Source of the DNA: Zunongwangia profunda SM-A87
GTDB taxonomy: Bacteria; Bacteroidota; Bacteroidia; Flavobacteriales; Flavobacteriaceae
Assembly (NCBI RefSeq): GCF_000023465.1
Contig: NC_014041.1
Coordinates: forward strand, 3,726,001-3,790,000
Direction of reading: 5' to 3'
DNA: 64,000 nt
The notes under the pieces were generated by a model that had not been told where the DNA came from, ran no database searches, and was given only the letters and a program-made list of their open reading frames with translations. Of this stretch, positions 1 to 64,000 are shown one piece after another; positions within the stretch are counted from its first letter, which is position 1, and each line of letters opens with the position of its first letter. The position numbers and the translations under genes are program-made.

Positions 1-609
1 GTTCGGGACAGTGAAGCTATTGGTAAACATATTATCCAGTTGTATCAAAACTGGAAGCCAAAAGCCGGGCAGCACGAAGAAAAATTTGGCAACCTATACG
101 GTTTTCAGTTATACATCCGCAGGCAACAGGAAGCCTACGAAGAAAACGGACTCTTTGAATACCGGTATTCCAATAGTTTCTATGCGCAAAGGGAAGCTGA
201 GGGGATCAAATACACCTACAATAACGGGTTGCCCAATACGGATAATCCGAAGCTGGCAGCACGGCATTTTTTAAATGCCATTGACCGGGTGGAGCATCTT
301 AAAGAGCGGTATAAGCGGAACCTTTCCGACCTGAAAAACGAGCTTCCCAAGATTGAAAAACTAACCGCCAAACCTTTTACAAAGGAGAGTGAACTGCGGG
401 AGCTGAAAACGGAACTTGCCAATCTGGAGCGACAGATCGCTATTAAAATTCAGGAAAACCAGTTAAAGCAACAGCAACCCAATGAACCGGATGAAGAACA
501 AACCCCGGTTATCAAACTCGGGGAACATCAAACAAACGGGCATGCCGTCAAAGAATCTGTAGTAGCTGCTTCAGCATCCGAGCGTCCCCGTAGCAGGATG
601 CGATTGTAA
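1..609 (+). CDS. C-terminal end of a large conjugative-element helicase/DNA methylase-like protein (5' partial)
   Basis: The reading frame is open from the first base, so only about the last 200 residues are present. The visible part begins VRDSEAIGKHIIQLYQNW and contains YGFQLYIRRQQEAYEENG and DNPKLAARHFLNAIDRVE. I recall such segments at the C-terminus of the very long helicase/N-6-methylase-like proteins carried by Bacteroidetes conjugative elements. A Lys/Glu-rich, probably coiled-coil stretch (about residues 95-155) and a disordered tail follow. The stop lies 18 bp before traF, so it probably belongs to the transfer operon. The family call is from memory of the C-terminal motif; no catalytic domain is visible here. 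Confidence 0.55.
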   Translation, partial: VRDSEAIGKHIIQLYQNWKPKAGQHEEKFGNLYGFQLYIRRQQEAYEENGLFEYRYSNSFYAQREAEGIKYTYNNGLPNTDNPKLAARHFLNAIDRVEHLKERYKRNLSDLKNELPKIEKLTAKPFTKESELRELKTELANLERQIAIKIQENQLKQQQPNEPDEEQTPVIKLGEHQTNGHAVKESVVAASASERPRSRMRL

Positions 610-627
610 CATTAAAAAAAGAAACAT

Positions 628-942
628 ATGGCAAATAGTGTATATCAGGTTAATAAAGGAATTAACCGCAGTATCGAATTTAAGGGATTAAAAGCCCAGT
701 ATATCTGGTATTTGGGTGGCGGTGTGGTGGGATTGCTCATCGTATTTGCCATCATGTATATCATCGGCCTGCCCACACTGGTATGTATCGGTGTTATTCT
801 CGGCTCAGGCACCTTGCTGGTGATGAAGATCTACCGGATGAGCCATCAATACGGGGAACACGGACTTATGAAAACCCTGGCACGAAAACAGGTTCCCAAA
901 GCAATCCACTCTAGGAGCCGCAGGGCTTTTTTAAAACGATAA
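628..942 (+). CDS. traF: Conjugative transfer protein TraF-like (DUF4133), small inner-membrane protein
   Basis: This 104-residue protein starts MANSVYQVNKGINRSIEFKG and has two adjacent hydrophobic segments at about residues 28-65, the layout of DUF4133. In CTnDOT-type elements the family sits immediately before the TraG ATPase, as here, and is thought to be a VirB3-like part of the inner-membrane complex. The C-terminus is strongly basic (HSRSRRAFLKR), consistent with a cytoplasmic tail. The CTnDOT traE partner (DUF4134) is not next to it; the preceding gene is the helicase/methylase-like one, so the order differs from CTnDOT. Confidence 0.8.
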   Translation: MANSVYQVNKGINRSIEFKGLKAQYIWYLGGGVVGLLIVFAIMYIIGLPTLVCIGVILGSGTLLVMKIYRMSHQYGEHGLMKTLARKQVPKAIHSRSRRAFLKR

Positions 943-976
943 AAAAATAAGTAACAACTCGGTAAATACTATAAGA

Positions 977-3445
977 ATGGAAAAAATGTTGAATGATCTA
1001 TTACCGATTATGGATGTGGAACACGACTGCATCCTGAGCAAACAAGGCGATGTCACCGTAGTGTTTAAAGCAGACCTGCCGGAGATATTTACCCTTTCCG
1101 ATCAGGAATACGAAGCTTTTCATCAGGCCTGGGTAAAAGCCATTAAGGTATTGCCCAAATTCAGTGTACTGTATAAACAGGACTGGTTTTTGCAAACCGG
1201 GCATCAGCCTGATTTCACCAAAACGGATACCAGCTTTTTAAGCCGGGCAAGTGAGCAGTTTTTTAATGAACGTCCCTTTCTGGATCATAGCTGTTATATC
1301 CTGCTGACCAAAAAACCGAATAATCGCAAAACCGCAACTTCTGCCTATTCCAGCCTGCTACGCAGAAGCATCGTACCGGAAGAAACGCTGAAGCCCTCCT
1401 TGTTACAGGATTTTCTGGACGCTGCCGGTCAGTTCAAACGTATCATCGAAGACAGCGGCTTTGTAAAACTGACCCGGTTACGGAAAAAGGAACTGTGGAG
1501 CGGTAAACGCACAATGGGTATCATTGAAAAGTACTGCTACCTGTCCGAGCGTGCTGATAGCTACCTTATGGGAGATATCAATTTCCAAGAAGGCTTACAG
1601 GTGGGCTCCAAACATTGCCAACTTTATACCTTGGGGGATGCTGCCGACCTGCCGGCACTTTGTGGCAGTCGTATCAATTACGATAAGTACAGTACGGACA
1701 AAACCAAATTCAGTATCGGTTTTGCCTCTACGCTGGGTCAATTACTGCCCTGTAATCACATTTACAATCAGTACCTCTTTATCGAGGATGCCCAGAAAAC
1801 GATCACTAAATTGGAATCCAAAAGATTACGGTTGCAATCCCTGTCTGCTTACAGCAGGGAAAATATGATTGCCCGTGATGCGACCAATGATTTTTTAAAT
1901 GAAGCCATCAGTCAGCAACGCCTTCCGGTAAAAGCCCATTTTAATGTATTGGTATGGATGGAAGATAAGGAAGAACTCAAAGACCTGAAAAACAAAGTAT
2001 CCTCCGCACTGGCACAAATGGATGCGGTTGCCAAACAAGAAACCATAGGTGCCCCTCAGATATTTTGGGCAGGCATTCCCGGCAATGCCGCTGATTTTCC
2101 GATGAACGATACCTTCGACACCTTTGTCGAACAGGCTACTTGTTTTCTGAACCTGGAAACGGGCTACCGTACTTCCTTAAGTCCCGTCGGGATTCGTTTG
2201 GGAGATCGGATGACAGGCAAACCTGTGCATGTAGACATTAGCGATGAACCTATGAACATGGGAATTTGCACCAACCGGAACAAATTTATATTGGGTCCCT
2301 CCGGGAGCGGAAAATCCTTTTTTACCAACCATATGGTACGCAGCTATTACGAGCAGGGAACCCATATTGTTCTGGTGGATGTAGGACATAGCTATAAAGG
2401 CTTGTGTGATATGGTAAACGGCTACTATTTTACCTATAGTGAAGAAAACCCGATCCGTTTCAACCCCTTCTTTATCGGGGAGGGCGACAATCTGGACACG
2501 GAAAAGAAAGAAAGTATCAAAACACTGCTGCTCGCCCTTTGGAAAAAGGATGATGAAGCCTTTAAACGCAGTGAGTATGTAGCGCTTTCCAATGCCATTA
2601 CCGGGTATTACCAGCACCTTGAGAAGAATCCATCGGTGTTTCCTTGTTTCAATAGCTTTTATGAATTCCTGCGGGATGAGTATGTAACGGTACTTCAACA
2701 GGATCGGGTAAAAGACCGGGATTTTGATATGGATAATTTCCTGTATGTACTCCGCCCGTATTATCTGGGCGGGGAATTTGACTACCTGCTCAATGCTACG
2801 GAAAACCTGAACCTTTTACAGGAACGCTTTATCGTATTTGAACTGGACAATATCAAAGATCATCCCATCCTCTTCCCGGTAGTGACCATCATTATCATGG
2901 AAGTCTTCATCAACAAGATGCGTAAAATGAAAGGCATCCGTAAGATGATCTTAATTGAAGAAGCCTGGAAAGCCCTGATGAAAGAAGGCTTTGCGGAATA
3001 CATCAAATACCTCTTTAAAACGGTACGGAAATTCTTTGGTGAGGCTATCGTGGTGACCCAGGAGGTGGAGGACATTATTTCTTCCCCCGTGGTCAAGCAG
3101 GCAATCATCAATAACAGCGATTGCAAAATACTGCTAGACCAGAGCAAGTACCAAAACAAATTTGATCAGATACAGGAACTTTTAGGATTGACGGAAAAAG
3201 AAAAAGCCCTCGTGTTGTCGGTCAATAAAGCCAATGACCCTGCCCGAAAATACAAAGAGGTCTTTATCAGTCTGGGTGGAATGCTCAGCAAGGTATACCG
3301 CACCGAAGTGAGTGTGGAAGAATACCTGGCGTATACGACCGAGCAGACCGAAAAGGTAAAACTGATGGAATATGCGGCAAAATTTGGCGGGGACATCCGC
3401 AAGGGCATTGCCGCAATGGCGGAAGATCTAAAACTTAAAAAATGA
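977..3445 (+). CDS. traG: Conjugation ATPase TraG (VirB4-like)
   Basis: At 822 residues this matches the usual length of Bacteroidetes TraG, the VirB4-type ATPase that powers the mating-pair apparatus at the inner membrane. A Walker A motif (GPSGSGKSFF) lies near residue 440 and a Walker B (MILIEEAW) near residue 657, followed by VTQEVEDI typical of the family. The N-terminal half (about 1-400) is the usual substrate- and membrane-interacting region without a nucleotide motif. It is downstream of traF and just upstream of three periplasmic proteins, the expected operon context. No frameshift or missing motif is visible, so it should be functional. Confidence 0.92.
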   Translation: MEKMLNDLLPIMDVEHDCILSKQGDVTVVFKADLPEIFTLSDQEYEAFHQAWVKAIKVLPKFSVLYKQDWFLQTGHQPDFTKTDTSFLSRASEQFFNERPFLDHSCYILLTKKPNNRKTATSAYSSLLRRSIVPEETLKPSLLQDFLDAAGQFKRIIEDSGFVKLTRLRKKELWSGKRTMGIIEKYCYLSERADSYLMGDINFQEGLQVGSKHCQLYTLGDAADLPALCGSRINYDKYSTDKTKFSIGFASTLGQLLPCNHIYNQYLFIEDAQKTITKLESKRLRLQSLSAYSRENMIARDATNDFLNEAISQQRLPVKAHFNVLVWMEDKEELKDLKNKVSSALAQMDAVAKQETIGAPQIFWAGIPGNAADFPMNDTFDTFVEQATCFLNLETGYRTSLSPVGIRLGDRMTGKPVHVDISDEPMNMGICTNRNKFILGPSGSGKSFFTNHMVRSYYEQGTHIVLVDVGHSYKGLCDMVNGYYFTYSEENPIRFNPFFIGEGDNLDTEKKESIKTLLLALWKKDDEAFKRSEYVALSNAITGYYQHLEKNPSVFPCFNSFYEFLRDEYVTVLQQDRVKDRDFDMDNFLYVLRPYYLGGEFDYLLNATENLNLLQERFIVFELDNIKDHPILFPVVTIIIMEVFINKMRKMKGIRKMILIEEAWKALMKEGFAEYIKYLFKTVRKFFGEAIVVTQEVEDIISSPVVKQAIINNSDCKILLDQSKYQNKFDQIQELLGLTEKEKALVLSVNKANDPARKYKEVFISLGGMLSKVYRTEVSVEEYLAYTTEQTEKVKLMEYAAKFGGDIRKGIAAMAEDLKLKK

Positions 3446-3451
3446 TGAACC

Positions 3452-4141
3452 ATGAAAAAATATGCAAGAATGTTACTGCTTGTCCTTTGTATCTCCTTTA
3501 CGGTACTACCGGTACAACAGGCGAATGCCACCCCGATAGCCATACTGGAAATCATCAAGGCAGGCATCAAAAAAGTAATCAAAGCCGTGGATTTAAAAAT
3601 CCAGCGTTTACAGAACAAGACCATCTGGTTACAGAACGCCCAGAAGACCTTGGAAAACACGCTTTCCAAACTCAAACTGGATGAAATTTCCGAGTGGACG
3701 GAAAAACAAAAAGAGCAATACCGGGAGTATTACGAAGAGCTGGCTAAGGTAAAGGCAATTATTTCTTATTACCAGCGTATCCGGGATATTACCCAAAAAC
3801 AGGTTCGGCTGGTCAATGAATACCAACATGCCTGGCAGCTCATTCAGCAGGATGACCACTTTACCTCACATGAGATTGAATATATGTCAGAAGTCTACTC
3901 CGGCATCCTGGAAGAGAGCCTGAACAACATCGACCAGATCACCCTAATCGTCCAATCCTTTACTACCACTATGAGTGATGCCAAAAGGTTAGAGATTATC
4001 AATAATGCTGCCGATCAGGTCGATACCAATTATGATGACCTGATGCGCTTTAATCAGCAAAATGTATTGCTGAGCCTTTCCCGGGCAAAGACCTCCATTG
4101 AAGTACAAACCGTGAAAAAATTATATGGACTTCCTCAATAA
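3452..4141 (+). CDS. Secreted conjugal transfer protein (TraI-like), first of three related proteins
   Basis: A 229-residue protein with an N-terminal signal peptide (hydrophobic about residues 7-20, then VQQANA). The mature part is almost entirely helical and charged (KIQRLQNKTIWLQNAQKTLE), suggesting coiled coils. It sits directly after traG, where CTnDOT-type clusters carry TraH/TraI periplasmic proteins, and similar proteins are commonly annotated TraI in flavobacteria. It shares a pattern with the next two genes: long helices, then SYYQRIRDI, YMSEVY and a C-terminal RAKTSIEV-like segment. Its biochemical role is not known to me; a structural or chaperone role in the transfer channel is inference. 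Confidence 0.65.
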   Translation: MKKYARMLLLVLCISFTVLPVQQANATPIAILEIIKAGIKKVIKAVDLKIQRLQNKTIWLQNAQKTLENTLSKLKLDEISEWTEKQKEQYREYYEELAKVKAIISYYQRIRDITQKQVRLVNEYQHAWQLIQQDDHFTSHEIEYMSEVYSGILEESLNNIDQITLIVQSFTTTMSDAKRLEIINNAADQVDTNYDDLMRFNQQNVLLSLSRAKTSIEVQTVKKLYGLPQ

Positions 4142-4149
4142 CACGAACT

Positions 4150-4806
4150 ATGAGAAAGATAATTTTAATAGGACTCATGCTGTTTCTGGCAGCAGGAACC
4201 GTTCAGGCACAGACTTTTTCAGAGTGGTTCCGCCAGAAAAAGACACAGAAGAAATACCTGCTTCAGCAGATTGCCGCTTTACAGGTATATATCGGATATG
4301 CTCAAAAAGGCTACCGTATTGCCAAAGAAGGTTTGACCACCATCGGAGGGTTTACCAAAGGGGAATTCGACCTGCACAGTGATTTTATAAATTCCTTAAG
4401 TACAGTCAACCCTGAAATCAAACATTATGCAAAGGTCGCAGACATCATTGCCCTTCAAATACGCATTGTAGAGGATTACGGGCAAACCTACGGACAGCTT
4501 GACAATAGCGATGCTTTTACCGAAGCAGAACTCAGCTATATCGGGCGGGTTTTTACCCGGCTCTTGGAGGATTGTGAACAGGTACTGGATGAACTTATTG
4601 CAATAACTACGGATGCCGAGTTGCAAATGGAAGATAATGAGCGTATGAATCGCATCGACAAACTTTACTTGCGGATGCAGGACAATTACACCTTCTCCCA
4701 AAGTTTCGGCAATGAAGCCAAGGTCATGGCAGCCGTTCGGATCAGGGAATTCCATGAAGTACAATACGGCAAAACACTCAGGAACCTTCAAAACGAAAAC
4801 CCATGA
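4150..4806 (+). CDS. Secreted helical protein of the tra operon, second paralogue
   Basis: A 218-residue protein with signal peptide (MRKIILIGLMLFLAAGTVQAQ) and a helical body. It is clearly related to the following gene: both have a GYRIAKEGLTTIG-like or GYQILEGGYNTIK-like stretch near residue 60, then F(D/S)LH, a VNPEIKHY-like or VSPTVRNY-like segment, LSYIGRVF-like or LAYLGQVY-like, and a late RMNRIDKLYLRMQDN-like motif. Its stop overlaps the next start as ATGA, indicating translational coupling. Database records sometimes call this family TerB-like; nothing here supports tellurite resistance and I infer a transfer-apparatus role from context. Confidence 0.6.
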   Translation: MRKIILIGLMLFLAAGTVQAQTFSEWFRQKKTQKKYLLQQIAALQVYIGYAQKGYRIAKEGLTTIGGFTKGEFDLHSDFINSLSTVNPEIKHYAKVADIIALQIRIVEDYGQTYGQLDNSDAFTEAELSYIGRVFTRLLEDCEQVLDELIAITTDAELQMEDNERMNRIDKLYLRMQDNYTFSQSFGNEAKVMAAVRIREFHEVQYGKTLRNLQNENP

Positions 4807-5435
4807 AAAAAACAGGAATACTTATAGGACTTGTGATCTGCGGGCTCTTCTGCTCGTTTAGGGCATCAGCGCAATCCGCAGAGATACAACAGCTCTTGCT
4901 CAATGTAGAAAAACTGACCCAGTTCAAACAGATATTGAGCGATATGAAAAAAGGCTATCAGATATTGGAAGGGGGTTACAATACCATCAAGGATATATCG
5001 GAAGGGAACTTTAGCCTACACAAAGCTTTTCTGGACGGGCTGATGGAAGTAAGCCCCACCGTTCGCAACTACAAACGTGTGGGCGATATTGTGAATTATC
5101 AGGTGATACTGGTCAGGGAATACCGGAATGCGCATGACCGATTTCAAAGTGACGGGAATTTCAATCCGCAGGAACTGGCGTATCTCGGACAGGTGTATGA
5201 TAACCTCTTTGATGAAAGCCTGCGAAATCTCGATGAATTACTGGTCATCATTACGGCAGGTAAAGCCCGTATGAGTGATGATGAACGTTTACAGGCCATT
5301 GACCGGATCTATGCCGATATGCAGGACAAACTAATGTTCCTCAGACACTTTAATAATAATACGACCATTCTTGCGGTGCAAAGGGCAAAAGAAAGAAATG
5401 ATGCCCGCACCATTCGCAATATATATATGGTATAA
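4803..5435 (+). CDS. Secreted helical protein of the tra operon, third paralogue
   Basis: A 210-residue protein with signal peptide (hydrophobic residues about 6-20, then RASAQS). It starts inside the stop codon of the previous gene. It aligns over its full length with that gene (YNTIKDISEGNFSLHKAF against LTTIGGFTKGEFDLHSDF), so the pair look like a tandem duplication that has diverged strongly. It lies immediately upstream of traJ. No enzymatic motif is visible. A periplasmic structural role in conjugation is inferred from position only. Confidence 0.6.
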   Translation: MKKTGILIGLVICGLFCSFRASAQSAEIQQLLLNVEKLTQFKQILSDMKKGYQILEGGYNTIKDISEGNFSLHKAFLDGLMEVSPTVRNYKRVGDIVNYQVILVREYRNAHDRFQSDGNFNPQELAYLGQVYDNLFDESLRNLDELLVIITAGKARMSDDERLQAIDRIYADMQDKLMFLRHFNNNTTILAVQRAKERNDARTIRNIYMV

Positions 5436-5455
5436 ACAACTAAAAATCAAAAATT

Positions 5456-6670
5456 ATGGCAACATATAGAAAAACCGCATGGCTCGCGGTTATAGGACTC
5501 CTATTGCCTTTTATGGTTAGTGCACAGGGCATTGCCGGTGAGATAAGCGGCTTGCATAGCGTATTAGAACAACTTTATGATGAAATGATGCCACTGTGCA
5601 GTCAGCTTATCGGCGTGGGACAGGCACTGGCGGGATTTGCCGCCATGTGGTATATCGCTTCCAGGGTCTGGGGACATTTGTCAAGAGCGGAACCTATCGA
5701 CTTTTACCCGCTTTTTCGCCCGTTTGTCATCGGGTTTTGTGTGCTGATATTCCCTTCCGTTCTGGGATTGATCAACGGGATCATGAAACCCACGGTGACC
5801 GCTACCGCTTCGATGGTGGAAGGCTCCGACAGGGCAATTGCGGTGCTTTTGGAAAAGAAGGAAGAAGCTATCAAAAAAACGGATGTATGGCAGATGTATG
5901 TAGGTGAAAGCGGTGACGGTGACCGGGACAGGTGGTATAAATACACCCATGATAATGCCAGTTCTTCCGATGAAGGCTTTTTTGAAGGGATTGGCAACGA
6001 CATCAAGTTTGCCATGTCCAAAGCCTCTTACAATTTCCGCAATTCGGTCAAGGAATGGATGAGTGAAGTACTTCGAGTGCTTTTTGAAGCCGCAGCCTTA
6101 TGTATCGATACGCTACGCACCTTTCAGTTAATAGTGCTTGCCATTTTGGGGCCGCTGGTATTTGGGATTGCCGTCTTTGATGGGTTTCAGCATACCCTGA
6201 CCGTTTGGATTGCCCGATATATCAATATTTTTCTCTGGCTTCCGGTAGCCAATATTTTCGGGAGCATTATCGGAAAAATCCAGGAGAAAATGCTGGAAAT
6301 GGACATTGCCCAGGTACAGGATTACGGGGATACTTTTTTCAGCCGGACGGATATGGCGTATCTGGTCTTTATGATTATTGACATTGTGGGATACTTTACC
6401 GTGCCTTCGGTAGCCAATTACATTGTCCATGCAGGAGGTGGTGGTGCTTTGGGACAGAAAGTCACCAGTATCTTCAGCAGTTCCTCCAGAGCGGTTATGG
6501 GAGCAGCTACAGGCGGAGCCAGCATGGCGGCGGATGCAATGGGTAATGCTGCAAGTCGTATTTCCCAGAGTATGGCCAGCAATGGTACAACCAATCCTTA
6601 TTTCAAGGATGGCAATTCGGATGGCGGTGGCTCCGGCTATATGAATGACAAACTCAAAGGTAATTCTTAA
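5456..6670 (+). CDS. traJ: Conjugative transposon protein TraJ
   Basis: A 404-residue polytopic inner-membrane protein, the usual TraJ length. It has a signal or first TM segment (about residues 8-23, ending VSAQG), then hydrophobic segments around 55-70, 85-105, 210-240, 250-270 and 295-320. The Gly/Ala/Ser-rich C-terminus (AATGGASMAADAMGNAASRISQ) is also typical. The family corresponds roughly to VirB6, the polytopic channel component. It sits between the paralogous periplasmic trio and traK, as expected for CTnDOT-like order. Confidence 0.85.
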   Translation: MATYRKTAWLAVIGLLLPFMVSAQGIAGEISGLHSVLEQLYDEMMPLCSQLIGVGQALAGFAAMWYIASRVWGHLSRAEPIDFYPLFRPFVIGFCVLIFPSVLGLINGIMKPTVTATASMVEGSDRAIAVLLEKKEEAIKKTDVWQMYVGESGDGDRDRWYKYTHDNASSSDEGFFEGIGNDIKFAMSKASYNFRNSVKEWMSEVLRVLFEAAALCIDTLRTFQLIVLAILGPLVFGIAVFDGFQHTLTVWIARYINIFLWLPVANIFGSIIGKIQEKMLEMDIAQVQDYGDTFFSRTDMAYLVFMIIDIVGYFTVPSVANYIVHAGGGGALGQKVTSIFSSSSRAVMGAATGGASMAADAMGNAASRISQSMASNGTTNPYFKDGNSDGGGSGYMNDKLKGNS

Positions 6671-6688
6671 CCCCAAAAAGGAGAAATC

Positions 6689-7312
6689 ATGTTTAAAAAA
6701 ATGAAAAATATCGATACGGCTTTTCGGCATATCCGGGGATTTACCATGCTCATTATTGCAGGCTCAGTGCTATTATCCTGCTTTGCCCTATATAAGAGTT
6801 TTAGTCTGGTATCCGAAATGCAGGACAGGATTTACATTCTTGCCAATGGCAAGGCACTGGAAGCCTATTCCGCCGGACGTAAGGACAATATCCCAGTGGA
6901 AGCACGGGATCATGTGAAAACCTTCCACCAATTGTTCTTTACCCTTGACCCGGATGATAAAGCAATTGAAACGAATATCACTAAAGCTTTATACCTGGCG
7001 GATGGCAGTGCCAAACGGATTTATGATGACCTGAAGGAGAACGGATATTATGCCGGGCTTATTTCCGGAAATGTTAACCAGACCATCCATGTGGATAGCG
7101 TGGCGGTGGACATCAATAAATACCCGTATAGATTTCGGTGCTATGCTACCCAGCGTATCGTCCGTCCCACCAGTATCACTACCCGCAGCCTGATTACCGA
7201 AGGGGCGTTGCGTAATGTGTCCCGCAGTGATAACAATCCGCATGGCTTTCTGATAGAACGCTGGGCAACCATCGCCAACAAGGATTTGAAAACGACCGCC
7301 AGACGGTATTAA
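6689..7312 (+). CDS. traK: Conjugative transposon protein TraK (VirB8-like)
   Basis: A 207-residue bitopic protein with one N-terminal TM segment (FTMLIIAGSVLLSCFALY, about residues 18-36) and a periplasmic domain, the VirB8 topology. The segment YRFRCYATQRIVRPTSIT is characteristic of Bacteroidetes TraK. A good ribosome-binding site (AAAGGAG) lies just upstream of the first ATG and decides the start over the internal Met5. It follows traJ by 18 bp and belongs to the same operon. Confidence 0.87.
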   Translation: MFKKMKNIDTAFRHIRGFTMLIIAGSVLLSCFALYKSFSLVSEMQDRIYILANGKALEAYSAGRKDNIPVEARDHVKTFHQLFFTLDPDDKAIETNITKALYLADGSAKRIYDDLKENGYYAGLISGNVNQTIHVDSVAVDINKYPYRFRCYATQRIVRPTSITTRSLITEGALRNVSRSDNNPHGFLIERWATIANKDLKTTARRY

Positions 7313-7383
7313 GCCCATAATGGACATTTATTCAAAATTAATACAAACAAAGTCAATTGAGTGGCTTATAAAACTTTGTACAA

Positions 7384-7863
7384 ATGAAACAAAACGTAAA
7401 ACAGAAAAAAGAGGCTCCTAAAGACGGACTCTTAATCCTGGGGTTATTTGCCTTATACAAATGGCTGCAAAAGGCATGGGCACAATGGATGTCGAATAAG
7501 ACAAAGCGTATTTCCAAGCGGGCAGTAACCATAGCACTGGTCATTTTTATAAGCCTTACAAGCAGTTACTGTATCTATCTCGGGGCACACGCCATCACAG
7601 GGAAAAGTAAGGGCAATGCCTTTACACTAACCCCGATCAAACGTCCCCGGCATCTTTCGGAATCCGGGACTATAGAATCACCAATCCCACCGGTATCCAA
7701 ACAGGATTACAGGCGCATCCAAAAGTTCCGGTGGTATATGGATAGCCTTGCCCGAAGTCCATCGGGCAGAAAGATCTATGACAGTATTATAGCAACCCGT
7801 CCGGGACTGATGGATTCGGTTCGCTATATCGAAAAAGAATATCAAAACTTTAAAAATCAATAA
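7384..7863 (+). CDS. Small membrane protein at the TraL position
   Basis: A 159-residue protein with a Lys-rich N-terminus, a hydrophobic segment at about 12-22, a second stronger one at about 46-65 (AVTIALVIFISLTSSYCIYL) and a soluble C-terminal half with MDSLARSPSGRKIYDSIIATRPG. The basic N-terminus and single strong TM fit the inner-membrane protein usually found between TraK and TraM (TraL, DUF3989-like), but it is longer than the roughly 100 residues usual there, so the name is withheld. It ends 2 bp before traM starts. The call rests on position and topology. Confidence 0.6.
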   Translation: MKQNVKQKKEAPKDGLLILGLFALYKWLQKAWAQWMSNKTKRISKRAVTIALVIFISLTSSYCIYLGAHAITGKSKGNAFTLTPIKRPRHLSESGTIESPIPPVSKQDYRRIQKFRWYMDSLARSPSGRKIYDSIIATRPGLMDSVRYIEKEYQNFKNQ

Positions 7864-7865
7864 CC

Positions 7866-9167
7866 ATGGAAAAACAGGTAATAACACCAAAAATGAAAAG
7901 ACAGCGCAAGTTCCTATTGGTATTGCCGCTACTCGTACTTCCTTTCACCACCCTGATATTTTGGGTATTGGGAGGTGGACAGGTGCAGGAACTACAGGCA
8001 CAGGAAACTCCACAGAACGGGTTTAACCTTCACCTGCCGGAAGCAAAACTGACCGATGACAAGCAAATGGATAAGATGAGCTATTACAACCGGGCAGAAC
8101 AAGATTCGGCAAAATTCAGGGAACTCCGTAAAAATGATCCGAACTATAAAAACAGTGTGATTTCAGATATGGATGATGTATTACCCCAACAGGAAGTAAA
8201 ACCCGGTCAACTATCTTCCGGTGGACTGAAAACTTCCCTGTACGGAAGCGGTCAAGGCAACGATCCGAATACGGATAAAATTTACAAAAAGCTGGAAGCT
8301 TTGAACAGGGAATTGAACAAACCTGTGGAACGAACCCAGCTTCCTGAAGATTCCCCGAAACAGGAAACAAAAACCAATTATGGTAATACATCGGTGAGTT
8401 CCAGTGATGTGGACAGGCTGGAAGAAATGATGCACACCATGACCCAGCCGGAAGCACCTGACCCGGAACTGGAACAGCTCAACAGCATGCTGGAAAAGAT
8501 TCTGGATGTACAGCATCCCGAGCGGGTTCAGGAGAAATTAAAACAACTATCGGAGGCTCGCAGGGAACAACTGTACGGAGTATCCACTAAGCAGGAAGAT
8601 GATAGTATTTCCCTGATGCAAACCGGACATTTTGTTACTCCTACGGCAAATGGATTTTATTCCCTGAACGATGACCAAATTGCTGAACAGCCGGAAAATG
8701 CCATTCAGGCGGTTATTCACGAATCACAGACCGTAGTGAACGGATCTACCGTAAAGCTTCGCCTGGTCAATGATGTGTTCATTAACGGGGTACATATTCC
8801 CAAAGACAACTTTGTGTTTGGAATTGCTTCCCTTAGCGGGGAAAGGCTGCATATCAAGATCAACAGCATTAGAAGCGGTAATTCCCTTTTCCCGGTAGAA
8901 CTCTCCGTGTACGATATGGATGGATTGGACGGGGTTTACATTCCCGGCGCCATTACCCGGGATGTCGCCAAACAATCGGCTGACCGCTCCATGCAAAACA
9001 TTGGACTAACCTCCCTTGATCCTTCCTGGCAGGCACAGGCCGCAGGTGCCGGTATAGAAACGGCTAAATCACTGTTCAGTAAAAAAGTAAAACTGATAAA
9101 AGTAAGCCTGAAAGCGGGCTATCAGGTATTGCTCCGTGATGAGAAACAAAAACAAATCAATAAGTAA
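7866..9167 (+). CDS. traM: Conjugative transposon protein TraM (VirB10-like)
   Basis: A 433-residue protein with a cytoplasmic basic start, one TM segment (about residues 17-36), a long Gln/Glu/Pro-rich linker (about 40-260) and a C-terminal domain from about 270 (AIQAVIHESQTVVNGSTVKLRL). This is the architecture of TraM, the VirB10-type protein spanning inner membrane to outer complex. FGIASLSGERLHIKI and GVYIPGAITRDVAKQSADRSMQ are typical of the family. The last 20 or so codons recur near 46.06 kb as the truncated start of the second module copy. Confidence 0.88.
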   Translation: MEKQVITPKMKRQRKFLLVLPLLVLPFTTLIFWVLGGGQVQELQAQETPQNGFNLHLPEAKLTDDKQMDKMSYYNRAEQDSAKFRELRKNDPNYKNSVISDMDDVLPQQEVKPGQLSSGGLKTSLYGSGQGNDPNTDKIYKKLEALNRELNKPVERTQLPEDSPKQETKTNYGNTSVSSSDVDRLEEMMHTMTQPEAPDPELEQLNSMLEKILDVQHPERVQEKLKQLSEARREQLYGVSTKQEDDSISLMQTGHFVTPTANGFYSLNDDQIAEQPENAIQAVIHESQTVVNGSTVKLRLVNDVFINGVHIPKDNFVFGIASLSGERLHIKINSIRSGNSLFPVELSVYDMDGLDGVYIPGAITRDVAKQSADRSMQNIGLTSLDPSWQAQAAGAGIETAKSLFSKKVKLIKVSLKAGYQVLLRDEKQKQINK

Positions 9168-9190
9168 TAACCATTTAAAATTCCATAAAG

Positions 9191-10066
9191 ATGAAAAAGA
9201 TAAATGCACATATAGTGATGGGATTTTTCCTGTTCCTTTTCGGATTGAATGTAAATGCTCAGAGCATCGCTAAGCTTGAGCCCAAATCCATCGCTCCCTA
9301 TCCTTTGGAGATTACCTATTTTAAAACGACCAATATTATATTTCCAAGTGCCATTGTGGGTGTGGACAGGGGTAGTAAAGATGTGTTGGCGCAAAAAGCT
9401 AAAGGAGCTGCCAATATTCTACAGCTCAAAGCGGCAAGGGACAGTTTCCCGGAGACCAACCTGACGGTAATTACCGCAGACGGAAAATTAAATTCCTTTG
9501 TGATTAACTATACCCTAAAGCCTTCCGTATTAAATGTTTCCATGAAGGAAAGGGATAACAAAAACAGTATTTTCCTTTCACCCGGATCGGTTAATGAGGT
9601 TGAAGTCACTACTTATGCTACACATGCCTTGTATTCCAAATACAAAGGGCATAAGGTAAAGCGCAGCAAATATGGTATCCGCTTCGGATTGAACGGCATA
9701 TTCATTCGGGACAACCTGATGTACCTGAGGTTAACCATTACCAACACATCCAATATCAGCTATGATATTGACCAATTGCGTTTTTTTATCCGTGACCAGA
9801 AAAAGGCTAAACGTACAGCTTCACAGGAAATCGAGATTACCCCGGTACACATCCAAAATAAGATAACAAAAATTGACGGTCAGTCTTCACAGACCTTGGT
9901 AGTTGCCGTTCCCAAGTTTACCATTCCCGATAAGAAATATTTCGCTATTCAATTGTTTGAAGCAAACGGGGGAAGGCATATCGAACTCAGTGTAAAAAAC
10001 AGGACGATTATTAAAGCGGCAGTACTTCCCACATTGCAAATCAACAGGAAGTACACCTATCAATAA
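9191..10066 (+). CDS. traN: Conjugative transposon protein TraN (DUF4138, VirB9-like), copy 1
   Basis: A 291-residue secreted protein: signal peptide about residues 1-24 (GFFLFLFGLNVNAQ), then the beta-rich DUF4138 domain with TNIIFPSAIVGVDRGSKDVLAQK, RFGLNGIFIRDNLMYLRL and a C-terminal YFAIQLFEANGGRHIEL. TraN is the outer-membrane-complex partner of TraM. A second complete copy lies near 46.1 kb; by eye the two differ at about 16 positions plus a two-residue deletion after the signal peptide. The traO, traP and traQ genes that normally follow in CTnDOT are not seen after it. Confidence 0.88.
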   Translation: MKKINAHIVMGFFLFLFGLNVNAQSIAKLEPKSIAPYPLEITYFKTTNIIFPSAIVGVDRGSKDVLAQKAKGAANILQLKAARDSFPETNLTVITADGKLNSFVINYTLKPSVLNVSMKERDNKNSIFLSPGSVNEVEVTTYATHALYSKYKGHKVKRSKYGIRFGLNGIFIRDNLMYLRLTITNTSNISYDIDQLRFFIRDQKKAKRTASQEIEITPVHIQNKITKIDGQSSQTLVVAVPKFTIPDKKYFAIQLFEANGGRHIELSVKNRTIIKAAVLPTLQINRKYTYQ

Positions 10067-10083
10067 CTTTTAAATCAATTATC

Positions 10084-10884
10084 ATGAATCAGAAGAATTT
10101 AGAATACCTGAAAGATCAGATTAAATATACCGGTTTCGGGGAAGGTTTTGAAGCTCCCTTAAAACGAATGATGGAGATAGAAAAGCCAGCCTTTAAGCTG
10201 GTACATGAAACGCAATTTGGTACCGATAAGGTGGAAGCCCGAATGAATTTTAGCAAATCCAAGCAAACGGATATGTATTTCTTTAACTCCTATCAGGTGA
10301 GTGTACAAAAGGAAAATAATCCCGATGAAGCGATGAAACAAACCTTCTATATCAACAAAGGGAATAACATTACCCTCAAAGAAGCCTACAACTTAATGGA
10401 AGGCCGGTCGGTCAATAAGGATTTGACCAACAAGGAGGGGCAACTCTACAATGCCTGGTTACAGATGGATTTTAAACAGAGTGATGACAATGGAAATTTC
10501 AAAATACAGCAGTATCATCAAAACTATGGGTATGATCTGGAAGCAACACTCTCCAAACATCCTATTAAAGAACTGGAGAACGAAACCTATAAATCCAACC
10601 TAATCGATTCCCTGAAAAAGGGAAACCTGCAATCGGCAACTTTTCAAAAGGAAGGTTCGGAGCAGAAACAGTACATCGAGGCGAATCCCCGGTTTAAGAC
10701 CATCAATATCTATGACAGCAATATGCAACGGGTGGATAACCGCCAGTCCAAGACGGAAAAACAATCGGAAGCACAAAGCCGCTCTGCTAAACAGAAGCAT
10801 AAAGGCCAGGAGCAGCCAATTAACGACGAGGCTCCGGACATACCGAAGGCTAAGAAGAAAAGAAAGAGACCCACCATAACCTAA
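10084..10884 (+). CDS. DUF3945-like mobile-element accessory protein, copy 1
   Basis: A 266-residue protein without signal peptide or TM segment. The core has FYINKGNNITLKEAYNLMEG, NKEGQLYNAWLQMDFK, NYGYDLEATLSKHPIKELE and ANPRFKTINIYDSNMQRV, which I associate with DUF3945-type repeats of Bacteroidetes conjugative elements, where they are often fused to topoisomerase-like genes. The tail (from about residue 220) is very basic (KAKKKRKRPTIT), suggesting nucleic-acid binding. A second copy near 47 kb differs at only seven residues. A DNA-processing role is inference. Confidence 0.55.
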   Translation: MNQKNLEYLKDQIKYTGFGEGFEAPLKRMMEIEKPAFKLVHETQFGTDKVEARMNFSKSKQTDMYFFNSYQVSVQKENNPDEAMKQTFYINKGNNITLKEAYNLMEGRSVNKDLTNKEGQLYNAWLQMDFKQSDDNGNFKIQQYHQNYGYDLEATLSKHPIKELENETYKSNLIDSLKKGNLQSATFQKEGSEQKQYIEANPRFKTINIYDSNMQRVDNRQSKTEKQSEAQSRSAKQKHKGQEQPINDEAPDIPKAKKKRKRPTIT

Positions 10885-10889
10885 ATGAT

Positions 10890-11183
10890 ATGGAAGAGTT
10901 AAAGCCTTTATCTGATTTTTTTACGGCTATTGAGCAAGATGGCCGTATCAGTATTACACATATAGGGATATATGCTGCCCTGTTAGAGTACAGGGCAAAG
11001 ATGGGCAATAGCAATCCGATAGTGGCATTCAGTTATGACATTATGAAGATTGCAAAAATATCATCTGCCATGACGTATCATAAATGTGTAAAGGATCTCA
11101 ATGCCTACGGGTATATACGGTATGAACCCTCATTCAATAAAAACAAGGGGAGTAAAATTTACTTTCCCGAAAGCGATGGGTAG
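10890..11183 (+). CDS. Small winged-helix-like DNA-binding protein, copy 1
   Basis: A 97-residue soluble protein whose middle (AFSYDIMKIAKISSAMTYHKCVKDLNAYGYI, about residues 45-76) has the spacing of a winged helix-turn-helix: a helix, a turn at KISS, a recognition helix starting AMTYHKC, then a wing-like YIRYEPSFNKNKGSKIYF. This resembles the small replication-initiator or MarR-like wHTH proteins of Bacteroidetes elements. It starts 5 bp after the upstream gene, and a hairpin terminator follows. The copy near 47.8 kb differs at three residues, so it is under constraint. Target unknown. Confidence 0.6.
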   Translation: MEELKPLSDFFTAIEQDGRISITHIGIYAALLEYRAKMGNSNPIVAFSYDIMKIAKISSAMTYHKCVKDLNAYGYIRYEPSFNKNKGSKIYFPESDG

Positions 11184-11206
11184 AGAATAAATTAATATTT
11201 CGGTAC

Positions 11207-11224
11207 AAAGCCCTTCGGGGCTTT
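11207..11224 (+). terminator. Short hairpin after the wHTH gene
   Basis: AAAGCCC and GGGCTTT flank a TTCG tetraloop, followed by a T-rich stretch (TTTGCTGTTTT). This is a compact rho-independent terminator at the end of the tra/wHTH transcript, 24 bp after the stop. The same hairpin recurs in the second module. Confidence 0.7.
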
Positions 11225-11249
11225 TGCTGTTTTAAAGCGGAGGTGTAAG

Positions 11250-11408
11250 ATGAAAAATGAAGTAAAGAGAATTCCGCCGGAAAAAGCAATAGCACTATTG
11301 AAAGAAGACGGTATAGAAGTAACAGCGGAACAAGTGAAAGTCATCCTGGATTTTATGTATGAGATCGCGGATATTGTTGTAGATCAGTATCTGGCAAAAC
11401 CTGTCTGA
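11250..11408 (+). CDS. Conserved 52-residue protein, copy 1
   Basis: An ATG preceded by a strong GCGGAGGTG ribosome-binding site opens a 52-codon frame, MKNEVKRIPPEKAIALLKED, ending DQYLAKPV. The second module holds the same frame with the same ribosome-binding site and the same length; most base changes between copies are synonymous (two or three conservative replacements), which supports real coding. The middle, PPEKAIALLKEDGIEVTAEQVKVILDFMYEIAD, is helical and acidic and resembles small proteins found beside integrases in Bacteroidetes elements. Possibly a recombination directionality or regulatory factor; that is inference. Confidence 0.7.
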   Translation: MKNEVKRIPPEKAIALLKEDGIEVTAEQVKVILDFMYEIADIVVDQYLAKPV

Positions 11409-11435
11409 ATTTCGTATATTTATAAACGGAATCAG
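11405..11435. promoter_or_regulatory. Imperfect inverted repeat upstream of the recombinase, copy 1
   Basis: Arms CTGAATTTCGT and ACGGAATCAG flank an AT-rich centre (ATATTTATAA) just upstream of the recombinase start. The arms are better matched in the second module. Within it, TATATTTA resembles the Bacteroidetes -7 element TAnnTTTG. It may be a recombinase promoter with operator, or a binding site for a factor such as the neighbouring 52-residue protein. Function inferred. Confidence 0.4.
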
Positions 11436-11470
11436 GCTGTTAGATGGAACAACCTTAATACTTTGGAACG

Positions 11471-13069
11471 ATGAAAATTGCAGATTTATATATACGGGTA
11501 AGCACGGATGAACAGGCCGACAAAGGCTACTCACAGCGGGATCAGGAAGAGCGTTTGCGAAAGTATTGTGAAATCAACCATATTCAGGTACGAAAAGTGA
11601 TTTATGAGGATCATTCGGCGAAAACCTTTAAACGTCCTTCCTGGACAAAACTGCTAAATATCCTTCGTAAATCTAGAGGGCAGTCCGATTTGATATTGTT
11701 TACCAAATGGGACAGGTTCAGCCGGAATGCAGGAGATGCTTATCAGATGATCGGCACTTTGAGAAGATTGGGGGTAGAACCGCAGGCAGTAGAACAACCA
11801 CTTGATTTATCAATCCCTGAAAATAAAATGATGCTCGCCTTTTATCTGGCTGCTCCTGAAGTGGAAAATGACAGAAGAGCTCTAAATACCTTTCATGGGA
11901 TGCGAAGGGCTAAAAAAGAAGGACGCTGGATGGGCCTTGCTCCAATCGGTTATAAAAACAAAATTGATGAGAGTGGTAGAAAATATATTGCGCCAAGGAA
12001 AGTCCAGAGTGACATAATGAAATGGGTATTCAAAGAATTGGCAAAAAACACTTTTAGCACCGAACAAATATGGAAAACAGCTAGAGAAAAAGGGCTTAAA
12101 TGCAGTAAAAATAATTTCTGGACAGCTATCCGTAATCCTATGTATTGCGGTAAAATATTTATTCCTAAATACAAAGATGAAGAAAGTCAACTGGTGATGG
12201 GGCAACACGAACCCTTGATATCTGAAGCTTTGTTCTATGATGTTCAGGATGTGCTCGACGGTCGTAAAAAAATAATGCGGACTAAAATAAAAGTAGATGA
12301 CCGCTATCCCTTACGCGGTTTTGTCGTTTGTCCAGACTGCGGGCGTATGTTAACTAGTAGTAAATCCAAAGGGCGTTCCAAATATTACTATTACTACCAT
12401 TGCTCCGGTGGCTGTAAATTCAGACAAAAAGCGGAGTATATGAACGATAGGATGGTTTCTGAAATCGAGAAATATGTGTATTCCATCCCTAGGCTCAACC
12501 TATTTAAAGAAGTCATTACTTCCGTATATAAATCAAAAACCAGAGACAGGATCGGAAATATACAACAACTCAAAATCCGTTTACAGGATGAAAATAATAA
12601 ACTGAGTAAAGCCAGGGAACTGCTTTTATGTGGTGATATTGAAGCGGATGATTACCGAATTATGAAAGCGGATGCCGATAAAAAAATAAACAGGCTGGAA
12701 GCCAAACTCACAAGTTCGATTACAGACACGCAAAACGTGGAACCCCTGTGGGATAAGGCTATCAGCAATCTATCCAAGCTTAATATTCTCTATCAATCTG
12801 GGAATACTATACAGAAAAGAAAGATCATTGGTTCGGTCTTTCCTGAAAATCTGACTTTTGACGGATTTGAATATCGAACCACCCGAGTTAATGAAGCAAT
12901 CAAGTATATCACACTGATAAACAAAGACTTAAAAGGAAATAAAAAAGGGACAAATTCATCATTTTTGAATTTGTCCCATCAAGTGACCCCGGAGGGATTT
13001 AAACCTTTTCACGATCTTCCCAGTAATAACTGTCTGTTCAGCTGTTTTAATTTTATAGGTAACCTTTAA
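11471..13069 (+). CDS. Large serine recombinase (integrase of CTn1)
   Basis: This protein has the three-part large serine recombinase layout. The resolvase domain (about 1-150) has YIRVSTDEQ with nucleophile Ser11 and TKWDRFSRNAGD. A recombinase domain (about 160-270) has GLAPIGYKNKIDESGRKYI and NPMYCGKIFIPKYKDEE. A zinc ribbon and coiled coil (about 290-440) carries CPDCGRM and CSGGC. It catalyses integration and excision without a tyrosine. It is the last gene of the element, beside the att-like site. The final about 30 codons read through a hairpin, the att sequence and foreign DNA, so the annotated C-terminus (VTPEGFKPFHDL... to stop) is set by the insertion site and is not part of the conserved protein. 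Confidence 0.93.
   Translation: MKIADLYIRVSTDEQADKGYSQRDQEERLRKYCEINHIQVRKVIYEDHSAKTFKRPSWTKLLNILRKSRGQSDLILFTKWDRFSRNAGDAYQMIGTLRRLGVEPQAVEQPLDLSIPENKMMLAFYLAAPEVENDRRALNTFHGMRRAKKEGRWMGLAPIGYKNKIDESGRKYIAPRKVQSDIMKWVFKELAKNTFSTEQIWKTAREKGLKCSKNNFWTAIRNPMYCGKIFIPKYKDEESQLVMGQHEPLISEALFYDVQDVLDGRKKIMRTKIKVDDRYPLRGFVVCPDCGRMLTSSKSKGRSKYYYYYHCSGGCKFRQKAEYMNDRMVSEIEKYVYSIPRLNLFKEVITSVYKSKTRDRIGNIQQLKIRLQDENNKLSKARELLLCGDIEADDYRIMKADADKKINRLEAKLTSSITDTQNVEPLWDKAISNLSKLNILYQSGNTIQKRKIIGSVFPENLTFDGFEYRTTRVNEAIKYITLINKDLKGNKKGTNSSFLNLSHQVTPEGFKPFHDLPSNNCLFSCFNFIGNL
12947..12977 (-). terminator. Terminator hairpin inside the 3' end of the recombinase, copy 1
   Basis: GGGACAAATTCA and TGAATTTGTCCC form a perfect 12-bp stem with a 7-nt loop. 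On the minus strand the stem is followed by TTTTTTATTT, so it works as a rho-independent terminator leftward. In the second copy this hairpin lies directly downstream of tRNA-Arg, suggesting that the element carries a terminator for its target tRNA. Confidence 0.7.
12984..13005. other. att-like site: tRNA-Arg 3'-end remnant
   Basis: Nineteen of 22 positions match the complement of the 3' end of tRNA-Arg in the same orientation at the end of the second module (TGACCCCGG, three mismatches in the T-arm, then AAACC). The rest of a tRNA does not follow. Its place immediately after the recombinase and hairpin in both copies fits an attachment-site core. I infer that it is the junction between two tandem elements. 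Confidence 0.65.
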
Positions 13070-13372
13070 GCTATCCTTAAATTTAAACTTGTATAGTTCT
13101 GATTAACTTCAACACTATAAAAATAAGATGAATAATTCTTATTAAAACGTTTAAATTGAATAAAAGGTCTCGAAACAAACAAAAGGAATGGATTTAATTA
13201 TTTGTCTTGTATAAAATTTAAAATCCCATATAAATGTTCCAACTGAGCCTGGATGGAGGTTCAAAACCGTATAGTCCCCGTCATATTGTACCTTGAAAGA
13301 AGTATTTCTGAACTTAATTCTTCCATTTGCTTCCTAAGAAAGATCTTCAAAAGGTCTTGTTTTGATCCCCTC
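13070..13372. other. Gene-free boundary of the polysaccharide island
   Basis: About 300 bp without an intact gene. It holds the GH30 remnant listed separately. The part nearest the att site also reads, on the minus strand, as a protein-like open stretch (LKVTYKIKTAEQTVITGK) that runs into the att sequence. That could be the end of an older gene cut by integration, but I do not recognise it and it may be chance. No promoter is evident. Confidence 0.5.
13220..13322 (-). pseudogene. Remnant of a GH30 C-terminus
   Basis: On the minus strand one frame reads RNTSFKVQYDGDYTVLNLHP then GSVGTFIW. This aligns with the last residues of the intact GH30 at about 17.2 kb (YSFKVQYKGAYALLELDPGSVGTYSW). No start or catalytic region is present and an in-frame stop lies just upstream of the match. 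It is the tail of a second GH30 gene that was deleted or truncated at the island edge. It lies downstream of the sulfatase, where a further PUL enzyme would be expected. Confidence 0.75.
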
Positions 13373-14995
13373 CTATTCCATATAATTTCTGGAGTAGACA
13401 TTTTCTTTTTTATCACTTATCACACCAAAGTTTTTTTCGGTTATTCTTCGATAATCATCCAAATCATTGTTGGGATCATATTTTTGCTGTAGTAAACTTA
13501 GTTGTTTTTTTAAATCCACGAGCACATCCTTATATGCCGGGTTTCCTACCAGGTTTTTAATTTGTTCTGGATCGTTTTGGAGATCATAAAGCTCCCATTT
13601 ATCCATATTATAATAAAAATGAGCAAGGGTGTAGCGCTGCGTCCTTATTCCAAAATGGGGTTGTACATGATGCCAAAACGGGAATTCATAATAATGATAG
13701 TAATGTTCATTCTTCCAACTCTTGGGATTTTCTCCCTTCAGGAGCTGGGCAAAACTTCTCCCCTGCATTTTATGATCCTCTTTAATATTTGCTAATTCCA
13801 TCAGCGTAGGAGCAATATCAATATTTGAGATTATATTACCATTCTGGCTACCAGGCTTTATATGTCCTGGATATTTTACTAAAAATGGCATGGTTAGCGA
13901 TTCCTCATAGATAAACCTTTTGTCAAAAAAACCATGTTCTCCTAAATAAAAACCTTGATCAGAAGTAAGAATAATTATGGTATTTTCAGAGCGCTTAGTA
14001 CTTTCTAAATAATCCAGAAGCTTTCCGATATTGTCATCTATGGATCGTACACATGCCAAATAATCCTTGATGAATTTTTGATAGCGCCAGCGCCTCCCTT
14101 CCTGATAAGTCATTTTTTCCGGCTGAACAATCTCCTCTTTTCCAGCTCCATAAAATTCCCAAGCTATTTTTTCTTCTCCTTTCAAAGTATCCGGAGTCTT
14201 AAATTTTAAATCTCCCCGGGTGAGGTAGTCCATTGTCATCTCTGTATCCCCGGCAGTCTCTTCTCTACCTTTGTAAAGATCATTGAAGGTCTTTGGATAA
14301 GGCATTTCAATACTATCCCACAAGTGTTCATATTTTTGATCAGGACGCCAGGGACGATGGGGAGCCTTGTATTGCAATAACATTAAAAATGGCCTTGCGC
14401 TGTTTTTTTGCTTATCCAGCCACTCTAGCGCAAAACCTGTTGTTAAATTCGTAGCATATCCTCTTTGCTTGACATCCCTTCCATTTTCATTGTAAACGGG
14501 ATCCCAATAGGCCCCTTGTTGAACAACAGAATTATGATATTTGAAAGTATCGAAGCCCATGGGCCGTGAACCCAAATGCCATTTCCCAAATAAAGCTGAT
14601 TCGTAGCTTGCTTTTTGAAATGCCTGGGGAAAAGTCCATTTGGAAGAATCAAATTTTCCACCACTTTCATTCTTATAATATCCATTTACATTACTATAAT
14701 CCCCTGTTAATATTGCGGCCCGGCTTGGACCACAAATCGCATTTGTACATAACATACGATGGAAAAGCATCCCACCCTCTGCTATCCTATCTATATTGGG
14801 GGTGGGAGCAATATCCTTATATATTCCTCCATAAGCGCTAATGGCTTGTATAGTCAGGTCATCTGCCATTATGTAGATGATGTTTGGTCCTTTTTGAAGC
14901 TGTGTTTGTTCTTCCTGCTTACAAGAGAATCCCAAAGAGGTAAATAGAGCTATGACTACATATAAGAGAAATTTTTTACAGTTTATAAGATCCAT
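13373..14995 (-). CDS. Type I formylglycine sulfatase lipoprotein (PUL 1)
   Basis: A 540-residue arylsulfatase-type enzyme. The lipoprotein signal ends in LGFSC (about residue 25). PNIIYIMADDL gives the metal-binding Asp pair, and Cys88 in ICGPSRAAILTG is the residue oxidised to formylglycine by a sulfatase-maturing enzyme. GKWHLGSRPMGFDTF and TSDQGFYLGEHGFFDKRF are further S1-family motifs. It releases sulfate from a glycan, probably in the periplasm or at the cell surface. It is the last gene of the minus-strand run, 11 bp after the esterase-GH26 gene, so its target is probably a sulfated mannan-type substrate. Substrate is inferred. Confidence 0.9.
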   Translation of the reverse strand: MDLINCKKFLLYVVIALFTSLGFSCKQEEQTQLQKGPNIIYIMADDLTIQAISAYGGIYKDIAPTPNIDRIAEGGMLFHRMLCTNAICGPSRAAILTGDYSNVNGYYKNESGGKFDSSKWTFPQAFQKASYESALFGKWHLGSRPMGFDTFKYHNSVVQQGAYWDPVYNENGRDVKQRGYATNLTTGFALEWLDKQKNSARPFLMLLQYKAPHRPWRPDQKYEHLWDSIEMPYPKTFNDLYKGREETAGDTEMTMDYLTRGDLKFKTPDTLKGEEKIAWEFYGAGKEEIVQPEKMTYQEGRRWRYQKFIKDYLACVRSIDDNIGKLLDYLESTKRSENTIIILTSDQGFYLGEHGFFDKRFIYEESLTMPFLVKYPGHIKPGSQNGNIISNIDIAPTLMELANIKEDHKMQGRSFAQLLKGENPKSWKNEHYYHYYEFPFWHHVQPHFGIRTQRYTLAHFYYNMDKWELYDLQNDPEQIKNLVGNPAYKDVLVDLKKQLSLLQQKYDPNNDLDDYRRITEKNFGVISDKKENVYSRNYME

Positions 14996-15006
14996 ATTTC
15001 GTTTTT

Positions 15007-17223
15007 TCAGGGGCTCACTACACTAATATCCTTTGGCATAGTATACATATCCGGCAGATCATCTTCAAACAGTGTATCTGGATCATTATAGAATTTTAAG
15101 AAATCTGCCGCGGACACGTCAGATGGATAGGGACCAAAAGCATGGCTTGTTTTTTCATTTCGCCAGGCTACTACCATTGTACAGTTCTGTCCCTGGAAAG
15201 CGGGAAGAACGCTATTTGTCCAGTAGTCAGCTGTATGGTTATTCTCCAACCCTGTTTCTGAAACCGCAACGGGTTTTTGAAGGATGGTTGAAAGTTGTGA
15301 TAATGCCTTCACATTATCCACAAAGGCAGCCGTATTTCTCCCGTGGTAGCAATCCATTGCCAGGATGTCTACATACCTGTCACCAGGCCAGCGATAAAGC
15401 AATCTCCCCTGGGGATCATTATATACTTCATCCATTTGAGGAGAGATTGCATAAATCACATTATGCACCCCTTTTTCATCTCTAAGATAAACTATGATAA
15501 ACTTCCAGAAATCTATAAATTCTTCCTTACTCGTGGCTTTACTACCCCACCAGTTCCATGACTGTGTATGTTCATGAAGAGGCCTGAAAATTACCGGAAT
15601 CGGAACCCCATTTTCATCCTTCATGGCATGAAAAGCTTCTGCTACCTTATCCAGCCTTCTTTTGTATTTAATATTCATGGGACTGCCTTCAGTAAGAATT
15701 TGATCCACCACCCTGGTATTATCCCACGCAGTGCCTACCGGATATTGAGCATCTTCTGATTTCGTCAAAGGGTTGTTCTGGTGCCAGACCAGCATACTTA
15801 CTCCTCCTCTTTTATATACTTCCTTTATAAATTCAATTTTCGTGTCTTTGATGTTATGCATATCCAGGCTGTAAACCGCCGGATGTGCTCCAGTAATATT
15901 CTTAACATCACTCCTGCCGGGATCACCTCTCCAACCTACTCCATAAGAAGGATAGTCATGGTGTCCAAACATCACACCTTGTTGCTGAATCTTCCATAGA
16001 TTGGCATACAAGGCTTTTGTACGAACGGTGGCCTTTCGATCAACCATTTTAAGCTGGAGATCATTTTCCTGAAACAATTCTTTTGAAAAATCCCTTAGTT
16101 GGTTTCTCCAGAATTGCCATTCATGACCATATTGTCCTTCATGGAATTCAGCTTGAATTCCATTGTTTTGCAGTAGTGAAACAAAATTCTTGTGCCCCTG
16201 ATACCTGGGATCTTTGCTTCCACATGCAATCCACAATATTTCCAACTGATCATTTATGGATGTCGAGTTATCAAATAATTCCGGGACATAGGTATCAATT
16301 TTAATTTCGGGATCACTAAGGATCCCAGCACTGAAATCACCAACATAAGAGAATTTATCCGGATTTCTTAATCCTATGACTACCGATTGCCCCCCACCCA
16401 TAGATAGTCCGGCAATGGCTCTGTCCTTTTTGTTCTTACTCACATGGTATCTTTTCTCAACCAGGGGAATGACATCGCTTAGCAATTCGTCCTCCAGGTT
16501 CTTTATACCTTCCGGGGTGCTGCCACTGGACCAGGAACCATCAATGAGTCCATTTGTCATCACTATAAGCATAGGTTTGGCCTGACCTTTATGGATAAGG
16601 TTATCCAAAATTACATCGGCACGGCCATCATTTACCCAGCTACTTTCATTGTCACCTCCCCCATGACGAAGGTATAACACCGGGAATTCCTTACCCGAAA
16701 GCTCCTGGTATAACCTCGGCACATAAACATACATCTTTCGGGTACGATTTAAGGCGGTCGATCTGTAAGTAATAATATCTACTTCTCCATGGGGCACATC
16801 CTGAAGTTGATCAAATCGCGATGGAGTTCCAAGAACCTCTACGAGACTACCATAGACATTGGTTCCCACCTTTACCTCCGGGTTTACGGGATCCAGTTTT
16901 TTAATATGACCATCCACTAAAAAATTATATTGGTAAATACCTGGCTCCTTCTTGTCAATTGTCACTGTCCAATTTCCACTTTTGTCCTTATTCATCTGCT
17001 TTTTTTCAACATCCCATTCTCCAAAAAGCACAGCTACTTGTTTTGCATCAGGTTCATTGAGCCTAAAAGTAATGCTGTTATCCTGGTGAACCACCGGTGA
17101 AAATTTCTCCGCGGCAGGTTTCCACCAGCCCTCCGTACTAAAGGTTTTTTCCTGGGCATAACTTTGGAAAATCCCTAAGGTGAGCACAGAGATGACAAAT
17201 ATTTTAAGTATATTATTTTTCAT
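15007..17223 (-). CDS. Bifunctional CE1-like esterase / GH26 beta-mannanase
   Basis: A two-enzyme fusion of 738 residues after a signal peptide (KNNILKIFVISVLTL...YAQ). An E-set/CBM48-like domain (about 25-130) precedes an esterase domain (about 140-390) with LRHGGG oxyanion region, nucleophile Ser274 in GLSMGGG and a late His in GQYGHEW. A GH26 domain (about 405-715) follows, starting VMFGHHDYPSYG, with acid/base Glu551 in RPLHEH and nucleophile Glu656 in SETG. The pair would remove acyl groups and cut beta-1,4-mannan. The Met used here was preferred over one eight codons upstream because it begins the signal peptide and avoids overlapping the previous gene. Secreted, possibly periplasmic. 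Confidence 0.9.
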   Translation of the reverse strand: MKNNILKIFVISVLTLGIFQSYAQEKTFSTEGWWKPAAEKFSPVVHQDNSITFRLNEPDAKQVAVLFGEWDVEKKQMNKDKSGNWTVTIDKKEPGIYQYNFLVDGHIKKLDPVNPEVKVGTNVYGSLVEVLGTPSRFDQLQDVPHGEVDIITYRSTALNRTRKMYVYVPRLYQELSGKEFPVLYLRHGGGDNESSWVNDGRADVILDNLIHKGQAKPMLIVMTNGLIDGSWSSGSTPEGIKNLEDELLSDVIPLVEKRYHVSKNKKDRAIAGLSMGGGQSVVIGLRNPDKFSYVGDFSAGILSDPEIKIDTYVPELFDNSTSINDQLEILWIACGSKDPRYQGHKNFVSLLQNNGIQAEFHEGQYGHEWQFWRNQLRDFSKELFQENDLQLKMVDRKATVRTKALYANLWKIQQQGVMFGHHDYPSYGVGWRGDPGRSDVKNITGAHPAVYSLDMHNIKDTKIEFIKEVYKRGGVSMLVWHQNNPLTKSEDAQYPVGTAWDNTRVVDQILTEGSPMNIKYKRRLDKVAEAFHAMKDENGVPIPVIFRPLHEHTQSWNWWGSKATSKEEFIDFWKFIIVYLRDEKGVHNVIYAISPQMDEVYNDPQGRLLYRWPGDRYVDILAMDCYHGRNTAAFVDNVKALSQLSTILQKPVAVSETGLENNHTADYWTNSVLPAFQGQNCTMVVAWRNEKTSHAFGPYPSDVSAADFLKFYNDPDTLFEDDLPDMYTMPKDISVVSP

Positions 17224-17234
17224 AAGAGTCTTTT

Positions 17235-18722
17235 TTATAAGTTCCATGAATATGTGCCCACAGATCCCGGATCGAGCTCCAGTAAAGCATAGGCGCCTTT
17301 ATATTGTACCTTAAAGGAATACCTGTCACGGCTGGTATTGGCAACAATCAGTACAATTCTATTATCAGGGGTTTTAAAAGCCACATTTGGTAACAGGTCA
17401 CTGTTCTCCCGGATTCCTGTCCTGTATACCATAGGACGTTGTTCATCCTGATAAAGAAAGATACTGGGTTCATCGCCCTGGGTAGAATAAATTCTCCTGG
17501 AGCCAGGACTTACGAGCTTTGAGGCATGAGCGACTGCATAATAGGCGATATTCCGGGATACATCGTTCCCGTCTATGGTTATTGCTCCCTGGCACATGGA
17601 ACAGCCTCCATTATCGGTATGAGGATCATTTAGAGGGTCTGCCGCAAGGTTCCACAGGATGATATTTCGACTCCAGTTATTTGTTCCGTCTATAATCAGT
17701 CTTTTTACCGGCTCCGTGATTTCGATTGCTTCACTTTGAGGATTTTCTGTTACCATCTGCTCGGTAAAATAAATATTTTTATCAGGACGGGCGCGGTGAA
17801 CCATTGACATGCTCTCCATGTTACCGCGATAATTATGAAAACCTGAACCGTCGATAAATCTGCTTGCTGCAGTATCGCGGAGGATGCTCAACGGGTAATC
17901 CGGACGATCTGTATTATGATCGAAAATGACTATCTTAGTGTTGATATTGTTTTTTTCAAATGCCGGTCCGAGGTGATTTTTTATAAAATTTGCCTGTTCA
18001 AACCAGAACCATGACATACTCGGGGTATTACGGGAATTCATAGGTTCATTCTGAACGGTAATCGCATCAATGGGAATACCCTGCTTATCCATTTCCTGGA
18101 TATACTTCACAAAGTATTTTGCGTATACCTCATAACAATTCTCCTTTAATTTCCCTCCCCGGATATTGCCATTTGTCTTCATCCAAACAGGCGCTGACCA
18201 AGGAGACCCCATGATCTTTATTCTGGGATTTATAGCCAGAATTTCCTTCATAACAGGGACAACATCCTTTAAATCCTGGTCAAGGGAAAACTTATCGAGC
18301 TCATAATCCGTTTCCCCTTCTTCAAGATCGTTATATGAAAAGGTGAAACTGTTAAGGTCGGATGAACCAATACTAAGCCTTACATAGCTAATCCCGATAT
18401 CCTCTGGCCCGGTACCATATAATTCCTTTAAAATTTTCGTGCGCTCCCTGGGATCCATTTTCATTAGATGTTCTGCACTTCCCCCGGTAACCGCAAACCC
18501 AAAACCATCAATAGTCTGCATTCCTTGTTCCGGATCTATGATAATAGCGGGATACCTCGAATTATTATTTGAAAAATAAACAGGTTCTTTCTCCTTCTGA
18601 AAAAGCATACTGCGATCCTGATTGGTTATCCAGGATGCGATCTTCCTTTTTTCCTGGTCGTTTTGCGCAAAGGTATATTGCCACACCTGAAGACATAGTA
18701 TAAGAACTAATATTTTTTTCAT
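17235..18722 (-). CDS. GH30 glycoside hydrolase
   Basis: A 495-residue secreted enzyme (signal peptide ends TFAQ) with the full GH30 layout: (beta/alpha)8 barrel and side beta-sheet. IDGFGFAVTGGSAEHL opens the barrel, acid/base Glu226 lies in TVQNEPM and nucleophile Glu321 in YFTEQM. SPWSAPVWMKTNG and ILWNLAADP are typical of the glucosylceramidase/beta-1,6-glucanase-like subfamilies, and the C-terminal PGSVGTYSW closes the beta domain. In a mannan operon it may remove beta-linked glucose or a side chain; the precise linkage cannot be read from sequence. A broken second copy of its C-terminus lies near the att site. Confidence 0.88.
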   Translation of the reverse strand: MKKILVLILCLQVWQYTFAQNDQEKRKIASWITNQDRSMLFQKEKEPVYFSNNNSRYPAIIIDPEQGMQTIDGFGFAVTGGSAEHLMKMDPRERTKILKELYGTGPEDIGISYVRLSIGSSDLNSFTFSYNDLEEGETDYELDKFSLDQDLKDVVPVMKEILAINPRIKIMGSPWSAPVWMKTNGNIRGGKLKENCYEVYAKYFVKYIQEMDKQGIPIDAITVQNEPMNSRNTPSMSWFWFEQANFIKNHLGPAFEKNNINTKIVIFDHNTDRPDYPLSILRDTAASRFIDGSGFHNYRGNMESMSMVHRARPDKNIYFTEQMVTENPQSEAIEITEPVKRLIIDGTNNWSRNIILWNLAADPLNDPHTDNGGCSMCQGAITIDGNDVSRNIAYYAVAHASKLVSPGSRRIYSTQGDEPSIFLYQDEQRPMVYRTGIRENSDLLPNVAFKTPDNRIVLIVANTSRDRYSFKVQYKGAYALLELDPGSVGTYSWNL

Positions 18723-18733
18723 TTCTATAAATT

Positions 18734-20395
18734 TTAGGAATTAGATAATGCTGCCCTGGCTTGTTGATCAGAATTGTTGCTTACCGAACATTTATTGTTT
18801 AAGATCATAGTCTCCACATCTTTAGCGGTGTATCTTGGCCATAATGGTAGAGCATCACAATTGGGATCTCCTGTTCGCATAAAAGACAGCAAAGATTTGG
18901 ACATTTTCTGTGATAACTGTCGTGGAATGGCACCCCCGCCGGTATGTGTGATCATCAGGTCCGTGTTAAGGAGCCAGAAACTTATATCAATACAGTGAAA
19001 AGCCCGGTGACGACCGTCAAACAAAGGAGACTCCCATCCAAACCAGGCTAAATAAACCGGGCTTTCCTGTTTTAACTTGGCATTTGCTGCTTCTATACCG
19101 CTTTGGCGATTGGAAACTATAAGGGCCCAGATTTCTATGGGACGTGCTTCTGGAAAGTTTTTTGAAAAGGCCCGGACTACTTCTTGTGTATGATCACCGT
19201 AGCGATCCCTTAATTTTTCGACGATTCCTTCCAGGCTAATGTTTTCCAGTTCCGGGTTATCCCGGTTCGGGTTCCATTCATGAAAGGTTGAACAAAATAA
19301 TAAAGGGATATCCGGTTGATCTGCGTTTGCTGAAAAATATTCTCCCTTTGGAATGGAGATATCGTTCGCAATAGGTCCGAATCCACCCCTTACAAGACCT
19401 AAATCACCTTCCTCCAGTTCTAACTGATTGGCAGCTTTATAAGCGAGGTTGAGATATTCCTTCCAGGGCATGTTTTGAAGTTTCTCTATGTTATTATTCT
19501 CAAGACCAGCTTCCTTTAAAATGTACTGCCCAAGTTTCTCGGTATATCCGACATCCAGTCCATGAGTGGCCGAACCACTAAGGGCTACACCTTTGTGAAC
19601 TAATCCCCTGGCCATTGGCATGCTTGCAATATTGCACACTTTTGCTCCACCTCCGGACTGTCCCATAATCGTAACATTTTCGGGATCACCTCCAAAGGCG
19701 GAAATATTTTCATTCACCCACCTGAGTGCCGCAACGATATCTAGCATGCCTACATTTCCTGAGTCCTTAAATTTTCCATCAATTCCAGCCAGGTTGGTAA
19801 AGCCAAGAGGCCCCAACCGGTGATTTATGGAACAGTAAACAATATCTCCCTCCCGAGCGATATTTTCCCCGTCATAGCCATCCTGTTCTATCCCATTGCC
19901 CCTTGAAAAACCTCCCCCGTGCAACCATACGAGTACCGGTCGCTTTGCTGAATCGAGCTTTGGGGTCCAAATATTGAGACGCAGACAATCTTCACTGAGC
20001 ACATCATAGTTCCAATGATCCACAAATGCTGAATAGGATTCCGGGCTCCTATCATAAATATCCTGTGGAGCCGAATTGCCATAAAAAACAGCCGGTCTGA
20101 CATCCTCCCAGGGTTCAGGCGGCTGGGGAGGCATAAACCTGTTTTTTCCGGAGGTATCAGCACCATAGGGTATCCCCCTAAAGACATTTATCCCCCTTAA
20201 CACGAAACCTTTCACCTTTCCATAAGCAGTTGGAGCAACAGCTATATCTTCCCCTATAAACAACTGCTGGCCTTCCATCGCTGTATCCTTGTCCTTCTTC
20301 TTTTCGTGCCCGATGTGTCCTAAAGGGGAGAACATACCCACTCCACATGCGGCCATGCCCATGCCTGTTTTACCAAAAAAATTCCTGCGATCCAT
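18734..20395 (-). CDS. Type-B carboxylesterase (Tat-exported)
   Basis: A 553-residue COesterase-family protein. The N-terminus (MDRRNFFGKTGMGMAACGVG) carries a twin-arginine-type signal. GKVKGFVLRGINVFRGIPYG, the oxyanion WLHGGGF and nucleophile Ser247 in GQSGGGAK are present; DRHRAFHCIDISFWLLN near the C-terminus contains the likely catalytic His region. In a mannan PUL such an enzyme may deacetylate mannan or other esters; this is inference from neighbours. It starts 1 bp after the epimerase stop, indicating tight operon coupling. Confidence 0.85.
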   Translation of the reverse strand: MDRRNFFGKTGMGMAACGVGMFSPLGHIGHEKKKDKDTAMEGQQLFIGEDIAVAPTAYGKVKGFVLRGINVFRGIPYGADTSGKNRFMPPQPPEPWEDVRPAVFYGNSAPQDIYDRSPESYSAFVDHWNYDVLSEDCLRLNIWTPKLDSAKRPVLVWLHGGGFSRGNGIEQDGYDGENIAREGDIVYCSINHRLGPLGFTNLAGIDGKFKDSGNVGMLDIVAALRWVNENISAFGGDPENVTIMGQSGGGAKVCNIASMPMARGLVHKGVALSGSATHGLDVGYTEKLGQYILKEAGLENNNIEKLQNMPWKEYLNLAYKAANQLELEEGDLGLVRGGFGPIANDISIPKGEYFSANADQPDIPLLFCSTFHEWNPNRDNPELENISLEGIVEKLRDRYGDHTQEVVRAFSKNFPEARPIEIWALIVSNRQSGIEAANAKLKQESPVYLAWFGWESPLFDGRHRAFHCIDISFWLLNTDLMITHTGGGAIPRQLSQKMSKSLLSFMRTGDPNCDALPLWPRYTAKDVETMILNNKCSVSNNSDQQARAALSNS

Positions 20396-20396
20396 A

Positions 20397-21602
20397 CTAT
20401 TCAGTTTGTTTTTTATAATGTTCTAATAATACAATTAAGGCTCTGGAATTGTGGTAAGGACACTTCCACATCCCTAACTTGTCCTCTTCCTTGTAAGGGT
20501 TCATGTTTTTATCAATACGAAAAAACCATTCCCCATTATCTTTATCAATCTGATGCTTTAGAATAAATTCCCAAATATCCTTCAGTGCATTTTCAAACCG
20601 GGCATCCTTATCTATTTCGTAAGCATATAACAGGCCAACCATGGCTTCGGCCTGAGGCCACCAGTGACGATCCTCATCTATAACTCCAGTTCTTCTATCC
20701 AGCTCATTGAGGACACCCTTTTTAGGGATATAGGCTTTTTGCAGAAAGCATTTTGCTACGGTCACACAAGCCTCGGATGTTTTTCTCAGCATTGCCGGTT
20801 CGTTTATGGCTTTAGCAGCCTCCACCAGTAGCCATGCCGCCTCTATGTCATGGCCAAAGGAGACCGTGGAACTCTGTAAATTCCATTTTGTATCAAAGAA
20901 AAGCTCATAATGGTTGTCTTCATTTAAAAACTTTGTGTGAAAGAGATGAATCAGTTTCCTGAGTGCCTGCAAAACCCGTGGATCCTTCCATACTTTGCTT
21001 AATTCGGTATAAGCCTCCAGAATATGAAGATGGGTATTCATCGTTTTTGAGCTATTCATATCTTTCTTGCTTAACCTCATATCCTCTATTGGAGACCAAT
21101 CTTCAGCAAAGGCTTCCAGGTAACCGTCAGCCTCTGAATCATATGCGTGCTCTTCGAGCATTTCAAACAATTCTTTTGCCCAGGATAAGGCTTCTACCTT
21201 CCCAGTGTATAAATAAAACCTAGAGAGTCCGTATATAGTAAAAGCCTGAGCATAAACCTGTTTTCGTTTATGAAATGGATTTCCTTTATAACCGAGTTCC
21301 CAGAACACCCCGCCAAATGCCTGATCCCTGAAATATTTTTCCAGATAATGGAAGGATCTTTCTGCATATGTTCTTAAACTGCTATCATTTTTATACATCC
21401 CAACAGCGGAAAACGACCATAAAATACGTGTATTGAGAATTACTCCTTTTGAAGCCTCGGGGATTACCTGATTAGAGTGGTCACGCCGGCCAATGAAACC
21501 GCCGTATTGTTCATCAACGGCATTGTTTTTCCAATATTCCGTAATATTTTGTAGCTCGTCCTCCAGGGTTTTAAACATCTTTGTAGATTCCAGGGCATTC
21601 AT
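20397..21602 (-). CDS. Cellobiose/mannobiose 2-epimerase
   Basis: A 401-residue cytoplasmic (alpha/alpha)6-barrel epimerase of the N-acylglucosamine 2-epimerase superfamily. The conserved His-bearing segments of cellobiose 2-epimerases are visible: MNTHLHILEAYT, SFGHDIEAAWLL, HWWPQAEAMVG and WKCPYHNSR. In the Bacteroides mannan pathway this enzyme converts beta-1,4-mannobiose to mannosylglucose, the substrate of the GH130 phosphorylase encoded immediately upstream. Its ATG overlaps the GH130 stop by one base (TAATG), so the two are translationally coupled, which supports the disaccharide assignment over N-acetylglucosamine. Confidence 0.9.
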   Translation of the reverse strand: MNALESTKMFKTLEDELQNITEYWKNNAVDEQYGGFIGRRDHSNQVIPEASKGVILNTRILWSFSAVGMYKNDSSLRTYAERSFHYLEKYFRDQAFGGVFWELGYKGNPFHKRKQVYAQAFTIYGLSRFYLYTGKVEALSWAKELFEMLEEHAYDSEADGYLEAFAEDWSPIEDMRLSKKDMNSSKTMNTHLHILEAYTELSKVWKDPRVLQALRKLIHLFHTKFLNEDNHYELFFDTKWNLQSSTVSFGHDIEAAWLLVEAAKAINEPAMLRKTSEACVTVAKCFLQKAYIPKKGVLNELDRRTGVIDEDRHWWPQAEAMVGLLYAYEIDKDARFENALKDIWEFILKHQIDKDNGEWFFRIDKNMNPYKEEDKLGMWKCPYHNSRALIVLLEHYKKQTE

Positions 21603-22795
21603 TAATACAGACCTTTGTTTTTTTCTATCAGGTTAAAAATATTATTGACGGAACCAGCAGATTTGTAAGTATCCTGGGGGGTGTTCATAACATAATCCAC
21701 CAATCTTTCAACCGACGAAACTGCCAGGTGAATACGGGTATCTGAAGATGCATAATAAATAAATACTTCTCCATTGTTCTCTATCCACCCATTGGCAAAG
21801 AGTACGTTGGGAACATCTCCCACAGTCTCTTCATAATTAGGAGCCATAAAGTATCCTGCAGGCTGGTAGGTGATTTTAGAAATATCCTTCAGCGAGGTCA
21901 TGAACATATAAAGGGTGTATCGCAATCCTCCCGCTGTGTTTCTTACTCCATGAGCGAGGTGAAGCCAGCCTTGTTTGGTTTTTATTGGCGCAGGTCCAAG
22001 CCCGTTTTTAAGTTCAAAAACGGTATGGTAAATTTTGGGGTTAATGATAGTTTCATTCTGAACTTCAGGAAACTCCATATCATCTATGTATCCCAACCCG
22101 ATTCCCCCTCCTTTACCCACGGTAATAAATCCATCTTGTGGTCTGGTATAAACTGCATATTTCCCATCCACGAATTCCGGATGCATCACCACGTTGCGCT
22201 GTTGACCGGATGTACTGATAAGATCTGGCAGCCTTTCCCAGGTTTCAAGGTCCTTAGTGCGCACTATTCCGGCATTTGCTACTGCAGAGCTGGTATTGGT
22301 CTTTGGTGCAGAGGGATCTTTCCGCTCGGTACAGAATATCCCATAAATCCAGCCGTCTTCATGTTGAGTCAGCCGCATGTCATAAACATTCACATCAGGA
22401 TCTTCCAGCTGCGGTAACTTTACCGGTTCATTCCAGAATTTAAAGTTGTTTATCCCATCGGGACTTTCTGCTACGGCGAAAAAAGATTTCCTGTCACTAC
22501 CTTCTACCCTTACCATGAGCAAATACCTGTTATTGTACTTTATAGCTCCGGGATTAAATGTTGCGTTGATCCCTATTCGTTCCATCGCAAAAGGATTAGC
22601 AGCTTCATCAAGGTCATACTTCCAGTGGGGCGGAACGTGATCAGCCGTCAGGATAGGGTATTTGTATCGCTGATATACTCCATTACTGCGGTTGAGAGGA
22701 AAATTTTTGCGATTAATAAGAGAATTGTATTCACCAAATATAGTTTCATGGGTAGCAATTGGCACCTTGTCATCACTTTTTTTCTTTATTTTCAT
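21602..22795 (-). CDS. GH130 4-O-beta-D-mannosyl-D-glucose phosphorylase
   Basis: A 397-residue cytoplasmic five-bladed beta-propeller enzyme of GH130, the usual length of mannosylglucose phosphorylases. NPFAMERIGINATFNPGAIK, LMVRVEGSDRKSFFAVAESP and DVNVYDMRLTQHEDGWIYG include the family Asp acid catalyst region; the phosphate-binding Arg/His cluster lies around QQRNVVMHPEFVDGKYAVYT. It splits mannosylglucose with phosphate into mannose 1-phosphate and glucose. It is encoded between the symporter and the epimerase, reproducing the known mannan pathway order. No signal peptide. Confidence 0.92.
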   Translation of the reverse strand: MKIKKKSDDKVPIATHETIFGEYNSLINRKNFPLNRSNGVYQRYKYPILTADHVPPHWKYDLDEAANPFAMERIGINATFNPGAIKYNNRYLLMVRVEGSDRKSFFAVAESPDGINNFKFWNEPVKLPQLEDPDVNVYDMRLTQHEDGWIYGIFCTERKDPSAPKTNTSSAVANAGIVRTKDLETWERLPDLISTSGQQRNVVMHPEFVDGKYAVYTRPQDGFITVGKGGGIGLGYIDDMEFPEVQNETIINPKIYHTVFELKNGLGPAPIKTKQGWLHLAHGVRNTAGGLRYTLYMFMTSLKDISKITYQPAGYFMAPNYEETVGDVPNVLFANGWIENNGEVFIYYASSDTRIHLAVSSVERLVDYVMNTPQDTYKSAGSVNNIFNLIEKNKGLY

Positions 22796-22808
22796 GTTAA
22801 CCTTTTGT

Positions 22809-24629
22809 TTAATATTTTAATTTATTCCACCAGTTCTTTTTTAATATGACCACGCATACCGCCAATATTGCGATAGAAATCAGCAGGTTGATATTTTTGT
22901 GCATAATCAGGTACAGGGGGATCACCACAAGTATGGTCTGCCCTATCACCCCTATAAATACATTGAACATATCTCTTTTGAAATCCTTGTTTCCCTCAAA
23001 AGAGGGATCTTCCTTTAGGATCATATCCCGCACCGGACCCCAGAAACCCCATGGCATGGTCTTCTGATAAAAATTCACCAGGACCGCTTTCCTTGTAGGC
23101 GCCGCACGATAGGTCCCGATAATACATCCGGCAAGAGAAGAAAAAAGAATCAACGGAAAATAATACAGGTCGAGAGTATCCAGGAAAAGTGGGAGAATCA
23201 GGGCGGGAAGTATACCCGCGAGCATCCCCCAGAAGTACCCCTCTCCATTGAACCTCCACCAGTGCCATTTCAATACATTTGAGACTACATAGCTACCGTA
23301 GAGTGCAGACACGATCCATTGAAGTACCGTATTGACATCCTGCACAAAAAAACCGAGAACAATACTTATTAAAACAGTAACTATTCCGATGGAATAACTA
23401 ACGGTCTTTATTTTCTCTGCACTGGCGTCAGGATTTTTGTATCTTAAATAAATATCGTTAACCAGATAAGCCTGGGCAGCATTGAGAGTTCCTGCGAAAG
23501 TGGACATGAATGCAGCCAAAAGACCAGCCAGTAACAGTCCCATAAGACCCACAGGTACGAATTGAAGTATCGCAGATGGCAAGATTTGTTCAAAATCTAT
23601 AACCCCGGCAGTAGAAAGGTTTAACTTATCGTAAAACAGAACAGCCAGTACCGAAAATCCTCCGACCATTAAGTACCTGGTGGGAATAAGGGCAATAATT
23701 GCTGCCAGGCTCATTTTAGTTGCTTCCCGGGGCGTTCTCGATGAAAGTATCTTTTGCATATCATAATTAGGGGCTGGACCAGCAATACTGGCCAGGATAC
23801 CCTTAAATAGCATTAAGGAGAAGAAGATGGAAAACAGGGAGTAACCATCAGATTTTATTTTATCATTTACCTCTTCAATTAATCCACTCCAATCTAAATT
23901 TAGTTCTCTTCCGAACCAGGGACTCATCCACCCGTCTGGTACGTTCAATCCGGAATCTCCGACTGCATTCCAGGCAATAACTGCAATCGCTATGGAAGAA
24001 ATGGTCATTATGCCGTATTGCAGTAAATCCGTCCATACGATTCCGGACATTCCTCCAATAACAGAATAGAAGACAGCGAATAAGGTAAAAATAACACCAT
24101 AAAAGTGAGGCACATACTGGGCTGGTACCTCAAAAGGAATATATTCCTGGATGCTGTACCAGGGTACAAAAATTTCAACAAACTTGCCTAATCCAATAAA
24201 CCCGTAGGCCAAAAATCCCAGGCAGCTCAAGATTGCAAAAAAAACGATAATAGAATGGGCCAGCTTGCCCCCACGGCCATTGTCAAACCTAAAAATCATC
24301 CATTCTGCCCCTGTTGTGACATTTGATCTTCTTAGCCAGGCCGCCAGGTAAATCATTAAAAAAACCTGATTGAACACCGGCCATAACCAGGGTATCCATA
24401 TACTCTTAAATCCATAAATAAAGGTAAGGGTGACCAGCCACATAGTGCCTGAAATATCAAACATCCCTGAAGCATTGGATAATCCCAGGAGATACCAGGG
24501 CAACTTGTTTCCTCCCAACAGGTAATCTTCTTTACTTTTCTGGGCCTTCTTTTTTAAGGCAAGACCAATAACTATTGTCCCTAAGAGATAGACTAAAATG
24601 ATGCTTATATCAAGAATGTGAAGTTTCAT
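22809..24629 (-). CDS. Sodium/solute symporter (SSS family), probable manno-oligosaccharide importer
   Basis: A 606-residue polytopic protein with about 13-14 hydrophobic segments and the SSS hallmarks GNKLPWYLLGLSNASGMFDISG, YGFIGLGKFVEIFVPWYS and GMSGIVWTDLLQYGIM. The family moves sugars or other solutes with sodium across the inner membrane. As the first gene of a block with GH130 and the 2-epimerase, it is the obvious carrier for mannobiose or other mannan oligosaccharides reaching the periplasm. In the Bacteroides fragilis pathway the equivalent carrier belongs to another family, so this would be a functional replacement. Confidence 0.88.
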   Translation of the reverse strand: MKLHILDISIILVYLLGTIVIGLALKKKAQKSKEDYLLGGNKLPWYLLGLSNASGMFDISGTMWLVTLTFIYGFKSIWIPWLWPVFNQVFLMIYLAAWLRRSNVTTGAEWMIFRFDNGRGGKLAHSIIVFFAILSCLGFLAYGFIGLGKFVEIFVPWYSIQEYIPFEVPAQYVPHFYGVIFTLFAVFYSVIGGMSGIVWTDLLQYGIMTISSIAIAVIAWNAVGDSGLNVPDGWMSPWFGRELNLDWSGLIEEVNDKIKSDGYSLFSIFFSLMLFKGILASIAGPAPNYDMQKILSSRTPREATKMSLAAIIALIPTRYLMVGGFSVLAVLFYDKLNLSTAGVIDFEQILPSAILQFVPVGLMGLLLAGLLAAFMSTFAGTLNAAQAYLVNDIYLRYKNPDASAEKIKTVSYSIGIVTVLISIVLGFFVQDVNTVLQWIVSALYGSYVVSNVLKWHWWRFNGEGYFWGMLAGILPALILPLFLDTLDLYYFPLILFSSLAGCIIGTYRAAPTRKAVLVNFYQKTMPWGFWGPVRDMILKEDPSFEGNKDFKRDMFNVFIGVIGQTILVVIPLYLIMHKNINLLISIAILAVCVVILKKNWWNKLKY

Positions 24630-24918
24630 TTAAAAAGTTCTAAGTCGATTTTAAATATTCATTTTTATTAATAATACAAGTCAATAACATTATATATATC
24701 ACTGATTTACGTACATTTTCAATACCTTATCCAATAAAAAGGAATAAATATTATATTAATCTGAAAAAATATTTTATAATTAAATTATTAATATTAATTT
24801 TATATTAAATAATGAGAATTATTCATATAAAGCACATCAAAATTAATAACATCCAAAAATAATAGTTCTCTACTCATTAAATTGATATAATCTTTTCAAT
24901 TACTGATAATATTCTTTC
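24630..24918. promoter_or_regulatory. Divergent control region between symporter operon and AraC regulator
   Basis: This 289-bp stretch is very AT-rich with long A/T runs. It separates the leftward catabolic operon from the rightward regulator gene, so both promoters must lie here. On the minus strand a TATTTTTG matching TAnnTTTG occurs about 220 bp upstream of the symporter start; no convincing -33 partner or operator repeat could be assigned by eye. Confidence 0.5.
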
Positions 24919-25791
24919 ATGAACAATCTAGCCCATAGGGAAATTACCCCTTTATCTCTGCAAGACAGTTTTCTGGTATTCGACCGGATTAAAAGTGAAT
25001 TTGACTTTCCTTTACATTTTCATCCTGAGTTCGAGATTAATTTTATTGCTAATGGCAGGGGAGTCAAACGAATCATTGGAGATCATTTCCATGAAATTGA
25101 TGATTACGAGCTGGTACTTGTCGGATCAAATTTAATTCATGGATGGGAACTCCATCACTGCAGGAATAAGGATATACACGAAATAACCATCCAGTTCCAT
25201 AATGATCTGCTAGATGAAAAACTCCTTAACAGGCATATTATGGCTCCTATAAAAAATTTATTTCAAAGGTCATCAAGAGGAATTTTGTTTTCCCAGGAAA
25301 CAGCAAAAAACATTGCACCACGTATAAAGAAAATCTCCAAAATAAATGGAATAGATTACTTCTTCGAATTAGTTTCTATCCTTTATGATCTTGCCATATC
25401 AAGAAATCAGCGACTGCTTTCTACAAACTCTTCGGAGCTTGAAAATTTCGATAATAGCGATAAGATCAAAACGGTATACGATTATATCCAGGAACATTTT
25501 GGAGAAAAAGTGACCCTTAAAGAAATCTCTGATCTTATAAATATGAGTGAAGTTTCTTTTAATAGGTTTTTAAAAAAACGAACAGGAAAGACTTTTATAG
25601 AATTTTTAAACGATACAAGGATTGGCTATGCTTCAAGGTGGTTAATTGATAAGGATTTAAGTATAGCCGAAATTGCCTATATGAGCGGTTTTAATAATAT
25701 AGCAAATTTTAACCGGGTGTTTAAAAAATGTAAAGCCTGCACACCTACCCAGTACAGGAATGAATTCAGTGGCATAAAGAGGATACTGTAA
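24919..25791 (+). CDS. AraC-family transcriptional regulator of the mannan PUL
   Basis: A 290-residue regulator with an N-terminal cupin domain (about 15-110; FPLHFHPEFEINFIANGRG) likely to bind a sugar ligand, and a C-terminal double HTH (about 190-285) with VTLKEISDLINMSEVSFNRFLKKRTG and LSIAEIAYMSGFNNIANFNRVFKKCKACTPTQYR. It is the only plus-strand gene amid the minus-strand PUL and is divergent from the symporter operon, so control of one or both PUL blocks is likely. Many Bacteroidetes PULs use hybrid two-component or SusR-type regulators instead; an AraC/cupin regulator with symporter-dependent uptake suggests an intracellular sugar signal (inference). Confidence 0.9.
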   Translation: MNNLAHREITPLSLQDSFLVFDRIKSEFDFPLHFHPEFEINFIANGRGVKRIIGDHFHEIDDYELVLVGSNLIHGWELHHCRNKDIHEITIQFHNDLLDEKLLNRHIMAPIKNLFQRSSRGILFSQETAKNIAPRIKKISKINGIDYFFELVSILYDLAISRNQRLLSTNSSELENFDNSDKIKTVYDYIQEHFGEKVTLKEISDLINMSEVSFNRFLKKRTGKTFIEFLNDTRIGYASRWLIDKDLSIAEIAYMSGFNNIANFNRVFKKCKACTPTQYRNEFSGIKRIL

Positions 25792-25826
25792 AAAGGTGAA
25801 CCGACAGTTTTGCAGGTTCACCTTTT
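25791..25826. terminator. Bidirectional terminator between convergent genes
   Basis: AAAAGGTGAACC and GGTTCACCTTTT form a perfect 12-bp stem with a 12-nt loop. It overlaps the stop of the AraC gene and lies 22 bp from the end of the convergent GH5-like gene, so it can end both transcripts. Confidence 0.85.
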
Positions 25827-25847
25827 ACATATTATTACTAAAATAAG

Positions 25848-27518
25848 TTAATCAAAGTCTATGATAAGCAGGATTTCTTTGCCCGCATCCAAAGACTTAC
25901 CTGCGGCAACTTCGATCCCTTCCCTTGTTTTCTCCTGGCTGAATTCTAAATTAAGGGGATGAAAAGATTGCACCTCATAACTTGCATCTCTTAACTCGGG
26001 AACCTCAACATGATAATTCAGAGCTTTATCTAAGGGGTTGTATAAATAAATAAATATTTTATTACCACATTTGACCCCAAATGACTCCAGCTGGTTCCCC
26101 GTTTTAAAACTAACCTTTTCGAATTTCCCGTTGCCGGCTTTTAGCATCATATCGTTGATCTTGCTGACTCCTCTAAAATAGGAAGTCATTCCCCGCTCAT
26201 CAAAATACTCCCACCACCAGGAAAGCGGCAGAATGGGCGTAGATGTGAACATCCCATACCATAATCCTCTTTTAAAATCCGAATCCATTTCTTCGGGGAA
26301 TTCATCAAAATTTTTAGACCAGTCCCATTCGTAGCTGAACTCTCCAATGACATATGGTTTCCCAAACCTCTTTTCATAATCTATTATTTCCCCAGGAATA
26401 TCTTTTGTTCTATTATAAATATGCTTTTGGTTAATGTCAATGGCCGGTAAGGAATTTAGACCTTCAAGGTCTCTATGGGAGATACTGGTGGTAATAATAT
26501 GATTATAAGGATCAATTTTATCAATGTAATTACTCATCTCTTCATGCCAGTCTACAATAGTTTTGGCATCGATAGGATTGTCCCTGTTTCGGTATTGTAC
26601 ATTATCTATTTCATTGAAAAGTTCCCAGGCCGCAATACTGGTACTGTACCCCCACCTGGCAATAATATATCGCAACCTGTTTTTATAACGCTGTCTGGAT
26701 TTCGGATTGACAAAAAAATCAGCGGTTGATTCTGCAAATCCTCCATCTTCTTTACTGTAGTTCCCGGGTCCGAGAGTTAGCATCATATGAAGATCAAGCT
26801 TCTTTGAAAGATCCACCAGGCTGTCAAGTTTGGCAACCGCACTGGGGTTATAATAAGCATCTGATGCCGTGTACCTGGAATTGTTAAAGTTATCTTTCCA
26901 ATCCAATGGTAAATTCCAGCTACATATCCATGTCCTAAAGAAATTCCCTCCATTTCTGGAGAGCTCTCCCAGTAAATAGTTATAATTATATTTTTTCTTT
27001 TCGTGCAGTTCATGAAAAAATTTAGAGTCGTCGTTGGTTCTTGATTCCCAACCGATATTTTCACCTATCCCCCGAAAGGGATCGCCGTTGTCATAGCGCA
27101 AGATCCAGTTATTTTCAGCATGTAAGAAGCCTTTATTCTCTGAATTTTCAACAGTAAACTCATTTTCATCAAAAACCATTTCCTCCCCTTTCTTTGAAAC
27201 CACAAGGTGGTAGGTATACCTGCCAATTTCCTGAGGCGCAAATCGTGCCTCCCATTCAGAGGCCTCACCACTTTCACCGGAGACATAGAAGCATGGCAGC
27301 AGGATTTCTTTTCCAGAGGGAGATTGCATTTTAATATCTACAGCAATATCTTCGGCCAGGTAAGGATTTTCCCATTGCTCATTCAGCGAAATGTTGAAAT
27401 CTGTTCTTTCATACAACATAGGTTGGGCTGTTTTTAATTTCACGGATTTAATACTCGAGGCACACCCCGTTATCATTAAGACTAGTATTAAAAAACCAGA
27501 TCGTGCATGTGTTTTCAT
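25848..27518 (-). CDS. GH5-like clan A glycosidase with N-terminal DUF5060 domain (lipoprotein)
   Basis: A 556-residue lipoprotein (signal ends MITGCASS). A beta-sandwich DUF5060-like domain (about 30-125; YERTDFNISLNEQWENPY) precedes a TIM barrel (about 140-460). Probable acid/base Glu303 lies in AAWELFNEIDN and nucleophile Glu393 in PYVIGEFSYEWD; LSWWWEYFD closes the active site. A C-terminal beta domain follows. Surface exposure and PUL position suggest an endo- or exo-acting mannanase/beta-mannosidase or glucanase; the subfamily cannot be assigned by eye. It is the last gene of the SusC-to-GH5 transcription unit. Confidence 0.8.
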   Translation of the reverse strand: MKTHARSGFLILVLMITGCASSIKSVKLKTAQPMLYERTDFNISLNEQWENPYLAEDIAVDIKMQSPSGKEILLPCFYVSGESGEASEWEARFAPQEIGRYTYHLVVSKKGEEMVFDENEFTVENSENKGFLHAENNWILRYDNGDPFRGIGENIGWESRTNDDSKFFHELHEKKKYNYNYLLGELSRNGGNFFRTWICSWNLPLDWKDNFNNSRYTASDAYYNPSAVAKLDSLVDLSKKLDLHMMLTLGPGNYSKEDGGFAESTADFFVNPKSRQRYKNRLRYIIARWGYSTSIAAWELFNEIDNVQYRNRDNPIDAKTIVDWHEEMSNYIDKIDPYNHIITTSISHRDLEGLNSLPAIDINQKHIYNRTKDIPGEIIDYEKRFGKPYVIGEFSYEWDWSKNFDEFPEEMDSDFKRGLWYGMFTSTPILPLSWWWEYFDERGMTSYFRGVSKINDMMLKAGNGKFEKVSFKTGNQLESFGVKCGNKIFIYLYNPLDKALNYHVEVPELRDASYEVQSFHPLNLEFSQEKTREGIEVAAGKSLDAGKEILLIIDFD

Positions 27519-27551
27519 ATTTTCCAGATAATCTTTAAAAAATTATTCACT

Positions 27552-28697
27552 TTATTCAACTCGTATGAATTTGACTTCATCTACTAAAATATCCCCGTTG
27601 GAATAGCCAGACCAGGTTCCAACCTGGATTCCTATGTATAATTTTCCGGTTTCCGTGGCTGTATATATTCCTCCTGTAGATGCTCCAAGCCCATATCCTC
27701 CATTTGCCTGTACAGCCTGGTAAAGATCTCCGTCTACCGGTCCCATCCATCCGTGCCAGGTGTTAAGAGCCAGAAAATGATTAGTATCTGGATTTGAAAC
27801 ATCTTCAATCCAGGTATTGGGATCTTTGGAAATATAAAACTGAATATAGGTTTGATAGGCTCCTTCGGGTGCTTTCACTTTAGCCTCCAGGCGATATTTA
27901 CCACCTGCAGTTACATTTACTTCCTGATAAATTAACTGATTTACGGAATTATCCTGGGGAGCCGTAAAATTATTAAATCTTAAACTGGCACCCTCGCCTT
28001 CCTCAGGACCATCCCCGGTATATCCGAATTCTGGCGGATTTGAATTTTGACTGGACCAGTTTGTCCAAAACGCTTTTGCTGAATTTTCCATATCCGAGCC
28101 TTCTAAAAGATTGATTTCTTCTTCATAAACATCGATAGTCTTGATAAGCACCTTAGTATCTCCCAGTAAACCGACAACGGTAAGACTCACCTCATAAGAA
28201 CCTTCAGCGGGAAACTCGTGTGTCAGAACCATTGCCGTTTCGTGTGCACTTCCATCCCCAAAATCCCATGAAAACGAGGCTGCATTTTGTGAACCTGAAG
28301 CATCGAACCTTCTAATTAATTTAAATTCATTTTCAACGCTAAAAGCAGCTGAAGAGGGTCCGGCTACGAATAGCTCTTTACTCATTGAATCTGAATATCC
28401 TGCAGCACTTCTGGCATTCAGCGTTACGTTGTAGGTGCCTGCATTTGCATAGATATGTGTTGGTGAATTCTCTGATGAGGAACCACCATCGCCAAATTCC
28501 CAGTAGTAGGAGTCTCCATCTTCCGATAGGTTGGTAAAATTAACTTCCAGTGATCCAGATGAACCGGAGAAATCTGCACTTGGCTCAGCACCTTCCACAA
28601 TTTCATTTTCAAATACCTCGTCTTCCTGGCAGGCATTACATACCACTAAAATACCCATCAGACCGGTAAAATAGAGCTTCTTGATAATAGCTTTCAT
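27552..28697 (-). CDS. PKD-domain surface glycan-binding lipoprotein
   Basis: A 381-residue lipoprotein (signal ends CNACQEDE). Two PKD domains (about 40-105 and 120-190) are recognised by YYWEFGDGGSSSENSPTHIY and FSWDFGDGSAHET. The C-terminal part (about 195-381) is a jelly-roll-like module (NQLIYQEVNVTAGGKYRLEA, YIQFYISKDPNTW) resembling a carbohydrate-binding domain. Its place after SusD and a small lipoprotein fits a SusE/F-type surface glycan-binding protein that captures polysaccharide at the outer membrane. Binding specificity is not readable from sequence. Confidence 0.8.
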   Translation of the reverse strand: MKAIIKKLYFTGLMGILVVCNACQEDEVFENEIVEGAEPSADFSGSSGSLEVNFTNLSEDGDSYYWEFGDGGSSSENSPTHIYANAGTYNVTLNARSAAGYSDSMSKELFVAGPSSAAFSVENEFKLIRRFDASGSQNAASFSWDFGDGSAHETAMVLTHEFPAEGSYEVSLTVVGLLGDTKVLIKTIDVYEEEINLLEGSDMENSAKAFWTNWSSQNSNPPEFGYTGDGPEEGEGASLRFNNFTAPQDNSVNQLIYQEVNVTAGGKYRLEAKVKAPEGAYQTYIQFYISKDPNTWIEDVSNPDTNHFLALNTWHGWMGPVDGDLYQAVQANGGYGLGASTGGIYTATETGKLYIGIQVGTWSGYSNGDILVDEVKFIRVE

Positions 28698-28718
28698 TTT
28701 GGTAAATTTTTAATTTGT

Positions 28719-29300
28719 TCATTCTAAACCAGACAAAAACGGCCTGATTGCCTCTACATCAATTATAACAACAGTACTTGCATACTCCTCAAGGATCTCA
28801 TAGCCTTTCGGGTTGGACAATCCTACAGTTACAATGGCCTTTTTCCCTGCATATGCTTCCTCTTTTAACGCCTGTGCATCAATTGAGAGATAAAAAGCAG
28901 CGCTTGACTCCCCTGCTTCCACAGAGACGGTTTCGGGTAGCTCATAAAGTCCTTCCGGAAGTACAATCCCATTTTCTATAAGTCCCTGCTCACTGATGTA
29001 GGCAGTGGTATCGGTGCGTGATATTATATCGACACTATAGGCCTTTGCAGGAACTTTTCCTGACCTGATCACCCCTAAAACAATATCTAAACGCTGAGAG
29101 GCAGCATCATAATTGAAGTTATAGGTGTTTTCTCCTCCCCCGGAGGGGACCTGGTAATCGGCATTTAACCCCCCTGATGTTGTAGCCTGAGGCATGTACA
29201 GGTAAGCATAACCATAATCTTCATCAGCATCATTACCCTCACATGATGCCAGCAAAAGGCCGATTAGAAAAAAAAACAAAGTCTTTACTGTAATATTCAT
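28719..29300 (-). CDS. Small DUF1735-like surface lipoprotein
   Basis: About 193 residues: lipoprotein signal (MNITVKTLFFFLIGLLLASCEG) and one beta-sandwich domain resembling the N-terminal DUF1735 of BT_3987-like proteins (QRLDIVLGVIRSGKVPAKAY, LPETVSVEAGESSAAFYLSI). Such proteins accompany SusC/D and are thought to bind glycan or scaffold the complex. The Met chosen begins the signal and lies 11 bp after the SusD stop; an ATG eight codons upstream would overlap SusD. Only one domain is present, so it is short for the family. Confidence 0.7.
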   Translation of the reverse strand: MNITVKTLFFFLIGLLLASCEGNDADEDYGYAYLYMPQATTSGGLNADYQVPSGGGENTYNFNYDAASQRLDIVLGVIRSGKVPAKAYSVDIISRTDTTAYISEQGLIENGIVLPEGLYELPETVSVEAGESSAAFYLSIDAQALKEEAYAGKKAIVTVGLSNPKGYEILEEYASTVVIIDVEAIRPFLSGLE

Positions 29301-29310
29301 AATATTATTT

Positions 29311-30996
29311 TTAATATCCATCATTTTGAATTATTGTCCCACCGGAATTTACTATTTCAGCCCTGGAGAAAGGCAATCGGTAATTCCGTTCGTTAAAGCG
29401 CCTATCCGCGACATCTATTACCTGATAGACATAATTCCCGGAACCTGTTTTTGAAACTTTAACTCCCTCTACCGGTTGATTCAGTACGGTTTCAGCATCT
29501 TTCCACCTCAAAAGATCCCAGTAGCGATGACCTTCAAAGGCTAATTCGATTCTTCTTTCATGTTTTACAACATCTCGAAATGCTTCAACGGAAACCGCAG
29601 TGATATCCGGAAGCTGCGCACTCGCCCGATCCCGGATCATTTCAAGTGCCTGCCTGGCGCTCAATGCATACCCGGCGGGAACGACATCCGGTCCATAGGC
29701 TTCATTCATGGCTTCTGCATAATTCAACAAAATTTCTGCATAACGGTATTCCACCCACTGGTTCTGCACTGTGGAACCTTGTACGAGATTAACATTGTCT
29801 GTAAGGAACTTTTTTAAATAATATCCTGTTCTACTGGTATTGGGTTGATCCATATCATCAATTCCTCCGTCTGATTGGTCTATCACTCTACCATTCCATT
29901 CACTACCATTTGTCACTATAGAGGCTTTTAACCTTGGATCTCTGTTTTTATAGGGATCTGCAGGATCCGGTTCTGCAGTATACTCATAGGAGCTTACCAG
30001 ATTTTGTGTTGGAGTGATACCACTTGCACCGCCAGGGGTGGCAATGGGATAGTTATTTGCTTCTACCAGATTATTGGGATCACGTCTTATGGCATAAATA
30101 GTTTCAGGGCTGTTCAAGGGTGTATTACCAGTAAAATAGTTATAATACCCTCCCTGGTCGAGACTGTAATTCAGTATGTCAGAGTTAATGATATCATTAG
30201 CTGCCTCAGCGGCTTTTTTCCACTTTTCAATATCATTTTCAGGGTTATTCAGGGGGCTGGCGGCGTACAGGAGAGCTCTGGATTTGATGGCCAATGCAGC
30301 GCCCAGGGAAAATCGTCCATCCTGATTTGAAAAATTCGTGCTATTCCAGTTCAGCTGTAAGGAATCTTTGTAAGAATCAATTTCCTGTACGATATAATCT
30401 ACCACTTCATCATATGGGGTTCGGGCAATGAATTCATTTTCTTCTCCAAAAGTAAGGTCCACTACAGGTACCCCACCATACATCTTCAAGAGTTCCGTGT
30501 AGTAATAAGCCCGTGCCACATGAGCCTCTGCCCTGTACCATTTCAAAAACTTAAGATCCCGCTGATAGTTAACCGCATCCGTTATGGTATCCCTGTTTAA
30601 AGACAAAAGTTCCTTGCCGTCTTCCGAATAATCCAGATAGAAATTTGCGGCTCTTATTCCTTCATAATAATTTTTGTATAAATAAGAAATAGGATTAATA
30701 TTTTCATTTATAGTTCCATTATTGAAATAATTCACATTTGCCGAGTAGGAAGTCTGTTGTGCTTCATCACTGGCAGCAGCAAAGAGGTTGTTATCAATTA
30801 CTGAAAAGCCGTAGGTCATGGGAGCATAAAATGCGTTTCCGAAAGTCCATAGGGTTTCTCTGTCCGAAGCAGCTGCTTCCGGAGTCTTGAAGGTGTCTAT
30901 TTTGGTATCCAGAAATTCCTCTTCACATGCAGTGCAAAGGATGATAAGGACTAACCAAAAATAATTGCTGGTTTTGCGTAAAGATATATTGTTCAT
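29311..30996 (-). CDS. SusD/RagB-family glycan-binding lipoprotein, pair 2
   Basis: A 561-residue lipoprotein (signal ends LCTACEEEFLDTK, the common SusD start). SusD-fold markers include LKWYRAEAHVARAYYYTELLKMYGGVP, VEYRYAEILLNYAEAMNEAYG, VKHERRIELAFEGHRYWDLLRWKDAE and a closing FSRAEIVNSGG. It forms the lid of an outer-membrane SusCD uptake complex with the 959-residue SusC encoded just upstream (17 bp). Its ligand is predicted to be a beta-mannan fragment from operon context. Confidence 0.93.
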   Translation of the reverse strand: MNNISLRKTSNYFWLVLIILCTACEEEFLDTKIDTFKTPEAAASDRETLWTFGNAFYAPMTYGFSVIDNNLFAAASDEAQQTSYSANVNYFNNGTINENINPISYLYKNYYEGIRAANFYLDYSEDGKELLSLNRDTITDAVNYQRDLKFLKWYRAEAHVARAYYYTELLKMYGGVPVVDLTFGEENEFIARTPYDEVVDYIVQEIDSYKDSLQLNWNSTNFSNQDGRFSLGAALAIKSRALLYAASPLNNPENDIEKWKKAAEAANDIINSDILNYSLDQGGYYNYFTGNTPLNSPETIYAIRRDPNNLVEANNYPIATPGGASGITPTQNLVSSYEYTAEPDPADPYKNRDPRLKASIVTNGSEWNGRVIDQSDGGIDDMDQPNTSRTGYYLKKFLTDNVNLVQGSTVQNQWVEYRYAEILLNYAEAMNEAYGPDVVPAGYALSARQALEMIRDRASAQLPDITAVSVEAFRDVVKHERRIELAFEGHRYWDLLRWKDAETVLNQPVEGVKVSKTGSGNYVYQVIDVADRRFNERNYRLPFSRAEIVNSGGTIIQNDGY

Positions 30997-31012
30997 TCTC
31001 CTTTCTATTTAA

Positions 31013-33892
31013 TTAAAAACTAACCGTAATTCCAGATACAATGCTCTTAAGTCCGGGGTACCCCGAAGTCGTTTCAGGATCGATATTATAATTTTTCAAC
31101 AGACTGCTCCAGGTCACCAGGTTGGTAGCACTTACATAAATGCTTAACTGAGACAGGTTCAGCTTATCCAGTAAATTTTGTGAATTGAAACTATATGCCA
31201 GTTCAATGTTCCTAAGCCGTAGATAATCTGCACTTTTTATCCAGTAGGAACTATTTTGATAATTATTGTTGTTTTCCCGGGTGGTCAGACGCGGATAAGT
31301 TGCTGTTGCACGGGTGTCAATTCCCTGTTCCGGATAATATGCCCAGGCACCTTCTGCTATTTCATGAATGTTCCCATTGTTGACGAAAGCAACTGTTTCA
31401 CTCCAGTTATTTAAAAGATTGAAAGAAGCCCCATGCACTCCCTGGAATAGAACATTCAGTTCCAAACCTTTAAATCCGAGGTTGCCTCCAAATGAATAAA
31501 CCATCTCCGGGAAAGGAGATTTTCCTATAGCCGTGAAATCAGTTTGGTCTATAAAACCATCATCATCCAAATCCATGTACCGTACATCCCCGGGCTGAAC
31601 CAGGCCAAAGGCGGGTTGTGGAATATTAGCCTTAAGGCTTCCATCTGCATTAAAATCATTAAGTTGATACAAGCCCTCTGCTTTTAGACCTATTGGGGTT
31701 CCAAAAGATCTTCCCGTTTGGGCATTGTAAGGATAGGCGGGGGCTAATTCTGCCATATAATCTATAGTATTTTTACTGTAGGAAAGCATGCCGTTCAAGG
31801 CGTAGGTGAATTCTCCTATCTTATCCTTATAAACAGCTGTGGCTTCAAGGCCTTTATTTGTCATTTTCCCGATGTTACTGTAGTAGTAATTATTACCATA
31901 ATAGTTTGGTATCGAATTATCTACCGTTAGAATATCACTCCTCTTATCGAGAAAAATATCTATACTGGCTTCAAGTTTATTCCAGATATCCATATCCAGC
32001 CCAACGTTATACTTCAGACTGGTTTCTGCAAAAACATCCCTGTTGGGAATAAAAAGAGGTGCCAGTGTATTTTGCCAGGTTGGCGTGGAATTGCCTGTAT
32101 AAAAAGATCCGGTACTGCTTCCATTGTAATATTGCTGGTATAAATAACGACCATTAGAAGAAAAATTACCCAAAGCTCCGGTAGCGTCGCTATCGGCACC
32201 ACCTAATTTCCCTACAGAGGCTCTTAGCTTTAACAGGGATATATTATCCCCAGAGAGAAAGTTTTCATTTGATATCAGCCATGCAGCGGAAACAGCAGGA
32301 TAAAAACCCCAGCGATTTTTTGGCGCATACGCATCATTACCAAAATAGGAAAAGGCAGCTGCCAAAATATACCTGTTATCGTAATCATATTTGAACTTCC
32401 CATTCAGGTTGAGATAATGGTATTTATATCCAAAAAGTCCATCTGCCTTATAATCGGAACTGTGAAAGCCTATAGCAGCATTTATATCGCTTTTATCAAA
32501 GCTGTTTTTATATCCAATAGTAACTTTCGCCTGTTTCCAATCTTCCATGCCGGCAGAACCGTATCCACTTGCAACAATTGAAGAGGGTTGATCTGTGGTA
32601 GTTAGCTCCCCATCCTGATATCTTCCATAATTACGGGTTTTACTATAGGTGCTTAATGCGTACGAATTAAAAGAAAAAGCCTCTTCTGCGTATAACCCGT
32701 CCAGAATAAAATCAAGATTTTCCCGTAAAGAAAAATTCCCCTGAAGAATCCTTCCCTGAGAAGAAAACCATCCCAGACCGATCGATGATGCCACCGGGTT
32801 ATTGGGAAATAGATTTGTACCTGAAAAATATCTTAAATCTTCATTATCGTATACAGGATAAATATTGGAAGGATACCGCGACAGATCTTCAAAAAGATCT
32901 GAAGTCTGGTAATTTGGTCTTTTTTGCTTTTGTAAACGCCCTCCTATATCTACTTTGGCATCAAAAATTGAAAATAATTTAAAATCAAGATTTGCCCGTA
33001 AGCCCATTCTATAGAATCTATTATTCGAGGTAGTATCTGTATTTGTTGCATTGTAAAGACCTTCTTTATTTGCATAATCAAAAATTACAGTATACTTCGC
33101 ATTTTCATCACCTCCATCAAAGACCACATCCCCTGAATAGTAGGTCCCTGTCTGGCTTATGGTTTGATCATACCAGTCAACATTTGTTCCCTGCCCATTT
33201 CTATATCCTTCAATTTCATCCTCATTGTAATATGGAGACCAAAGCATTCCATTATCATTGCTTATAGCTTCATTATAGTACCTGGCATACTGATAGGCAT
33301 CTAGTGGCTTATTGATATTAATGGCCGTTTGAATACCGGATTTAAAATTTACCTTCATCCTGGATTTGCCTTCTCTTCCCCTTTTGGTAATCACCCATAT
33401 AATACCATTCGAGCCCCGCATTCCAAAGGGAGCCAATGCCGCCGCATCCTTGAGAACTGAAATACTCTCTATTTCGGCCGGTGAGAGGTAATCAAAATAA
33501 TTCGCATTTACCTCAAAGCCATCGACAAAAATTTTGATATTATTATACCCCCCTACTCCGTAAGTCCCGTTACCTCTTATTAGTAACTGGGCCCGGTCGT
33601 TTCCAGGTTCTCCAGAAGCCTGCGTTACAGTAAGACCTGCCAGGCGACCATATAAGGTATTGGTAATATTCATCGTAGGGATACGCTCCAGTTCGCTACC
33701 CTTGACAGTGGAAATAGCGGCAGTACTAGTGCGTTTTTCAACCTTTAATAATGTTCCAGGTATACTATCTGTTTCAGGATAACCAATTTGTAAAGTATCA
33801 GCAATCTCCTGGCTATCCTGAGCCCGAACATAAGCAAACGGACCTAATAGTATCGCTATTAAAAAATTTCGAATAAAGAACTTTTTATTCAT
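31013..33892 (-). CDS. Short SusC-like TonB-dependent transporter, pair 2
   Basis: At 959 residues it is about 100 shorter than its neighbour because it lacks the N-terminal carboxypeptidase-like beta-sandwich. After the signal peptide (ending AYVRAQD) a short acidic stretch (DTLQIGYPETDSIPGTLL) leads into the plug (STVKGSELERIPTMNITN, IESISVLKDAAALAPFGMRGSNGIIWVITKRG) and the 22-strand barrel ending GITVSF. It imports oligosaccharides with SusD pair 2, using TonB energy. Missing the extra N-terminal domain is unusual for SusC proteins but known among variants. Confidence 0.9.
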   Translation of the reverse strand: MNKKFFIRNFLIAILLGPFAYVRAQDSQEIADTLQIGYPETDSIPGTLLKVEKRTSTAAISTVKGSELERIPTMNITNTLYGRLAGLTVTQASGEPGNDRAQLLIRGNGTYGVGGYNNIKIFVDGFEVNANYFDYLSPAEIESISVLKDAAALAPFGMRGSNGIIWVITKRGREGKSRMKVNFKSGIQTAININKPLDAYQYARYYNEAISNDNGMLWSPYYNEDEIEGYRNGQGTNVDWYDQTISQTGTYYSGDVVFDGGDENAKYTVIFDYANKEGLYNATNTDTTSNNRFYRMGLRANLDFKLFSIFDAKVDIGGRLQKQKRPNYQTSDLFEDLSRYPSNIYPVYDNEDLRYFSGTNLFPNNPVASSIGLGWFSSQGRILQGNFSLRENLDFILDGLYAEEAFSFNSYALSTYSKTRNYGRYQDGELTTTDQPSSIVASGYGSAGMEDWKQAKVTIGYKNSFDKSDINAAIGFHSSDYKADGLFGYKYHYLNLNGKFKYDYDNRYILAAAFSYFGNDAYAPKNRWGFYPAVSAAWLISNENFLSGDNISLLKLRASVGKLGGADSDATGALGNFSSNGRYLYQQYYNGSSTGSFYTGNSTPTWQNTLAPLFIPNRDVFAETSLKYNVGLDMDIWNKLEASIDIFLDKRSDILTVDNSIPNYYGNNYYYSNIGKMTNKGLEATAVYKDKIGEFTYALNGMLSYSKNTIDYMAELAPAYPYNAQTGRSFGTPIGLKAEGLYQLNDFNADGSLKANIPQPAFGLVQPGDVRYMDLDDDGFIDQTDFTAIGKSPFPEMVYSFGGNLGFKGLELNVLFQGVHGASFNLLNNWSETVAFVNNGNIHEIAEGAWAYYPEQGIDTRATATYPRLTTRENNNNYQNSSYWIKSADYLRLRNIELAYSFNSQNLLDKLNLSQLSIYVSATNLVTWSSLLKNYNIDPETTSGYPGLKSIVSGITVSF

Positions 33893-33919
33893 GATATCTA
33901 TCTTTCAATTATATTAATA

Positions 33920-35737
33920 TTAATATCCCGGATTCTGGACAATAATTCCTTTGTTGACTTCCGATTGTGGTATGGGTTCGAGGAACATTTTTGGGTTCCA
34001 GTAGGCTATATAGGCGTTACTATCCCAGTAATATATCAGTGATGAAGCCAGGTTTTTATTGGAAGCCGTAGGTTCCACTTCAAATTGCATTTCTCTCATC
34101 TGTCCTCCTATAATACCATCTCCAATATCTTCAAGCATCCAATGCTTAACATCGTAATAGCGTTGGTTCTCCATATAAAATTCAATTGCCTTTTCTCTTT
34201 GAATAATTTTGCGCAATGCACCCTGATTGGTCTCAGTGATAGCCGGTAAGCCCGCTCTATTATGTACCACATTGAGGTTGCTTAGTGCTTGTGAGCTATT
34301 GCCCACTTCATTATAAGCTTCAGCTAAATTGAGATAGGTCTCCGCAAGCCTAAAGAGAGGGGGTTCAAACCAGGTTCTTGAGCCCGCCTGGTAGAAAAAT
34401 TTCACCGAAAATCCACTACCTTTTCCGAATCCACTACCGCTTGGAAATTGAGCTCCATAGTTTCCAAGAGAACGACCCCATCCCTCTACAGAGTAATTAA
34501 AATCCCCTGGATTATTAGCTGCATCAAAACCTGGCCCTATATGATCTGCTTTAAAACGTGGCTCCATAGCATCAATTCGAGCTAACCAATCACTTGCCGG
34601 CCTTGCCGCATCATCTCCGACCTGTGGCCAGGATTGGTCCGTTCCGTCTTCACGATAGTAGTTGGAAAGAAAATTACTGAGAAGGCCCAGATTATCTGTG
34701 TCCCAACGATTTGCAGTCCAATAAGGGGAATAGTTAAGATAATAGCTTAGATAATTGTTCCATTGGTTCGTTTCATCGTACTTATAGGCGAGGATTACCT
34801 CTTTATTGCCTGGTGTAGATGTTGCAGTAGCATAATCTTTGAAAGCATTGGGATTAGGTTCTCCGGAACTTCCTCCGGAATTAATCAGCTCAAAACCATT
34901 TAACTGTGCCCATTCCAGAACCTTTTCATTAGCTGAAATAGCATCCTGCCAACGGTCTTGATCAGCAGTCCCAAAAGAAATCAGTTCGTTATGATCATAA
35001 CTTAAATAAGGGGTGGTGGAATTAAACAGTGGTCTTGCAGCATACATAAGAACCCTGGCTTTCATGGCCATAACAGCACCTTTGGTTAAACGTCCTGTTT
35101 GATCGGCAGGCCATTCGGAAGGCAAACCTGCGATAGCCTCTTCACATAGTTGTAAAGTATAATCCAGAGTCTCCTGCAGGCTGGCCCGTGCTATATTCAA
35201 GTCATCATTTGAAGTCAGACTTTTTGTTACGATAGGAACACCTCCATACCTGTAAAACATTCCCATGTAACGATATGCTATCAACCCGGTACATTCTGCT
35301 TTAATAATGGTTTTGGTATTTTCGTCCATATCTGGAACCATGTCTATATTCTCCTTTACCAGAAAGCATTTCCGTATAACATTCCAGTTGTTTCCGAAAT
35401 TATCGGCTCCTCCACTATCATTGCCATCCAAAGGATTTGGACTTAAACCGGAATCAGAAATTACCCAGGTACCATGCCAGTTATATCCTTTGGAATGGAT
35501 TCCCGATATTGAAGCCAGAGCCCCATGTCCAATACCGATTCCACTGGGCCAGCCTTGAACCAGAACCGATCGGTAACAATTCATAAGCGCATTTCGTGCA
35601 TTTATGGCAGAGGAATAAACCTCGTTCAGATCTACGGTTCCGGATGTATTTGGCTTTTCCAGAAATTCTTCTTCACATGAAGACAAAAGTGAAACAAACC
35701 CAATCCATAGTAGTACTAATAAACTTCTCCTTATCAT
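33920..35737 (-). CDS. SusD/RagB-family glycan-binding lipoprotein, pair 1
   Basis: About 605 residues. Lipoprotein signal MIRRSLLVLLWIGFVSLLSSC followed by EEEFLEKP. The SusD TPR-like motifs are present (ALMNCYRSVL, LIAYRYMGMFYRYGGVPIV, FRLAETYLNLAEAYNEVG, REKAIEFYMENQRYYDVKHWM). The Met chosen starts the signal; a Met six codons upstream lies 3 bp from the SusC stop. It pairs with the 1071-residue SusC upstream and differs greatly from SusD pair 2, so the two complexes probably recognise different parts or sizes of the same polymer (inference). Confidence 0.92.
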   Translation of the reverse strand: MIRRSLLVLLWIGFVSLLSSCEEEFLEKPNTSGTVDLNEVYSSAINARNALMNCYRSVLVQGWPSGIGIGHGALASISGIHSKGYNWHGTWVISDSGLSPNPLDGNDSGGADNFGNNWNVIRKCFLVKENIDMVPDMDENTKTIIKAECTGLIAYRYMGMFYRYGGVPIVTKSLTSNDDLNIARASLQETLDYTLQLCEEAIAGLPSEWPADQTGRLTKGAVMAMKARVLMYAARPLFNSTTPYLSYDHNELISFGTADQDRWQDAISANEKVLEWAQLNGFELINSGGSSGEPNPNAFKDYATATSTPGNKEVILAYKYDETNQWNNYLSYYLNYSPYWTANRWDTDNLGLLSNFLSNYYREDGTDQSWPQVGDDAARPASDWLARIDAMEPRFKADHIGPGFDAANNPGDFNYSVEGWGRSLGNYGAQFPSGSGFGKGSGFSVKFFYQAGSRTWFEPPLFRLAETYLNLAEAYNEVGNSSQALSNLNVVHNRAGLPAITETNQGALRKIIQREKAIEFYMENQRYYDVKHWMLEDIGDGIIGGQMREMQFEVEPTASNKNLASSLIYYWDSNAYIAYWNPKMFLEPIPQSEVNKGIIVQNPGY

Positions 35738-35757
35738 AGTTCTCTCGTTTATCATAA

Positions 35758-38700
35758 TTAAAATTGAATATTTACTCCCAGGGTATACAAGGAGGTAAGG
35801 GGGTATATATAGGTATTCCCATCTGGAGATTCTGGATCTATCCCTTTGTCACTGAGTTCATTATTGAAAGTAAACAGGTTGTTACCATTAGCGTAAACCC
35901 TGAAGGAGTTAATTTTCGCTCTTTCAAAAAATCCTCCCTGGGAGAAAGTATACCCAATCTCTATATTTTTAAGACGTACATAATCATTTGAAACAAGCCA
36001 GAAATCGCTAGTCAGCCAGTTATTATCTGAAGAGGTAGCATCAAAAGTTGCCCGAGGATAGGTGATTTCCTCTCCTGCTGCTACCTTTTCAGGAGTCCAC
36101 CTTCCTTCATACATCCATTCCCATACATTACCAGCCCTTTTATAAAAAGGCAGTGTATAACCTGTGTTTAGGTAGTATGAACCATTATGGGATCCTACCA
36201 GTAAAGCACTCAGATCGAATCCTTTATAGTCAACACTGAATCTCAAATTCATGTGATACAACGGATTGTTGGGAAAGCCTATTGGGCTGATGTCTTTATT
36301 ATCGATCATGCCGTCGCCATTGATATCTACATATTTTATATCCCCAAGAGTTGCCTTATTACTTGTGAAGGTGTTATATGGTCTGTTGGCCAATTCCTCC
36401 TGGTTATCAAAAAACCCATCACTTGTCAAACCAAATTTCTGGCCTATACTAAAACCCGTCTGATTCATCCATGGATAGGGATTTGGAGCTTCAGCTCTAT
36501 AGACGATCTTATTTTTTGCGTAAGTGACATTGCCAGCAATCGAATACCCCACCTCCCCGATTCTGTCATCCCACTTTAAAGAAAGCTCGAAACCTTTATT
36601 TTCAGTAATCCCGATATTTGCCGGGGGAACAGAAGAGGATGGAACGCCATATACTGCAGGGATGGTTCCTATAGTAGTTAGAATGTTGTCCCTGCGTTCC
36701 TCAAAGTAATCATAGGTAAAATTCAACTTATCTTTGAAAAACCTGGCCTCGATACCAAGGTCATATTTTTTAGCCTTTTCCCAGGTGACAAAGGGATTTC
36801 CTAATGTTCCTTCCGTTACTCCGGGATAATAATCATTGGTAGAAGATCCATTGCTATCGCCTAACCAATACCCGCCTTGATTAATATTATAGGTATTGGG
36901 AAAATACAGATATCTTCTTCCGGTTCCGGCCAAAAGGTCATTCCCTACAATTCCATAAGAACCTCTTAACTTAAAAAATGTTAAATAATCATTTTCCGGA
37001 AAGAAAGGTTCTAAGGAGGGAACCCATCCCACAGAATATGCTGGAAAAAATCCAAAGCGCTCACCTTCGGCAAACTGCTCCGTTCCATTATACCCCAGGT
37101 TAAACTCCAACATGTACTTTTCGAGATAGTTGTAAGTCACCCTTCCTACCAATCCCATTATACCTGATGGAGTATTATTTGAATCATTGGGTAAGGTATA
37201 TTTTGAAGCTTTACCAAGAAAAAGCATACTATAGTTATGATTTTTATAGGAACCATTATAATTTATGCCTGCATCCACGTAAATTTTATTCCAGTTCCCA
37301 TAACCGTAGGAATTGAAAGTGTTATTATATATGGCGCCTCCAAAGAAATCGAGTTCATTAGGATCGTTTGGATTCCGCTGCACAGTATAGGCCGGCAGGG
37401 AAGGCACATAAGTAACATAGCGGTTATAATTGTCCTGATAATTTACAGTCCCATGAATTTTCAAACCTTCCAGTAAATAATCCATAGTATGTTCAACTCT
37501 TACCGTGTTATCAAGTAAGGTGTTATACAGGCTGCCAGTTCCGCTGTTCAATAAATTGAATACCGCATTCTGATTTCCTATTTGGCTATCGGTTTTAAGA
37601 GCCAGAGGATTTTGAGGGGTACCAGGAACACCAGCATATCCGCTGATCAAATGCCCATTCATGATACCGGGGGTCATAAAAGGATTCCCATCATAGATAT
37701 ATTGCATAATAACCTTATATCTTCCCGACAAATCGTACGGATCAGCATTAGTTCCAGGCCCCTGGGTTTGGCCGAACTGGCCCGCCAGATTAAGTGATAT
37801 CTTGAGATTTTTTACTACATCAATATCAAAATTTGACCTAAAATTATAACGTCGGAAGTTGGATCCGGTATTGGCCCCGTAATAATCAGTAGCTGATGTT
37901 ATTCCTTTTTGAGAAAAATAGCCCAGGGACACAAAATAGCGGACTCTCTCCGTACCTCCGTTTATATTAAAATTCAATTGAGTTTGAGGTGCCAAATCTC
38001 CAAATTGCTCTGCATATAAATCCCGATTTCCATAGTATACGGCAGGGCTATTTTTTAAAGCGTTTTTTTGTTCCAGGGTCAGATTAGCCATGGCATCAAC
38101 CTCTTCAGGAGTAAAATCCCTATTGTTCATGAACTTCCATAAGTCATCCTCATTATATATATAAGCTGATAAACCATCAGTACTGGGATAACTGTTCATC
38201 TCATTTTCAATACCCTCGTTGCGCATAAGCGCCCATTCATAAGAGGACACTCCTTCCTGTACACTTGTTGCCCTTGTAAGACCGTAATTGGCTGAAAAAT
38301 TAATTTTCGCTTTTCCTACCCTACCTCTTTTAGTGGTCACAATGATGACCCCATTGGCTCCCCTGATCCCGTAAACTGCAGTGGATGCAGCATCTTTAAG
38401 GACACTTATACTTTCTATTTCATTGGGGTCAATGGCATTCAATTCGTCAAATGCTCGCTCTACGGCCTGTTCCACACCATCAATCACAATAAGAGGCGTG
38501 GTATTACCATAGGTTGCCAACCCTCTTATTCTAATATTAGTTGAATTTCTCCCAGGCTCGCCACTCGTCTGTAAGCCGGTAATTCCCGCTCCGCTACCAA
38601 CGAGTGCATTGGTTATATTCCCTACCCTGTTGTTGACGATCTGTTCACCTGAAATTTCTGAGATGGCCCCGGTCACATTGATCTTTTTCTGAGCCCCAAA

Positions 38701-38973
38701 AGCTGTTATGACCACTTCATTTAAACTCTCGGCTTCAGCTAGAAGCGTAACATGGATAGGCGAAGATGTAGCCATTATTTCCTGAGGGCGAAACCCAACA
38801 TAGGAAAATACCAGGGTTGTATTTTCATCAGAAACAGAGAGTGAAAAATTCCCATCAAAATCAGTGATCGTTCCTTGATTTTTACCTTTTACCGAAACCG
38901 TAGCCCCAGGAATAGGAACACCTTTTTCGTCCTTCACAGTTCCCGTCACCGCAGTTGCTTGTGCATAACTCAC
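35758..38973 (-). CDS. SusC-like TonB-dependent transporter, pair 1, with detached signal peptide (probable frameshift)
   Basis: The open frame gives 1071 residues from a GTG reading M-SYAQATAVTG, which is the end of a signal peptide rather than its start. A carboxypeptidase-like domain (VKDEKGVPIPGATVSVKGKN), plug (IDPNEIESISVLKDAASTAV then YGIRGANGVIIVTTKRG) and full barrel follow, ending LYTLGVNIQF. The missing signal (MKLFRFLLSFLFLL) lies immediately upstream in another frame; removing one T from a T6 run (minus strand) joins the two perfectly. Either the gene is inactivated, it switches by slippage, or there is a base-call error. It is the first gene of the SusC-to-GH5 unit, so its state affects the whole PUL. 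Confidence 0.88.
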   Translation of the reverse strand: MSYAQATAVTGTVKDEKGVPIPGATVSVKGKNQGTITDFDGNFSLSVSDENTTLVFSYVGFRPQEIMATSSPIHVTLLAEAESLNEVVITAFGAQKKINVTGAISEISGEQIVNNRVGNITNALVGSGAGITGLQTSGEPGRNSTNIRIRGLATYGNTTPLIVIDGVEQAVERAFDELNAIDPNEIESISVLKDAASTAVYGIRGANGVIIVTTKRGRVGKAKINFSANYGLTRATSVQEGVSSYEWALMRNEGIENEMNSYPSTDGLSAYIYNEDDLWKFMNNRDFTPEEVDAMANLTLEQKNALKNSPAVYYGNRDLYAEQFGDLAPQTQLNFNINGGTERVRYFVSLGYFSQKGITSATDYYGANTGSNFRRYNFRSNFDIDVVKNLKISLNLAGQFGQTQGPGTNADPYDLSGRYKVIMQYIYDGNPFMTPGIMNGHLISGYAGVPGTPQNPLALKTDSQIGNQNAVFNLLNSGTGSLYNTLLDNTVRVEHTMDYLLEGLKIHGTVNYQDNYNRYVTYVPSLPAYTVQRNPNDPNELDFFGGAIYNNTFNSYGYGNWNKIYVDAGINYNGSYKNHNYSMLFLGKASKYTLPNDSNNTPSGIMGLVGRVTYNYLEKYMLEFNLGYNGTEQFAEGERFGFFPAYSVGWVPSLEPFFPENDYLTFFKLRGSYGIVGNDLLAGTGRRYLYFPNTYNINQGGYWLGDSNGSSTNDYYPGVTEGTLGNPFVTWEKAKKYDLGIEARFFKDKLNFTYDYFEERRDNILTTIGTIPAVYGVPSSSVPPANIGITENKGFELSLKWDDRIGEVGYSIAGNVTYAKNKIVYRAEAPNPYPWMNQTGFSIGQKFGLTSDGFFDNQEELANRPYNTFTSNKATLGDIKYVDINGDGMIDNKDISPIGFPNNPLYHMNLRFSVDYKGFDLSALLVGSHNGSYYLNTGYTLPFYKRAGNVWEWMYEGRWTPEKVAAGEEITYPRATFDATSSDNNWLTSDFWLVSNDYVRLKNIEIGYTFSQGGFFERAKINSFRVYANGNNLFTFNNELSDKGIDPESPDGNTYIYPLTSLYTLGVNIQF

Positions 38974-39028
38974 TAATGTAAAAAAGCAAAAACAAAAAAC
39001 TTAATAAGAACCTAAATAGTTTCATCAT
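38974..39028 (-). other. Out-of-frame signal-peptide segment of SusC pair 1
   Basis: Two tandem ATGs open MMKLFRFLLSFLFLLF, an ideal hydrophobic signal core, which then runs out of frame across a six-base A run on the plus strand (38,980-38,985). Deleting one base gives LFTLVSYAQ|ATAV, a canonical SusC cleavage site continuous with the main frame. It is therefore the true 5' end of the SusC gene. Confidence 0.8.
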
Positions 39029-40071
39029 TATATAGTTGATTAGCATATTCATTACAATATTAGCACTCATAACTATGTTTTTTTAATACTTTTTCATCAA
39101 ATGGTAATATAAAATAAACATATGGTATTAATGATAATATAAAACGTTATCGTAGAGCTAGCAGCAGGAGTACCTACTTGAGTTTTTCAATAAAGACAAA
39201 TTATTTAAAAAGGCTTTTGTCAGCTCTAGCTAAACGGTATTTTTAATATTCAACGATAACTGCCGACTTTCCACTTTATCCATTATCCAAATGCTTTCTG
39301 GATCCAACAAAAGCAGGCAATGTTGAAAAAACACAGCTCCTTTAATTTCTTCTTTATAGTGCGATAAAAAAATTGACGCCTAAAATAAAGCATCCTTGTA
39401 TCTTAATGGAGTTTTCAATATTACCTAAAAAATCGGAAAGGGAAATTCTGCTTTAGCTGTTTGAAGAATATAGGTTAAGCCTTTCATAGCTTCTTTTAGC
39501 TAAATAGTGGTCCCTAGAAGTTGTTTAACAGCAAGTAAACCAATGAAACGACCTTCCCGTAATGCGGAACGTCATTTGTCATGGCCGTTCCATTTTCCTA
39601 ACAGGAAGTGAAAAATAAGAGGAAAGCCAATTTTCAACATCAATCACATAAAACCGCTTTGTATTTGGGGGAAATGATCAACGGGAATTCCGGCAGCGTG
39701 CAGAAGAAAGGAACGGGAACTGCACATGCTTACCATAAAGTAGGACTGGCCAATTATGGAATCCATGGTAGCATTTTTATAGTGGAACTCCCGGTATCTC
39801 CCTCTCCTTCTTCGGTTTTATCTTTTTGATCCTGTATCTTTTATGCAAAATTCTGATTGAATTGTGGTGCCGAGTTACTCTCATCTCCAATTTCCGGATT
39901 GTTTGTTAAGCCTTCTAAATTTATATTTTACATCAGTAAACCGCTGATTTAAAATTATTACCATTAGACAAAATTGTATTATTCATTGAGAACATTTAGT
40001 TCTATTATTGGATATAAAAATCCGCGTAAAATTTCCCATGAGTTTAGTACAGTCCGATTAAATAAAGAAGC
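39029..40071. other. 1-kb gene-poor region between divergent PUL and oxidoreductase operons
   Basis: AT-rich DNA separating two divergent transcription units, so it must hold both promoters. I see no intact gene. A 73-codon plus-strand frame near 39.6-39.83 kb (with AYHKVGLANYGIHGSIFIVE) looks protein-like at its end but has no recognisable family and could be a decayed gene. No tRNA, CRISPR or clear riboswitch is seen. Several stretches resemble eroded coding sequence, consistent with an old rearrangement. Confidence 0.5.
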
Positions 40072-40614
40072 ATGAACAGAAGAAACCTTTTAAAAGTAAT
40101 AGGCATCTCCGCAGTTGGAGTAGCCACTGTTCCTTTATGGTTGAATGCCTGGTCTACAGAAGATCTGCCTCAGGATTCTCTGGAATTAAACGAGGAACAG
40201 AAACTTATGTTATCAGAAATTGTTGATACTATAATTCCAGCCGGGGAAATTCCGGGAGCAAAAGACCTTGAAGTGGATAAATTTATACAGGTAATGGTTG
40301 CCGCTTGTTTCGAAGAGGACGTGCAAAAGCAATTTTTAGCAGGTTTTAACGACCTGAAATCTCTTGCAAAAGACAAATTTGATCAACCCTTTACAAAACT
40401 TTCAGATAAAGAACGTATCACCCTTCTGGAGACAATGTCAGCTTTTGACGACCAGGAAAAGAAATTCAATTTTGTGGCTTTCATAAAAGAACTCACTGTT
40501 ACTGGATATATGAATACACGATACGTAATGGAAAACCTATTGGAATATGAATTCATACCTGCACGGTTCGATGGAAGTTTCCCTGTGGAGAAAACGGTTT
40601 ACAGCAATACATAA
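40072..40614 (+). CDS. Gluconate 2-dehydrogenase subunit 3-like protein (small subunit of a GMC dehydrogenase)
   Basis: A 180-residue protein with a Tat-like N-terminus (MNRRNLLKVIGISAVGVATV) and the subunit-3 motif LSEIVDTIIPAGEIPGAKDLEVDKFIQVM. These small subunits help export or mature a GMC-type flavoprotein, here the gene starting 3 bp downstream. Such pairs form sugar dehydrogenases in the periplasm; lactose/glucoside 3-dehydrogenases of Caulobacter and Agrobacterium relatives have the same two-part build. The third usual partner, a cytochrome c, is absent nearby. Confidence 0.85.
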   Translation: MNRRNLLKVIGISAVGVATVPLWLNAWSTEDLPQDSLELNEEQKLMLSEIVDTIIPAGEIPGAKDLEVDKFIQVMVAACFEEDVQKQFLAGFNDLKSLAKDKFDQPFTKLSDKERITLLETMSAFDDQEKKFNFVAFIKELTVTGYMNTRYVMENLLEYEFIPARFDGSFPVEKTVYSNT

Positions 40615-40616
40615 AC

Positions 40617-42329
40617 ATGGCAAACTTAAATTTAAATGCAGCGAAGCAGCAAACCTATGACGCAATAGTAATAGGCTCCGGAATTAGTGGAGGATGGGCT
40701 GCAAAAGAATTGACCGAAAAAGGATTAAGAACCCTTGTTCTTGAAAGGGGAAGAAATGTAGAACATATTAAAGATTACCCCACCACCCAACTGCGCCCCT
40801 GGGAATTTGAATTGCATGGAAAATTGTCTTTGGAGGTAATTAAGGAAAATCCTATTGTCAGCAAGTGCTATGCTTTCAAGGACGATGCAGACCACTTTTT
40901 TGTAAAGGACAAAGAACATCCTTATGTTCAGGAAAAACCATTCGACTGGATAAGAGGATACCAGGTTGGTGGAAAATCTTTACTATGGGCCAGACAAGTA
41001 CAGCGCTGGAGCGATTTTGATTTTGAAGGACCTGCCCGTGATGGATTCGCTGTAGATTGGCCTATCCGATATAAAGATTTGGCTCCCTGGTATAGTTATG
41101 TGGAAAAGTTTGCAGGTGTTTCGGGAAATAGGGACGGACTTAAAGAACTACCTGACGGGGAATTTCTGCGTCCTTACCCTTTAACCAAAGTAGAAAATTA
41201 TTTTAAAGAGCATGTTGCTGAAAATTATAAGGACCGGCACGTGATCATTGCCCGGTGCGCCCATATTTCTGAACAAAAAGATATACACCGAGAACAAGGC
41301 CGTGGCCAATGCCAGAACAGAGTAATATGTCAACGAGGCTGTCCCTACGGCGGATATTTCAGCAGTAATTCCTCAACTATTCCTTGGGCAGCGAAAACGG
41401 GAAATCTCACACTACAACCGGATGCTGTAGTAGAATCCCTGATCTATGATGACCAAAAGGAAAAGGTGACCGGCGTTCGTGTAATTGATGCAAAAACTAA
41501 AGAAACTTCCGAATATTTCTCTAAAGTTATTTTTGTCAATGCATCTGCTATCAATACTAATTCCATCCTTTTAAATTCTAAATCCAGTCGATTTCCAAAC
41601 GGGCTTGGCAATGATAGTGGTCTTTTAGGTAAATATGTAGCCTTTCACAATTATCGAGCAAAAATACAAGCTGAATATAATGGTTTTCTTAATTTCACAA
41701 CGGATGGAAAAAGGCCTACCAGTGGATATATTCCGCGGTTCAGGAATGTTCATAAACAGGAGACAGATTTCCTCAGAGGCTATGCTTCCAGTTTGGGTTC
41801 GTACAGAAGAGTGATTTCCAATACCGAAGGTATGGGATCTACTTTAAAAGAAAATTTATTTAATCGTAAATTGGGGCCATGGCAAGTAGGCAACCATATG
41901 ATGGGAGAGACTATCCCGAAGGAGTCGGGTTGCGTCAGTTTACACAAGTCTGAAACTGATGCATGGGGAATGCCTCTGATCAATTTCTCTGTAGATTATG
42001 ACGAGAATGATGAAAAAATGATTCAAGATTATTTTGAGCAAATGACCGAAATGTTTGAAAGTGCCGGGTTTACTAACATTAAGACCATGGATAGTCACCA
42101 GGCCCCGGGACTGGATATACATGAAATGGGCGGGGTTCGCATGGGAAAGGATCCGAAAACTTCCCTACTCAACCAATGGAACCAAATGCATCATTCTAAA
42201 AATGTCTTCGTGACAGATGGCGCCTGTATGACCTCAACTGGAACACAAAATCCATCGTTGACCTATATGGCCCTAACTGCAAGAGCCGTGGATCACGCGG
42301 TAAAGGAAATGAACAAAGGAAATTTATAA
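40617..42329 (+). CDS. GMC-family FAD oxidoreductase (probable pyranoside 3-dehydrogenase)
   Basis: A 570-residue flavoprotein. The dinucleotide-binding motif is YDAIVIGSGISGGWAAKEL with the acidic end LVLERG (about residues 14-46). QVGGKSLLWARQVQRWS is the FAD-binding second motif, a Cys-rich CQNRVICQRGCPYGG follows, and the C-terminal HEMGGVRMGKDP and TGTQNPSLTYMALTARA carry the catalytic His and Asn region. It lacks its own signal peptide, consistent with export together with the Tat-bearing small subunit. It probably oxidises a sugar hydroxyl (C3 in known relatives); substrate inferred. Confidence 0.85.
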   Translation: MANLNLNAAKQQTYDAIVIGSGISGGWAAKELTEKGLRTLVLERGRNVEHIKDYPTTQLRPWEFELHGKLSLEVIKENPIVSKCYAFKDDADHFFVKDKEHPYVQEKPFDWIRGYQVGGKSLLWARQVQRWSDFDFEGPARDGFAVDWPIRYKDLAPWYSYVEKFAGVSGNRDGLKELPDGEFLRPYPLTKVENYFKEHVAENYKDRHVIIARCAHISEQKDIHREQGRGQCQNRVICQRGCPYGGYFSSNSSTIPWAAKTGNLTLQPDAVVESLIYDDQKEKVTGVRVIDAKTKETSEYFSKVIFVNASAINTNSILLNSKSSRFPNGLGNDSGLLGKYVAFHNYRAKIQAEYNGFLNFTTDGKRPTSGYIPRFRNVHKQETDFLRGYASSLGSYRRVISNTEGMGSTLKENLFNRKLGPWQVGNHMMGETIPKESGCVSLHKSETDAWGMPLINFSVDYDENDEKMIQDYFEQMTEMFESAGFTNIKTMDSHQAPGLDIHEMGGVRMGKDPKTSLLNQWNQMHHSKNVFVTDGACMTSTGTQNPSLTYMALTARAVDHAVKEMNKGNL

Positions 42330-42361
42330 TAATGAGTAATATTAATCTAAACAATAAAAAC

Positions 42362-43189
42362 ATGAAAAAGATTCACCTGTTGCTGTTATTACTGATATTA
42401 GTAATGCAGCCCATTTCCGCACAACAAAATCCCGAGGGTGAAGACCTCGACTGTAAGTTAGGAGTTCAGGCATATACATTTAAAAATTTTACTTTTTCAG
42501 AAGCACTCGACAAGATCAAAAGCATTGATTTAAATTATGTTGAAGCTTATCCTGGACAGAAAATAGGTGGTGGAATAGAAGGCACAATGCATTATGATAT
42601 GGATGCACAAACCAGAAATAAAGTACAGCAGTTGTTGGATTCAAAAGGGATAGAAGTGGTAGCATATGGCGTGGTCACGGGGAAAAATGAGCAGGATTGG
42701 AGAAACCTGTTTGAATTTGCCCAGGATATGGGAATCGGAATCATCAATTCCGAACCTGCACCTGAAGATCTTGATTTGGTGAACAAATTAGCCGGGGAAT
42801 ATGACATTACGGTTGCCCTTCATAATCATCCTCTGCCAAGTACTTACTGGAATCCCGATACAGTACTCAAGGCTGTAAAAGGAAGGGAGAATATTAAAGC
42901 CTGCGCAGATGTAGGTCACTGGATACGTTCCGGGATGAATTCTGTTGAGAATTTGAAAAAACTCGAAGGACATATTGCCAGTCTTCACTTCAAAGATCTT
43001 AATGAGAAGTCAAAAGAAGCACATGACGTACCCTGGGGAACAGGAATTAGTGATGTGGAAGCATTAGTAGAAGAATTAAAACGGCAAAGTTTCGAGGGGG
43101 TCATTTCAGTTGAATATGAGTACAACTGGGACAACTCCCTTCCTGAAATAGAAAAAAGTGTGGAATTCTTTAAGAAAATTGCAAAATAA
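42362..43189 (+). CDS. Secreted TIM-barrel sugar isomerase/epimerase-like protein
   Basis: About 275 residues: signal peptide (MKKIHLLLLLLILVMQPISAQ) and a xylose-isomerase-like TIM barrel with LGVQAYTFKNFTFSEALDKI, VEAYPGQKI, ALHNHPLPSTYW, CADVGHWIRSG and SLHFKDLNE, which supply the usual metal-binding Glu/His/Asp set. The Met at the signal was preferred over one ten codons upstream. Secreted members occur beside GMC or Gfo/Idh oxidoreductases, where 3-keto-glycosides are thought to be split or isomerised, so the trio may be an oxidative deglycosylation module (inference). Confidence 0.8.
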   Translation: MKKIHLLLLLLILVMQPISAQQNPEGEDLDCKLGVQAYTFKNFTFSEALDKIKSIDLNYVEAYPGQKIGGGIEGTMHYDMDAQTRNKVQQLLDSKGIEVVAYGVVTGKNEQDWRNLFEFAQDMGIGIINSEPAPEDLDLVNKLAGEYDITVALHNHPLPSTYWNPDTVLKAVKGRENIKACADVGHWIRSGMNSVENLKKLEGHIASLHFKDLNEKSKEAHDVPWGTGISDVEALVEELKRQSFEGVISVEYEYNWDNSLPEIEKSVEFFKKIAK

Positions 43190-43195
43190 CTTTCT

Positions 43196-43400
43196 AAATT
43201 ATCGAAGGTTACCGGAGCTTTATTTTCAAGCTCTTCTTCCTTTTCATGTGGAAGAGAATATTTTAAAAGTTTAGAGACAGTTTCTATAGGTACTTCATTG
43301 GAAAGTGTAATGGTTGTAGCAAAAGTATGCCTGGCCCATATGAAAGGTTAAATTCTTCCTGATGTCGCAAAGATCAGCTACCTCATTTATAAAGATTAAC
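43196..43400 (-). pseudogene. Remnant of a tyrosine-recombinase integrase
   Basis: The minus strand reads INEVADLCDIRKNLTFHM, then after one extra base ARHTFATTITLSNEVPIETV and SKLLKYS, and ends LPHEKEEELENKAPVTFDNL. HMARHTFATT and IETVSKLLGH-like sequence are the H-x-x-R box region of Bacteroidetes phage-type integrases. The catalytic Tyr segment is deleted (the text jumps from SKLLKYS to the C-terminal tail) and a frameshift is present, so it is dead. It indicates an earlier, different class of integrating element at this spot. Confidence 0.8.
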
Positions 43401-43515
43401 CTTAACATTGGTTATAACGGGTAAAAGACTTTGGTTCATTTCAGTCATTGGATGTCCTTAGTATTTACTGATAATCTCTAGCGCCTTATATAATAACGGA
43501 ATCTTAACTTTCGTT

Positions 43516-44038
43516 TTGTTTCTTTGTACTGATAACCTCAAAGGCTTTACAGAGGCGATCTTAAGTGTGTATCCAAAAACCCAGGTTCAGCTTTGTATTG
43601 TACACCAAATCCGTAATTCGCTGAAGTATATCGCCTCTAAAGATCAAAAAGAGTTTATGAAAGACCTGAAAAAGGTCTATAAAGCCGTCACTAAAGATGT
43701 AGCCGAAGATGAGTTATTGAACCTGGAAGAGAAATGGGGTAGTAAATATCCCGTAGTCATTGAAAGCTGGCAGCGCAATTGGGAGCAGCTATCACAGTAT
43801 TTTCAATACACTGAACCTATTAAAAAAATCTTTTACACCACTAACGCAGTGGAAGGATTCCACCGCCAGATCCGGAAAATCACCAAAACAAAAAGGAGCC
43901 TTCACCAATGATATTTTCCTGCTCAAGCTGATTTACCTGGCCACGAAGAATATTGTGAAGAAATTGACAGCTCTCTTGCATAATTGGAGCCTTACAATCC
44001 TGAAATTTTATATTAAATTTGGAGACAGGATACCCTAG
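43516..44038 (+). pseudogene. Broken IS256-family transposase (3' part, frameshifted)
   Basis: The frame opens at CTDNLKGFTEAILSVYPKTQ and continues VQLCIVHQIRNSLKYI and IFYTTNAVEGFHRQIRKITK, the middle and C-terminal part of Mutator/IS256 transposases (CIVHQIRNS and TTNAVEGFH are diagnostic). One extra A in an A-run then shifts the frame: the expected KGAFTNDIFLLKLIYLATKN continues in the next frame to about the listed end. The N-terminal half with the first catalytic Asp is missing. No terminal repeats could be assigned. Confidence 0.85.
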
Positions 44039-44048
44039 ACCATAAATG

Positions 44049-44082
44049 CCAATTCCCCTGGGGCTAGCCCCAGGGGAATTGG
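44049..44082. repeat. Perfect 34-bp palindrome
   Basis: Two arms starting CCAATTCCCCTGGGG meet at a central CTAG and mirror exactly over 34 bases; the flanking bases do not pair. It lies 10 bp after the IS256 remnant. It could be a cruciform or hairpin end of a lost mobile element, a strong transcription hairpin, or a small repeat unit. No T-tract follows, so it is not a typical rho-independent terminator. Confidence 0.9.
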
Positions 44083-44790
44083 AACATCAGACAGAGTTTA
44101 ATTACAGATCCTTAAAAGCACCCCTAACTTTCACTTAATAAATTTCAAATTCCGGATAAGATGGGTTTGGGTTGAAATCAATTTTAGATAAAACCTACCT
44201 TCCCCATTTAAACATTGTTTTTATACATTTTTATTTTAAACCGGAATTTTTTAATTAAGTCCTATACGTTTTATTCTCATTACTGCTACCAGTCCGGCAG
44301 CTACAGTTATTCATAAAAGCACCAAAATAAACCACCAGTATGGCAGTATCTAAAGAAAGAAGCGTTCCAAAGTCCGCGGCAGGATTTCTAATTGATTTCC
44401 GTCCAAATTTTATATATTTCCTTCCCTCACTAATAGCAAATACAAAATCTATAGTAAGTTCCTTTCATCATTAGAAAATGCGATTTTTTACCTTCATTTA
44501 TTCAGTTTGATTTAAAAATCTTTTCTTTCTTCCAGACCATATCTAAGTGGATTTATCAATCCCAAGAAGTTTTTAATCTTTTAAAATAAGGTTGTTCATT
44601 CCAATTATCCCTCAGCACATTTCCCTTCCGTTCCTCCAGGAAAAAGCGCTTCCTTGTAAAAAGTCCCGGACACAACTGCAAAAGCAGCAGCAGATCATTT
44701 ATGAATAACGTGTCCTTGTACGAAAAGATACTGACTCTTCTCCTACTCCTGCTATGCTTTTCCACTTAAGTCTGGACTTGCAACAAAAAA
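44083..44790. other. Gene-free decayed region before IS3
   Basis: About 700 bp without a convincing gene. One minus-strand stretch reads as a hydrophobic tail followed by basic residues (ITVAAGLVAVMRIKRIG), as at the end of a membrane transporter, but stops interrupt it and the family is not recognisable. A 69-codon minus-strand frame near 44.56-44.77 kb has no support. Probably deletion and insertion scars. Confidence 0.4.
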
Positions 44791-44810
44791 CTGGACAAAT
44801 AGTTGAATGA

Positions 44811-45665
44811 CTACGCTGCTAGTTTAAGGTTATACATGTCTAATTCAAATTCTCTTATAGTTCTATTTCCTAAAAAGGAATGTCTTCTTCTATTATTATA
44901 CCAAGTTTCTATCCATCCAAAGATGGATAACTCCGCTTCAGATCTCAACTTATAATTGTGCCTATAAACCCATTCTACCTTTAATGATTTAAAGAACGAT
45001 TCAGCAATGGCATTATCCCAGCAATTACCTTTTCTGCTCATAGATTGGTTTACTAAGCCATTGTAACTTTTAATTAATGAGGTAAACTTATGGCTGGCAT
45101 ATTGTATACCTCGGTCGGAATGAAAAATTAAAGACTGGGTTAAAGTAGTTTTCTTTATAGCCATATGCCAAGCCTTAATAATAGTGTCTTCTGTACTTAG
45201 ATTATCGCTTAGAGCCCATCCAACAACTTTGCGGTTAAACAAATCAATAATGACAGTAAGGTATAACCAGCCCTGTTTGGTTTTGATATAGGTTATATCG
45301 CTTACCCAAACTTGATCCTGTCGGCTTACTTCAAAGTTTTGGTTTAATAAATTAGGAGCTATGGGGTAATTATGTTGACTATATGTGGTTGCTTTAAACT
45401 TACGTTTTCGTTTTGCAAACAAATAATTAGCACTCATAATACGTGCAACTCTAGGCTTTGATATTTTATAGCCTAATGTCTCTAGTTCTGTTTTTATTCT
45501 AGGTGAACCATAGCTTTGAAAGCTATCTTTAAATATAGATTTAATAAGCCCAGTTACCTTTTGATTTTCTAACCATAATTTACTTGGTCCCGATTGTAAC
45601 CAATGGTAATAGCCACTTTTGCTTACTTTCAATATTTTACACATCGTCTCGACAGGAAATCTCAT
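44811..45665 (-). CDS. IS3-family transposase OrfB (DDE integrase domain)
   Basis: 284 residues from the first ATG. An HTH_21-like region (SKSGYYHWLQSGPSKLW) precedes the rve catalytic core with the DDE triad: Asp in VWVSDITYIKTKQGWLYLTV, Asp in LIFHSDRGIQYA and Glu in NCWDNAIAESFFKSLKVEW. The open frame continues upstream of the ATG (KYRFIKQHLMRFPVETM), so the protein is normally made as an OrfA-OrfB fusion by frameshifting in the A-rich end of orfA. No lesion is seen; the element may be active. Confidence 0.93.
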   Translation of the reverse strand: MRFPVETMCKILKVSKSGYYHWLQSGPSKLWLENQKVTGLIKSIFKDSFQSYGSPRIKTELETLGYKISKPRVARIMSANYLFAKRKRKFKATTYSQHNYPIAPNLLNQNFEVSRQDQVWVSDITYIKTKQGWLYLTVIIDLFNRKVVGWALSDNLSTEDTIIKAWHMAIKKTTLTQSLIFHSDRGIQYASHKFTSLIKSYNGLVNQSMSRKGNCWDNAIAESFFKSLKVEWVYRHNYKLRSEAELSIFGWIETWYNNRRRHSFLGNRTIREFELDMYNLKLAA

Positions 45666-45676
45666 AAGGTGTTGTT

Positions 45677-45991
45677 TTATAAACCTGTATTTTTCTTGTC
45701 GCTCGCGGAGAAGATGCTGATGGCCTTTTTTAAGATGTCTCGTTCTAACTCGGCTTCTTTTAATGCCTTTTTTAATCGGGCTATCTCTTTTTCTTCATCG
45801 GTCATTTTAGGATTACCACGGCCAGGGAAACTGTTGTTACCGTAATCTTTTAACTCTCTACGCCAACGGTAAAGTACAGATGGAAATATATCCAAGTCTT
45901 CACATACTTGTTTTACATTGCCTTTAGCATAACTTAACTCGACTGCTTTTTGTTTAAATTCTAAGGTGTAATGTTTAGATTTTCTTCTCAT
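45677..45991 (-). CDS. IS3-family OrfA (DNA-binding subunit)
   Basis: 104 residues starting MRRKSKHYTLEFKQKAVELS, the HTH_8-type domain that binds the element ends (VKQVCEDLDIFPSVLYRWRREL), then a leucine-zipper-like helix (KEIARLKKALKEAELERDILKKA). The Met chosen matches the family start; an upstream Met adds eight unlikely residues. Its 3' end holds an A-run (AAGAAAAAT) suited to programmed frameshifting into orfB. Confidence 0.9.
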   Translation of the reverse strand: MRRKSKHYTLEFKQKAVELSYAKGNVKQVCEDLDIFPSVLYRWRRELKDYGNNSFPGRGNPKMTDEEKEIARLKKALKEAELERDILKKAISIFSASDKKNTGL

Positions 45992-46060
45992 AATTGCTAA
46001 GGTAATAACTAGCAAAAATATTCTCTCAACTTAGTGTCCGGTCTAATGTAGTAATTCCAC

Positions 46061-46121
46061 CCTGAAAGCAGGCTATCAGGTATTGCTCCGTGATGAAAAA
46101 CAAAAGCAAATCAATAAGTAA
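46061..46121 (+). pseudogene. 3' fragment of traM, copy 2
   Basis: About 20 codons (LKAGYQVLLRDEKQKQINK) identical or nearly so to the end of traM at 9.1 kb, followed by the same spacer and traN start. The 5' part is missing because of the rearrangement at the IS3. Confidence 0.85.
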
Positions 46122-46144
46122 TAACTATTTAAAATTCCATAAAG

Positions 46145-47014
46145 ATGAAAAAGATAAATGCATGTATGGTGATGGGATTTTTCCTGTTCCTTTTCGGATT
46201 GAATGTAAATGCTCAAAGCATCCTTCAACCCAAATCAATCGCTCCTTATCCTGTGGAGATTACCTATTTTAAAACGACCAATATTATATTTCCAAGCGCC
46301 ATTGTAGGTGTGGACAGGGGCAGTAAAGATGTGTTGGCACAAAAAGCCATAGGAGCTGCCAATATTCTACAGCTCAAAGCGGCAAGGGACAGTTTTCCGG
46401 AGACTAACCTGACGGTAATTACCGCAGACGGGAAATTAAATTCTTTTGTGATTAACTATGACCCCAAGCCATCTGTCTTGAATATTTCCATGAAGGAAAG
46501 GGATAACAAAAACAGTATTTTCCTTTCACCAGGATCGGTTAACGAAGCTGAAGTCACTACTTATGCTACACATGCCTTGTATTCCAAATACAAAGGGCGT
46601 AAGGTAAAGCACCGTAAATATGGTATACGTTTCGGATTGAACGGGATATTCATTCGGGACAACCTGATGTACCTGCGGTTAACCATTACCAATACCTCCA
46701 ATATCAGTTATGATATTGACCAATTACGCTTTTTTATCCGTGACCAGAAAAAAGCGAAAAGGACGGCTTCACAGGAAATCGAGATTACTCCGGTACACAT
46801 CCAAAATAAGGTAACAAAAATTGACGGTCGGTCTTCACAGGCCTTGGTGGTTGCGGTTCCCAAGTTTACCATTCCCGATAAGAAATATTTCGCTATTCAA
46901 TTGTTTGAAGCAAACGGGGGAAGGCATATCGAACTCAGTGTAAAAAACAGGACGATTATTAAAGCTGTAGTACTTCCCACATTGCAAATCAACAGGAAAT
47001 ACACCTATCAATAA
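46145..47014 (+). CDS. traN: TraN, copy 2 (orphan)
   Basis: 289 residues, complete with signal peptide and DUF4138 domain; two residues shorter than copy 1 just after the signal cleavage site (SILQPKS against SIAKLEPKS). Substitutions are scattered and mostly conservative, so it has stayed under selection or arrived recently. Its partners TraJ, TraK and TraM are missing at this end, so on its own it cannot build a transfer complex; it could only work with proteins of CTn1. Confidence 0.88.
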   Translation: MKKINACMVMGFFLFLFGLNVNAQSILQPKSIAPYPVEITYFKTTNIIFPSAIVGVDRGSKDVLAQKAIGAANILQLKAARDSFPETNLTVITADGKLNSFVINYDPKPSVLNISMKERDNKNSIFLSPGSVNEAEVTTYATHALYSKYKGRKVKHRKYGIRFGLNGIFIRDNLMYLRLTITNTSNISYDIDQLRFFIRDQKKAKRTASQEIEITPVHIQNKVTKIDGRSSQALVVAVPKFTIPDKKYFAIQLFEANGGRHIELSVKNRTIIKAVVLPTLQINRKYTYQ

Positions 47015-47031
47015 CTTTTAAATCAATTATC

Positions 47032-47832
47032 ATGAATCAGAAGAATTTAGAATACCTGAAAGATCAGATTAAATATACCGGTTTCGGGGAAGGCTTTGAA
47101 GCTCCCTTAAAGCGGATGATGGAAATAGAAAAGCCAGCTTTTAAGCTGGTACATGAAACCCAATTCGGTATTGATAAGGTGGAAGCCCGAATGAATTTTA
47201 GCAAGTCCAAGCAAACGGATATGTATTTCTTCAACTCGTACCAGGTGAGTGTGCAAAAGGAAAACAATCCTGATGAGGCTATGAAACAGACCTTCTATAT
47301 CAACAAAGGCAATAATATTACGCTGAAAGAAGCCTATAACTTAATGGAAGGCCGGTCGGTTAATAAAGATCTAAATAACAAGGAAGGACAACTCTACAAT
47401 GCATGGCTACAGATGGATTTTAAACAGAGTGATGACAATGGAAATTTCAAAATACAGCAGTACCATCAAAACTATGGCTATGATCTGGAAGCAACACTCG
47501 CTAAACATCCCATTAAAGAACTGGAGAACGAAACCTATAAATCCAATCTGATGGATTCCCTGAAAAAGGGAAACCTGCAATCGGCGACTTTTCAAAAGGA
47601 AGGTTCGGAGCAGAAACAGTACATCGAGGCGAATCCACGGTTTAAGACCATCAATATCTATGACAGCAATATGCAACGGGTGGATAATCGTAAGTCCAAG
47701 ACGGAAAAACAATCGGAAGCACAAAGCCGCTCTGCTAAACAGGAGCATAAAGGTCAGGAGCAGCCGATTGCCGACGAGGCTCCGGATATACCGAAGGCTA
47801 AAAAGAAAAGAAAGAGACCCACCATAACCTAA
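47032..47832 (+). CDS. DUF3945-like mobile-element accessory protein, copy 2
   Basis: 266 residues, same length as copy 1 and differing at only seven positions (for example T to I in QFGTDK, S to A in LSKHP). The core motifs and the basic tail KAKKKRKRPTIT are kept, which supports a DNA-related role. It lies between traN and the wHTH gene with the same spacing as in copy 1. Confidence 0.55.
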   Translation: MNQKNLEYLKDQIKYTGFGEGFEAPLKRMMEIEKPAFKLVHETQFGIDKVEARMNFSKSKQTDMYFFNSYQVSVQKENNPDEAMKQTFYINKGNNITLKEAYNLMEGRSVNKDLNNKEGQLYNAWLQMDFKQSDDNGNFKIQQYHQNYGYDLEATLAKHPIKELENETYKSNLMDSLKKGNLQSATFQKEGSEQKQYIEANPRFKTINIYDSNMQRVDNRKSKTEKQSEAQSRSAKQEHKGQEQPIADEAPDIPKAKKKRKRPTIT

Positions 47833-47837
47833 ACGAT

Positions 47838-48131
47838 ATGGAACAGCTAAAGCCTTTATCTGATTTTTTTACGGCTATTGAGCAGGATGGCCGTATCAGC
47901 ATTACACATATAGGGATTTATGCTGCCCTGTTGGAGTACCGGGCGCAGATGGGCAATAGCAATCCAATAGTGGCATTTAGTTATGACATTATGAAGATTG
48001 CAAAAATATCGTCTGCCATGACCTATCATAAATGTGTAAAGGATCTCAATGCCTACGGGTATATACGGTATGAACCCTCATTTAATAAAAACAGGGGGAG
48101 TAAAATTTACTTTCCCGAAAGCGATGGGTAG
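47838..48131 (+). CDS. Small winged-helix-like DNA-binding protein, copy 2
   Basis: 97 residues, three substitutions relative to copy 1 (E3Q, K37Q and K87R), none in the predicted recognition helix (AMTYHKCVKDL). The hairpin terminator after it is also kept. The strict conservation suggests a shared DNA target in both elements, perhaps a site upstream of the recombinase. Confidence 0.6.
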   Translation: MEQLKPLSDFFTAIEQDGRISITHIGIYAALLEYRAQMGNSNPIVAFSYDIMKIAKISSAMTYHKCVKDLNAYGYIRYEPSFNKNRGSKIYFPESDG

Positions 48132-48154
48132 AGAATGAATTAATTTTTCGGTAC

Positions 48155-48172
48155 AAGGCCCTTCGGGGCTTT
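48155..48172 (+). terminator. Short hairpin after the wHTH gene, copy 2
   Basis: GCCC and GGGC around a TTCG loop, extended outward by a G:T and A:T pairs, then TTTGCTGTTTT. Same position and structure as in copy 1. Confidence 0.65.
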
Positions 48173-48197
48173 TGCTGTTTTAAAGCGGAGGTGCAAG

Positions 48198-48356
48198 ATG
48201 GAAAATGAAGTAAAAAGAATTCCGCCGGAAAAGGCAATAGCACTATTAAAAGAAGATGGTATAGAAGTAACAGCGGAACAGGTGAAAGTAATCCTGGATT
48301 TTATGTATGAGATCGCGGATATTGTAGTAGATCAGTATCTGGCAAAACCTGCCTGA
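48198..48356 (+). CDS. Conserved 52-residue protein, copy 2
   Basis: ATG after GCGGAGGTGCAAG opens MENEVKRIPPEKAIALLKED and ends DQYLAKPA, the same length as copy 1, with mostly synonymous base changes. Conservation of frame, ribosome-binding site and position next to the recombinase supports a real small gene with a recombination or regulatory role. Confidence 0.7.
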   Translation: MENEVKRIPPEKAIALLKEDGIEVTAEQVKVILDFMYEIADIVVDQYLAKPA

Positions 48357-48383
48357 ATTTCGTATATTTATAAACGAAATCAG
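48353..48383. promoter_or_regulatory. Inverted repeat upstream of the recombinase, copy 2
   Basis: Arms CTGAATTTCGT and ACGAAATCAG around an AT-rich centre, slightly better paired than in copy 1 and overlapping the stop of the 52-residue gene. Candidate operator or promoter for the recombinase. Confidence 0.4.
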
Positions 48384-48418
48384 GCTGTTAGATGGTACAA
48401 CCTTAAGACACTCAAAAG

Positions 48419-49978
48419 ATGAAAATTGCAGATTTATACATACGGGTAAGCACGGATGAACAGGCCGACAAGGGATACTCACAACGGGATCAGGAAGAGC
48501 GTTTGCGCAAGTATTGTGAGATCAACCATATTCAGGTACGAAAAGTGATTTATGAGGATCATTCTGCAAAAACCTTTAAACGTCCTTCCTGGACAAAACT
48601 ATTGGGCATCCTTCGTAAATCCAGAGGGCAGTCCGATTTGATCTTGTTTACCAAATGGGACAGGTTCAGCCGAAATGCGGGAGATGCTTATCAGATGATC
48701 GGTACGTTGAGAAGATTGGGGGTAGAACCGCAGGCAGTAGAGCAACCACTCGACTTATCCATTCCTGAAAATAAAATGATGCTTGCCTTTTATCTGGCTG
48801 CTCCTGAAGTGGAAAATGACAGAAGGGCATTGAATGTATTTCATGGGATGCGCCGGGCTAAAAAAGAAGGGCGCTGGATGGGAACGGCACCGATTGGATA
48901 CATCAATAAAACCAATGAAAGCGGTAAAAAATATATTGCTCCAAGGGAAGTCCAAAGCGATGTTATGAAATGGGCATTCAAAGAGTTGGCAAAAAATATG
49001 TTCAGTACCGAGCAGGTTTGGAAAATGGCAAAGGAAAAGGGGCTGAAATGCAGTAAGAATAATTTCTGGACAGCTATCCGTAATCCTATGTATTGCGGTA
49101 AAATATTTATTCCTAAATACAAAGATGAAGAAAGTCAATTGGTAATGGGGCAACACGAACCCCTGATATCTGAAGCCTTGTTTTATGATGTACAGGATGT
49201 GCTTGACGGTCGTAAAAAAGTGATGCGGGCTAAAATGAAGGTGGATGGTCATTTTCCATTACGTGGATTTGTGATTTGCCCGGATTGCGGACGTATGCTG
49301 ACCGGTAGCAAGTCGAAAGGGCGTTCCCAGTATTATTACTATTACCATTGCTCTGGTGGCTGTAAATTCAGACACAAGGCTGAAGATATGAATGAAAAGA
49401 TCGTTTCCGAAATTGGGAAATATGTGTATTCCATTCCTAAGCTGAATCTATTTAAAGAAGTCATTACTTCGGTATATAAAACAAAAACCAGAGACAGGAT
49501 TGGAAATATACAGCAGTTGAAAATCCGTTTACAGGACGAAAACAATAAACTGAGTAAAGCAAGGGAATTGCTTTTGTGTGGTGATATTGAAGCGGATGAT
49601 TACCGAATGATGAAAGCGGATGCCGATAAAAAAATAAACAGGCTGGAAGCTAAACTGACAAGCACGATAACCGACACTCAAAACGTAGAACCCCTGTGGG
49701 ACAAGGCGATCAGCAATCTTTCACAGTTGGGCTACTTGTATGAAACCGGGACGATTACACAAAAAAGAAAGATCATTGGTTCGGTCTTTCCTGAAAATCT
49801 GACTTTTGACGGATTTGAATATCGAACCACCCGGGTTAATGAAGCAATCAAGTATATCACACTGATTGACAAAGATTTAAATGGAAATAAAAATGGGACA
49901 AACTCATCATTTTTGAATTTGTCCCATCAAGTGACCCCGGCAGGATTCAAACCTGCAACCCTCAGAGCCGAAATCTGA
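48419..49978 (+). CDS. Large serine recombinase (integrase of CTn2)
   Basis: 519 residues with the same domain order as copy 1: nucleophile Ser11 in YIRVSTDEQ, SRNAGD, GTAPIGYINKTNESG, zinc-ribbon CPDCGRM and CSGGC, and a coiled-coil end. The first 150 residues are almost identical to copy 1; the recombinase domain (about 165-230), which helps define site choice, and the region near 430 differ most. The last codons (VTPAGFKPATLRAEI) are the antisense of tRNA-Arg, so the true conserved protein ends before them. Complete catalytic set, so probably active. Confidence 0.93.
   Translation: MKIADLYIRVSTDEQADKGYSQRDQEERLRKYCEINHIQVRKVIYEDHSAKTFKRPSWTKLLGILRKSRGQSDLILFTKWDRFSRNAGDAYQMIGTLRRLGVEPQAVEQPLDLSIPENKMMLAFYLAAPEVENDRRALNVFHGMRRAKKEGRWMGTAPIGYINKTNESGKKYIAPREVQSDVMKWAFKELAKNMFSTEQVWKMAKEKGLKCSKNNFWTAIRNPMYCGKIFIPKYKDEESQLVMGQHEPLISEALFYDVQDVLDGRKKVMRAKMKVDGHFPLRGFVICPDCGRMLTGSKSKGRSQYYYYYHCSGGCKFRHKAEDMNEKIVSEIGKYVYSIPKLNLFKEVITSVYKTKTRDRIGNIQQLKIRLQDENNKLSKARELLLCGDIEADDYRMMKADADKKINRLEAKLTSTITDTQNVEPLWDKAISNLSQLGYLYETGTITQKRKIIGSVFPENLTFDGFEYRTTRVNEAIKYITLIDKDLNGNKNGTNSSFLNLSHQVTPAGFKPATLRAEI
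49895..49925 (-). terminator. Terminator hairpin downstream of tRNA-Arg
   Basis: GGGACAAACTCA and TGAATTTGTCCC form a stem with one mismatch and a 7-nt loop. Read on the minus strand it starts 6 nt after the tRNA 3' end and is followed by ATTTTTATTT, an ordinary rho-independent terminator. It is inside the element and antisense to the end of the recombinase gene. Confidence 0.75.
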
Positions 49979-50005
49979 TATTCTATTCAGTTGAACTACG
50001 GGGCC
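49932..50005 (-). tRNA. tRNA-Arg (anticodon TCG)
   Basis: A complete 74-nt cloverleaf on the minus strand. Acceptor arms GGCCCCG and CGGGGTC pair (one G:U), with discriminator A. D-stem GTTC/GAAT, anticodon stem TCAGA/TCTGA with loop TTTCGGC giving anticodon TCG (codon CGA), T-stem GCAGG/CCTGC. CCA is not encoded, as usual in this phylum. Its 3' end is the attachment site of the neighbouring element, and its 5' side directly follows a GIY-YIG gene. Confidence 0.95.
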
Positions 50006-50008
50006 ATT

Positions 50009-50245
50009 TTACAATATTTCTTTTAAAAACTCTCTCCCAGAACCAGACTTTAGATATTTCTCATAATATCTAGCTTTTTCACGAGAATCAAAACTTTTAG
50101 TTAATACTAATTCCCAAGGTTTAAACCCTTTTGTCGATCTATTCTCCCCTTGGTTATGCTGGTTTAATCTTTTTTCTACATTTTGAGTCAGCCCTTTATA
50201 AAGACGTCCATCTTTTAAACTACGCAAAACATAAACATAATACAT
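50009..50245 (-). CDS. GIY-YIG nuclease-domain protein
   Basis: 78 residues, consisting of just the GIY-YIG domain: MYYVYVLRSLKDGRLYKGLT supplies the two family signatures (YVY...YKG), Arg in VEKRLNQHNQGEN and the catalytic Glu in YYEKYLKS follow. Such solitary domains are common in Bacteroidetes and act, where known, as endonucleases. The stop lies 3 nt before the 5' end of tRNA-Arg on the same strand, and a copy of the tRNA 5' half lies upstream, so the gene looks like an insertion in the tRNA. Confidence 0.88.
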   Translation of the reverse strand: MYYVYVLRSLKDGRLYKGLTQNVEKRLNQHNQGENRSTKGFKPWELVLTKSFDSREKARYYEKYLKSGSGREFLKEIL

Positions 50246-50277
50246 TCATTTATGAACTTATAACTTGTCCTACCGAA

Positions 50278-50299
50278 ACCTGCCTGCCGGCAGGCAGGT
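50278..50299. repeat. Perfect 22-bp GC-rich palindrome
   Basis: Two copies of ACCTGCCTGCC facing each other without spacer. It abuts the truncated tRNA half and lies upstream of the GIY-YIG gene. Likely a hairpin or a nuclease/recombination site linked with the insertion. Confidence 0.85.
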
Positions 50300-50330
50300 C
50301 TGATATTCTATTCAGTTGAACTACGGGGCC
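50299..50330 (-). repeat. Truncated copy of the tRNA-Arg 5' half
   Basis: 32 bases identical to the first 32 of tRNA-Arg (acceptor 5' strand, D-arm and 5' strand of the anticodon stem), ending where the anticodon loop begins. The whole unit from here to the matching point in the real tRNA is 325 bp. It is the broken end left by insertion, not a functional tRNA. Confidence 0.9.
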
Positions 50331-50367
50331 TTTTTCAGTTTAAGAAAGGACTGAACACCTTATTTTT

Positions 50368-50814
50368 TTATGCTAATTTCTTTTTTACAATTAAAGAAAT
50401 AGTTTTTCCATCTGCTTTACCGGCAAGTTCCTGAGAGGCTACTCCCATCACTTTCCCCATATCTTTCATACCATCTGCTCCGGTTTTAGCAATAATCTCC
50501 TCTACCTTAGCCTCAATTTCCGCTTCGCTTAACTGCTCTGGTAAGAACTGAGAAATAACTTCAGCCTGTTGCTCTTCCGGCACTGCCAAGTCTTCTCTAT
50601 TTTGTTCTCTATATACCTGTGCACTGTCTTTACGCTGCTTCACCAACTTCTGTACGATCTTTAACTCCTGATCTTCAGTTAATTCTTGCTGACTATTTTC
50701 AGTTTTTGCTAAAAGAATCGCTCCTTTTACCGCTCTTAAAGCCTCCAAAGCTGCTGAATCTTTTGCCTTCATCGCAGCTTTCATCTGAGTCATTACGTCT
50801 TTTTCTAAGCTCAT
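50368..50814 (-). CDS. GatB/YqeY domain protein
   Basis: 148 residues when started at MSLEKDVMTQMKAAMKAKDS, the usual start; the frame remains open 27 codons upstream but those residues (FERILSGFFDF) do not match the family. The YqeY fold is seen in KDSAALEALRAVKGAILLAK, QKLVKQRKDSAQVYREQNRE and TGADGMKDMGKVMGVAS, a domain shared with the tail of GatB and thought to bind tRNA. Typical size. A core chromosomal gene, supporting that the element boundary is at the tRNA. Confidence 0.9.
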   Translation of the reverse strand: MSLEKDVMTQMKAAMKAKDSAALEALRAVKGAILLAKTENSQQELTEDQELKIVQKLVKQRKDSAQVYREQNREDLAVPEEQQAEVISQFLPEQLSEAEIEAKVEEIIAKTGADGMKDMGKVMGVASQELAGKADGKTISLIVKKKLA

Positions 50815-50931
50815 CGTAATAAATTTGAAGTGCGAAGATAAAATTTTAAAATCGAAAAAACCACTTAAAATTCTTTCAAAATTAGCTATTTTCAAACTCT
50901 AACAAACTACAAGCTTATTATGTATCTAAAT

Positions 50932-51829
50932 ATGAAAAGAATCTTGTTTGCCTTCATACTGTTGTTAGGCCTGCAAGTTTCTGCGCAACAACATTTTACT
51001 GAAAGCATTTACAAAAACAAAGATCAAAAAACTTTAACCTACGCCGAAAAAGAAGGCCAAAAGCTTTACCTTGATATTTATGAACCGGAAAATTCTTTTA
51101 AAAACCGACCTGTTTTTATTTTTATGCATGGGGGCGGTTTTGGCTTTGGGAGCCCCCGTAATGATGATGAAGTGCAATTGGCAAAAACGGCAGCCAGTTA
51201 TGGCTATGTAGCTGTACAAATTTCGTATCGCCTAACTCGAAAAGATCAGTCTTTTGGTTGCGATTTTGAGGCTGAAGGCAAAATAAATACGTTTAAACTG
51301 GCTGCTGAAGATTTTTTGGATGCCGTAAGTTTTATAATCGATAATAAAGAGCAATTTAATATCGACCCTGAAAAAATTATAATCGGCGGTAGTAGTGCTG
51401 GTGCTGAAGCGGTTTTAAGCGCTGCTTTTAATCAGGATTTATTAATTTAAAGATACCGCTAAATACGATAATATTAATTTTCAGGGAATTTTATCGCTCG
51501 CCGGAGCAATTGTCGATAAGCGCTATATCACTAAAGTTAATGTGGTACCAAGCATATTTTTCCACGGAATGGCAGACAATGTGGTGCCTTATGCTACGGC
51601 ACCTCATCATTTTTGTAAAAAAGATGAACCCGGATATCTAATTTTAGATGGGTCGCGCAGCATTGCAGATCGCTTAAAAGAACTGGACACGCCATATATG
51701 ATATATAGTTTTACCGGAGCCCGTCACGAAATTTCAAGCATTCCTTTTCCTTATTTAAAAGAAGTTTTTCAATATTTTGATGATGTATTTTTGAATAAAG
51801 TGCATCAGCAGATAGAAATCGTGAGATAG
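50932..51829 (+). pseudogene. Secreted alpha/beta-hydrolase esterase split by a frameshift
   Basis: The first part (signal peptide ending SAQ, then RPVFIFMHGGGFGFGSPRND with the HGGG oxyanion motif, and nucleophile GGSSAGAEA) ends at a stop after NQDLLI. The rest continues in another frame, FKDTAKYDNINFQGILSLAG then VPSIFFHGMADNVVPYATA with the catalytic Asp, and GARHEIS with His. One extra A in TTATTAATTTAAAG accounts for the break. Restored length is about 298 residues, normal for BD-FAE-like acyl esterases. Either decaying or a sequence error. It precedes the GH2 gene by about 17 bp. Confidence 0.85.
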
Positions 51830-51845
51830 ATCAAATTGTAAATTT

Positions 51846-54461
51846 ATGAGATATTTTTTAATAGCTTTTCTAGCTTTCCTTTTGTCTGGAAACCACTTCT
51901 TAATGGCTCAACGTGAAGATCAATTGCTGAATAAAAATTGGAATTTTTCTTTAGACCGTGATCAGGAAATAACAGAAGTTTCTATCCCTCACACCTGGAA
52001 CGCAAAGGATGCTTTTACAGAAGGTTCCCAATATTATCGTGGCAAAGGCACATATTCCAGACAGCTAAAAATTCCGAAAAAATGGCAACAAAAAAGCATT
52101 TTTCTAAAATTTGAAGGCAGCAACCAGCTTACACGTGTTTTTGTAAACGAGCAACTGCTGGGCGAACATATTGGTGGTTATACGGGCTTTATTTTTGATA
52201 TCACCAGCGCCATACATGCTGGTGAAGAAAACATACTACGGGTAGAAGTTGATAATACGCATAACAATGATATTCCTCCTTTAGATGCTGATTTTAATTT
52301 TTACGGCGGAATATATCGTGATGTCTCCCTTATCGTTACCGGGCCGGTGCATTTTAATCTCGCCAGTGAATCTTTAGGAAATTTGCTTATTAAAACCCCT
52401 GAAGTAAATCTTGAAGAAGCCGAAATTTCGATAGAAAGTACTCTTGTAAATGATGCTAAAACTTCCAAAAAAATTAGCCTGGAACTATCGATTTTCGATC
52501 CTACTGGAAAGAAAATAAAAACCCTTAGAAAAATCACCAATTTGGGATCGGGAACGTCTAAAAGCATTCCTATTATGCATCGCATTACTTCGCCACAACT
52601 ATGGTCGCCAGATCATCCAAATTTATACCGCGTGGAAGCAAAAATCTATGATGCTAAAACCAATATGACACTGGATAAACAGACTTCAAATTTTGGATTA
52701 CGATGGTTTAGTGTGGATGCCGAAGAGGGTTTTATACTAAATGGGAAGCCCATCAAATTAATAGGAGCCAATCGTCATCAAGACGTTACCGGCCTAGGCA
52801 ATGCACTACCAAACGATCAGCATCATTCAGATTATAAAACAATCAAAGAAATGGGCGCTAATGTGATACGTACCGCGCATTATCCACAGGATCCCGAAGT
52901 TTATAAAACCTGCGACGAGCTTGGATTACTGGTTTGGAGTGAAGTGCCTGTTATTAACGACGTTACCAACAGTGAAGCTTATCATCAAAATGCACTACAA
53001 ATGCAGCGGGAGCAAATCCTTCAGTTTTATAATCATCCTTCAGTGGTGATTTGGGGTTATATGAATGAGATTTTTATACAGCTCATCTTTAATCCAAAAG
53101 AAACCGAAGCAGAAACCCAAGATAAAATCCAAACCACTGTCGCTTTGGCTAAAAAACTGGAGATGGAAACCAAGCGACTGGATCCAAATCGATTAACGGT
53201 GATGGCCCTTCACGAAAACGAAATTTATAATGAAACCGGAATTGCAGATATCCCGGATGTTATTGGTTGGAATCTTTATTTTGGATGGTATTCTCCCGGC
53301 CTCGATAGCTTTGGGAAATTTCTGGACGATCAGCATAGTCGCTATCCTAACCGGCCCTTATTTATTTCTGAATACGGCCCGGGAAGCGATACCAGGCTTC
53401 AAACCAACCAGCCCAAACCCTGGGATTATTCTGAAGCTTACCAGCTTAAATTGCATAAAAGTTATATCAACCAGGTAGAAGAACGTGATTTTGTTTTTGG
53501 AATGACGGCATGGAATTTTGCGGATTTTGGTTCAGATATCCGTCAGGATTCACGTCCCTTTATTAATCAAAAAGGACTGGTAAATATGGATCGTAGCAAA
53601 AAAGATATCTATTACTATTATCAGGCAAGGTTGCTAGAGGAACCATTTATTTATATCGCGGGAGAAAATAATGAAACACGTTATATTCAAAACAAAAAGG
53701 ATACAGTTGAAGTTGTAGTATTTTCTAATGCGGAAAAGGTACAGTTAAGCACTAAAACTCAAAATTTAGAAGCAGCTGTAAAGAATGGTATTGCACGTTT
53801 TTATATGGAATTAACCGAAGGTGAGCATCAACTAATAGCAAAGACAGAAGACCCCAATCCGGTTTCCTTTACTCGTAACCTCAAAGTGAAAAACAGAAGT
53901 CACCTGCTTGAAAAACTTAACAAAGAAGCACTTCGTGTAAATGTAGGTACGCACGTATATTTTAAAGATGAAAGCAACAATGATATCTGGATAAGTGACC
54001 AGCACTACCAAAAAGGCAGTTTTGGATATGTTGATGGTGAGGTTTATCTCAAAAATGCTGGAAAATTTCAGGGCACAGCTTCTGCTATTTCTGGAACTGA
54101 AAATGATCCTTTATACCAAACGATGCGGGAAGGCTTAAGCGCTTATAAATTTGATGTACAAAAAGGCCAGTATAAAATCACCTTATTACTTACCGAACCA
54201 GAGTATAATGTGAGCACAGAGAATATTTATAATTTAAATGAAGTTAGAGCAAAAGCGATAGAAGGCTTAAGAAGTTTTGACATCTCGATTAACAATACTC
54301 TTTACAAAAAAGATCTGAATCTTGCGCGTGATTATGGTCCACTAAAAGCGGTAAAACTTTCTTTTGAAGCCGAAGCCAGAAATGATGAAGGGATTAATAT
54401 TCAGTTTTCTCCAAATGCAGGCAAGGCGCTCCTTTCTGGTATTCAAATTGAAAAATTATAA
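51846..54461 (+). CDS. GH2 glycoside hydrolase with C-terminal malectin-like domain
   Basis: 871 residues, secreted (signal ends FLMAQ). Sugar-binding jelly roll (about 25-165), Ig-like domain (about 175-275) and TIM barrel (about 280-560) with GANRHQDVTGLGNALPNDQH, acid/base Glu408 in GYMNEI and nucleophile Glu509 in ISEYG. The C-terminal part (about 680-871; INVGTHVYFKDE-like VNVGTHVYFKDESNNDIWIS) resembles a malectin carbohydrate-binding module. Family GH2 includes beta-galactosidases, beta-mannosidases and beta-glucuronidases; the substrate cannot be fixed here. It is convergent with the GH3 gene of PUL 2. Confidence 0.88.
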   Translation: MRYFLIAFLAFLLSGNHFLMAQREDQLLNKNWNFSLDRDQEITEVSIPHTWNAKDAFTEGSQYYRGKGTYSRQLKIPKKWQQKSIFLKFEGSNQLTRVFVNEQLLGEHIGGYTGFIFDITSAIHAGEENILRVEVDNTHNNDIPPLDADFNFYGGIYRDVSLIVTGPVHFNLASESLGNLLIKTPEVNLEEAEISIESTLVNDAKTSKKISLELSIFDPTGKKIKTLRKITNLGSGTSKSIPIMHRITSPQLWSPDHPNLYRVEAKIYDAKTNMTLDKQTSNFGLRWFSVDAEEGFILNGKPIKLIGANRHQDVTGLGNALPNDQHHSDYKTIKEMGANVIRTAHYPQDPEVYKTCDELGLLVWSEVPVINDVTNSEAYHQNALQMQREQILQFYNHPSVVIWGYMNEIFIQLIFNPKETEAETQDKIQTTVALAKKLEMETKRLDPNRLTVMALHENEIYNETGIADIPDVIGWNLYFGWYSPGLDSFGKFLDDQHSRYPNRPLFISEYGPGSDTRLQTNQPKPWDYSEAYQLKLHKSYINQVEERDFVFGMTAWNFADFGSDIRQDSRPFINQKGLVNMDRSKKDIYYYYQARLLEEPFIYIAGENNETRYIQNKKDTVEVVVFSNAEKVQLSTKTQNLEAAVKNGIARFYMELTEGEHQLIAKTEDPNPVSFTRNLKVKNRSHLLEKLNKEALRVNVGTHVYFKDESNNDIWISDQHYQKGSFGYVDGEVYLKNAGKFQGTASAISGTENDPLYQTMREGLSAYKFDVQKGQYKITLLLTEPEYNVSTENIYNLNEVRAKAIEGLRSFDISINNTLYKKDLNLARDYGPLKAVKLSFEAEARNDEGINIQFSPNAGKALLSGIQIEKL

Positions 54462-54561
54462 TAAAGAATTGTAACTAAATACTTCAGTTTTAGAATAGCT
54501 TGTAATTATTTTCGGGATAGTAGATTCATGTTTAAACCACTATACAAATAAGCTTATAAAT

Positions 54562-54592
54562 AAAAAAGCTCCTGCCAGGCAGAAGCTTTTTT
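54562..54592. terminator. Bidirectional terminator between GH2 and GH3
   Basis: AAAAAAGCT and AGCTTTTTT enclose an inner CTGC/GCAG stem. A/T runs on both sides let it end the rightward GH2 and leftward PUL 2 transcripts. Confidence 0.85.
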
Positions 54593-54625
54593 ATTTTCCA
54601 TATCAATTCAAGATTGATAATAAAT

Positions 54626-56920
54626 CTATTCTTTCAACATAAAGCTATTTTCAAATTCAGCATCCGAGCTTCCGGCGATAAAAAATTCAAATTCTCCAGG
54701 CTCAGCTACATATTCTAAACTACTGTTATAAAACTTCAAATCTTCCGCACTAATTTCAAAAGTTACGGTCTTAGATTCGCCTTTTTTCAGCATAATTTTT
54801 TCAAAACCTATGAGCTGCTTCATCGGTGGCGTAATGCTTCTCACTTTATCATGAATGTATAATTGTACCACTTCTTCACCATCATAATCACCTGTATTTG
54901 TAATTATCGCACTTAAAGTGAGAGTTCCATCCATTTTTAATTCATCTGCACTGGCTTTTACATCACTGTACTCAAACTCGGTATAACTTAGCCCATAACC
55001 AAAAGGATATAAAGGTGAATTTGGAGTATCTAAAAATTCAGATTTAAACTTTTGGAAACCTTCTACTTCTCCCGGTCTACCGGTTCTTTTCATTGCATAG
55101 TACACTGGTACCTGCCCGACATTTCGTGGCCACGATGCGGTAATTTTTCCTGAAGGATTATAATCTCCGAAAATAACATCTGCAATAGCATTTCCTGCTT
55201 CAACACCAGGATGCCAAACCTGAAGAATATCGATATTCATTTCTGACTCCTCTGAAATATTTAGAGGACGGCCACTCATTAAAACCAGTGCCATTGGCTT
55301 ACCGGTTTTAGCTAATTCTCTAATCAGTTTTTTCTGACTTTCAGGAATCAACAAATTGGTTCTACTCGCTGCTTCACCACTCATCTCAGTCGCTTCACCA
55401 ACAACGGCAACGATTACATCCGATTTTTTAGCTACTTTCAAGGCTTCTTCCAACATTTTTTCTGGAGAAGTTTCGCTTATCTCAGCACGCGGTCCAAATA
55501 CATTGATATTTTCAGCTAATTGCGCATCATCTGTAATATTCGCGCCCTGGGCATAAGTCACTTTTGCTTTTGGTGCTACATTTTTAACACCTTGTAGAAC
55601 AGGAACAGAAAGTTGTGGATTACCTGTTGGCGCCCATGTTCCTAACATATTATTCTTATTATTCGCTAAAGGACCGATAAGAGCAATTTTAGCATTTTTC
55701 TTAAGTGGAAAAACACCGGCATCTTTCTTTAACAACACAAAAGAATGCGCCGCTACTTTTCTGGAAAAAGTCCTGTTTTCTTCAGAAAGAATATCCTTTT
55801 CAGGTCGGCTTTCATCTAAATATTTATAAGGATCATCAAAAAGACCAAGCTTATATTTTGCTTCTAAAATTCGACGTGCGGCAGTTGTAATTTCTGCTTC
55901 GGTAACTTTTCCTTCATCCAAGGATTTTTTAAGGGTTTTTAAATAACCTTCACCAACCATATCCATGTCTAAGCCGGCTTTTAATGCCAAAGCTGAAACG
56001 GCCTGAAGATCTCCCATACCATGAGCGATCATTTCGTTTAAAGAGGTATAATCTGAAGTTACAAAACCTTCAAACCCCCAGCGGTCACGAAGTAAATCGG
56101 TTAATAACCATTTATTCCCTGTTGCCGGCACACCATCTACATCGTTAAAAGAACTCATTACACTCTCTGCCCCGGCATCGATAGCGGCTTTGTAAGGTGG
56201 TAGATATTCATTAAACATTTTTACCCTACTCATATCTGTCGTATTATAGTCACGACCAGCTTCTGAAGCTCCGTATAATGCAAAGTGCTTTACGGTTGCA
56301 ATCATGGTATTTTCTTTAGCAAGATCATCACCCTGATAGCCCTCTACCATGGCTTTTGCGATTTGAGAACCTAAATAAGGATCTTCTCCTGCGCCTTCAG
56401 CAATTCTTCCCCATCTTGGATCGCGAGCGATATCTACCATTGGTGAAAAGTTCCAGTTTATCCCGTCTGCGGTAGCTTCCTGAGCAGCAATTTCAGCAGT
56501 TTTTTTAATCATTTCCATATCCCAGCTTGCTGCAGTTCCTAACGGAATTGGAAATGTGGTTTTATAGCCATGGATCACATCAGAACCGATAAGCAATGGA
56601 ATTCCCATTCGCGTATCATTCACGGCATAATCCTGGGCTACTCTAATCTTTTCGGGACCGGAAACACCAAACAGTCCGCCTACTTCACCATTTTTAATTT
56701 TTTGTTGCACATTATCGCTCACCACTGCACCAGTAGCAACACCTCCACCGGGAGTAAGCAGGTTAAGCTGACCAATCTTTTCTTCAATGGTCATTTCAGC
56801 TAAAACCTCATCGACTTTAGCATCCATTTTAGACTTATCTGTTTGCGCCTGAAGGTTTTTTGTTGGGGCAAAAAAGCATCCTGTGATTAGCGAAAATGTG
56901 ATTAAACTTTTCTTTATCAT
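54626..56920 (-). CDS. bglX: GH3 beta-glucosidase (BglX-like)
   Basis: 764 residues, periplasmic (signal ends KNLQAQ). The N-terminal barrel contains GLFGVSGPEKIRVAQDYAV, KHFALYGASEAGRDY and nucleophile Asp290 in FVTSDYTSLNEM; the alpha/beta-sandwich domain (about 390-600) has VAVVGEATEMSGEAASRTNL with the acid/base region, and a fibronectin-III-like domain closes the protein. In a PUL with GH144 it would cleave sophorooligosaccharides to glucose, as shown for a Bacteroides GH3 next to a GH144. Last gene of the minus-strand run. Confidence 0.92.
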   Translation of the reverse strand: MIKKSLITFSLITGCFFAPTKNLQAQTDKSKMDAKVDEVLAEMTIEEKIGQLNLLTPGGGVATGAVVSDNVQQKIKNGEVGGLFGVSGPEKIRVAQDYAVNDTRMGIPLLIGSDVIHGYKTTFPIPLGTAASWDMEMIKKTAEIAAQEATADGINWNFSPMVDIARDPRWGRIAEGAGEDPYLGSQIAKAMVEGYQGDDLAKENTMIATVKHFALYGASEAGRDYNTTDMSRVKMFNEYLPPYKAAIDAGAESVMSSFNDVDGVPATGNKWLLTDLLRDRWGFEGFVTSDYTSLNEMIAHGMGDLQAVSALALKAGLDMDMVGEGYLKTLKKSLDEGKVTEAEITTAARRILEAKYKLGLFDDPYKYLDESRPEKDILSEENRTFSRKVAAHSFVLLKKDAGVFPLKKNAKIALIGPLANNKNNMLGTWAPTGNPQLSVPVLQGVKNVAPKAKVTYAQGANITDDAQLAENINVFGPRAEISETSPEKMLEEALKVAKKSDVIVAVVGEATEMSGEAASRTNLLIPESQKKLIRELAKTGKPMALVLMSGRPLNISEESEMNIDILQVWHPGVEAGNAIADVIFGDYNPSGKITASWPRNVGQVPVYYAMKRTGRPGEVEGFQKFKSEFLDTPNSPLYPFGYGLSYTEFEYSDVKASADELKMDGTLTLSAIITNTGDYDGEEVVQLYIHDKVRSITPPMKQLIGFEKIMLKKGESKTVTFEISAEDLKFYNSSLEYVAEPGEFEFFIAGSSDAEFENSFMLKE

Positions 56921-56948
56921 GTATATATATTTAGGGTTGAACTAACTG

Positions 56949-58586
56949 TTATTCTATAGGCTTGCCACGCATTCTTTCGAAATTTTTGTAAGCATTTTCT
57001 ATACTCTTTTCTGAAGCCTGCTCAAATTCTTTTTCGGTAACATTATAATACTGCTGAACAGAATCCAGTTTTTGCTTCATCATTTTAATTTCTTCCTGAT
57101 ATTTGGGATTATCAATCAGGTTATTTTTTTCGTTTGGATCTTCCTGAAGATCATAAAATTCCCAGGCATCATTATCATCATAAAAGTGCATGATCTTATA
57201 ACGATCTGTTTTAATTCCGTAATGACGTTTTACCATGTGAAAGGCCGGCCAATCATAATAATGATAGTAAATCGCATCACGATCCAGTTCCTTTTTATTT
57301 CCGTAAACCACTTCTTTAAAAGAGATTCCCTGCATATCTTTTGGAATTTCAATTCCTGCTACCTCTAAAAACGTAGGTGCAAAATCAAGATTTTGGGTCA
57401 TGACATTTACTTCAGATTGCTGCGGAATTTTCCCAGGAAGCTGCATTAGTAAAGGCATTCTAAATGAAGGCTCGTACATAAATCGTTTATCAAACCATCC
57501 ATTTTCACCTAAATAAAAGCCTTGATCTGAAGTATACACTACCAGTGTATTTTCATCTAATCCCTGGGCTTCCAGATAATCTAAAATCTTCCCAACACCC
57601 TCATCTACAGAAGCTATGGTTGCCATATAATCTTTTAAATAACGCTGCCCTTTATATCTGGCCAAAGCTTCCCCATGTAAATCCTGTTCCCAAAACGCAT
57701 CATTTTCCGGTCGGTAAGCTGCATTCCATTGTTTACGCTGCTCGGCAGTCATACGATCAAAATCGTTTGTCCATGGATTACTTGCTAACTCATCTGTACC
57801 TTTAGCCCTGCTCATTTTAAGATCATGACCTTCGTACATATCTTTATAGATCGTCATAAGCTGTTCTTCCGCTGCTTCCTGGTTTTCAAAATTCGGGAAA
57901 TAAGAATCTGGCAAAGGAAACTGAATAGAATCATACTTATTCACGTGGCGTAGCGCCGGCATCCAGTTACGATGTGGTGCTTTATGTTGTACCATTAAGA
58001 AAAAGGGCTTTGATGTATCGCGTTGTTTTAACCAATTCAAGGAATAGTCTGTGATCAAATCTGTTGCGTAACCTTCAACTCTGGCGGTATCATTTTCGGT
58101 AATAAAATCGGGATTATAATATTTCCCCTGATCCTCTAAAATTTTCCAGTAATCAAAACCGGCAGGTTTTCCAGACAAATGCCATTTCCCGATCACAGCC
58201 GTTTGGTAACCATTATTTCTAAAGATTTTAGGCATGGTTTGCTGGGTATTATCAAACTGCTCTCCATTCATCCTAAATCCGTTTTCATGGCTATGCTTGC
58301 CGGTTAAGATAACTGCTCTACTAGGTCCACAAAGGGAATTTGTATTATAGTTTTGGCGAAAAATCGCTCCGTTTTTAGCCAGTCGGTCGATATTAGGAGT
58401 TGGTGCCAGTTTTCCAATCTCACTTCCGTAAGCGCTAATGGCTTTAACAGCATGATCATCGGCCATAATAAAGACGATATTAGGCTTTTTAGCAGCCGAA
58501 TTTTCTTCACCAGTAGTTTTCTTTTCTTCTTTACAGGAAAAAAAGCTGATCAGAATAACAAAATATAAGCACTTTAGTTTCATCAT
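56949..58586 (-). CDS. Type I formylglycine sulfatase lipoprotein (PUL 2)
   Basis: About 545 residues. Lipoprotein signal ends FFSCKEEK; PNIVFIMADDH, Cys86 in LCGPSRAVILTG as the formylglycine precursor, GKWHLSGKPAGFDYW and TSDQGFYLGENGWFDKRF are present. It is a paralogue of the sulfatase in PUL 1 (same motifs, similar order and length). The Met chosen overlaps the upstream esterase stop as ATGATGA. Whether PUL 2 acts on a sulfated glucan is uncertain; beta-1,2-glucans are not normally sulfated, so the substrate may be another polymer. Confidence 0.9.
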   Translation of the reverse strand: MMKLKCLYFVILISFFSCKEEKKTTGEENSAAKKPNIVFIMADDHAVKAISAYGSEIGKLAPTPNIDRLAKNGAIFRQNYNTNSLCGPSRAVILTGKHSHENGFRMNGEQFDNTQQTMPKIFRNNGYQTAVIGKWHLSGKPAGFDYWKILEDQGKYYNPDFITENDTARVEGYATDLITDYSLNWLKQRDTSKPFFLMVQHKAPHRNWMPALRHVNKYDSIQFPLPDSYFPNFENQEAAEEQLMTIYKDMYEGHDLKMSRAKGTDELASNPWTNDFDRMTAEQRKQWNAAYRPENDAFWEQDLHGEALARYKGQRYLKDYMATIASVDEGVGKILDYLEAQGLDENTLVVYTSDQGFYLGENGWFDKRFMYEPSFRMPLLMQLPGKIPQQSEVNVMTQNLDFAPTFLEVAGIEIPKDMQGISFKEVVYGNKKELDRDAIYYHYYDWPAFHMVKRHYGIKTDRYKIMHFYDDNDAWEFYDLQEDPNEKNNLIDNPKYQEEIKMMKQKLDSVQQYYNVTEKEFEQASEKSIENAYKNFERMRGKPIE

Positions 58587-59314
58587 TTCTGTTTTTTCTG
58601 ACTTAGTAACCAAGAATACAATTCGGGATTGTTATAGGTTTCTGTCCAGCTGTTGTGATTCGCAAAAGAATAAATAGTAAATTTTACATTTTCGTTTCCT
58701 ATTTGTCTTAACGCCATCACCATTTTATTGCTGTTCTCTGGTAAGACTACATTATCCATCGCACCATGAAATACCCAAATAGGCATGTTTCTAAGGTGTT
58801 GCGCATTACGGTAAATTGGCCTGTAAATCGCACCACATACAGGGGCCATCGCTGCAAAAAGTTCTGGGTACTTACCACCGGTTGCCCAGGTACCGTAGCC
58901 GCCCATACTTAAACCAGTTAGATATACACGGTTTGGATCGATTCGTTCTTCTTTAATAATTTTCTTTACCAATGCAGCAACTTCATCGGGTTGCCAGTAG
59001 GTTTCAGCTGGACATTGCGGAGCTAAAATGACAGCGTCAATCTGGTTACCATCTTCTAAATACTGAAATGGGCCGTTTACTTTTACCTTCTGAAGGTCTG
59101 TTCCCCTTTCTCCCGCGCCATGAAGAAATACGATTAAAGGATAATCTTCCTTCGATTTTTTATAGGTTTCAGGTTTATAAAGCAGATATCCCATATCTAC
59201 AGGAATCTCTACTTTTTCTTTAAACTGATTTTCTGAAATATCTGCAGTTTGTGCTTCCGCCGCAATTCCGAAAAACAGAAAAAATCCTGCCAATACAATA
59301 TTCGGTATTTTCAT
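58583..59314 (-). CDS. Secreted alpha/beta-hydrolase (carboxylesterase/phospholipase-like)
   Basis: 243 residues from the ATG (signal ends AAEAQ; a TTG two codons earlier is less likely). LIVFLHGAGERGTDLQKV gives the oxyanion hole, Ser136 in GLSMGGYGTW is the nucleophile, VFHGAMDNVV the Asp region and FANHNSWTETY the His. Such small esterases in PULs remove acyl groups from sugar chains. Overlaps the sulfatase start and follows the GH144 gene by about 40 bp. Confidence 0.85.
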   Translation of the reverse strand: MKIPNIVLAGFFLFFGIAAEAQTADISENQFKEKVEIPVDMGYLLYKPETYKKSKEDYPLIVFLHGAGERGTDLQKVKVNGPFQYLEDGNQIDAVILAPQCPAETYWQPDEVAALVKKIIKEERIDPNRVYLTGLSMGGYGTWATGGKYPELFAAMAPVCGAIYRPIYRNAQHLRNMPIWVFHGAMDNVVLPENSNKMVMALRQIGNENVKFTIYSFANHNSWTETYNNPELYSWLLSQKKQK

Positions 59315-59356
59315 ATTCAATTTTTTAAAGTTTTCTATAATCGGATTGCCATTCCA

Positions 59357-60742
59357 TTATCTATTGAAATCGAGTTTTTCCAGTCCTTTTTGAACTTCAG
59401 GAGCACTCATAAATAAGTCCCAAATAAGTCCGCTTCGATAATTTTCGATCATCACTATGATAGGCCCCTGATCGATCGCTAAATATCTTTCCGCTACCCA
59501 ATCACCCGCGTCTAAACTAAAAGCATCGTAAAAACCAGCAGGTCCCCAAAGCAAATCATGCTGATCTTCGTAAAAATACCTAATCGCTCTTAAGGATTCT
59601 TCTGGCGTATAGGGAATAGAACTTACGGCTGCGGTTGGAGAAACCACTCCACGATCGTCATCTGGTGAATGTGCAGCATAGCCTACACTACCATCTTCAT
59701 TTTTGGTATAACTGGCGGTTAATCCCCAGCTATTTTCACTATAGGTCTTAGAATTATTAGGATTTTCCTGTGCATATTCATAATTGATCTTGCTATGGTT
59801 TACGTTTAAATCCCAATAGTTGGCATAGCGGTCACTAAGTCCTTTAGGATTTAATCCTAAATACGAATAATGTGCCCAAAATAATGGCCCAGCTTTGTCA
59901 CCAACCGTGTTATATTTTAAAATTAGCGGAATTCCGTATGCTTTTTTATCAGTGGTAATATTACCGCCCCTGGCCCATCCCTGGTGATAAACTTCAGGTT
60001 TAATGGCATGTCGTGGAGAACTGGCAGCCATGATATAAGTAATAAGGCATTCGTTGTAGCCTTCAATCATAAAGTTTTTTTCGAATTCATAGTCTGGTGA
60101 CCAGTGCCAAAAGATTCCGTTTTTATTGTTAGTGTACCAGTCCCAATCAATATTCTGCCACAATTTATCGAATTTAGCAGCTACGGCTTTTTCTTCTTCA
60201 TTACCATCTTGTAAATACTGGCGCACAACAATAAACCCCTGGGCTAAAAATGAGGTTTCTACAATATCGCCTCCATTATCTTTACTGTCTGAGCCAAATT
60301 CTTGGGTACCGGCAGTCCTACCATTGATCCAGTGTGGAAAAGCCCCATGATATTTTGGTGTTTCTTCTAGAAAAGTAGCTATTTTATCTAGTCGCTGTAC
60401 GGCCTCATCTCTTGGTATAAAGCCTCTTTCTATTCCGGCTATAATGGCCATTAAACCAAATCCAGATCCACCTGTAGTAACGATGTCTGGATCATTTTTT
60501 GCGTAATCTCCGTTTGGATGATAGCGCTCCCTGGCCATTCCACTATTAGGTTCAGCAAAATCCCAGAAATATTTTAAAGCTTGTTTCTGAACGGTATCCA
60601 GTAAGGCTTCTTCACTCAGTTTATTGGAATCCTGAGTTAATTCTTTTGTTGAGTCTTCTGATTTATTTTTTGAAAAGTCGTTGCATGCGGTAAATGCAAA
60701 AACTAAAAAAAGAAGATATATAAGGTGTTTATTTAGATTCAT
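59357..60742 (-). CDS. GH144-like glycoamylase-fold lipoprotein (probable beta-1,2-glucanase)
   Basis: 461 residues, lipoprotein (signal ends FAFTACNDF). The glycoamylase-like (alpha/alpha)6 fold is seen in KQALKYFWDFAEPNSGMARE, VTTGGSGFGLMAIIAGIERG, DIVETSFLAQGFIVVRQYL, FMIEGYNECLITYIMAASS and NSWGLTASYTKNEDG. Proteins of this family in Bacteroidetes are GH144 enzymes that cut beta-1,2-glucan, usually encoded next to a GH3 as here. The assignment to endo or exo action is open. Terminator-like hairpin between it and SusD suggests lower expression than SusCD. Confidence 0.85.
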   Translation of the reverse strand: MNLNKHLIYLLFLVFAFTACNDFSKNKSEDSTKELTQDSNKLSEEALLDTVQKQALKYFWDFAEPNSGMARERYHPNGDYAKNDPDIVTTGGSGFGLMAIIAGIERGFIPRDEAVQRLDKIATFLEETPKYHGAFPHWINGRTAGTQEFGSDSKDNGGDIVETSFLAQGFIVVRQYLQDGNEEEKAVAAKFDKLWQNIDWDWYTNNKNGIFWHWSPDYEFEKNFMIEGYNECLITYIMAASSPRHAIKPEVYHQGWARGGNITTDKKAYGIPLILKYNTVGDKAGPLFWAHYSYLGLNPKGLSDRYANYWDLNVNHSKINYEYAQENPNNSKTYSENSWGLTASYTKNEDGSVGYAAHSPDDDRGVVSPTAAVSSIPYTPEESLRAIRYFYEDQHDLLWGPAGFYDAFSLDAGDWVAERYLAIDQGPIIVMIENYRSGLIWDLFMSAPEVQKGLEKLDFNR

Positions 60743-60760
60743 CGGTTAAGCTTGAATTAA

Positions 60761-60795
60761 AAAAGGTGTTTCAGAAAGCTCCCGAAACACCTTTT
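60761..60795 (-). terminator. Hairpin between SusD and GH144 genes
   Basis: AAAAGGTGTTTC and GAAACACCTTTT form a perfect 12-bp stem with an 11-nt loop. A-rich and T-rich flanks on both sides make it a competent terminator or attenuator, read by transcription coming from SusD. Confidence 0.8.
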
Positions 60796-60810
60796 CAATA
60801 GAATAATTTA

Positions 60811-62289
60811 TTAGTATCCAGGATTTTGTTTTAACAAACCTCCTGAAAGGCTTATTTGATCCTGCGGAATTGGAAAAACTTCGTTTTTACCAGACTGAAA
60901 ACCGAGAGGACCAAAAACTTCTTGGCCCCTACCCTGGCGAATCACATCAAAAGTTCTATCGAACTCCATGGCTAGTTCCAACCTTCTTTCCTTCCAAATA
61001 GTTTGTCTTAATTCTGACTGTGAAGTGGTAGTTATAGCTGGTAATTCTACTCTTGACCTAACTTGGTTCAAACTTTCAAGAGCTGCATTCGCATTTCCTA
61101 ATTCATTATTAGCTTCAGCATTCATAAGTAATACTTCAGCATAGCGTAGTAAAATTAAGTTTTTATCTAGTGCATTTGCTGCCACTGGACCAAAATACAT
61201 TTTTTCACTGTAATAAGGATTGGGAGCATTCTCACTAACTACTGCAGTGATATTCGGATCGTCTTCATAAAGATAATTATCATACATTTCTTCCCCACGG
61301 AAAATAACTGTCGCATCTTTACGAATTTCGTCTCCTGCAGCATCAAAAGCGTCTACTAAGCTTTGGGATGGTACATCGAAGCCCCAGCCCCATTGTCCTC
61401 GTACGCCATGATGCTCGGCCAGGTTATTAATACCTAGATTTTCTGCAGAATTTCCTTGAACTTCGAAAATCGATTCTACTGTATTTTCATGATCTATTCT
61501 CCAAAGCTCTTCGTAATTTGGATGCAGTGCAAACTCTCCTGAAGCTATAACCTCATTTGTAAGATTTAATACTTCTTGCCAGTTGCCCTGATACATCTGT
61601 GCTTTCGCCAATAGCGTTTGCGCAGCTCCTTTGCCAATCCTTCCTACCTGAGGTGGATTTACTGGTAGAAATTCAGATGCGTAAGTAAGATCTTCTACTA
61701 TAAAATCGTAAACTTCTTGCTTAGTATTTCTTACCAATAAAGCTTCCTGATCATTAGGGTCGGTATCCTCAGTAATTATGGGTACACCACCAAAAACTCT
61801 TACTAATGTGAAATAATGATAAGCTCTAAAGAAACGAAACTCTGCCTCATAGGCAGGTATGCTATTCTCACCCAAATCATTAGCAGGATTATTAACAATA
61901 TTGATCCCCGTATTTGCTGTGGCAACGCCTTTATAATTAGCTCCCCACAAACCGGCTACGGAAACATCTGTAGCATCATGAGTAAAATTATCTAATTTAT
62001 TTTTATCTGAGCCAGTATCCCCTGGAGCACTTCCTTTATCCGCATCGTCTGATGGGATACTAAAGACTCCCGAAAAAGAAAAAGAATGCTGACTATAATC
62101 TTGTAGATGCGAGTAAGAAGCTACTATTGCCTTATTAACATTGGCTCCCTGAAAATAACCACTTCCAGTAGTAGCCTGCCCCTCTGGTTTTACCTCTAAA
62201 TAATCATCTGTACACGAAACCACTGTCATCGCAGAAACTACGAAAACAACTTTGGCTAAAATTTTATAATGAGTTCTCAAATTTTTCAT
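60811..62289 (-). CDS. SusD/RagB-family lipoprotein (PUL 2)
   Basis: 492 residues. Lipoprotein signal ends VSCTDDYLEVKPEG. SusD motifs: FRFFRAYHYFTLVRVFGGVPIIT, ILLRYAEVLLMNAEANNELGN, WKERRLELAMEFDRTFDVIRQGRG and the ending ISLSGGLLKQNPGY. Works with the adjacent SusC as the lid of an outer-membrane importer. Different in length and sequence from both SusD proteins of PUL 1. Confidence 0.93.
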   Translation of the reverse strand: MKNLRTHYKILAKVVFVVSAMTVVSCTDDYLEVKPEGQATTGSGYFQGANVNKAIVASYSHLQDYSQHSFSFSGVFSIPSDDADKGSAPGDTGSDKNKLDNFTHDATDVSVAGLWGANYKGVATANTGINIVNNPANDLGENSIPAYEAEFRFFRAYHYFTLVRVFGGVPIITEDTDPNDQEALLVRNTKQEVYDFIVEDLTYASEFLPVNPPQVGRIGKGAAQTLLAKAQMYQGNWQEVLNLTNEVIASGEFALHPNYEELWRIDHENTVESIFEVQGNSAENLGINNLAEHHGVRGQWGWGFDVPSQSLVDAFDAAGDEIRKDATVIFRGEEMYDNYLYEDDPNITAVVSENAPNPYYSEKMYFGPVAANALDKNLILLRYAEVLLMNAEANNELGNANAALESLNQVRSRVELPAITTTSQSELRQTIWKERRLELAMEFDRTFDVIRQGRGQEVFGPLGFQSGKNEVFPIPQDQISLSGGLLKQNPGY

Positions 62290-62301
62290 AGTTTAATGTT
62301 T

Positions 62302-64000
62302 TTAAAAATCAATATTTAATCCAAGTAAGAACTTACCAGTTGTAGGATAAGCATTTAGTTCTAACCCACTGTCCAATACTCCTCTAGGAAGTTCAGGGTT
62401 AAATCCACTGTATTTAGTAAAAGTTAGCGGGTTTTGGGCTACAGCATAAATTCTCAAACGGGATAAATTTATATATTCTACAATTTTATCACTGAAGTTA
62501 TAACCTAACGTAATATTGTTTACTCTAAGGAAATCACCATCTTCTAAATAATAATCAGATGGAAGTGGTACTTCGTTAAAAGCTCTTGGACCTGCAGAGG
62601 CCTCAGTTGGCACTACATTACGTTCTGCAAATAAATCGGCATCGATGTTTTCACCACTAAAGCGCTGTGCTCTTAAACCATTAAATACTTTATTCCCAAC
62701 ATTACCAAATAATGAAGTAGAAAAATCTACTTGCTTATAGGTAAATCCAAGATTAATACCATAATAAAAATCTGGTTGGTACGATCCCATATATTGTCTG
62801 TCGGCCTGGGAAATTGTTCCATCACCATTAGTATCTACATATCTAAAATCACCAACAGAAGCAGCAGGCTGTGCACTATTACCTATTTCTTCCTGAGATT
62901 CAAAAATACCATCAGTTTTATAAAGCCAAAAAGTTCCTAATTGATTTCCCTCTACAGTTCTGGTAACTATTTTCCCATTTTGTAAATCTCCACTATCAAT
63001 AAAAGGAGTTGCATTTGCTACAACAGGATTAATTTTGGTAAGTTCATTTTCGTTCTTAGTAATATTGAAACCAATATTATAGCTAAAATCACCGCTTTCT
63101 GATTCATCCGACCAATTTAAACCAAATTCTATACCTTTATTTTCAATACTTCCTGCATTGGTTACGAAGTTATCATCACCTGAAGTTTGTGGTAGCGCTA
63201 AAGGAAAAAGAATATCTTCAGTAGTCTTCTTATAATAAGTTACTTCCCCTCTCAACTTACCTTGGATTAATCCAAACTCAACACCTAGGTCCAATTCTTT
63301 TGTAGTTTCCCATTTAAGGTTTTCATCATATTGCTGAATAGACGATCCTCCAATGGCTACACCAGATGGAAAAGGATATGCTGAAAAATCTATTAGCTGA
63401 AGGAATAAACCAGAATTTATACGATCATTTCCTACTAAACCATAACTACCTCTAACTTTTAAATTGCTAATGAAATTTTGATTGCTGAAGAAATTTTCAT
63501 TATCAATATTCCAAGCAACACCAAAAGATGGGTAGTATTTTATACGCTGAGATTCTGCAAATTTTGATGACCCTTCTCTACGTATGGTGGCGTTAAAAAC
63601 ATAGCGTTTATCAAAATTATATAGTAATCGCGAGAAATAAGCAAGACGCGTGGACTTGTCACCACTATTTTCAACTTTTTGTCCTTCTTGCTCTCCAACA
63701 TTCAAATACAAAAGATTATCCGATGGTGGCACTCCTCTTCTTGAACCTTGTAAAAACTCTGAAGAGAAACGCTCTGCTGTTAATCCTAATGTTAGATTTA
63801 TATCATGCTTTCCAAACTTCTTATCGAAAGTTAAAAAGTTATCCCAGTTAAAACGCTCTTCATCTACATCGCGAACAGTTAATTGCTGATTTTGATTATT
63901 TATCTGGACTCCACTTTCATTTTCCACATTATAGCTTGCACCATAAGATCTAATCTTTTGTCTTAAAACATTAACCCCTAAACTAGAGCGGAAAGACAAC
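62302..64000 (-). CDS. SusC-like TonB-dependent transporter, C-terminal part (5' cut by window edge)
   Basis: The frame is open to the window edge; about 565 residues are visible, all beta-barrel. Typical SusC segments: FISNLKVRGSYGLVGNDRIN, KWETTKELDLGVEFGLIQG, VGDFRYVDTNGDGTISQADR and the final GKFLLGLNIDF, with an aromatic last residue for outer-membrane insertion. The plug and N-terminal domain lie outside. It is 12 bp upstream of SusD and opens PUL 2. Confidence 0.92.
   Translation of the reverse strand, partial: LSFRSSLGVNVLRQKIRSYGASYNVENESGVQINNQNQQLTVRDVDEERFNWDNFLTFDKKFGKHDINLTLGLTAERFSSEFLQGSRRGVPPSDNLLYLNVGEQEGQKVENSGDKSTRLAYFSRLLYNFDKRYVFNATIRREGSSKFAESQRIKYYPSFGVAWNIDNENFFSNQNFISNLKVRGSYGLVGNDRINSGLFLQLIDFSAYPFPSGVAIGGSSIQQYDENLKWETTKELDLGVEFGLIQGKLRGEVTYYKKTTEDILFPLALPQTSGDDNFVTNAGSIENKGIEFGLNWSDESESGDFSYNIGFNITKNENELTKINPVVANATPFIDSGDLQNGKIVTRTVEGNQLGTFWLYKTDGIFESQEEIGNSAQPAASVGDFRYVDTNGDGTISQADRQYMGSYQPDFYYGINLGFTYKQVDFSTSLFGNVGNKVFNGLRAQRFSGENIDADLFAERNVVPTEASAGPRAFNEVPLPSDYYLEDGDFLRVNNITLGYNFSDKIVEYINLSRLRIYAVAQNPLTFTKYSGFNPELPRGVLDSGLELNAYPTTGKFLLGLNIDF

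Follow-up and report, generated by a model that had tools for sequence, protein, structure and literature searches.

Apparent accretion of three elements at one tRNA-Arg gene of Zunongwangia profunda SM-A87, with a serine integrase gene predicted to span its own attachment site

The integrase of CTnDOT is of the tyrosine type. SSV-type archaeal integrases and phage Mx8 Int are tyrosine recombinases with attP lying within the integrase gene; SSV integrates at tRNA, and the C-terminus of Mx8 Int changes on integration. Elements may also be found stacked or tied to a tRNA gene: in S. agalactiae, the composite of a decayed ICE with IME_Sag2603_tRNAlys is reported (PMC5704250) to excise both as the IME alone and as the whole, while the Riemerella anatipestifer 10K island, at an Arg-tRNA, is described in part of PMC6764341 as carrying a tyrosine integrase and a 53-bp repeat downstream of the tRNA. 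For serine integrases, the position of the zinc-domain motif has been described as differing by 5 bp between attB and attP (PMC3783163, in part).

The window considered here is a stretch of 64,000 nucleotides of the marine bacterium Z. profunda SM-A87 (NC_014041.1, 3,726,001 to 3,790,000; Table 1). Self-BLAST yields a single long direct repeat, 9107-13006 against 46061-49954, in the same orientation and at 91.1% over 3,901 columns; each copy comprises ~60 bp from the end of traM, followed by traN, a pair of unnamed genes and a large serine recombinase (LSR), with all frames open. A sequence-only reading had already recognized this repeat and its open genes, with bounds 23-24 bp too short, since the repeat enters the 3' end of tRNA-Arg(tcg). 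That reading took each copy for the end of a conjugative element, which holds for the left one, on its tra operon, where it terminates a complete 111.5 kb conjugative element (ICE1) starting at genome position 3,627,466. The right copy, in contrast, starts at the base directly following an IS3-family element and is just the last four genes of a second element (ICE2), with neither relaxase, TraG-TraM nor left end. A serine recombinase and an att sequence are present in both, as proposed, but the LSR reading frame stays open through the att core: on the left it passes into PUL-side DNA (stop at 13069), its native tail being encoded at the far end of ICE1, and on the right it enters the tRNA (stop at 49978).

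Table 1. Features of the locus, in window coordinates
Feature	Position	Strand	Basis or remark
tra genes of ICE1 (TraG, J, K, M families and others)	977-9167	+	NCBIfam above cut-off
Left module: traM end, traN, two unnamed genes, LSR	9107..12990	+	Right end of ICE1
LSR (left)	11471..13069	+	Resolvase/Recombinase/Zn_ribbon; body to 12982; frame crosses att core; joined frame
attR1: att core and 23-nt tRNA-Arg 3' fragment	12983..13005	-	T-loop motif at attB spacing
Polysaccharide utilisation (PUL) island	13006..43189	.	Pfam
PUL genes: sulfatase, GH26-esterase, GH30, esterase, epimerase, GH130, SSF transporter, AraC, DUF5060, PKD, two SusD, two SusC-like	13373-38973		Pfam
Oxidoreductase genes and TIM-barrel protein, within PUL island	40072-43189		Pfam
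Tyrosine-integrase C-terminus remnant	43192..43347	-	Same orientation as tRNA
IS256 transposase remnant	43462..43908	+	NCBIfam NF033543
IS3-family element	44773..46060	-	End is start of right module
Right module: traM end (last ~60 bp), traN, two unnamed genes, LSR	46061..49938	+	Truncated second element (ICE2)
LSR (right)	48419..49978	+	Body to 49930; last 16 codons (stop included) in tRNA-Arg antisense strand
tRNA-Arg(tcg), 3' end as attB/attR2	49931..50005	-	ARAGORN

Fresh duplication is rejected as the origin of the two copies: nucleotide identity is 88-95% per gene, dN/dS is 0.03-0.12 per gene, and the nearest relatives are unlike, the right LSR pointing to Sinomicrobium oceani and the left to an element of Z. 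pacifica sited at a different tRNA-Arg. The view that two related elements used one tRNA thus stands. The modules are mosaics of several elements.

The remainder of ICE1 lies left of the window. Its gene set comprises relaxase, MobC, coupling protein and primase (these four in L003), TraG/J/K/M/N and the LSR, and it carries a SusC/SusD pair of its own as cargo. The TraG-TraN transfer operon, relaxase and coupling protein are those of a CTnDOT-type element; the tyrosine integrase of such an element's end is absent, an LSR standing at the tRNA end. A tyrosine integrase in L067 lies inside a 5.2 kb stretch of ICE1, missing from G301, a relative whose own ICE has a SusC/SusD-like cluster (ORF list, by eye). 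The 86 kb stretch separating ICE1 from the core flank, which holds an IS3 copy 100% identical to that of the window, was considered as a third LSR element and rejected, with no LSR match and no partner arm there; among ORFs of at least 100 codons in 279 kb, no LSR match was found beyond the two known.

Free and occupied tRNA-Arg(tcg) genes in relatives give both element junctions and a 10-bp LSR core, AAGTGACCCC; the tRNA 3' end is without an LSR end in G299, G302 and G100. At the far end of the PUL segment the tRNA 3' end recurs as a direct repeat, 20 of the 23 bases of 12983-13005 equalling 49931-49953. On either side of the PUL the site is attR-type, an ICE arm joined to a tRNA arm, and an exact partner arm occurs once in the whole genome, at 3,627,466, 111.5 kb upstream; the predicted attP of the ICE1 circle is CATCAAGTGACCCC followed directly by TATGG. 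In tRNA sites TTCRAAC lies at +9 after GTGACC; the attP arms of ICE1, L107 and L115 have it at +14, which is the 5-bp shift, seen in the right arm alone, the left attB arm being unconserved between G299 and G302. Both LSRs have Resolvase, Recombinase and zinc-ribbon domains in order, with R9, V10 and S11 invariant in 13 aligned sequences. The LSR is a predicted recombinase of attP x attB and, given a directionality factor, of attL x attR; the tRNA T-loop would supply its zinc-domain motif, and the GA in GTGACC its crossover bases.

The open frame into antisense tRNA recurs in 65 of 80 related LSR loci. Left ends sought by exact 10-mers of the tRNA end gave one chance-level match in nine stretches (eight with adjacent tRNA), and a P-arm pattern took the place of that search; the far-end arm was not found in 29 of 48 LSR genomes (30 without one chance match). 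An in-frame conserved tail accompanies 28 of 29 pattern matches, with 21-26 codons in 24 of the 28 and outliers of 12 residues (one) and >50 (three). Frames into the tRNA and in-frame tails at the far end therefore place attP inside the integrase gene. Integration appears to swap the last ~22 residues: the circle form would end in a conserved, probably helical tail from the element's other end, and the integrated form in a peptide from the tRNA antisense strand. An undamaged LSR frame into a native tail was seen only three times (L107, L115 and P0119), the L115 tail being the short one. A tail resembling backward-read tRNA (by motif count) occurs in 97 of the best 120 of 4,095 database relatives, and annotated C-termini are therefore probably not native.

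Open frame and conserved tail could both be by-products of constraint on attP DNA, with no functional protein tail. Tail codons 1-9 coincide with the DNA-conserved attP arm, and the search pattern fixes motif spacing and part of these same codons, so the matches do not test them. Against this, codons 10-21, outside the arm, are still under coding constraint, with mean pairwise differences of 0.514, 0.356 and 0.641 at codon positions 1, 2 and 3, and synonymous to nonsynonymous counts of 70:71 in frame versus 30:145 and 15:207 in shifted frames (related sequences, counts non-independent); we regard the explanation by DNA alone as rather unlikely. A broader proposal, to which we give somewhat less than even weight, is that of a widespread Bacteroidota serine integrase family with attP in its own gene, whose circle form carries a conserved amphipathic C-terminal tail and whose integrated form carries an antisense-tRNA peptide. 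The swap might serve as a memory of state that favors integration by the circle form and changes synapsis of the integrated form, and a T-loop-reading zinc domain might let the family move among tRNA genes.

The 37 kb sugar-degradation island between the two element ends bears what look like marks of an arrival of its own. The tyrosine-integrase remnant matches, at 74-77% over 30-31 aa, two Phage_integrase proteins of this genome that lie beside tRNA genes; alone, it falls below Pfam/NCBIfam detection and is without match in a PDB search. This 31-residue match has the expected side and orientation, and now lies ~6.6 kb of IS and ICE2 DNA away from the tRNA. The remnant, the break inside the tRNA 3' fragment, and a contig (L101) identical for 9,993 bp from the att core on but with another LSR make the PUL segment look like an island accreted separately. 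In three other tyrosine-integrase islands of the same genome, a 23-nt distal repeat is absent at up to 1 mismatch. Neither the left 382 bp of the PUL nor a 2,000-bp piece of its SusC finds a match >65 bp in any of six relatives, which bears out the suggestion that this PUL copy is accessory; G100 and G302 hold a divergent cluster elsewhere, matching window positions 21007-25792 at 66-72%. For the sulfatase, the best 120 of 787 relatives include one near-identical cluster, the rest being at 63-70%, and as for the GH26-esterase, no other of the 299 genomes has a match at E<=1e-150, while within this one its first half has a second match, at 69%.

What the DNA shows directly are the junctions, the types of site, the frames and the conservation of the tail; we infer an order of events, a tyrosine route for the PUL, the crossover bases, LSR activity and any influence of the tail on recombination direction. 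ICE1 would have integrated by its own LSR at the tRNA-Arg(tcg) 3' end; a PUL island with a tyrosine integrase would then have entered the same tRNA, leaving ICE1 joined to the 23-nt 3' fragment, and its integrase would have decayed to the remnant. A second LSR element would have entered the restored 3' end, later to be cut back to four genes at the IS3 copy. Taken as a whole, accretion of three elements at one tRNA, with an LSR gene that spans attP and exchanges its tail, is probably the best explanation.

The sequence-only reading had left the PUL as either accreted or cargo of the second element. Accretion agrees with a separate island; ordinary cargo of an intact second element is not supported, since the right copy is without relaxase, TraG-TraM and left end. 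Cargo of a tandem second element that afterwards lost its transfer genes by deletion at the IS3 would fit the intact right module, LSR and tRNA, the IS3 copy at the break, and the Sus genes carried by ICE1 and by the ICE of G301. A clean tandem should, however, give an attP-type junction of two P arms, GTGACCCC joined to TATGGTAC (the attP arm), while 12983 runs into a tRNA fragment with attB spacing; with a tyrosine-integrase remnant at the tRNA side of the PUL besides, we consider this history unlikely.

Incoming DNA (PUL, module, tRNA and flank) might instead have taken the place of the native tRNA region, entering through homologous recombination at its right side and joined illegitimately at its left. 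The mosaic modules would suit such an event, as would the tRNA types: the full tRNA is type B, as in G300, G100 and G302, the ICE1-side fragment is type A-like, and the relatives with the most similar neighboring YqeY protein, G299 (98%) and G301 (94%), have type A. The left break nevertheless lies exactly at the att core in L101 too, a MAG labelled Planctomycetota, whose 103 differences from the window all fall in 11674-12989, with 0 among the 9,993 positions from 12990 to 22982; its LSR differs and its PUL is identical from the att core on, a change at 12989 that could be gene conversion. Moreover, tRNA 3' fragments lie beside the LSR (by eye) in L118, L127, L150, L157, L160 and L162, and in L127 (Chitinophaga arvensicola) the order is LSR, tRNA-Lys 3' fragment, 8.7 kb, tyrosine integrase, full tRNA-Lys. 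Replacement thus seems quite improbable.

Accretion by three elements has consequences for how the PUL could move. Its loss alone by att x att recombination, once envisioned, is not supported, given the two attR-type sites that bracket it and the sole exact partner arm at 3,627,466; the published model (PMC3783163) aligns such a pair solely antiparallel, unproductively. With these sites and one partner arm, the LSR should therefore free ICE1 or ICE1+PUL (148 kb), and the PUL is predicted to travel by its action solely within that composite, not alone. Deletion by homologous recombination, also foreseen, is possible in principle. With one partner arm and a PUL moving only in the 148 kb composite, capture of an island between paired copies of an ICE's end could let that ICE enlarge. 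The range of natural landing sites would be wider with serine integrases that target tRNA genes, and a recombinase C-terminus dependent on integration state, if true, would make direction control testable by simple tail deletion.

In the open-access literature covered, partly as sections of papers (including PMC5704250, PMC6764341, PMC6491836, PMC12884075 and PMC3783163) and with TIGER/Islander tables left out, we found described neither a serine integrase at Bacteroidota tRNA genes nor an LSR gene spanning attP, which is no proof of absence.

Like CTnDOT-kind conjugative transposons of Bacteroidota, ICE1 has TraG, J, K, M and N families above cut-off, a relaxase and a coupling protein; unlike CTnDOT, its integrase is a serine one, located after traN and two small genes. 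As in SSV and Mx8, attP appears to lie inside the integrase gene, but here the enzyme is a serine recombinase losing just its last ~22 residues. The S. agalactiae composite, as far as PMC5704250 describes it, likewise has elements stacked at one tRNA 3' end; both its integrases are of the tyrosine type, whereas here LSR ends flank an apparent tyrosine-type island and the middle piece alone is not predicted to excise. The Riemerella anatipestifer 10K island likewise comes from Bacteroidota and sits at an arginine tRNA, beside which its integrase lies; it is set apart from the present locus by its tyrosine integrase and 53-bp repeat (PMC6764341, in part). With the large serine integrases A118/LI, phiC31 and Bxb1, both LSRs share their domains, and the 5-bp motif shift (PMC3783163, in part) is seen here too. 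The present group differs from those enzymes in using as attB the 3' ends of tRNA genes, across many isotypes, and in having attP within the integrase gene, the tail being exchanged on integration.

A direct repeat pairing 9107-13006 with 46061-49954 (91.1% identity over 3,901 columns) is the only long one in a self-comparison of the window, and the paired module ends are real. The sequence-only reading was thus right about the repeat and placed its ends too early, for it extends further, into tRNA-Arg(tcg). Most 100-bp steps show 85-99% identity between the copies; six, all within the recombinase, show 73-84%. Either module encodes TraN, two proteins that match nothing in Pfam or NCBIfam, and a large serine recombinase (LSR); both LSR copies have Resolvase, Recombinase and zinc-ribbon domains. 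Left-versus-right dN/dS for the four genes (0.116, 0.032, 0.054, 0.074) argues that both copies have been kept under selection. Compared in 300-bp steps, both modules are mosaics of several elements: the left LSR is for the most part equal to a Z. pacifica element at tRNA-Arg(acg) (L100), and the right LSR to S. oceani (L097) over its last ~1.2 kb, the rest of each differing.

Features in and around the repeated modules (window positions)
Feature	Position	Strand	Remark
Left module	9107-12990		
Left LSR	11471-13069	plus	
Left att site	12983		
Polysaccharide utilisation island (PUL)	13006-43189		
Tyrosine-integrase remnant	43192-43347	minus	tRNA side of PUL
IS256 remnant			next after tyrosine-integrase remnant
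IS3-family element	44773-46060		
Right module	46061-49938		
Right LSR	48419-49978	plus	
Right att site	49931		
tRNA-Arg(tcg)	49931-50005	minus	
GIY-YIG gene	50010-50245	minus	within 50010-50335
Second copy of tRNA-Arg 5' half	50299-50331		beside GIY-YIG gene

The host genome is one contig of 5,128,187 bp, with the window at 3,726,001-3,790,000; its nearest named relatives among the loci listed are Sinomicrobium oceani, Zunongwangia pacifica and Z. atlantica. At the same tRNA, genome G299 has no LSR element and reads ...AATAAAGTGACCCCGGAGGGATTC, and Z. atlantica (G301) carries one element of about 107 kb, its left junction joining AATAAAGTGACCCC to TATGGTACAAAACTCG and its right junction CATCAAGTGACCCC to GGAGGG; the common core, AAGTGACCCC, is the 3' end of the tRNA. 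An identical left arm lies at 3,627,466 of the Z. profunda genome, so the left copy closes a 111.5 kb conjugative element, ICE1, with genes for relaxase, MobC, coupling protein, primase and TraG, J, K, M and N. The stretch in which ICE1 and the Z. atlantica element differ is a cargo hot spot, occupied in ICE1 (L004-L005) by a type I restriction subunit, a YobI-like ATPase and a SusC/SusD pair, and in Z. atlantica by SusC/SusD-like and other secreted-enzyme-like ORFs (by eye). Left of ICE1, core DNA restarts ~86 kb farther out. This interval (G000:C1 ~3,540,840-3,627,466), which reaches from the conserved left flank to ICE1, contains various genes, among them a further, identical copy of the IS3 element in the window, but no LSR.

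The right copy is the stump of an element. It begins at the first base past the IS3-family element, which has a 100% identical copy ~176 kb to the left, and no Tra genes or relaxase are seen between the PUL and 46061. Across the whole genome, the left arm typical of these elements has a single exact site, ICE1's own, leaving the stump without a partner; one extra, mismatched site is probably a chance hit, two having come from the reversed control.

According to PMC3783163, LSRs join attP and attB, and the attL and attR products recombine only with a directionality factor; two attR sites align only in an unproductive antiparallel way, and attB has its zinc-domain motif closer to the centre than attP, by 5 bp. 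At the tRNA site, TTCRAAC (the T-loop) stands at +9 after GTGACC, and in ICE1, L107 and L115 the attP arm has CTCGAAC or TTCGAAC at +14. Around the GA of GTGACC, the probable crossover, the left arm TTTGTCCCAT comes close to being an inverted copy of the right arm ATGGTACAAA. By the 5-bp shift, 12983 combines a P arm with a B-type arm (TTTAAAC at +9), and 49931 is of equal type. With both PUL-flanking sites alike, the LSR would be expected to release either ICE1 (111.5 kb) or ICE1 together with the PUL (148.5 kb), not the PUL alone; homologous recombination between the modules would delete 37 kb. This corrects the earlier account of PUL movement, in which att x att recombination, too, could move or remove the island.

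The PUL is probably a separate island of the tyrosine-integrase kind. At its left junction, GTGACCCCGGAGGGATTTAAACC matches the tRNA 3' end in 20/23 bases before unrelated DNA begins. The tyrosine-integrase remnant has matches at six other places in the genome, with a tRNA upstream in 4 of five fetched; in the two places whose genes were read, the gene has the orientation of the tRNA (tRNA-Pro and tRNA-Arg(tct)) and begins 232-248 bp behind it, with a match of 74-77% identity over 30-31 residues, and the remnant alone is recognized by no Pfam, NCBIfam or PDB search. Chitinophaga arvensicola (L127) has the order LSR, tRNA-Lys 3' fragment, 8.7 kb, tyrosine-integrase relative, full tRNA. Counting against such an island, a 23-nt distal repeat is absent from three other tyrosine-integrase islands of the genome. 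L101, a contig of a MAG that bears the label Planctomycetota, aligns with 11660-22982; its 103 differences all fall at 11674-12989, and 12990-22982 is identical. The PUL side is thus attached, precisely at the att core, to two different element ends. That L101 can be placed by its MAG label only also counts against the island reading. The PUL's left 382 bp plus 2,000 bp of its SusC have no match longer than 65 bp in six relatives (G100, G297, G299-G302); G100 and G302 carry a divergent cluster, 66-72% to 21007-25792, located beyond the shared core flank.

With the ends of ICE1 joined, the LSR reads ...LSHQVTP, then MVQNSNQLIEDLKLLADILAA-stop. Its frame spans the att junction into a conserved native tail encoded at the element's far end, so integration would take away a conserved C-terminus. 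The arm pattern GT(N8)TGGKAC(N5)TCGAAC, searched in 48 LSR-bearing genomes, gave 29 matches in 19 (reversed pattern, 3). All but one (28, in 18 genomes) open an in-frame tail like V-[NIT]-P-[MVL]-V-Q-N-S-N-x-[LF]-[LI]-x-D-L-[KR]-x-L, part of codons 1-9 being set by the pattern; the 29th (L212) is taken as chance. Tails have 21-26 codons in 24 cases, 12 in one and at least 52 in three. Past the DNA arm, in codons 10-21, the differences among 24 distinct sequences are 0.514/0.356/0.641 at positions 1/2/3; for close pairs, the ratio of synonymous to nonsynonymous codon differences is 70:71 in frame against 30:145 and 15:207 in shifted frames. Hydrophobic residues at positions 11, 12, 15, 18 and 21 suggest an amphipathic helix. 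Nine tails share contig and strand with an LSR and lie to its expected side, the distance to the outermost LSR being 76-132 kb (two in G326, one each in G328, G329, G330, G331, G345, G346 and G352); no LSR so placed was found for the others. G331 has a further LSR relative 14.5 kb from its tail, and in G335 tail and LSR occupy opposite strands of one contig. An undamaged frame enters the native tail in L107, L115 (12 residues) and database protein P0119; broken frames precede the junction in L213 and L229, and the Z. pacifica LSR L233 contains an internal stop and is truncated where its contig begins. Serial left-end tails in G340 (contig C7 at 1628, 38224 and 79292) and G332 (contig C2 at 1546556, 1547159 and 1548492) suggest arrays or remnants of successive integrations.

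At E ≤ 1e-60 the LSR occurs in 13 of 299 genomes of the host's family, its own included, and a tRNA or tmRNA lies at its 3' end in 13 of 15 loci from the other genomes (L009-L023). Among the best 80 of at least 571 loci in named genomes, the LSR ends at a tRNA 3' end (Pro, Lys, Arg, Met, Leu, Val or His) in 66, always antisense, with its frame open into the tRNA in 65 (L165, with a broken frame, is the exception); none of the 80 has a tRNA within 200 bp of its LSR start. As for the other 14, the LSR ends within 61 bases of a contig end in L130 and L135, adjoins a tRNA 3' fragment, by eye, in seven (L101, L118, L127, L150, L157, L160, L162), and has the native tail in L107 and L115; L119, L163 and L164 fall in no class. 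LSR genes also occur in pairs, ~1.7-3.4 kb start to start (L107, L119, G326, G328, G329, G341), and several inner members, as well as database relatives, end in another kind of C-terminus, which has a stop of its own.

Small GIY-YIG units seem to insert into tRNA genes and to accumulate there. The unit in the window also contains a 20-bp palindrome; Z. atlantica has four in series ahead of its tRNA, and Flavobacterium poyangense (L150) two similar ones with tRNA-Met 3' fragments.

In the passages of literature consulted, neither a tRNA-using LSR family nor an LSR gene spanning attP was found. The two-end arrangement itself is of the ordinary kind, accretion at a tRNA; the surprising and general part, judged from sequence, is a family of LSRs that would use tRNA genes and whose gene would span attP.
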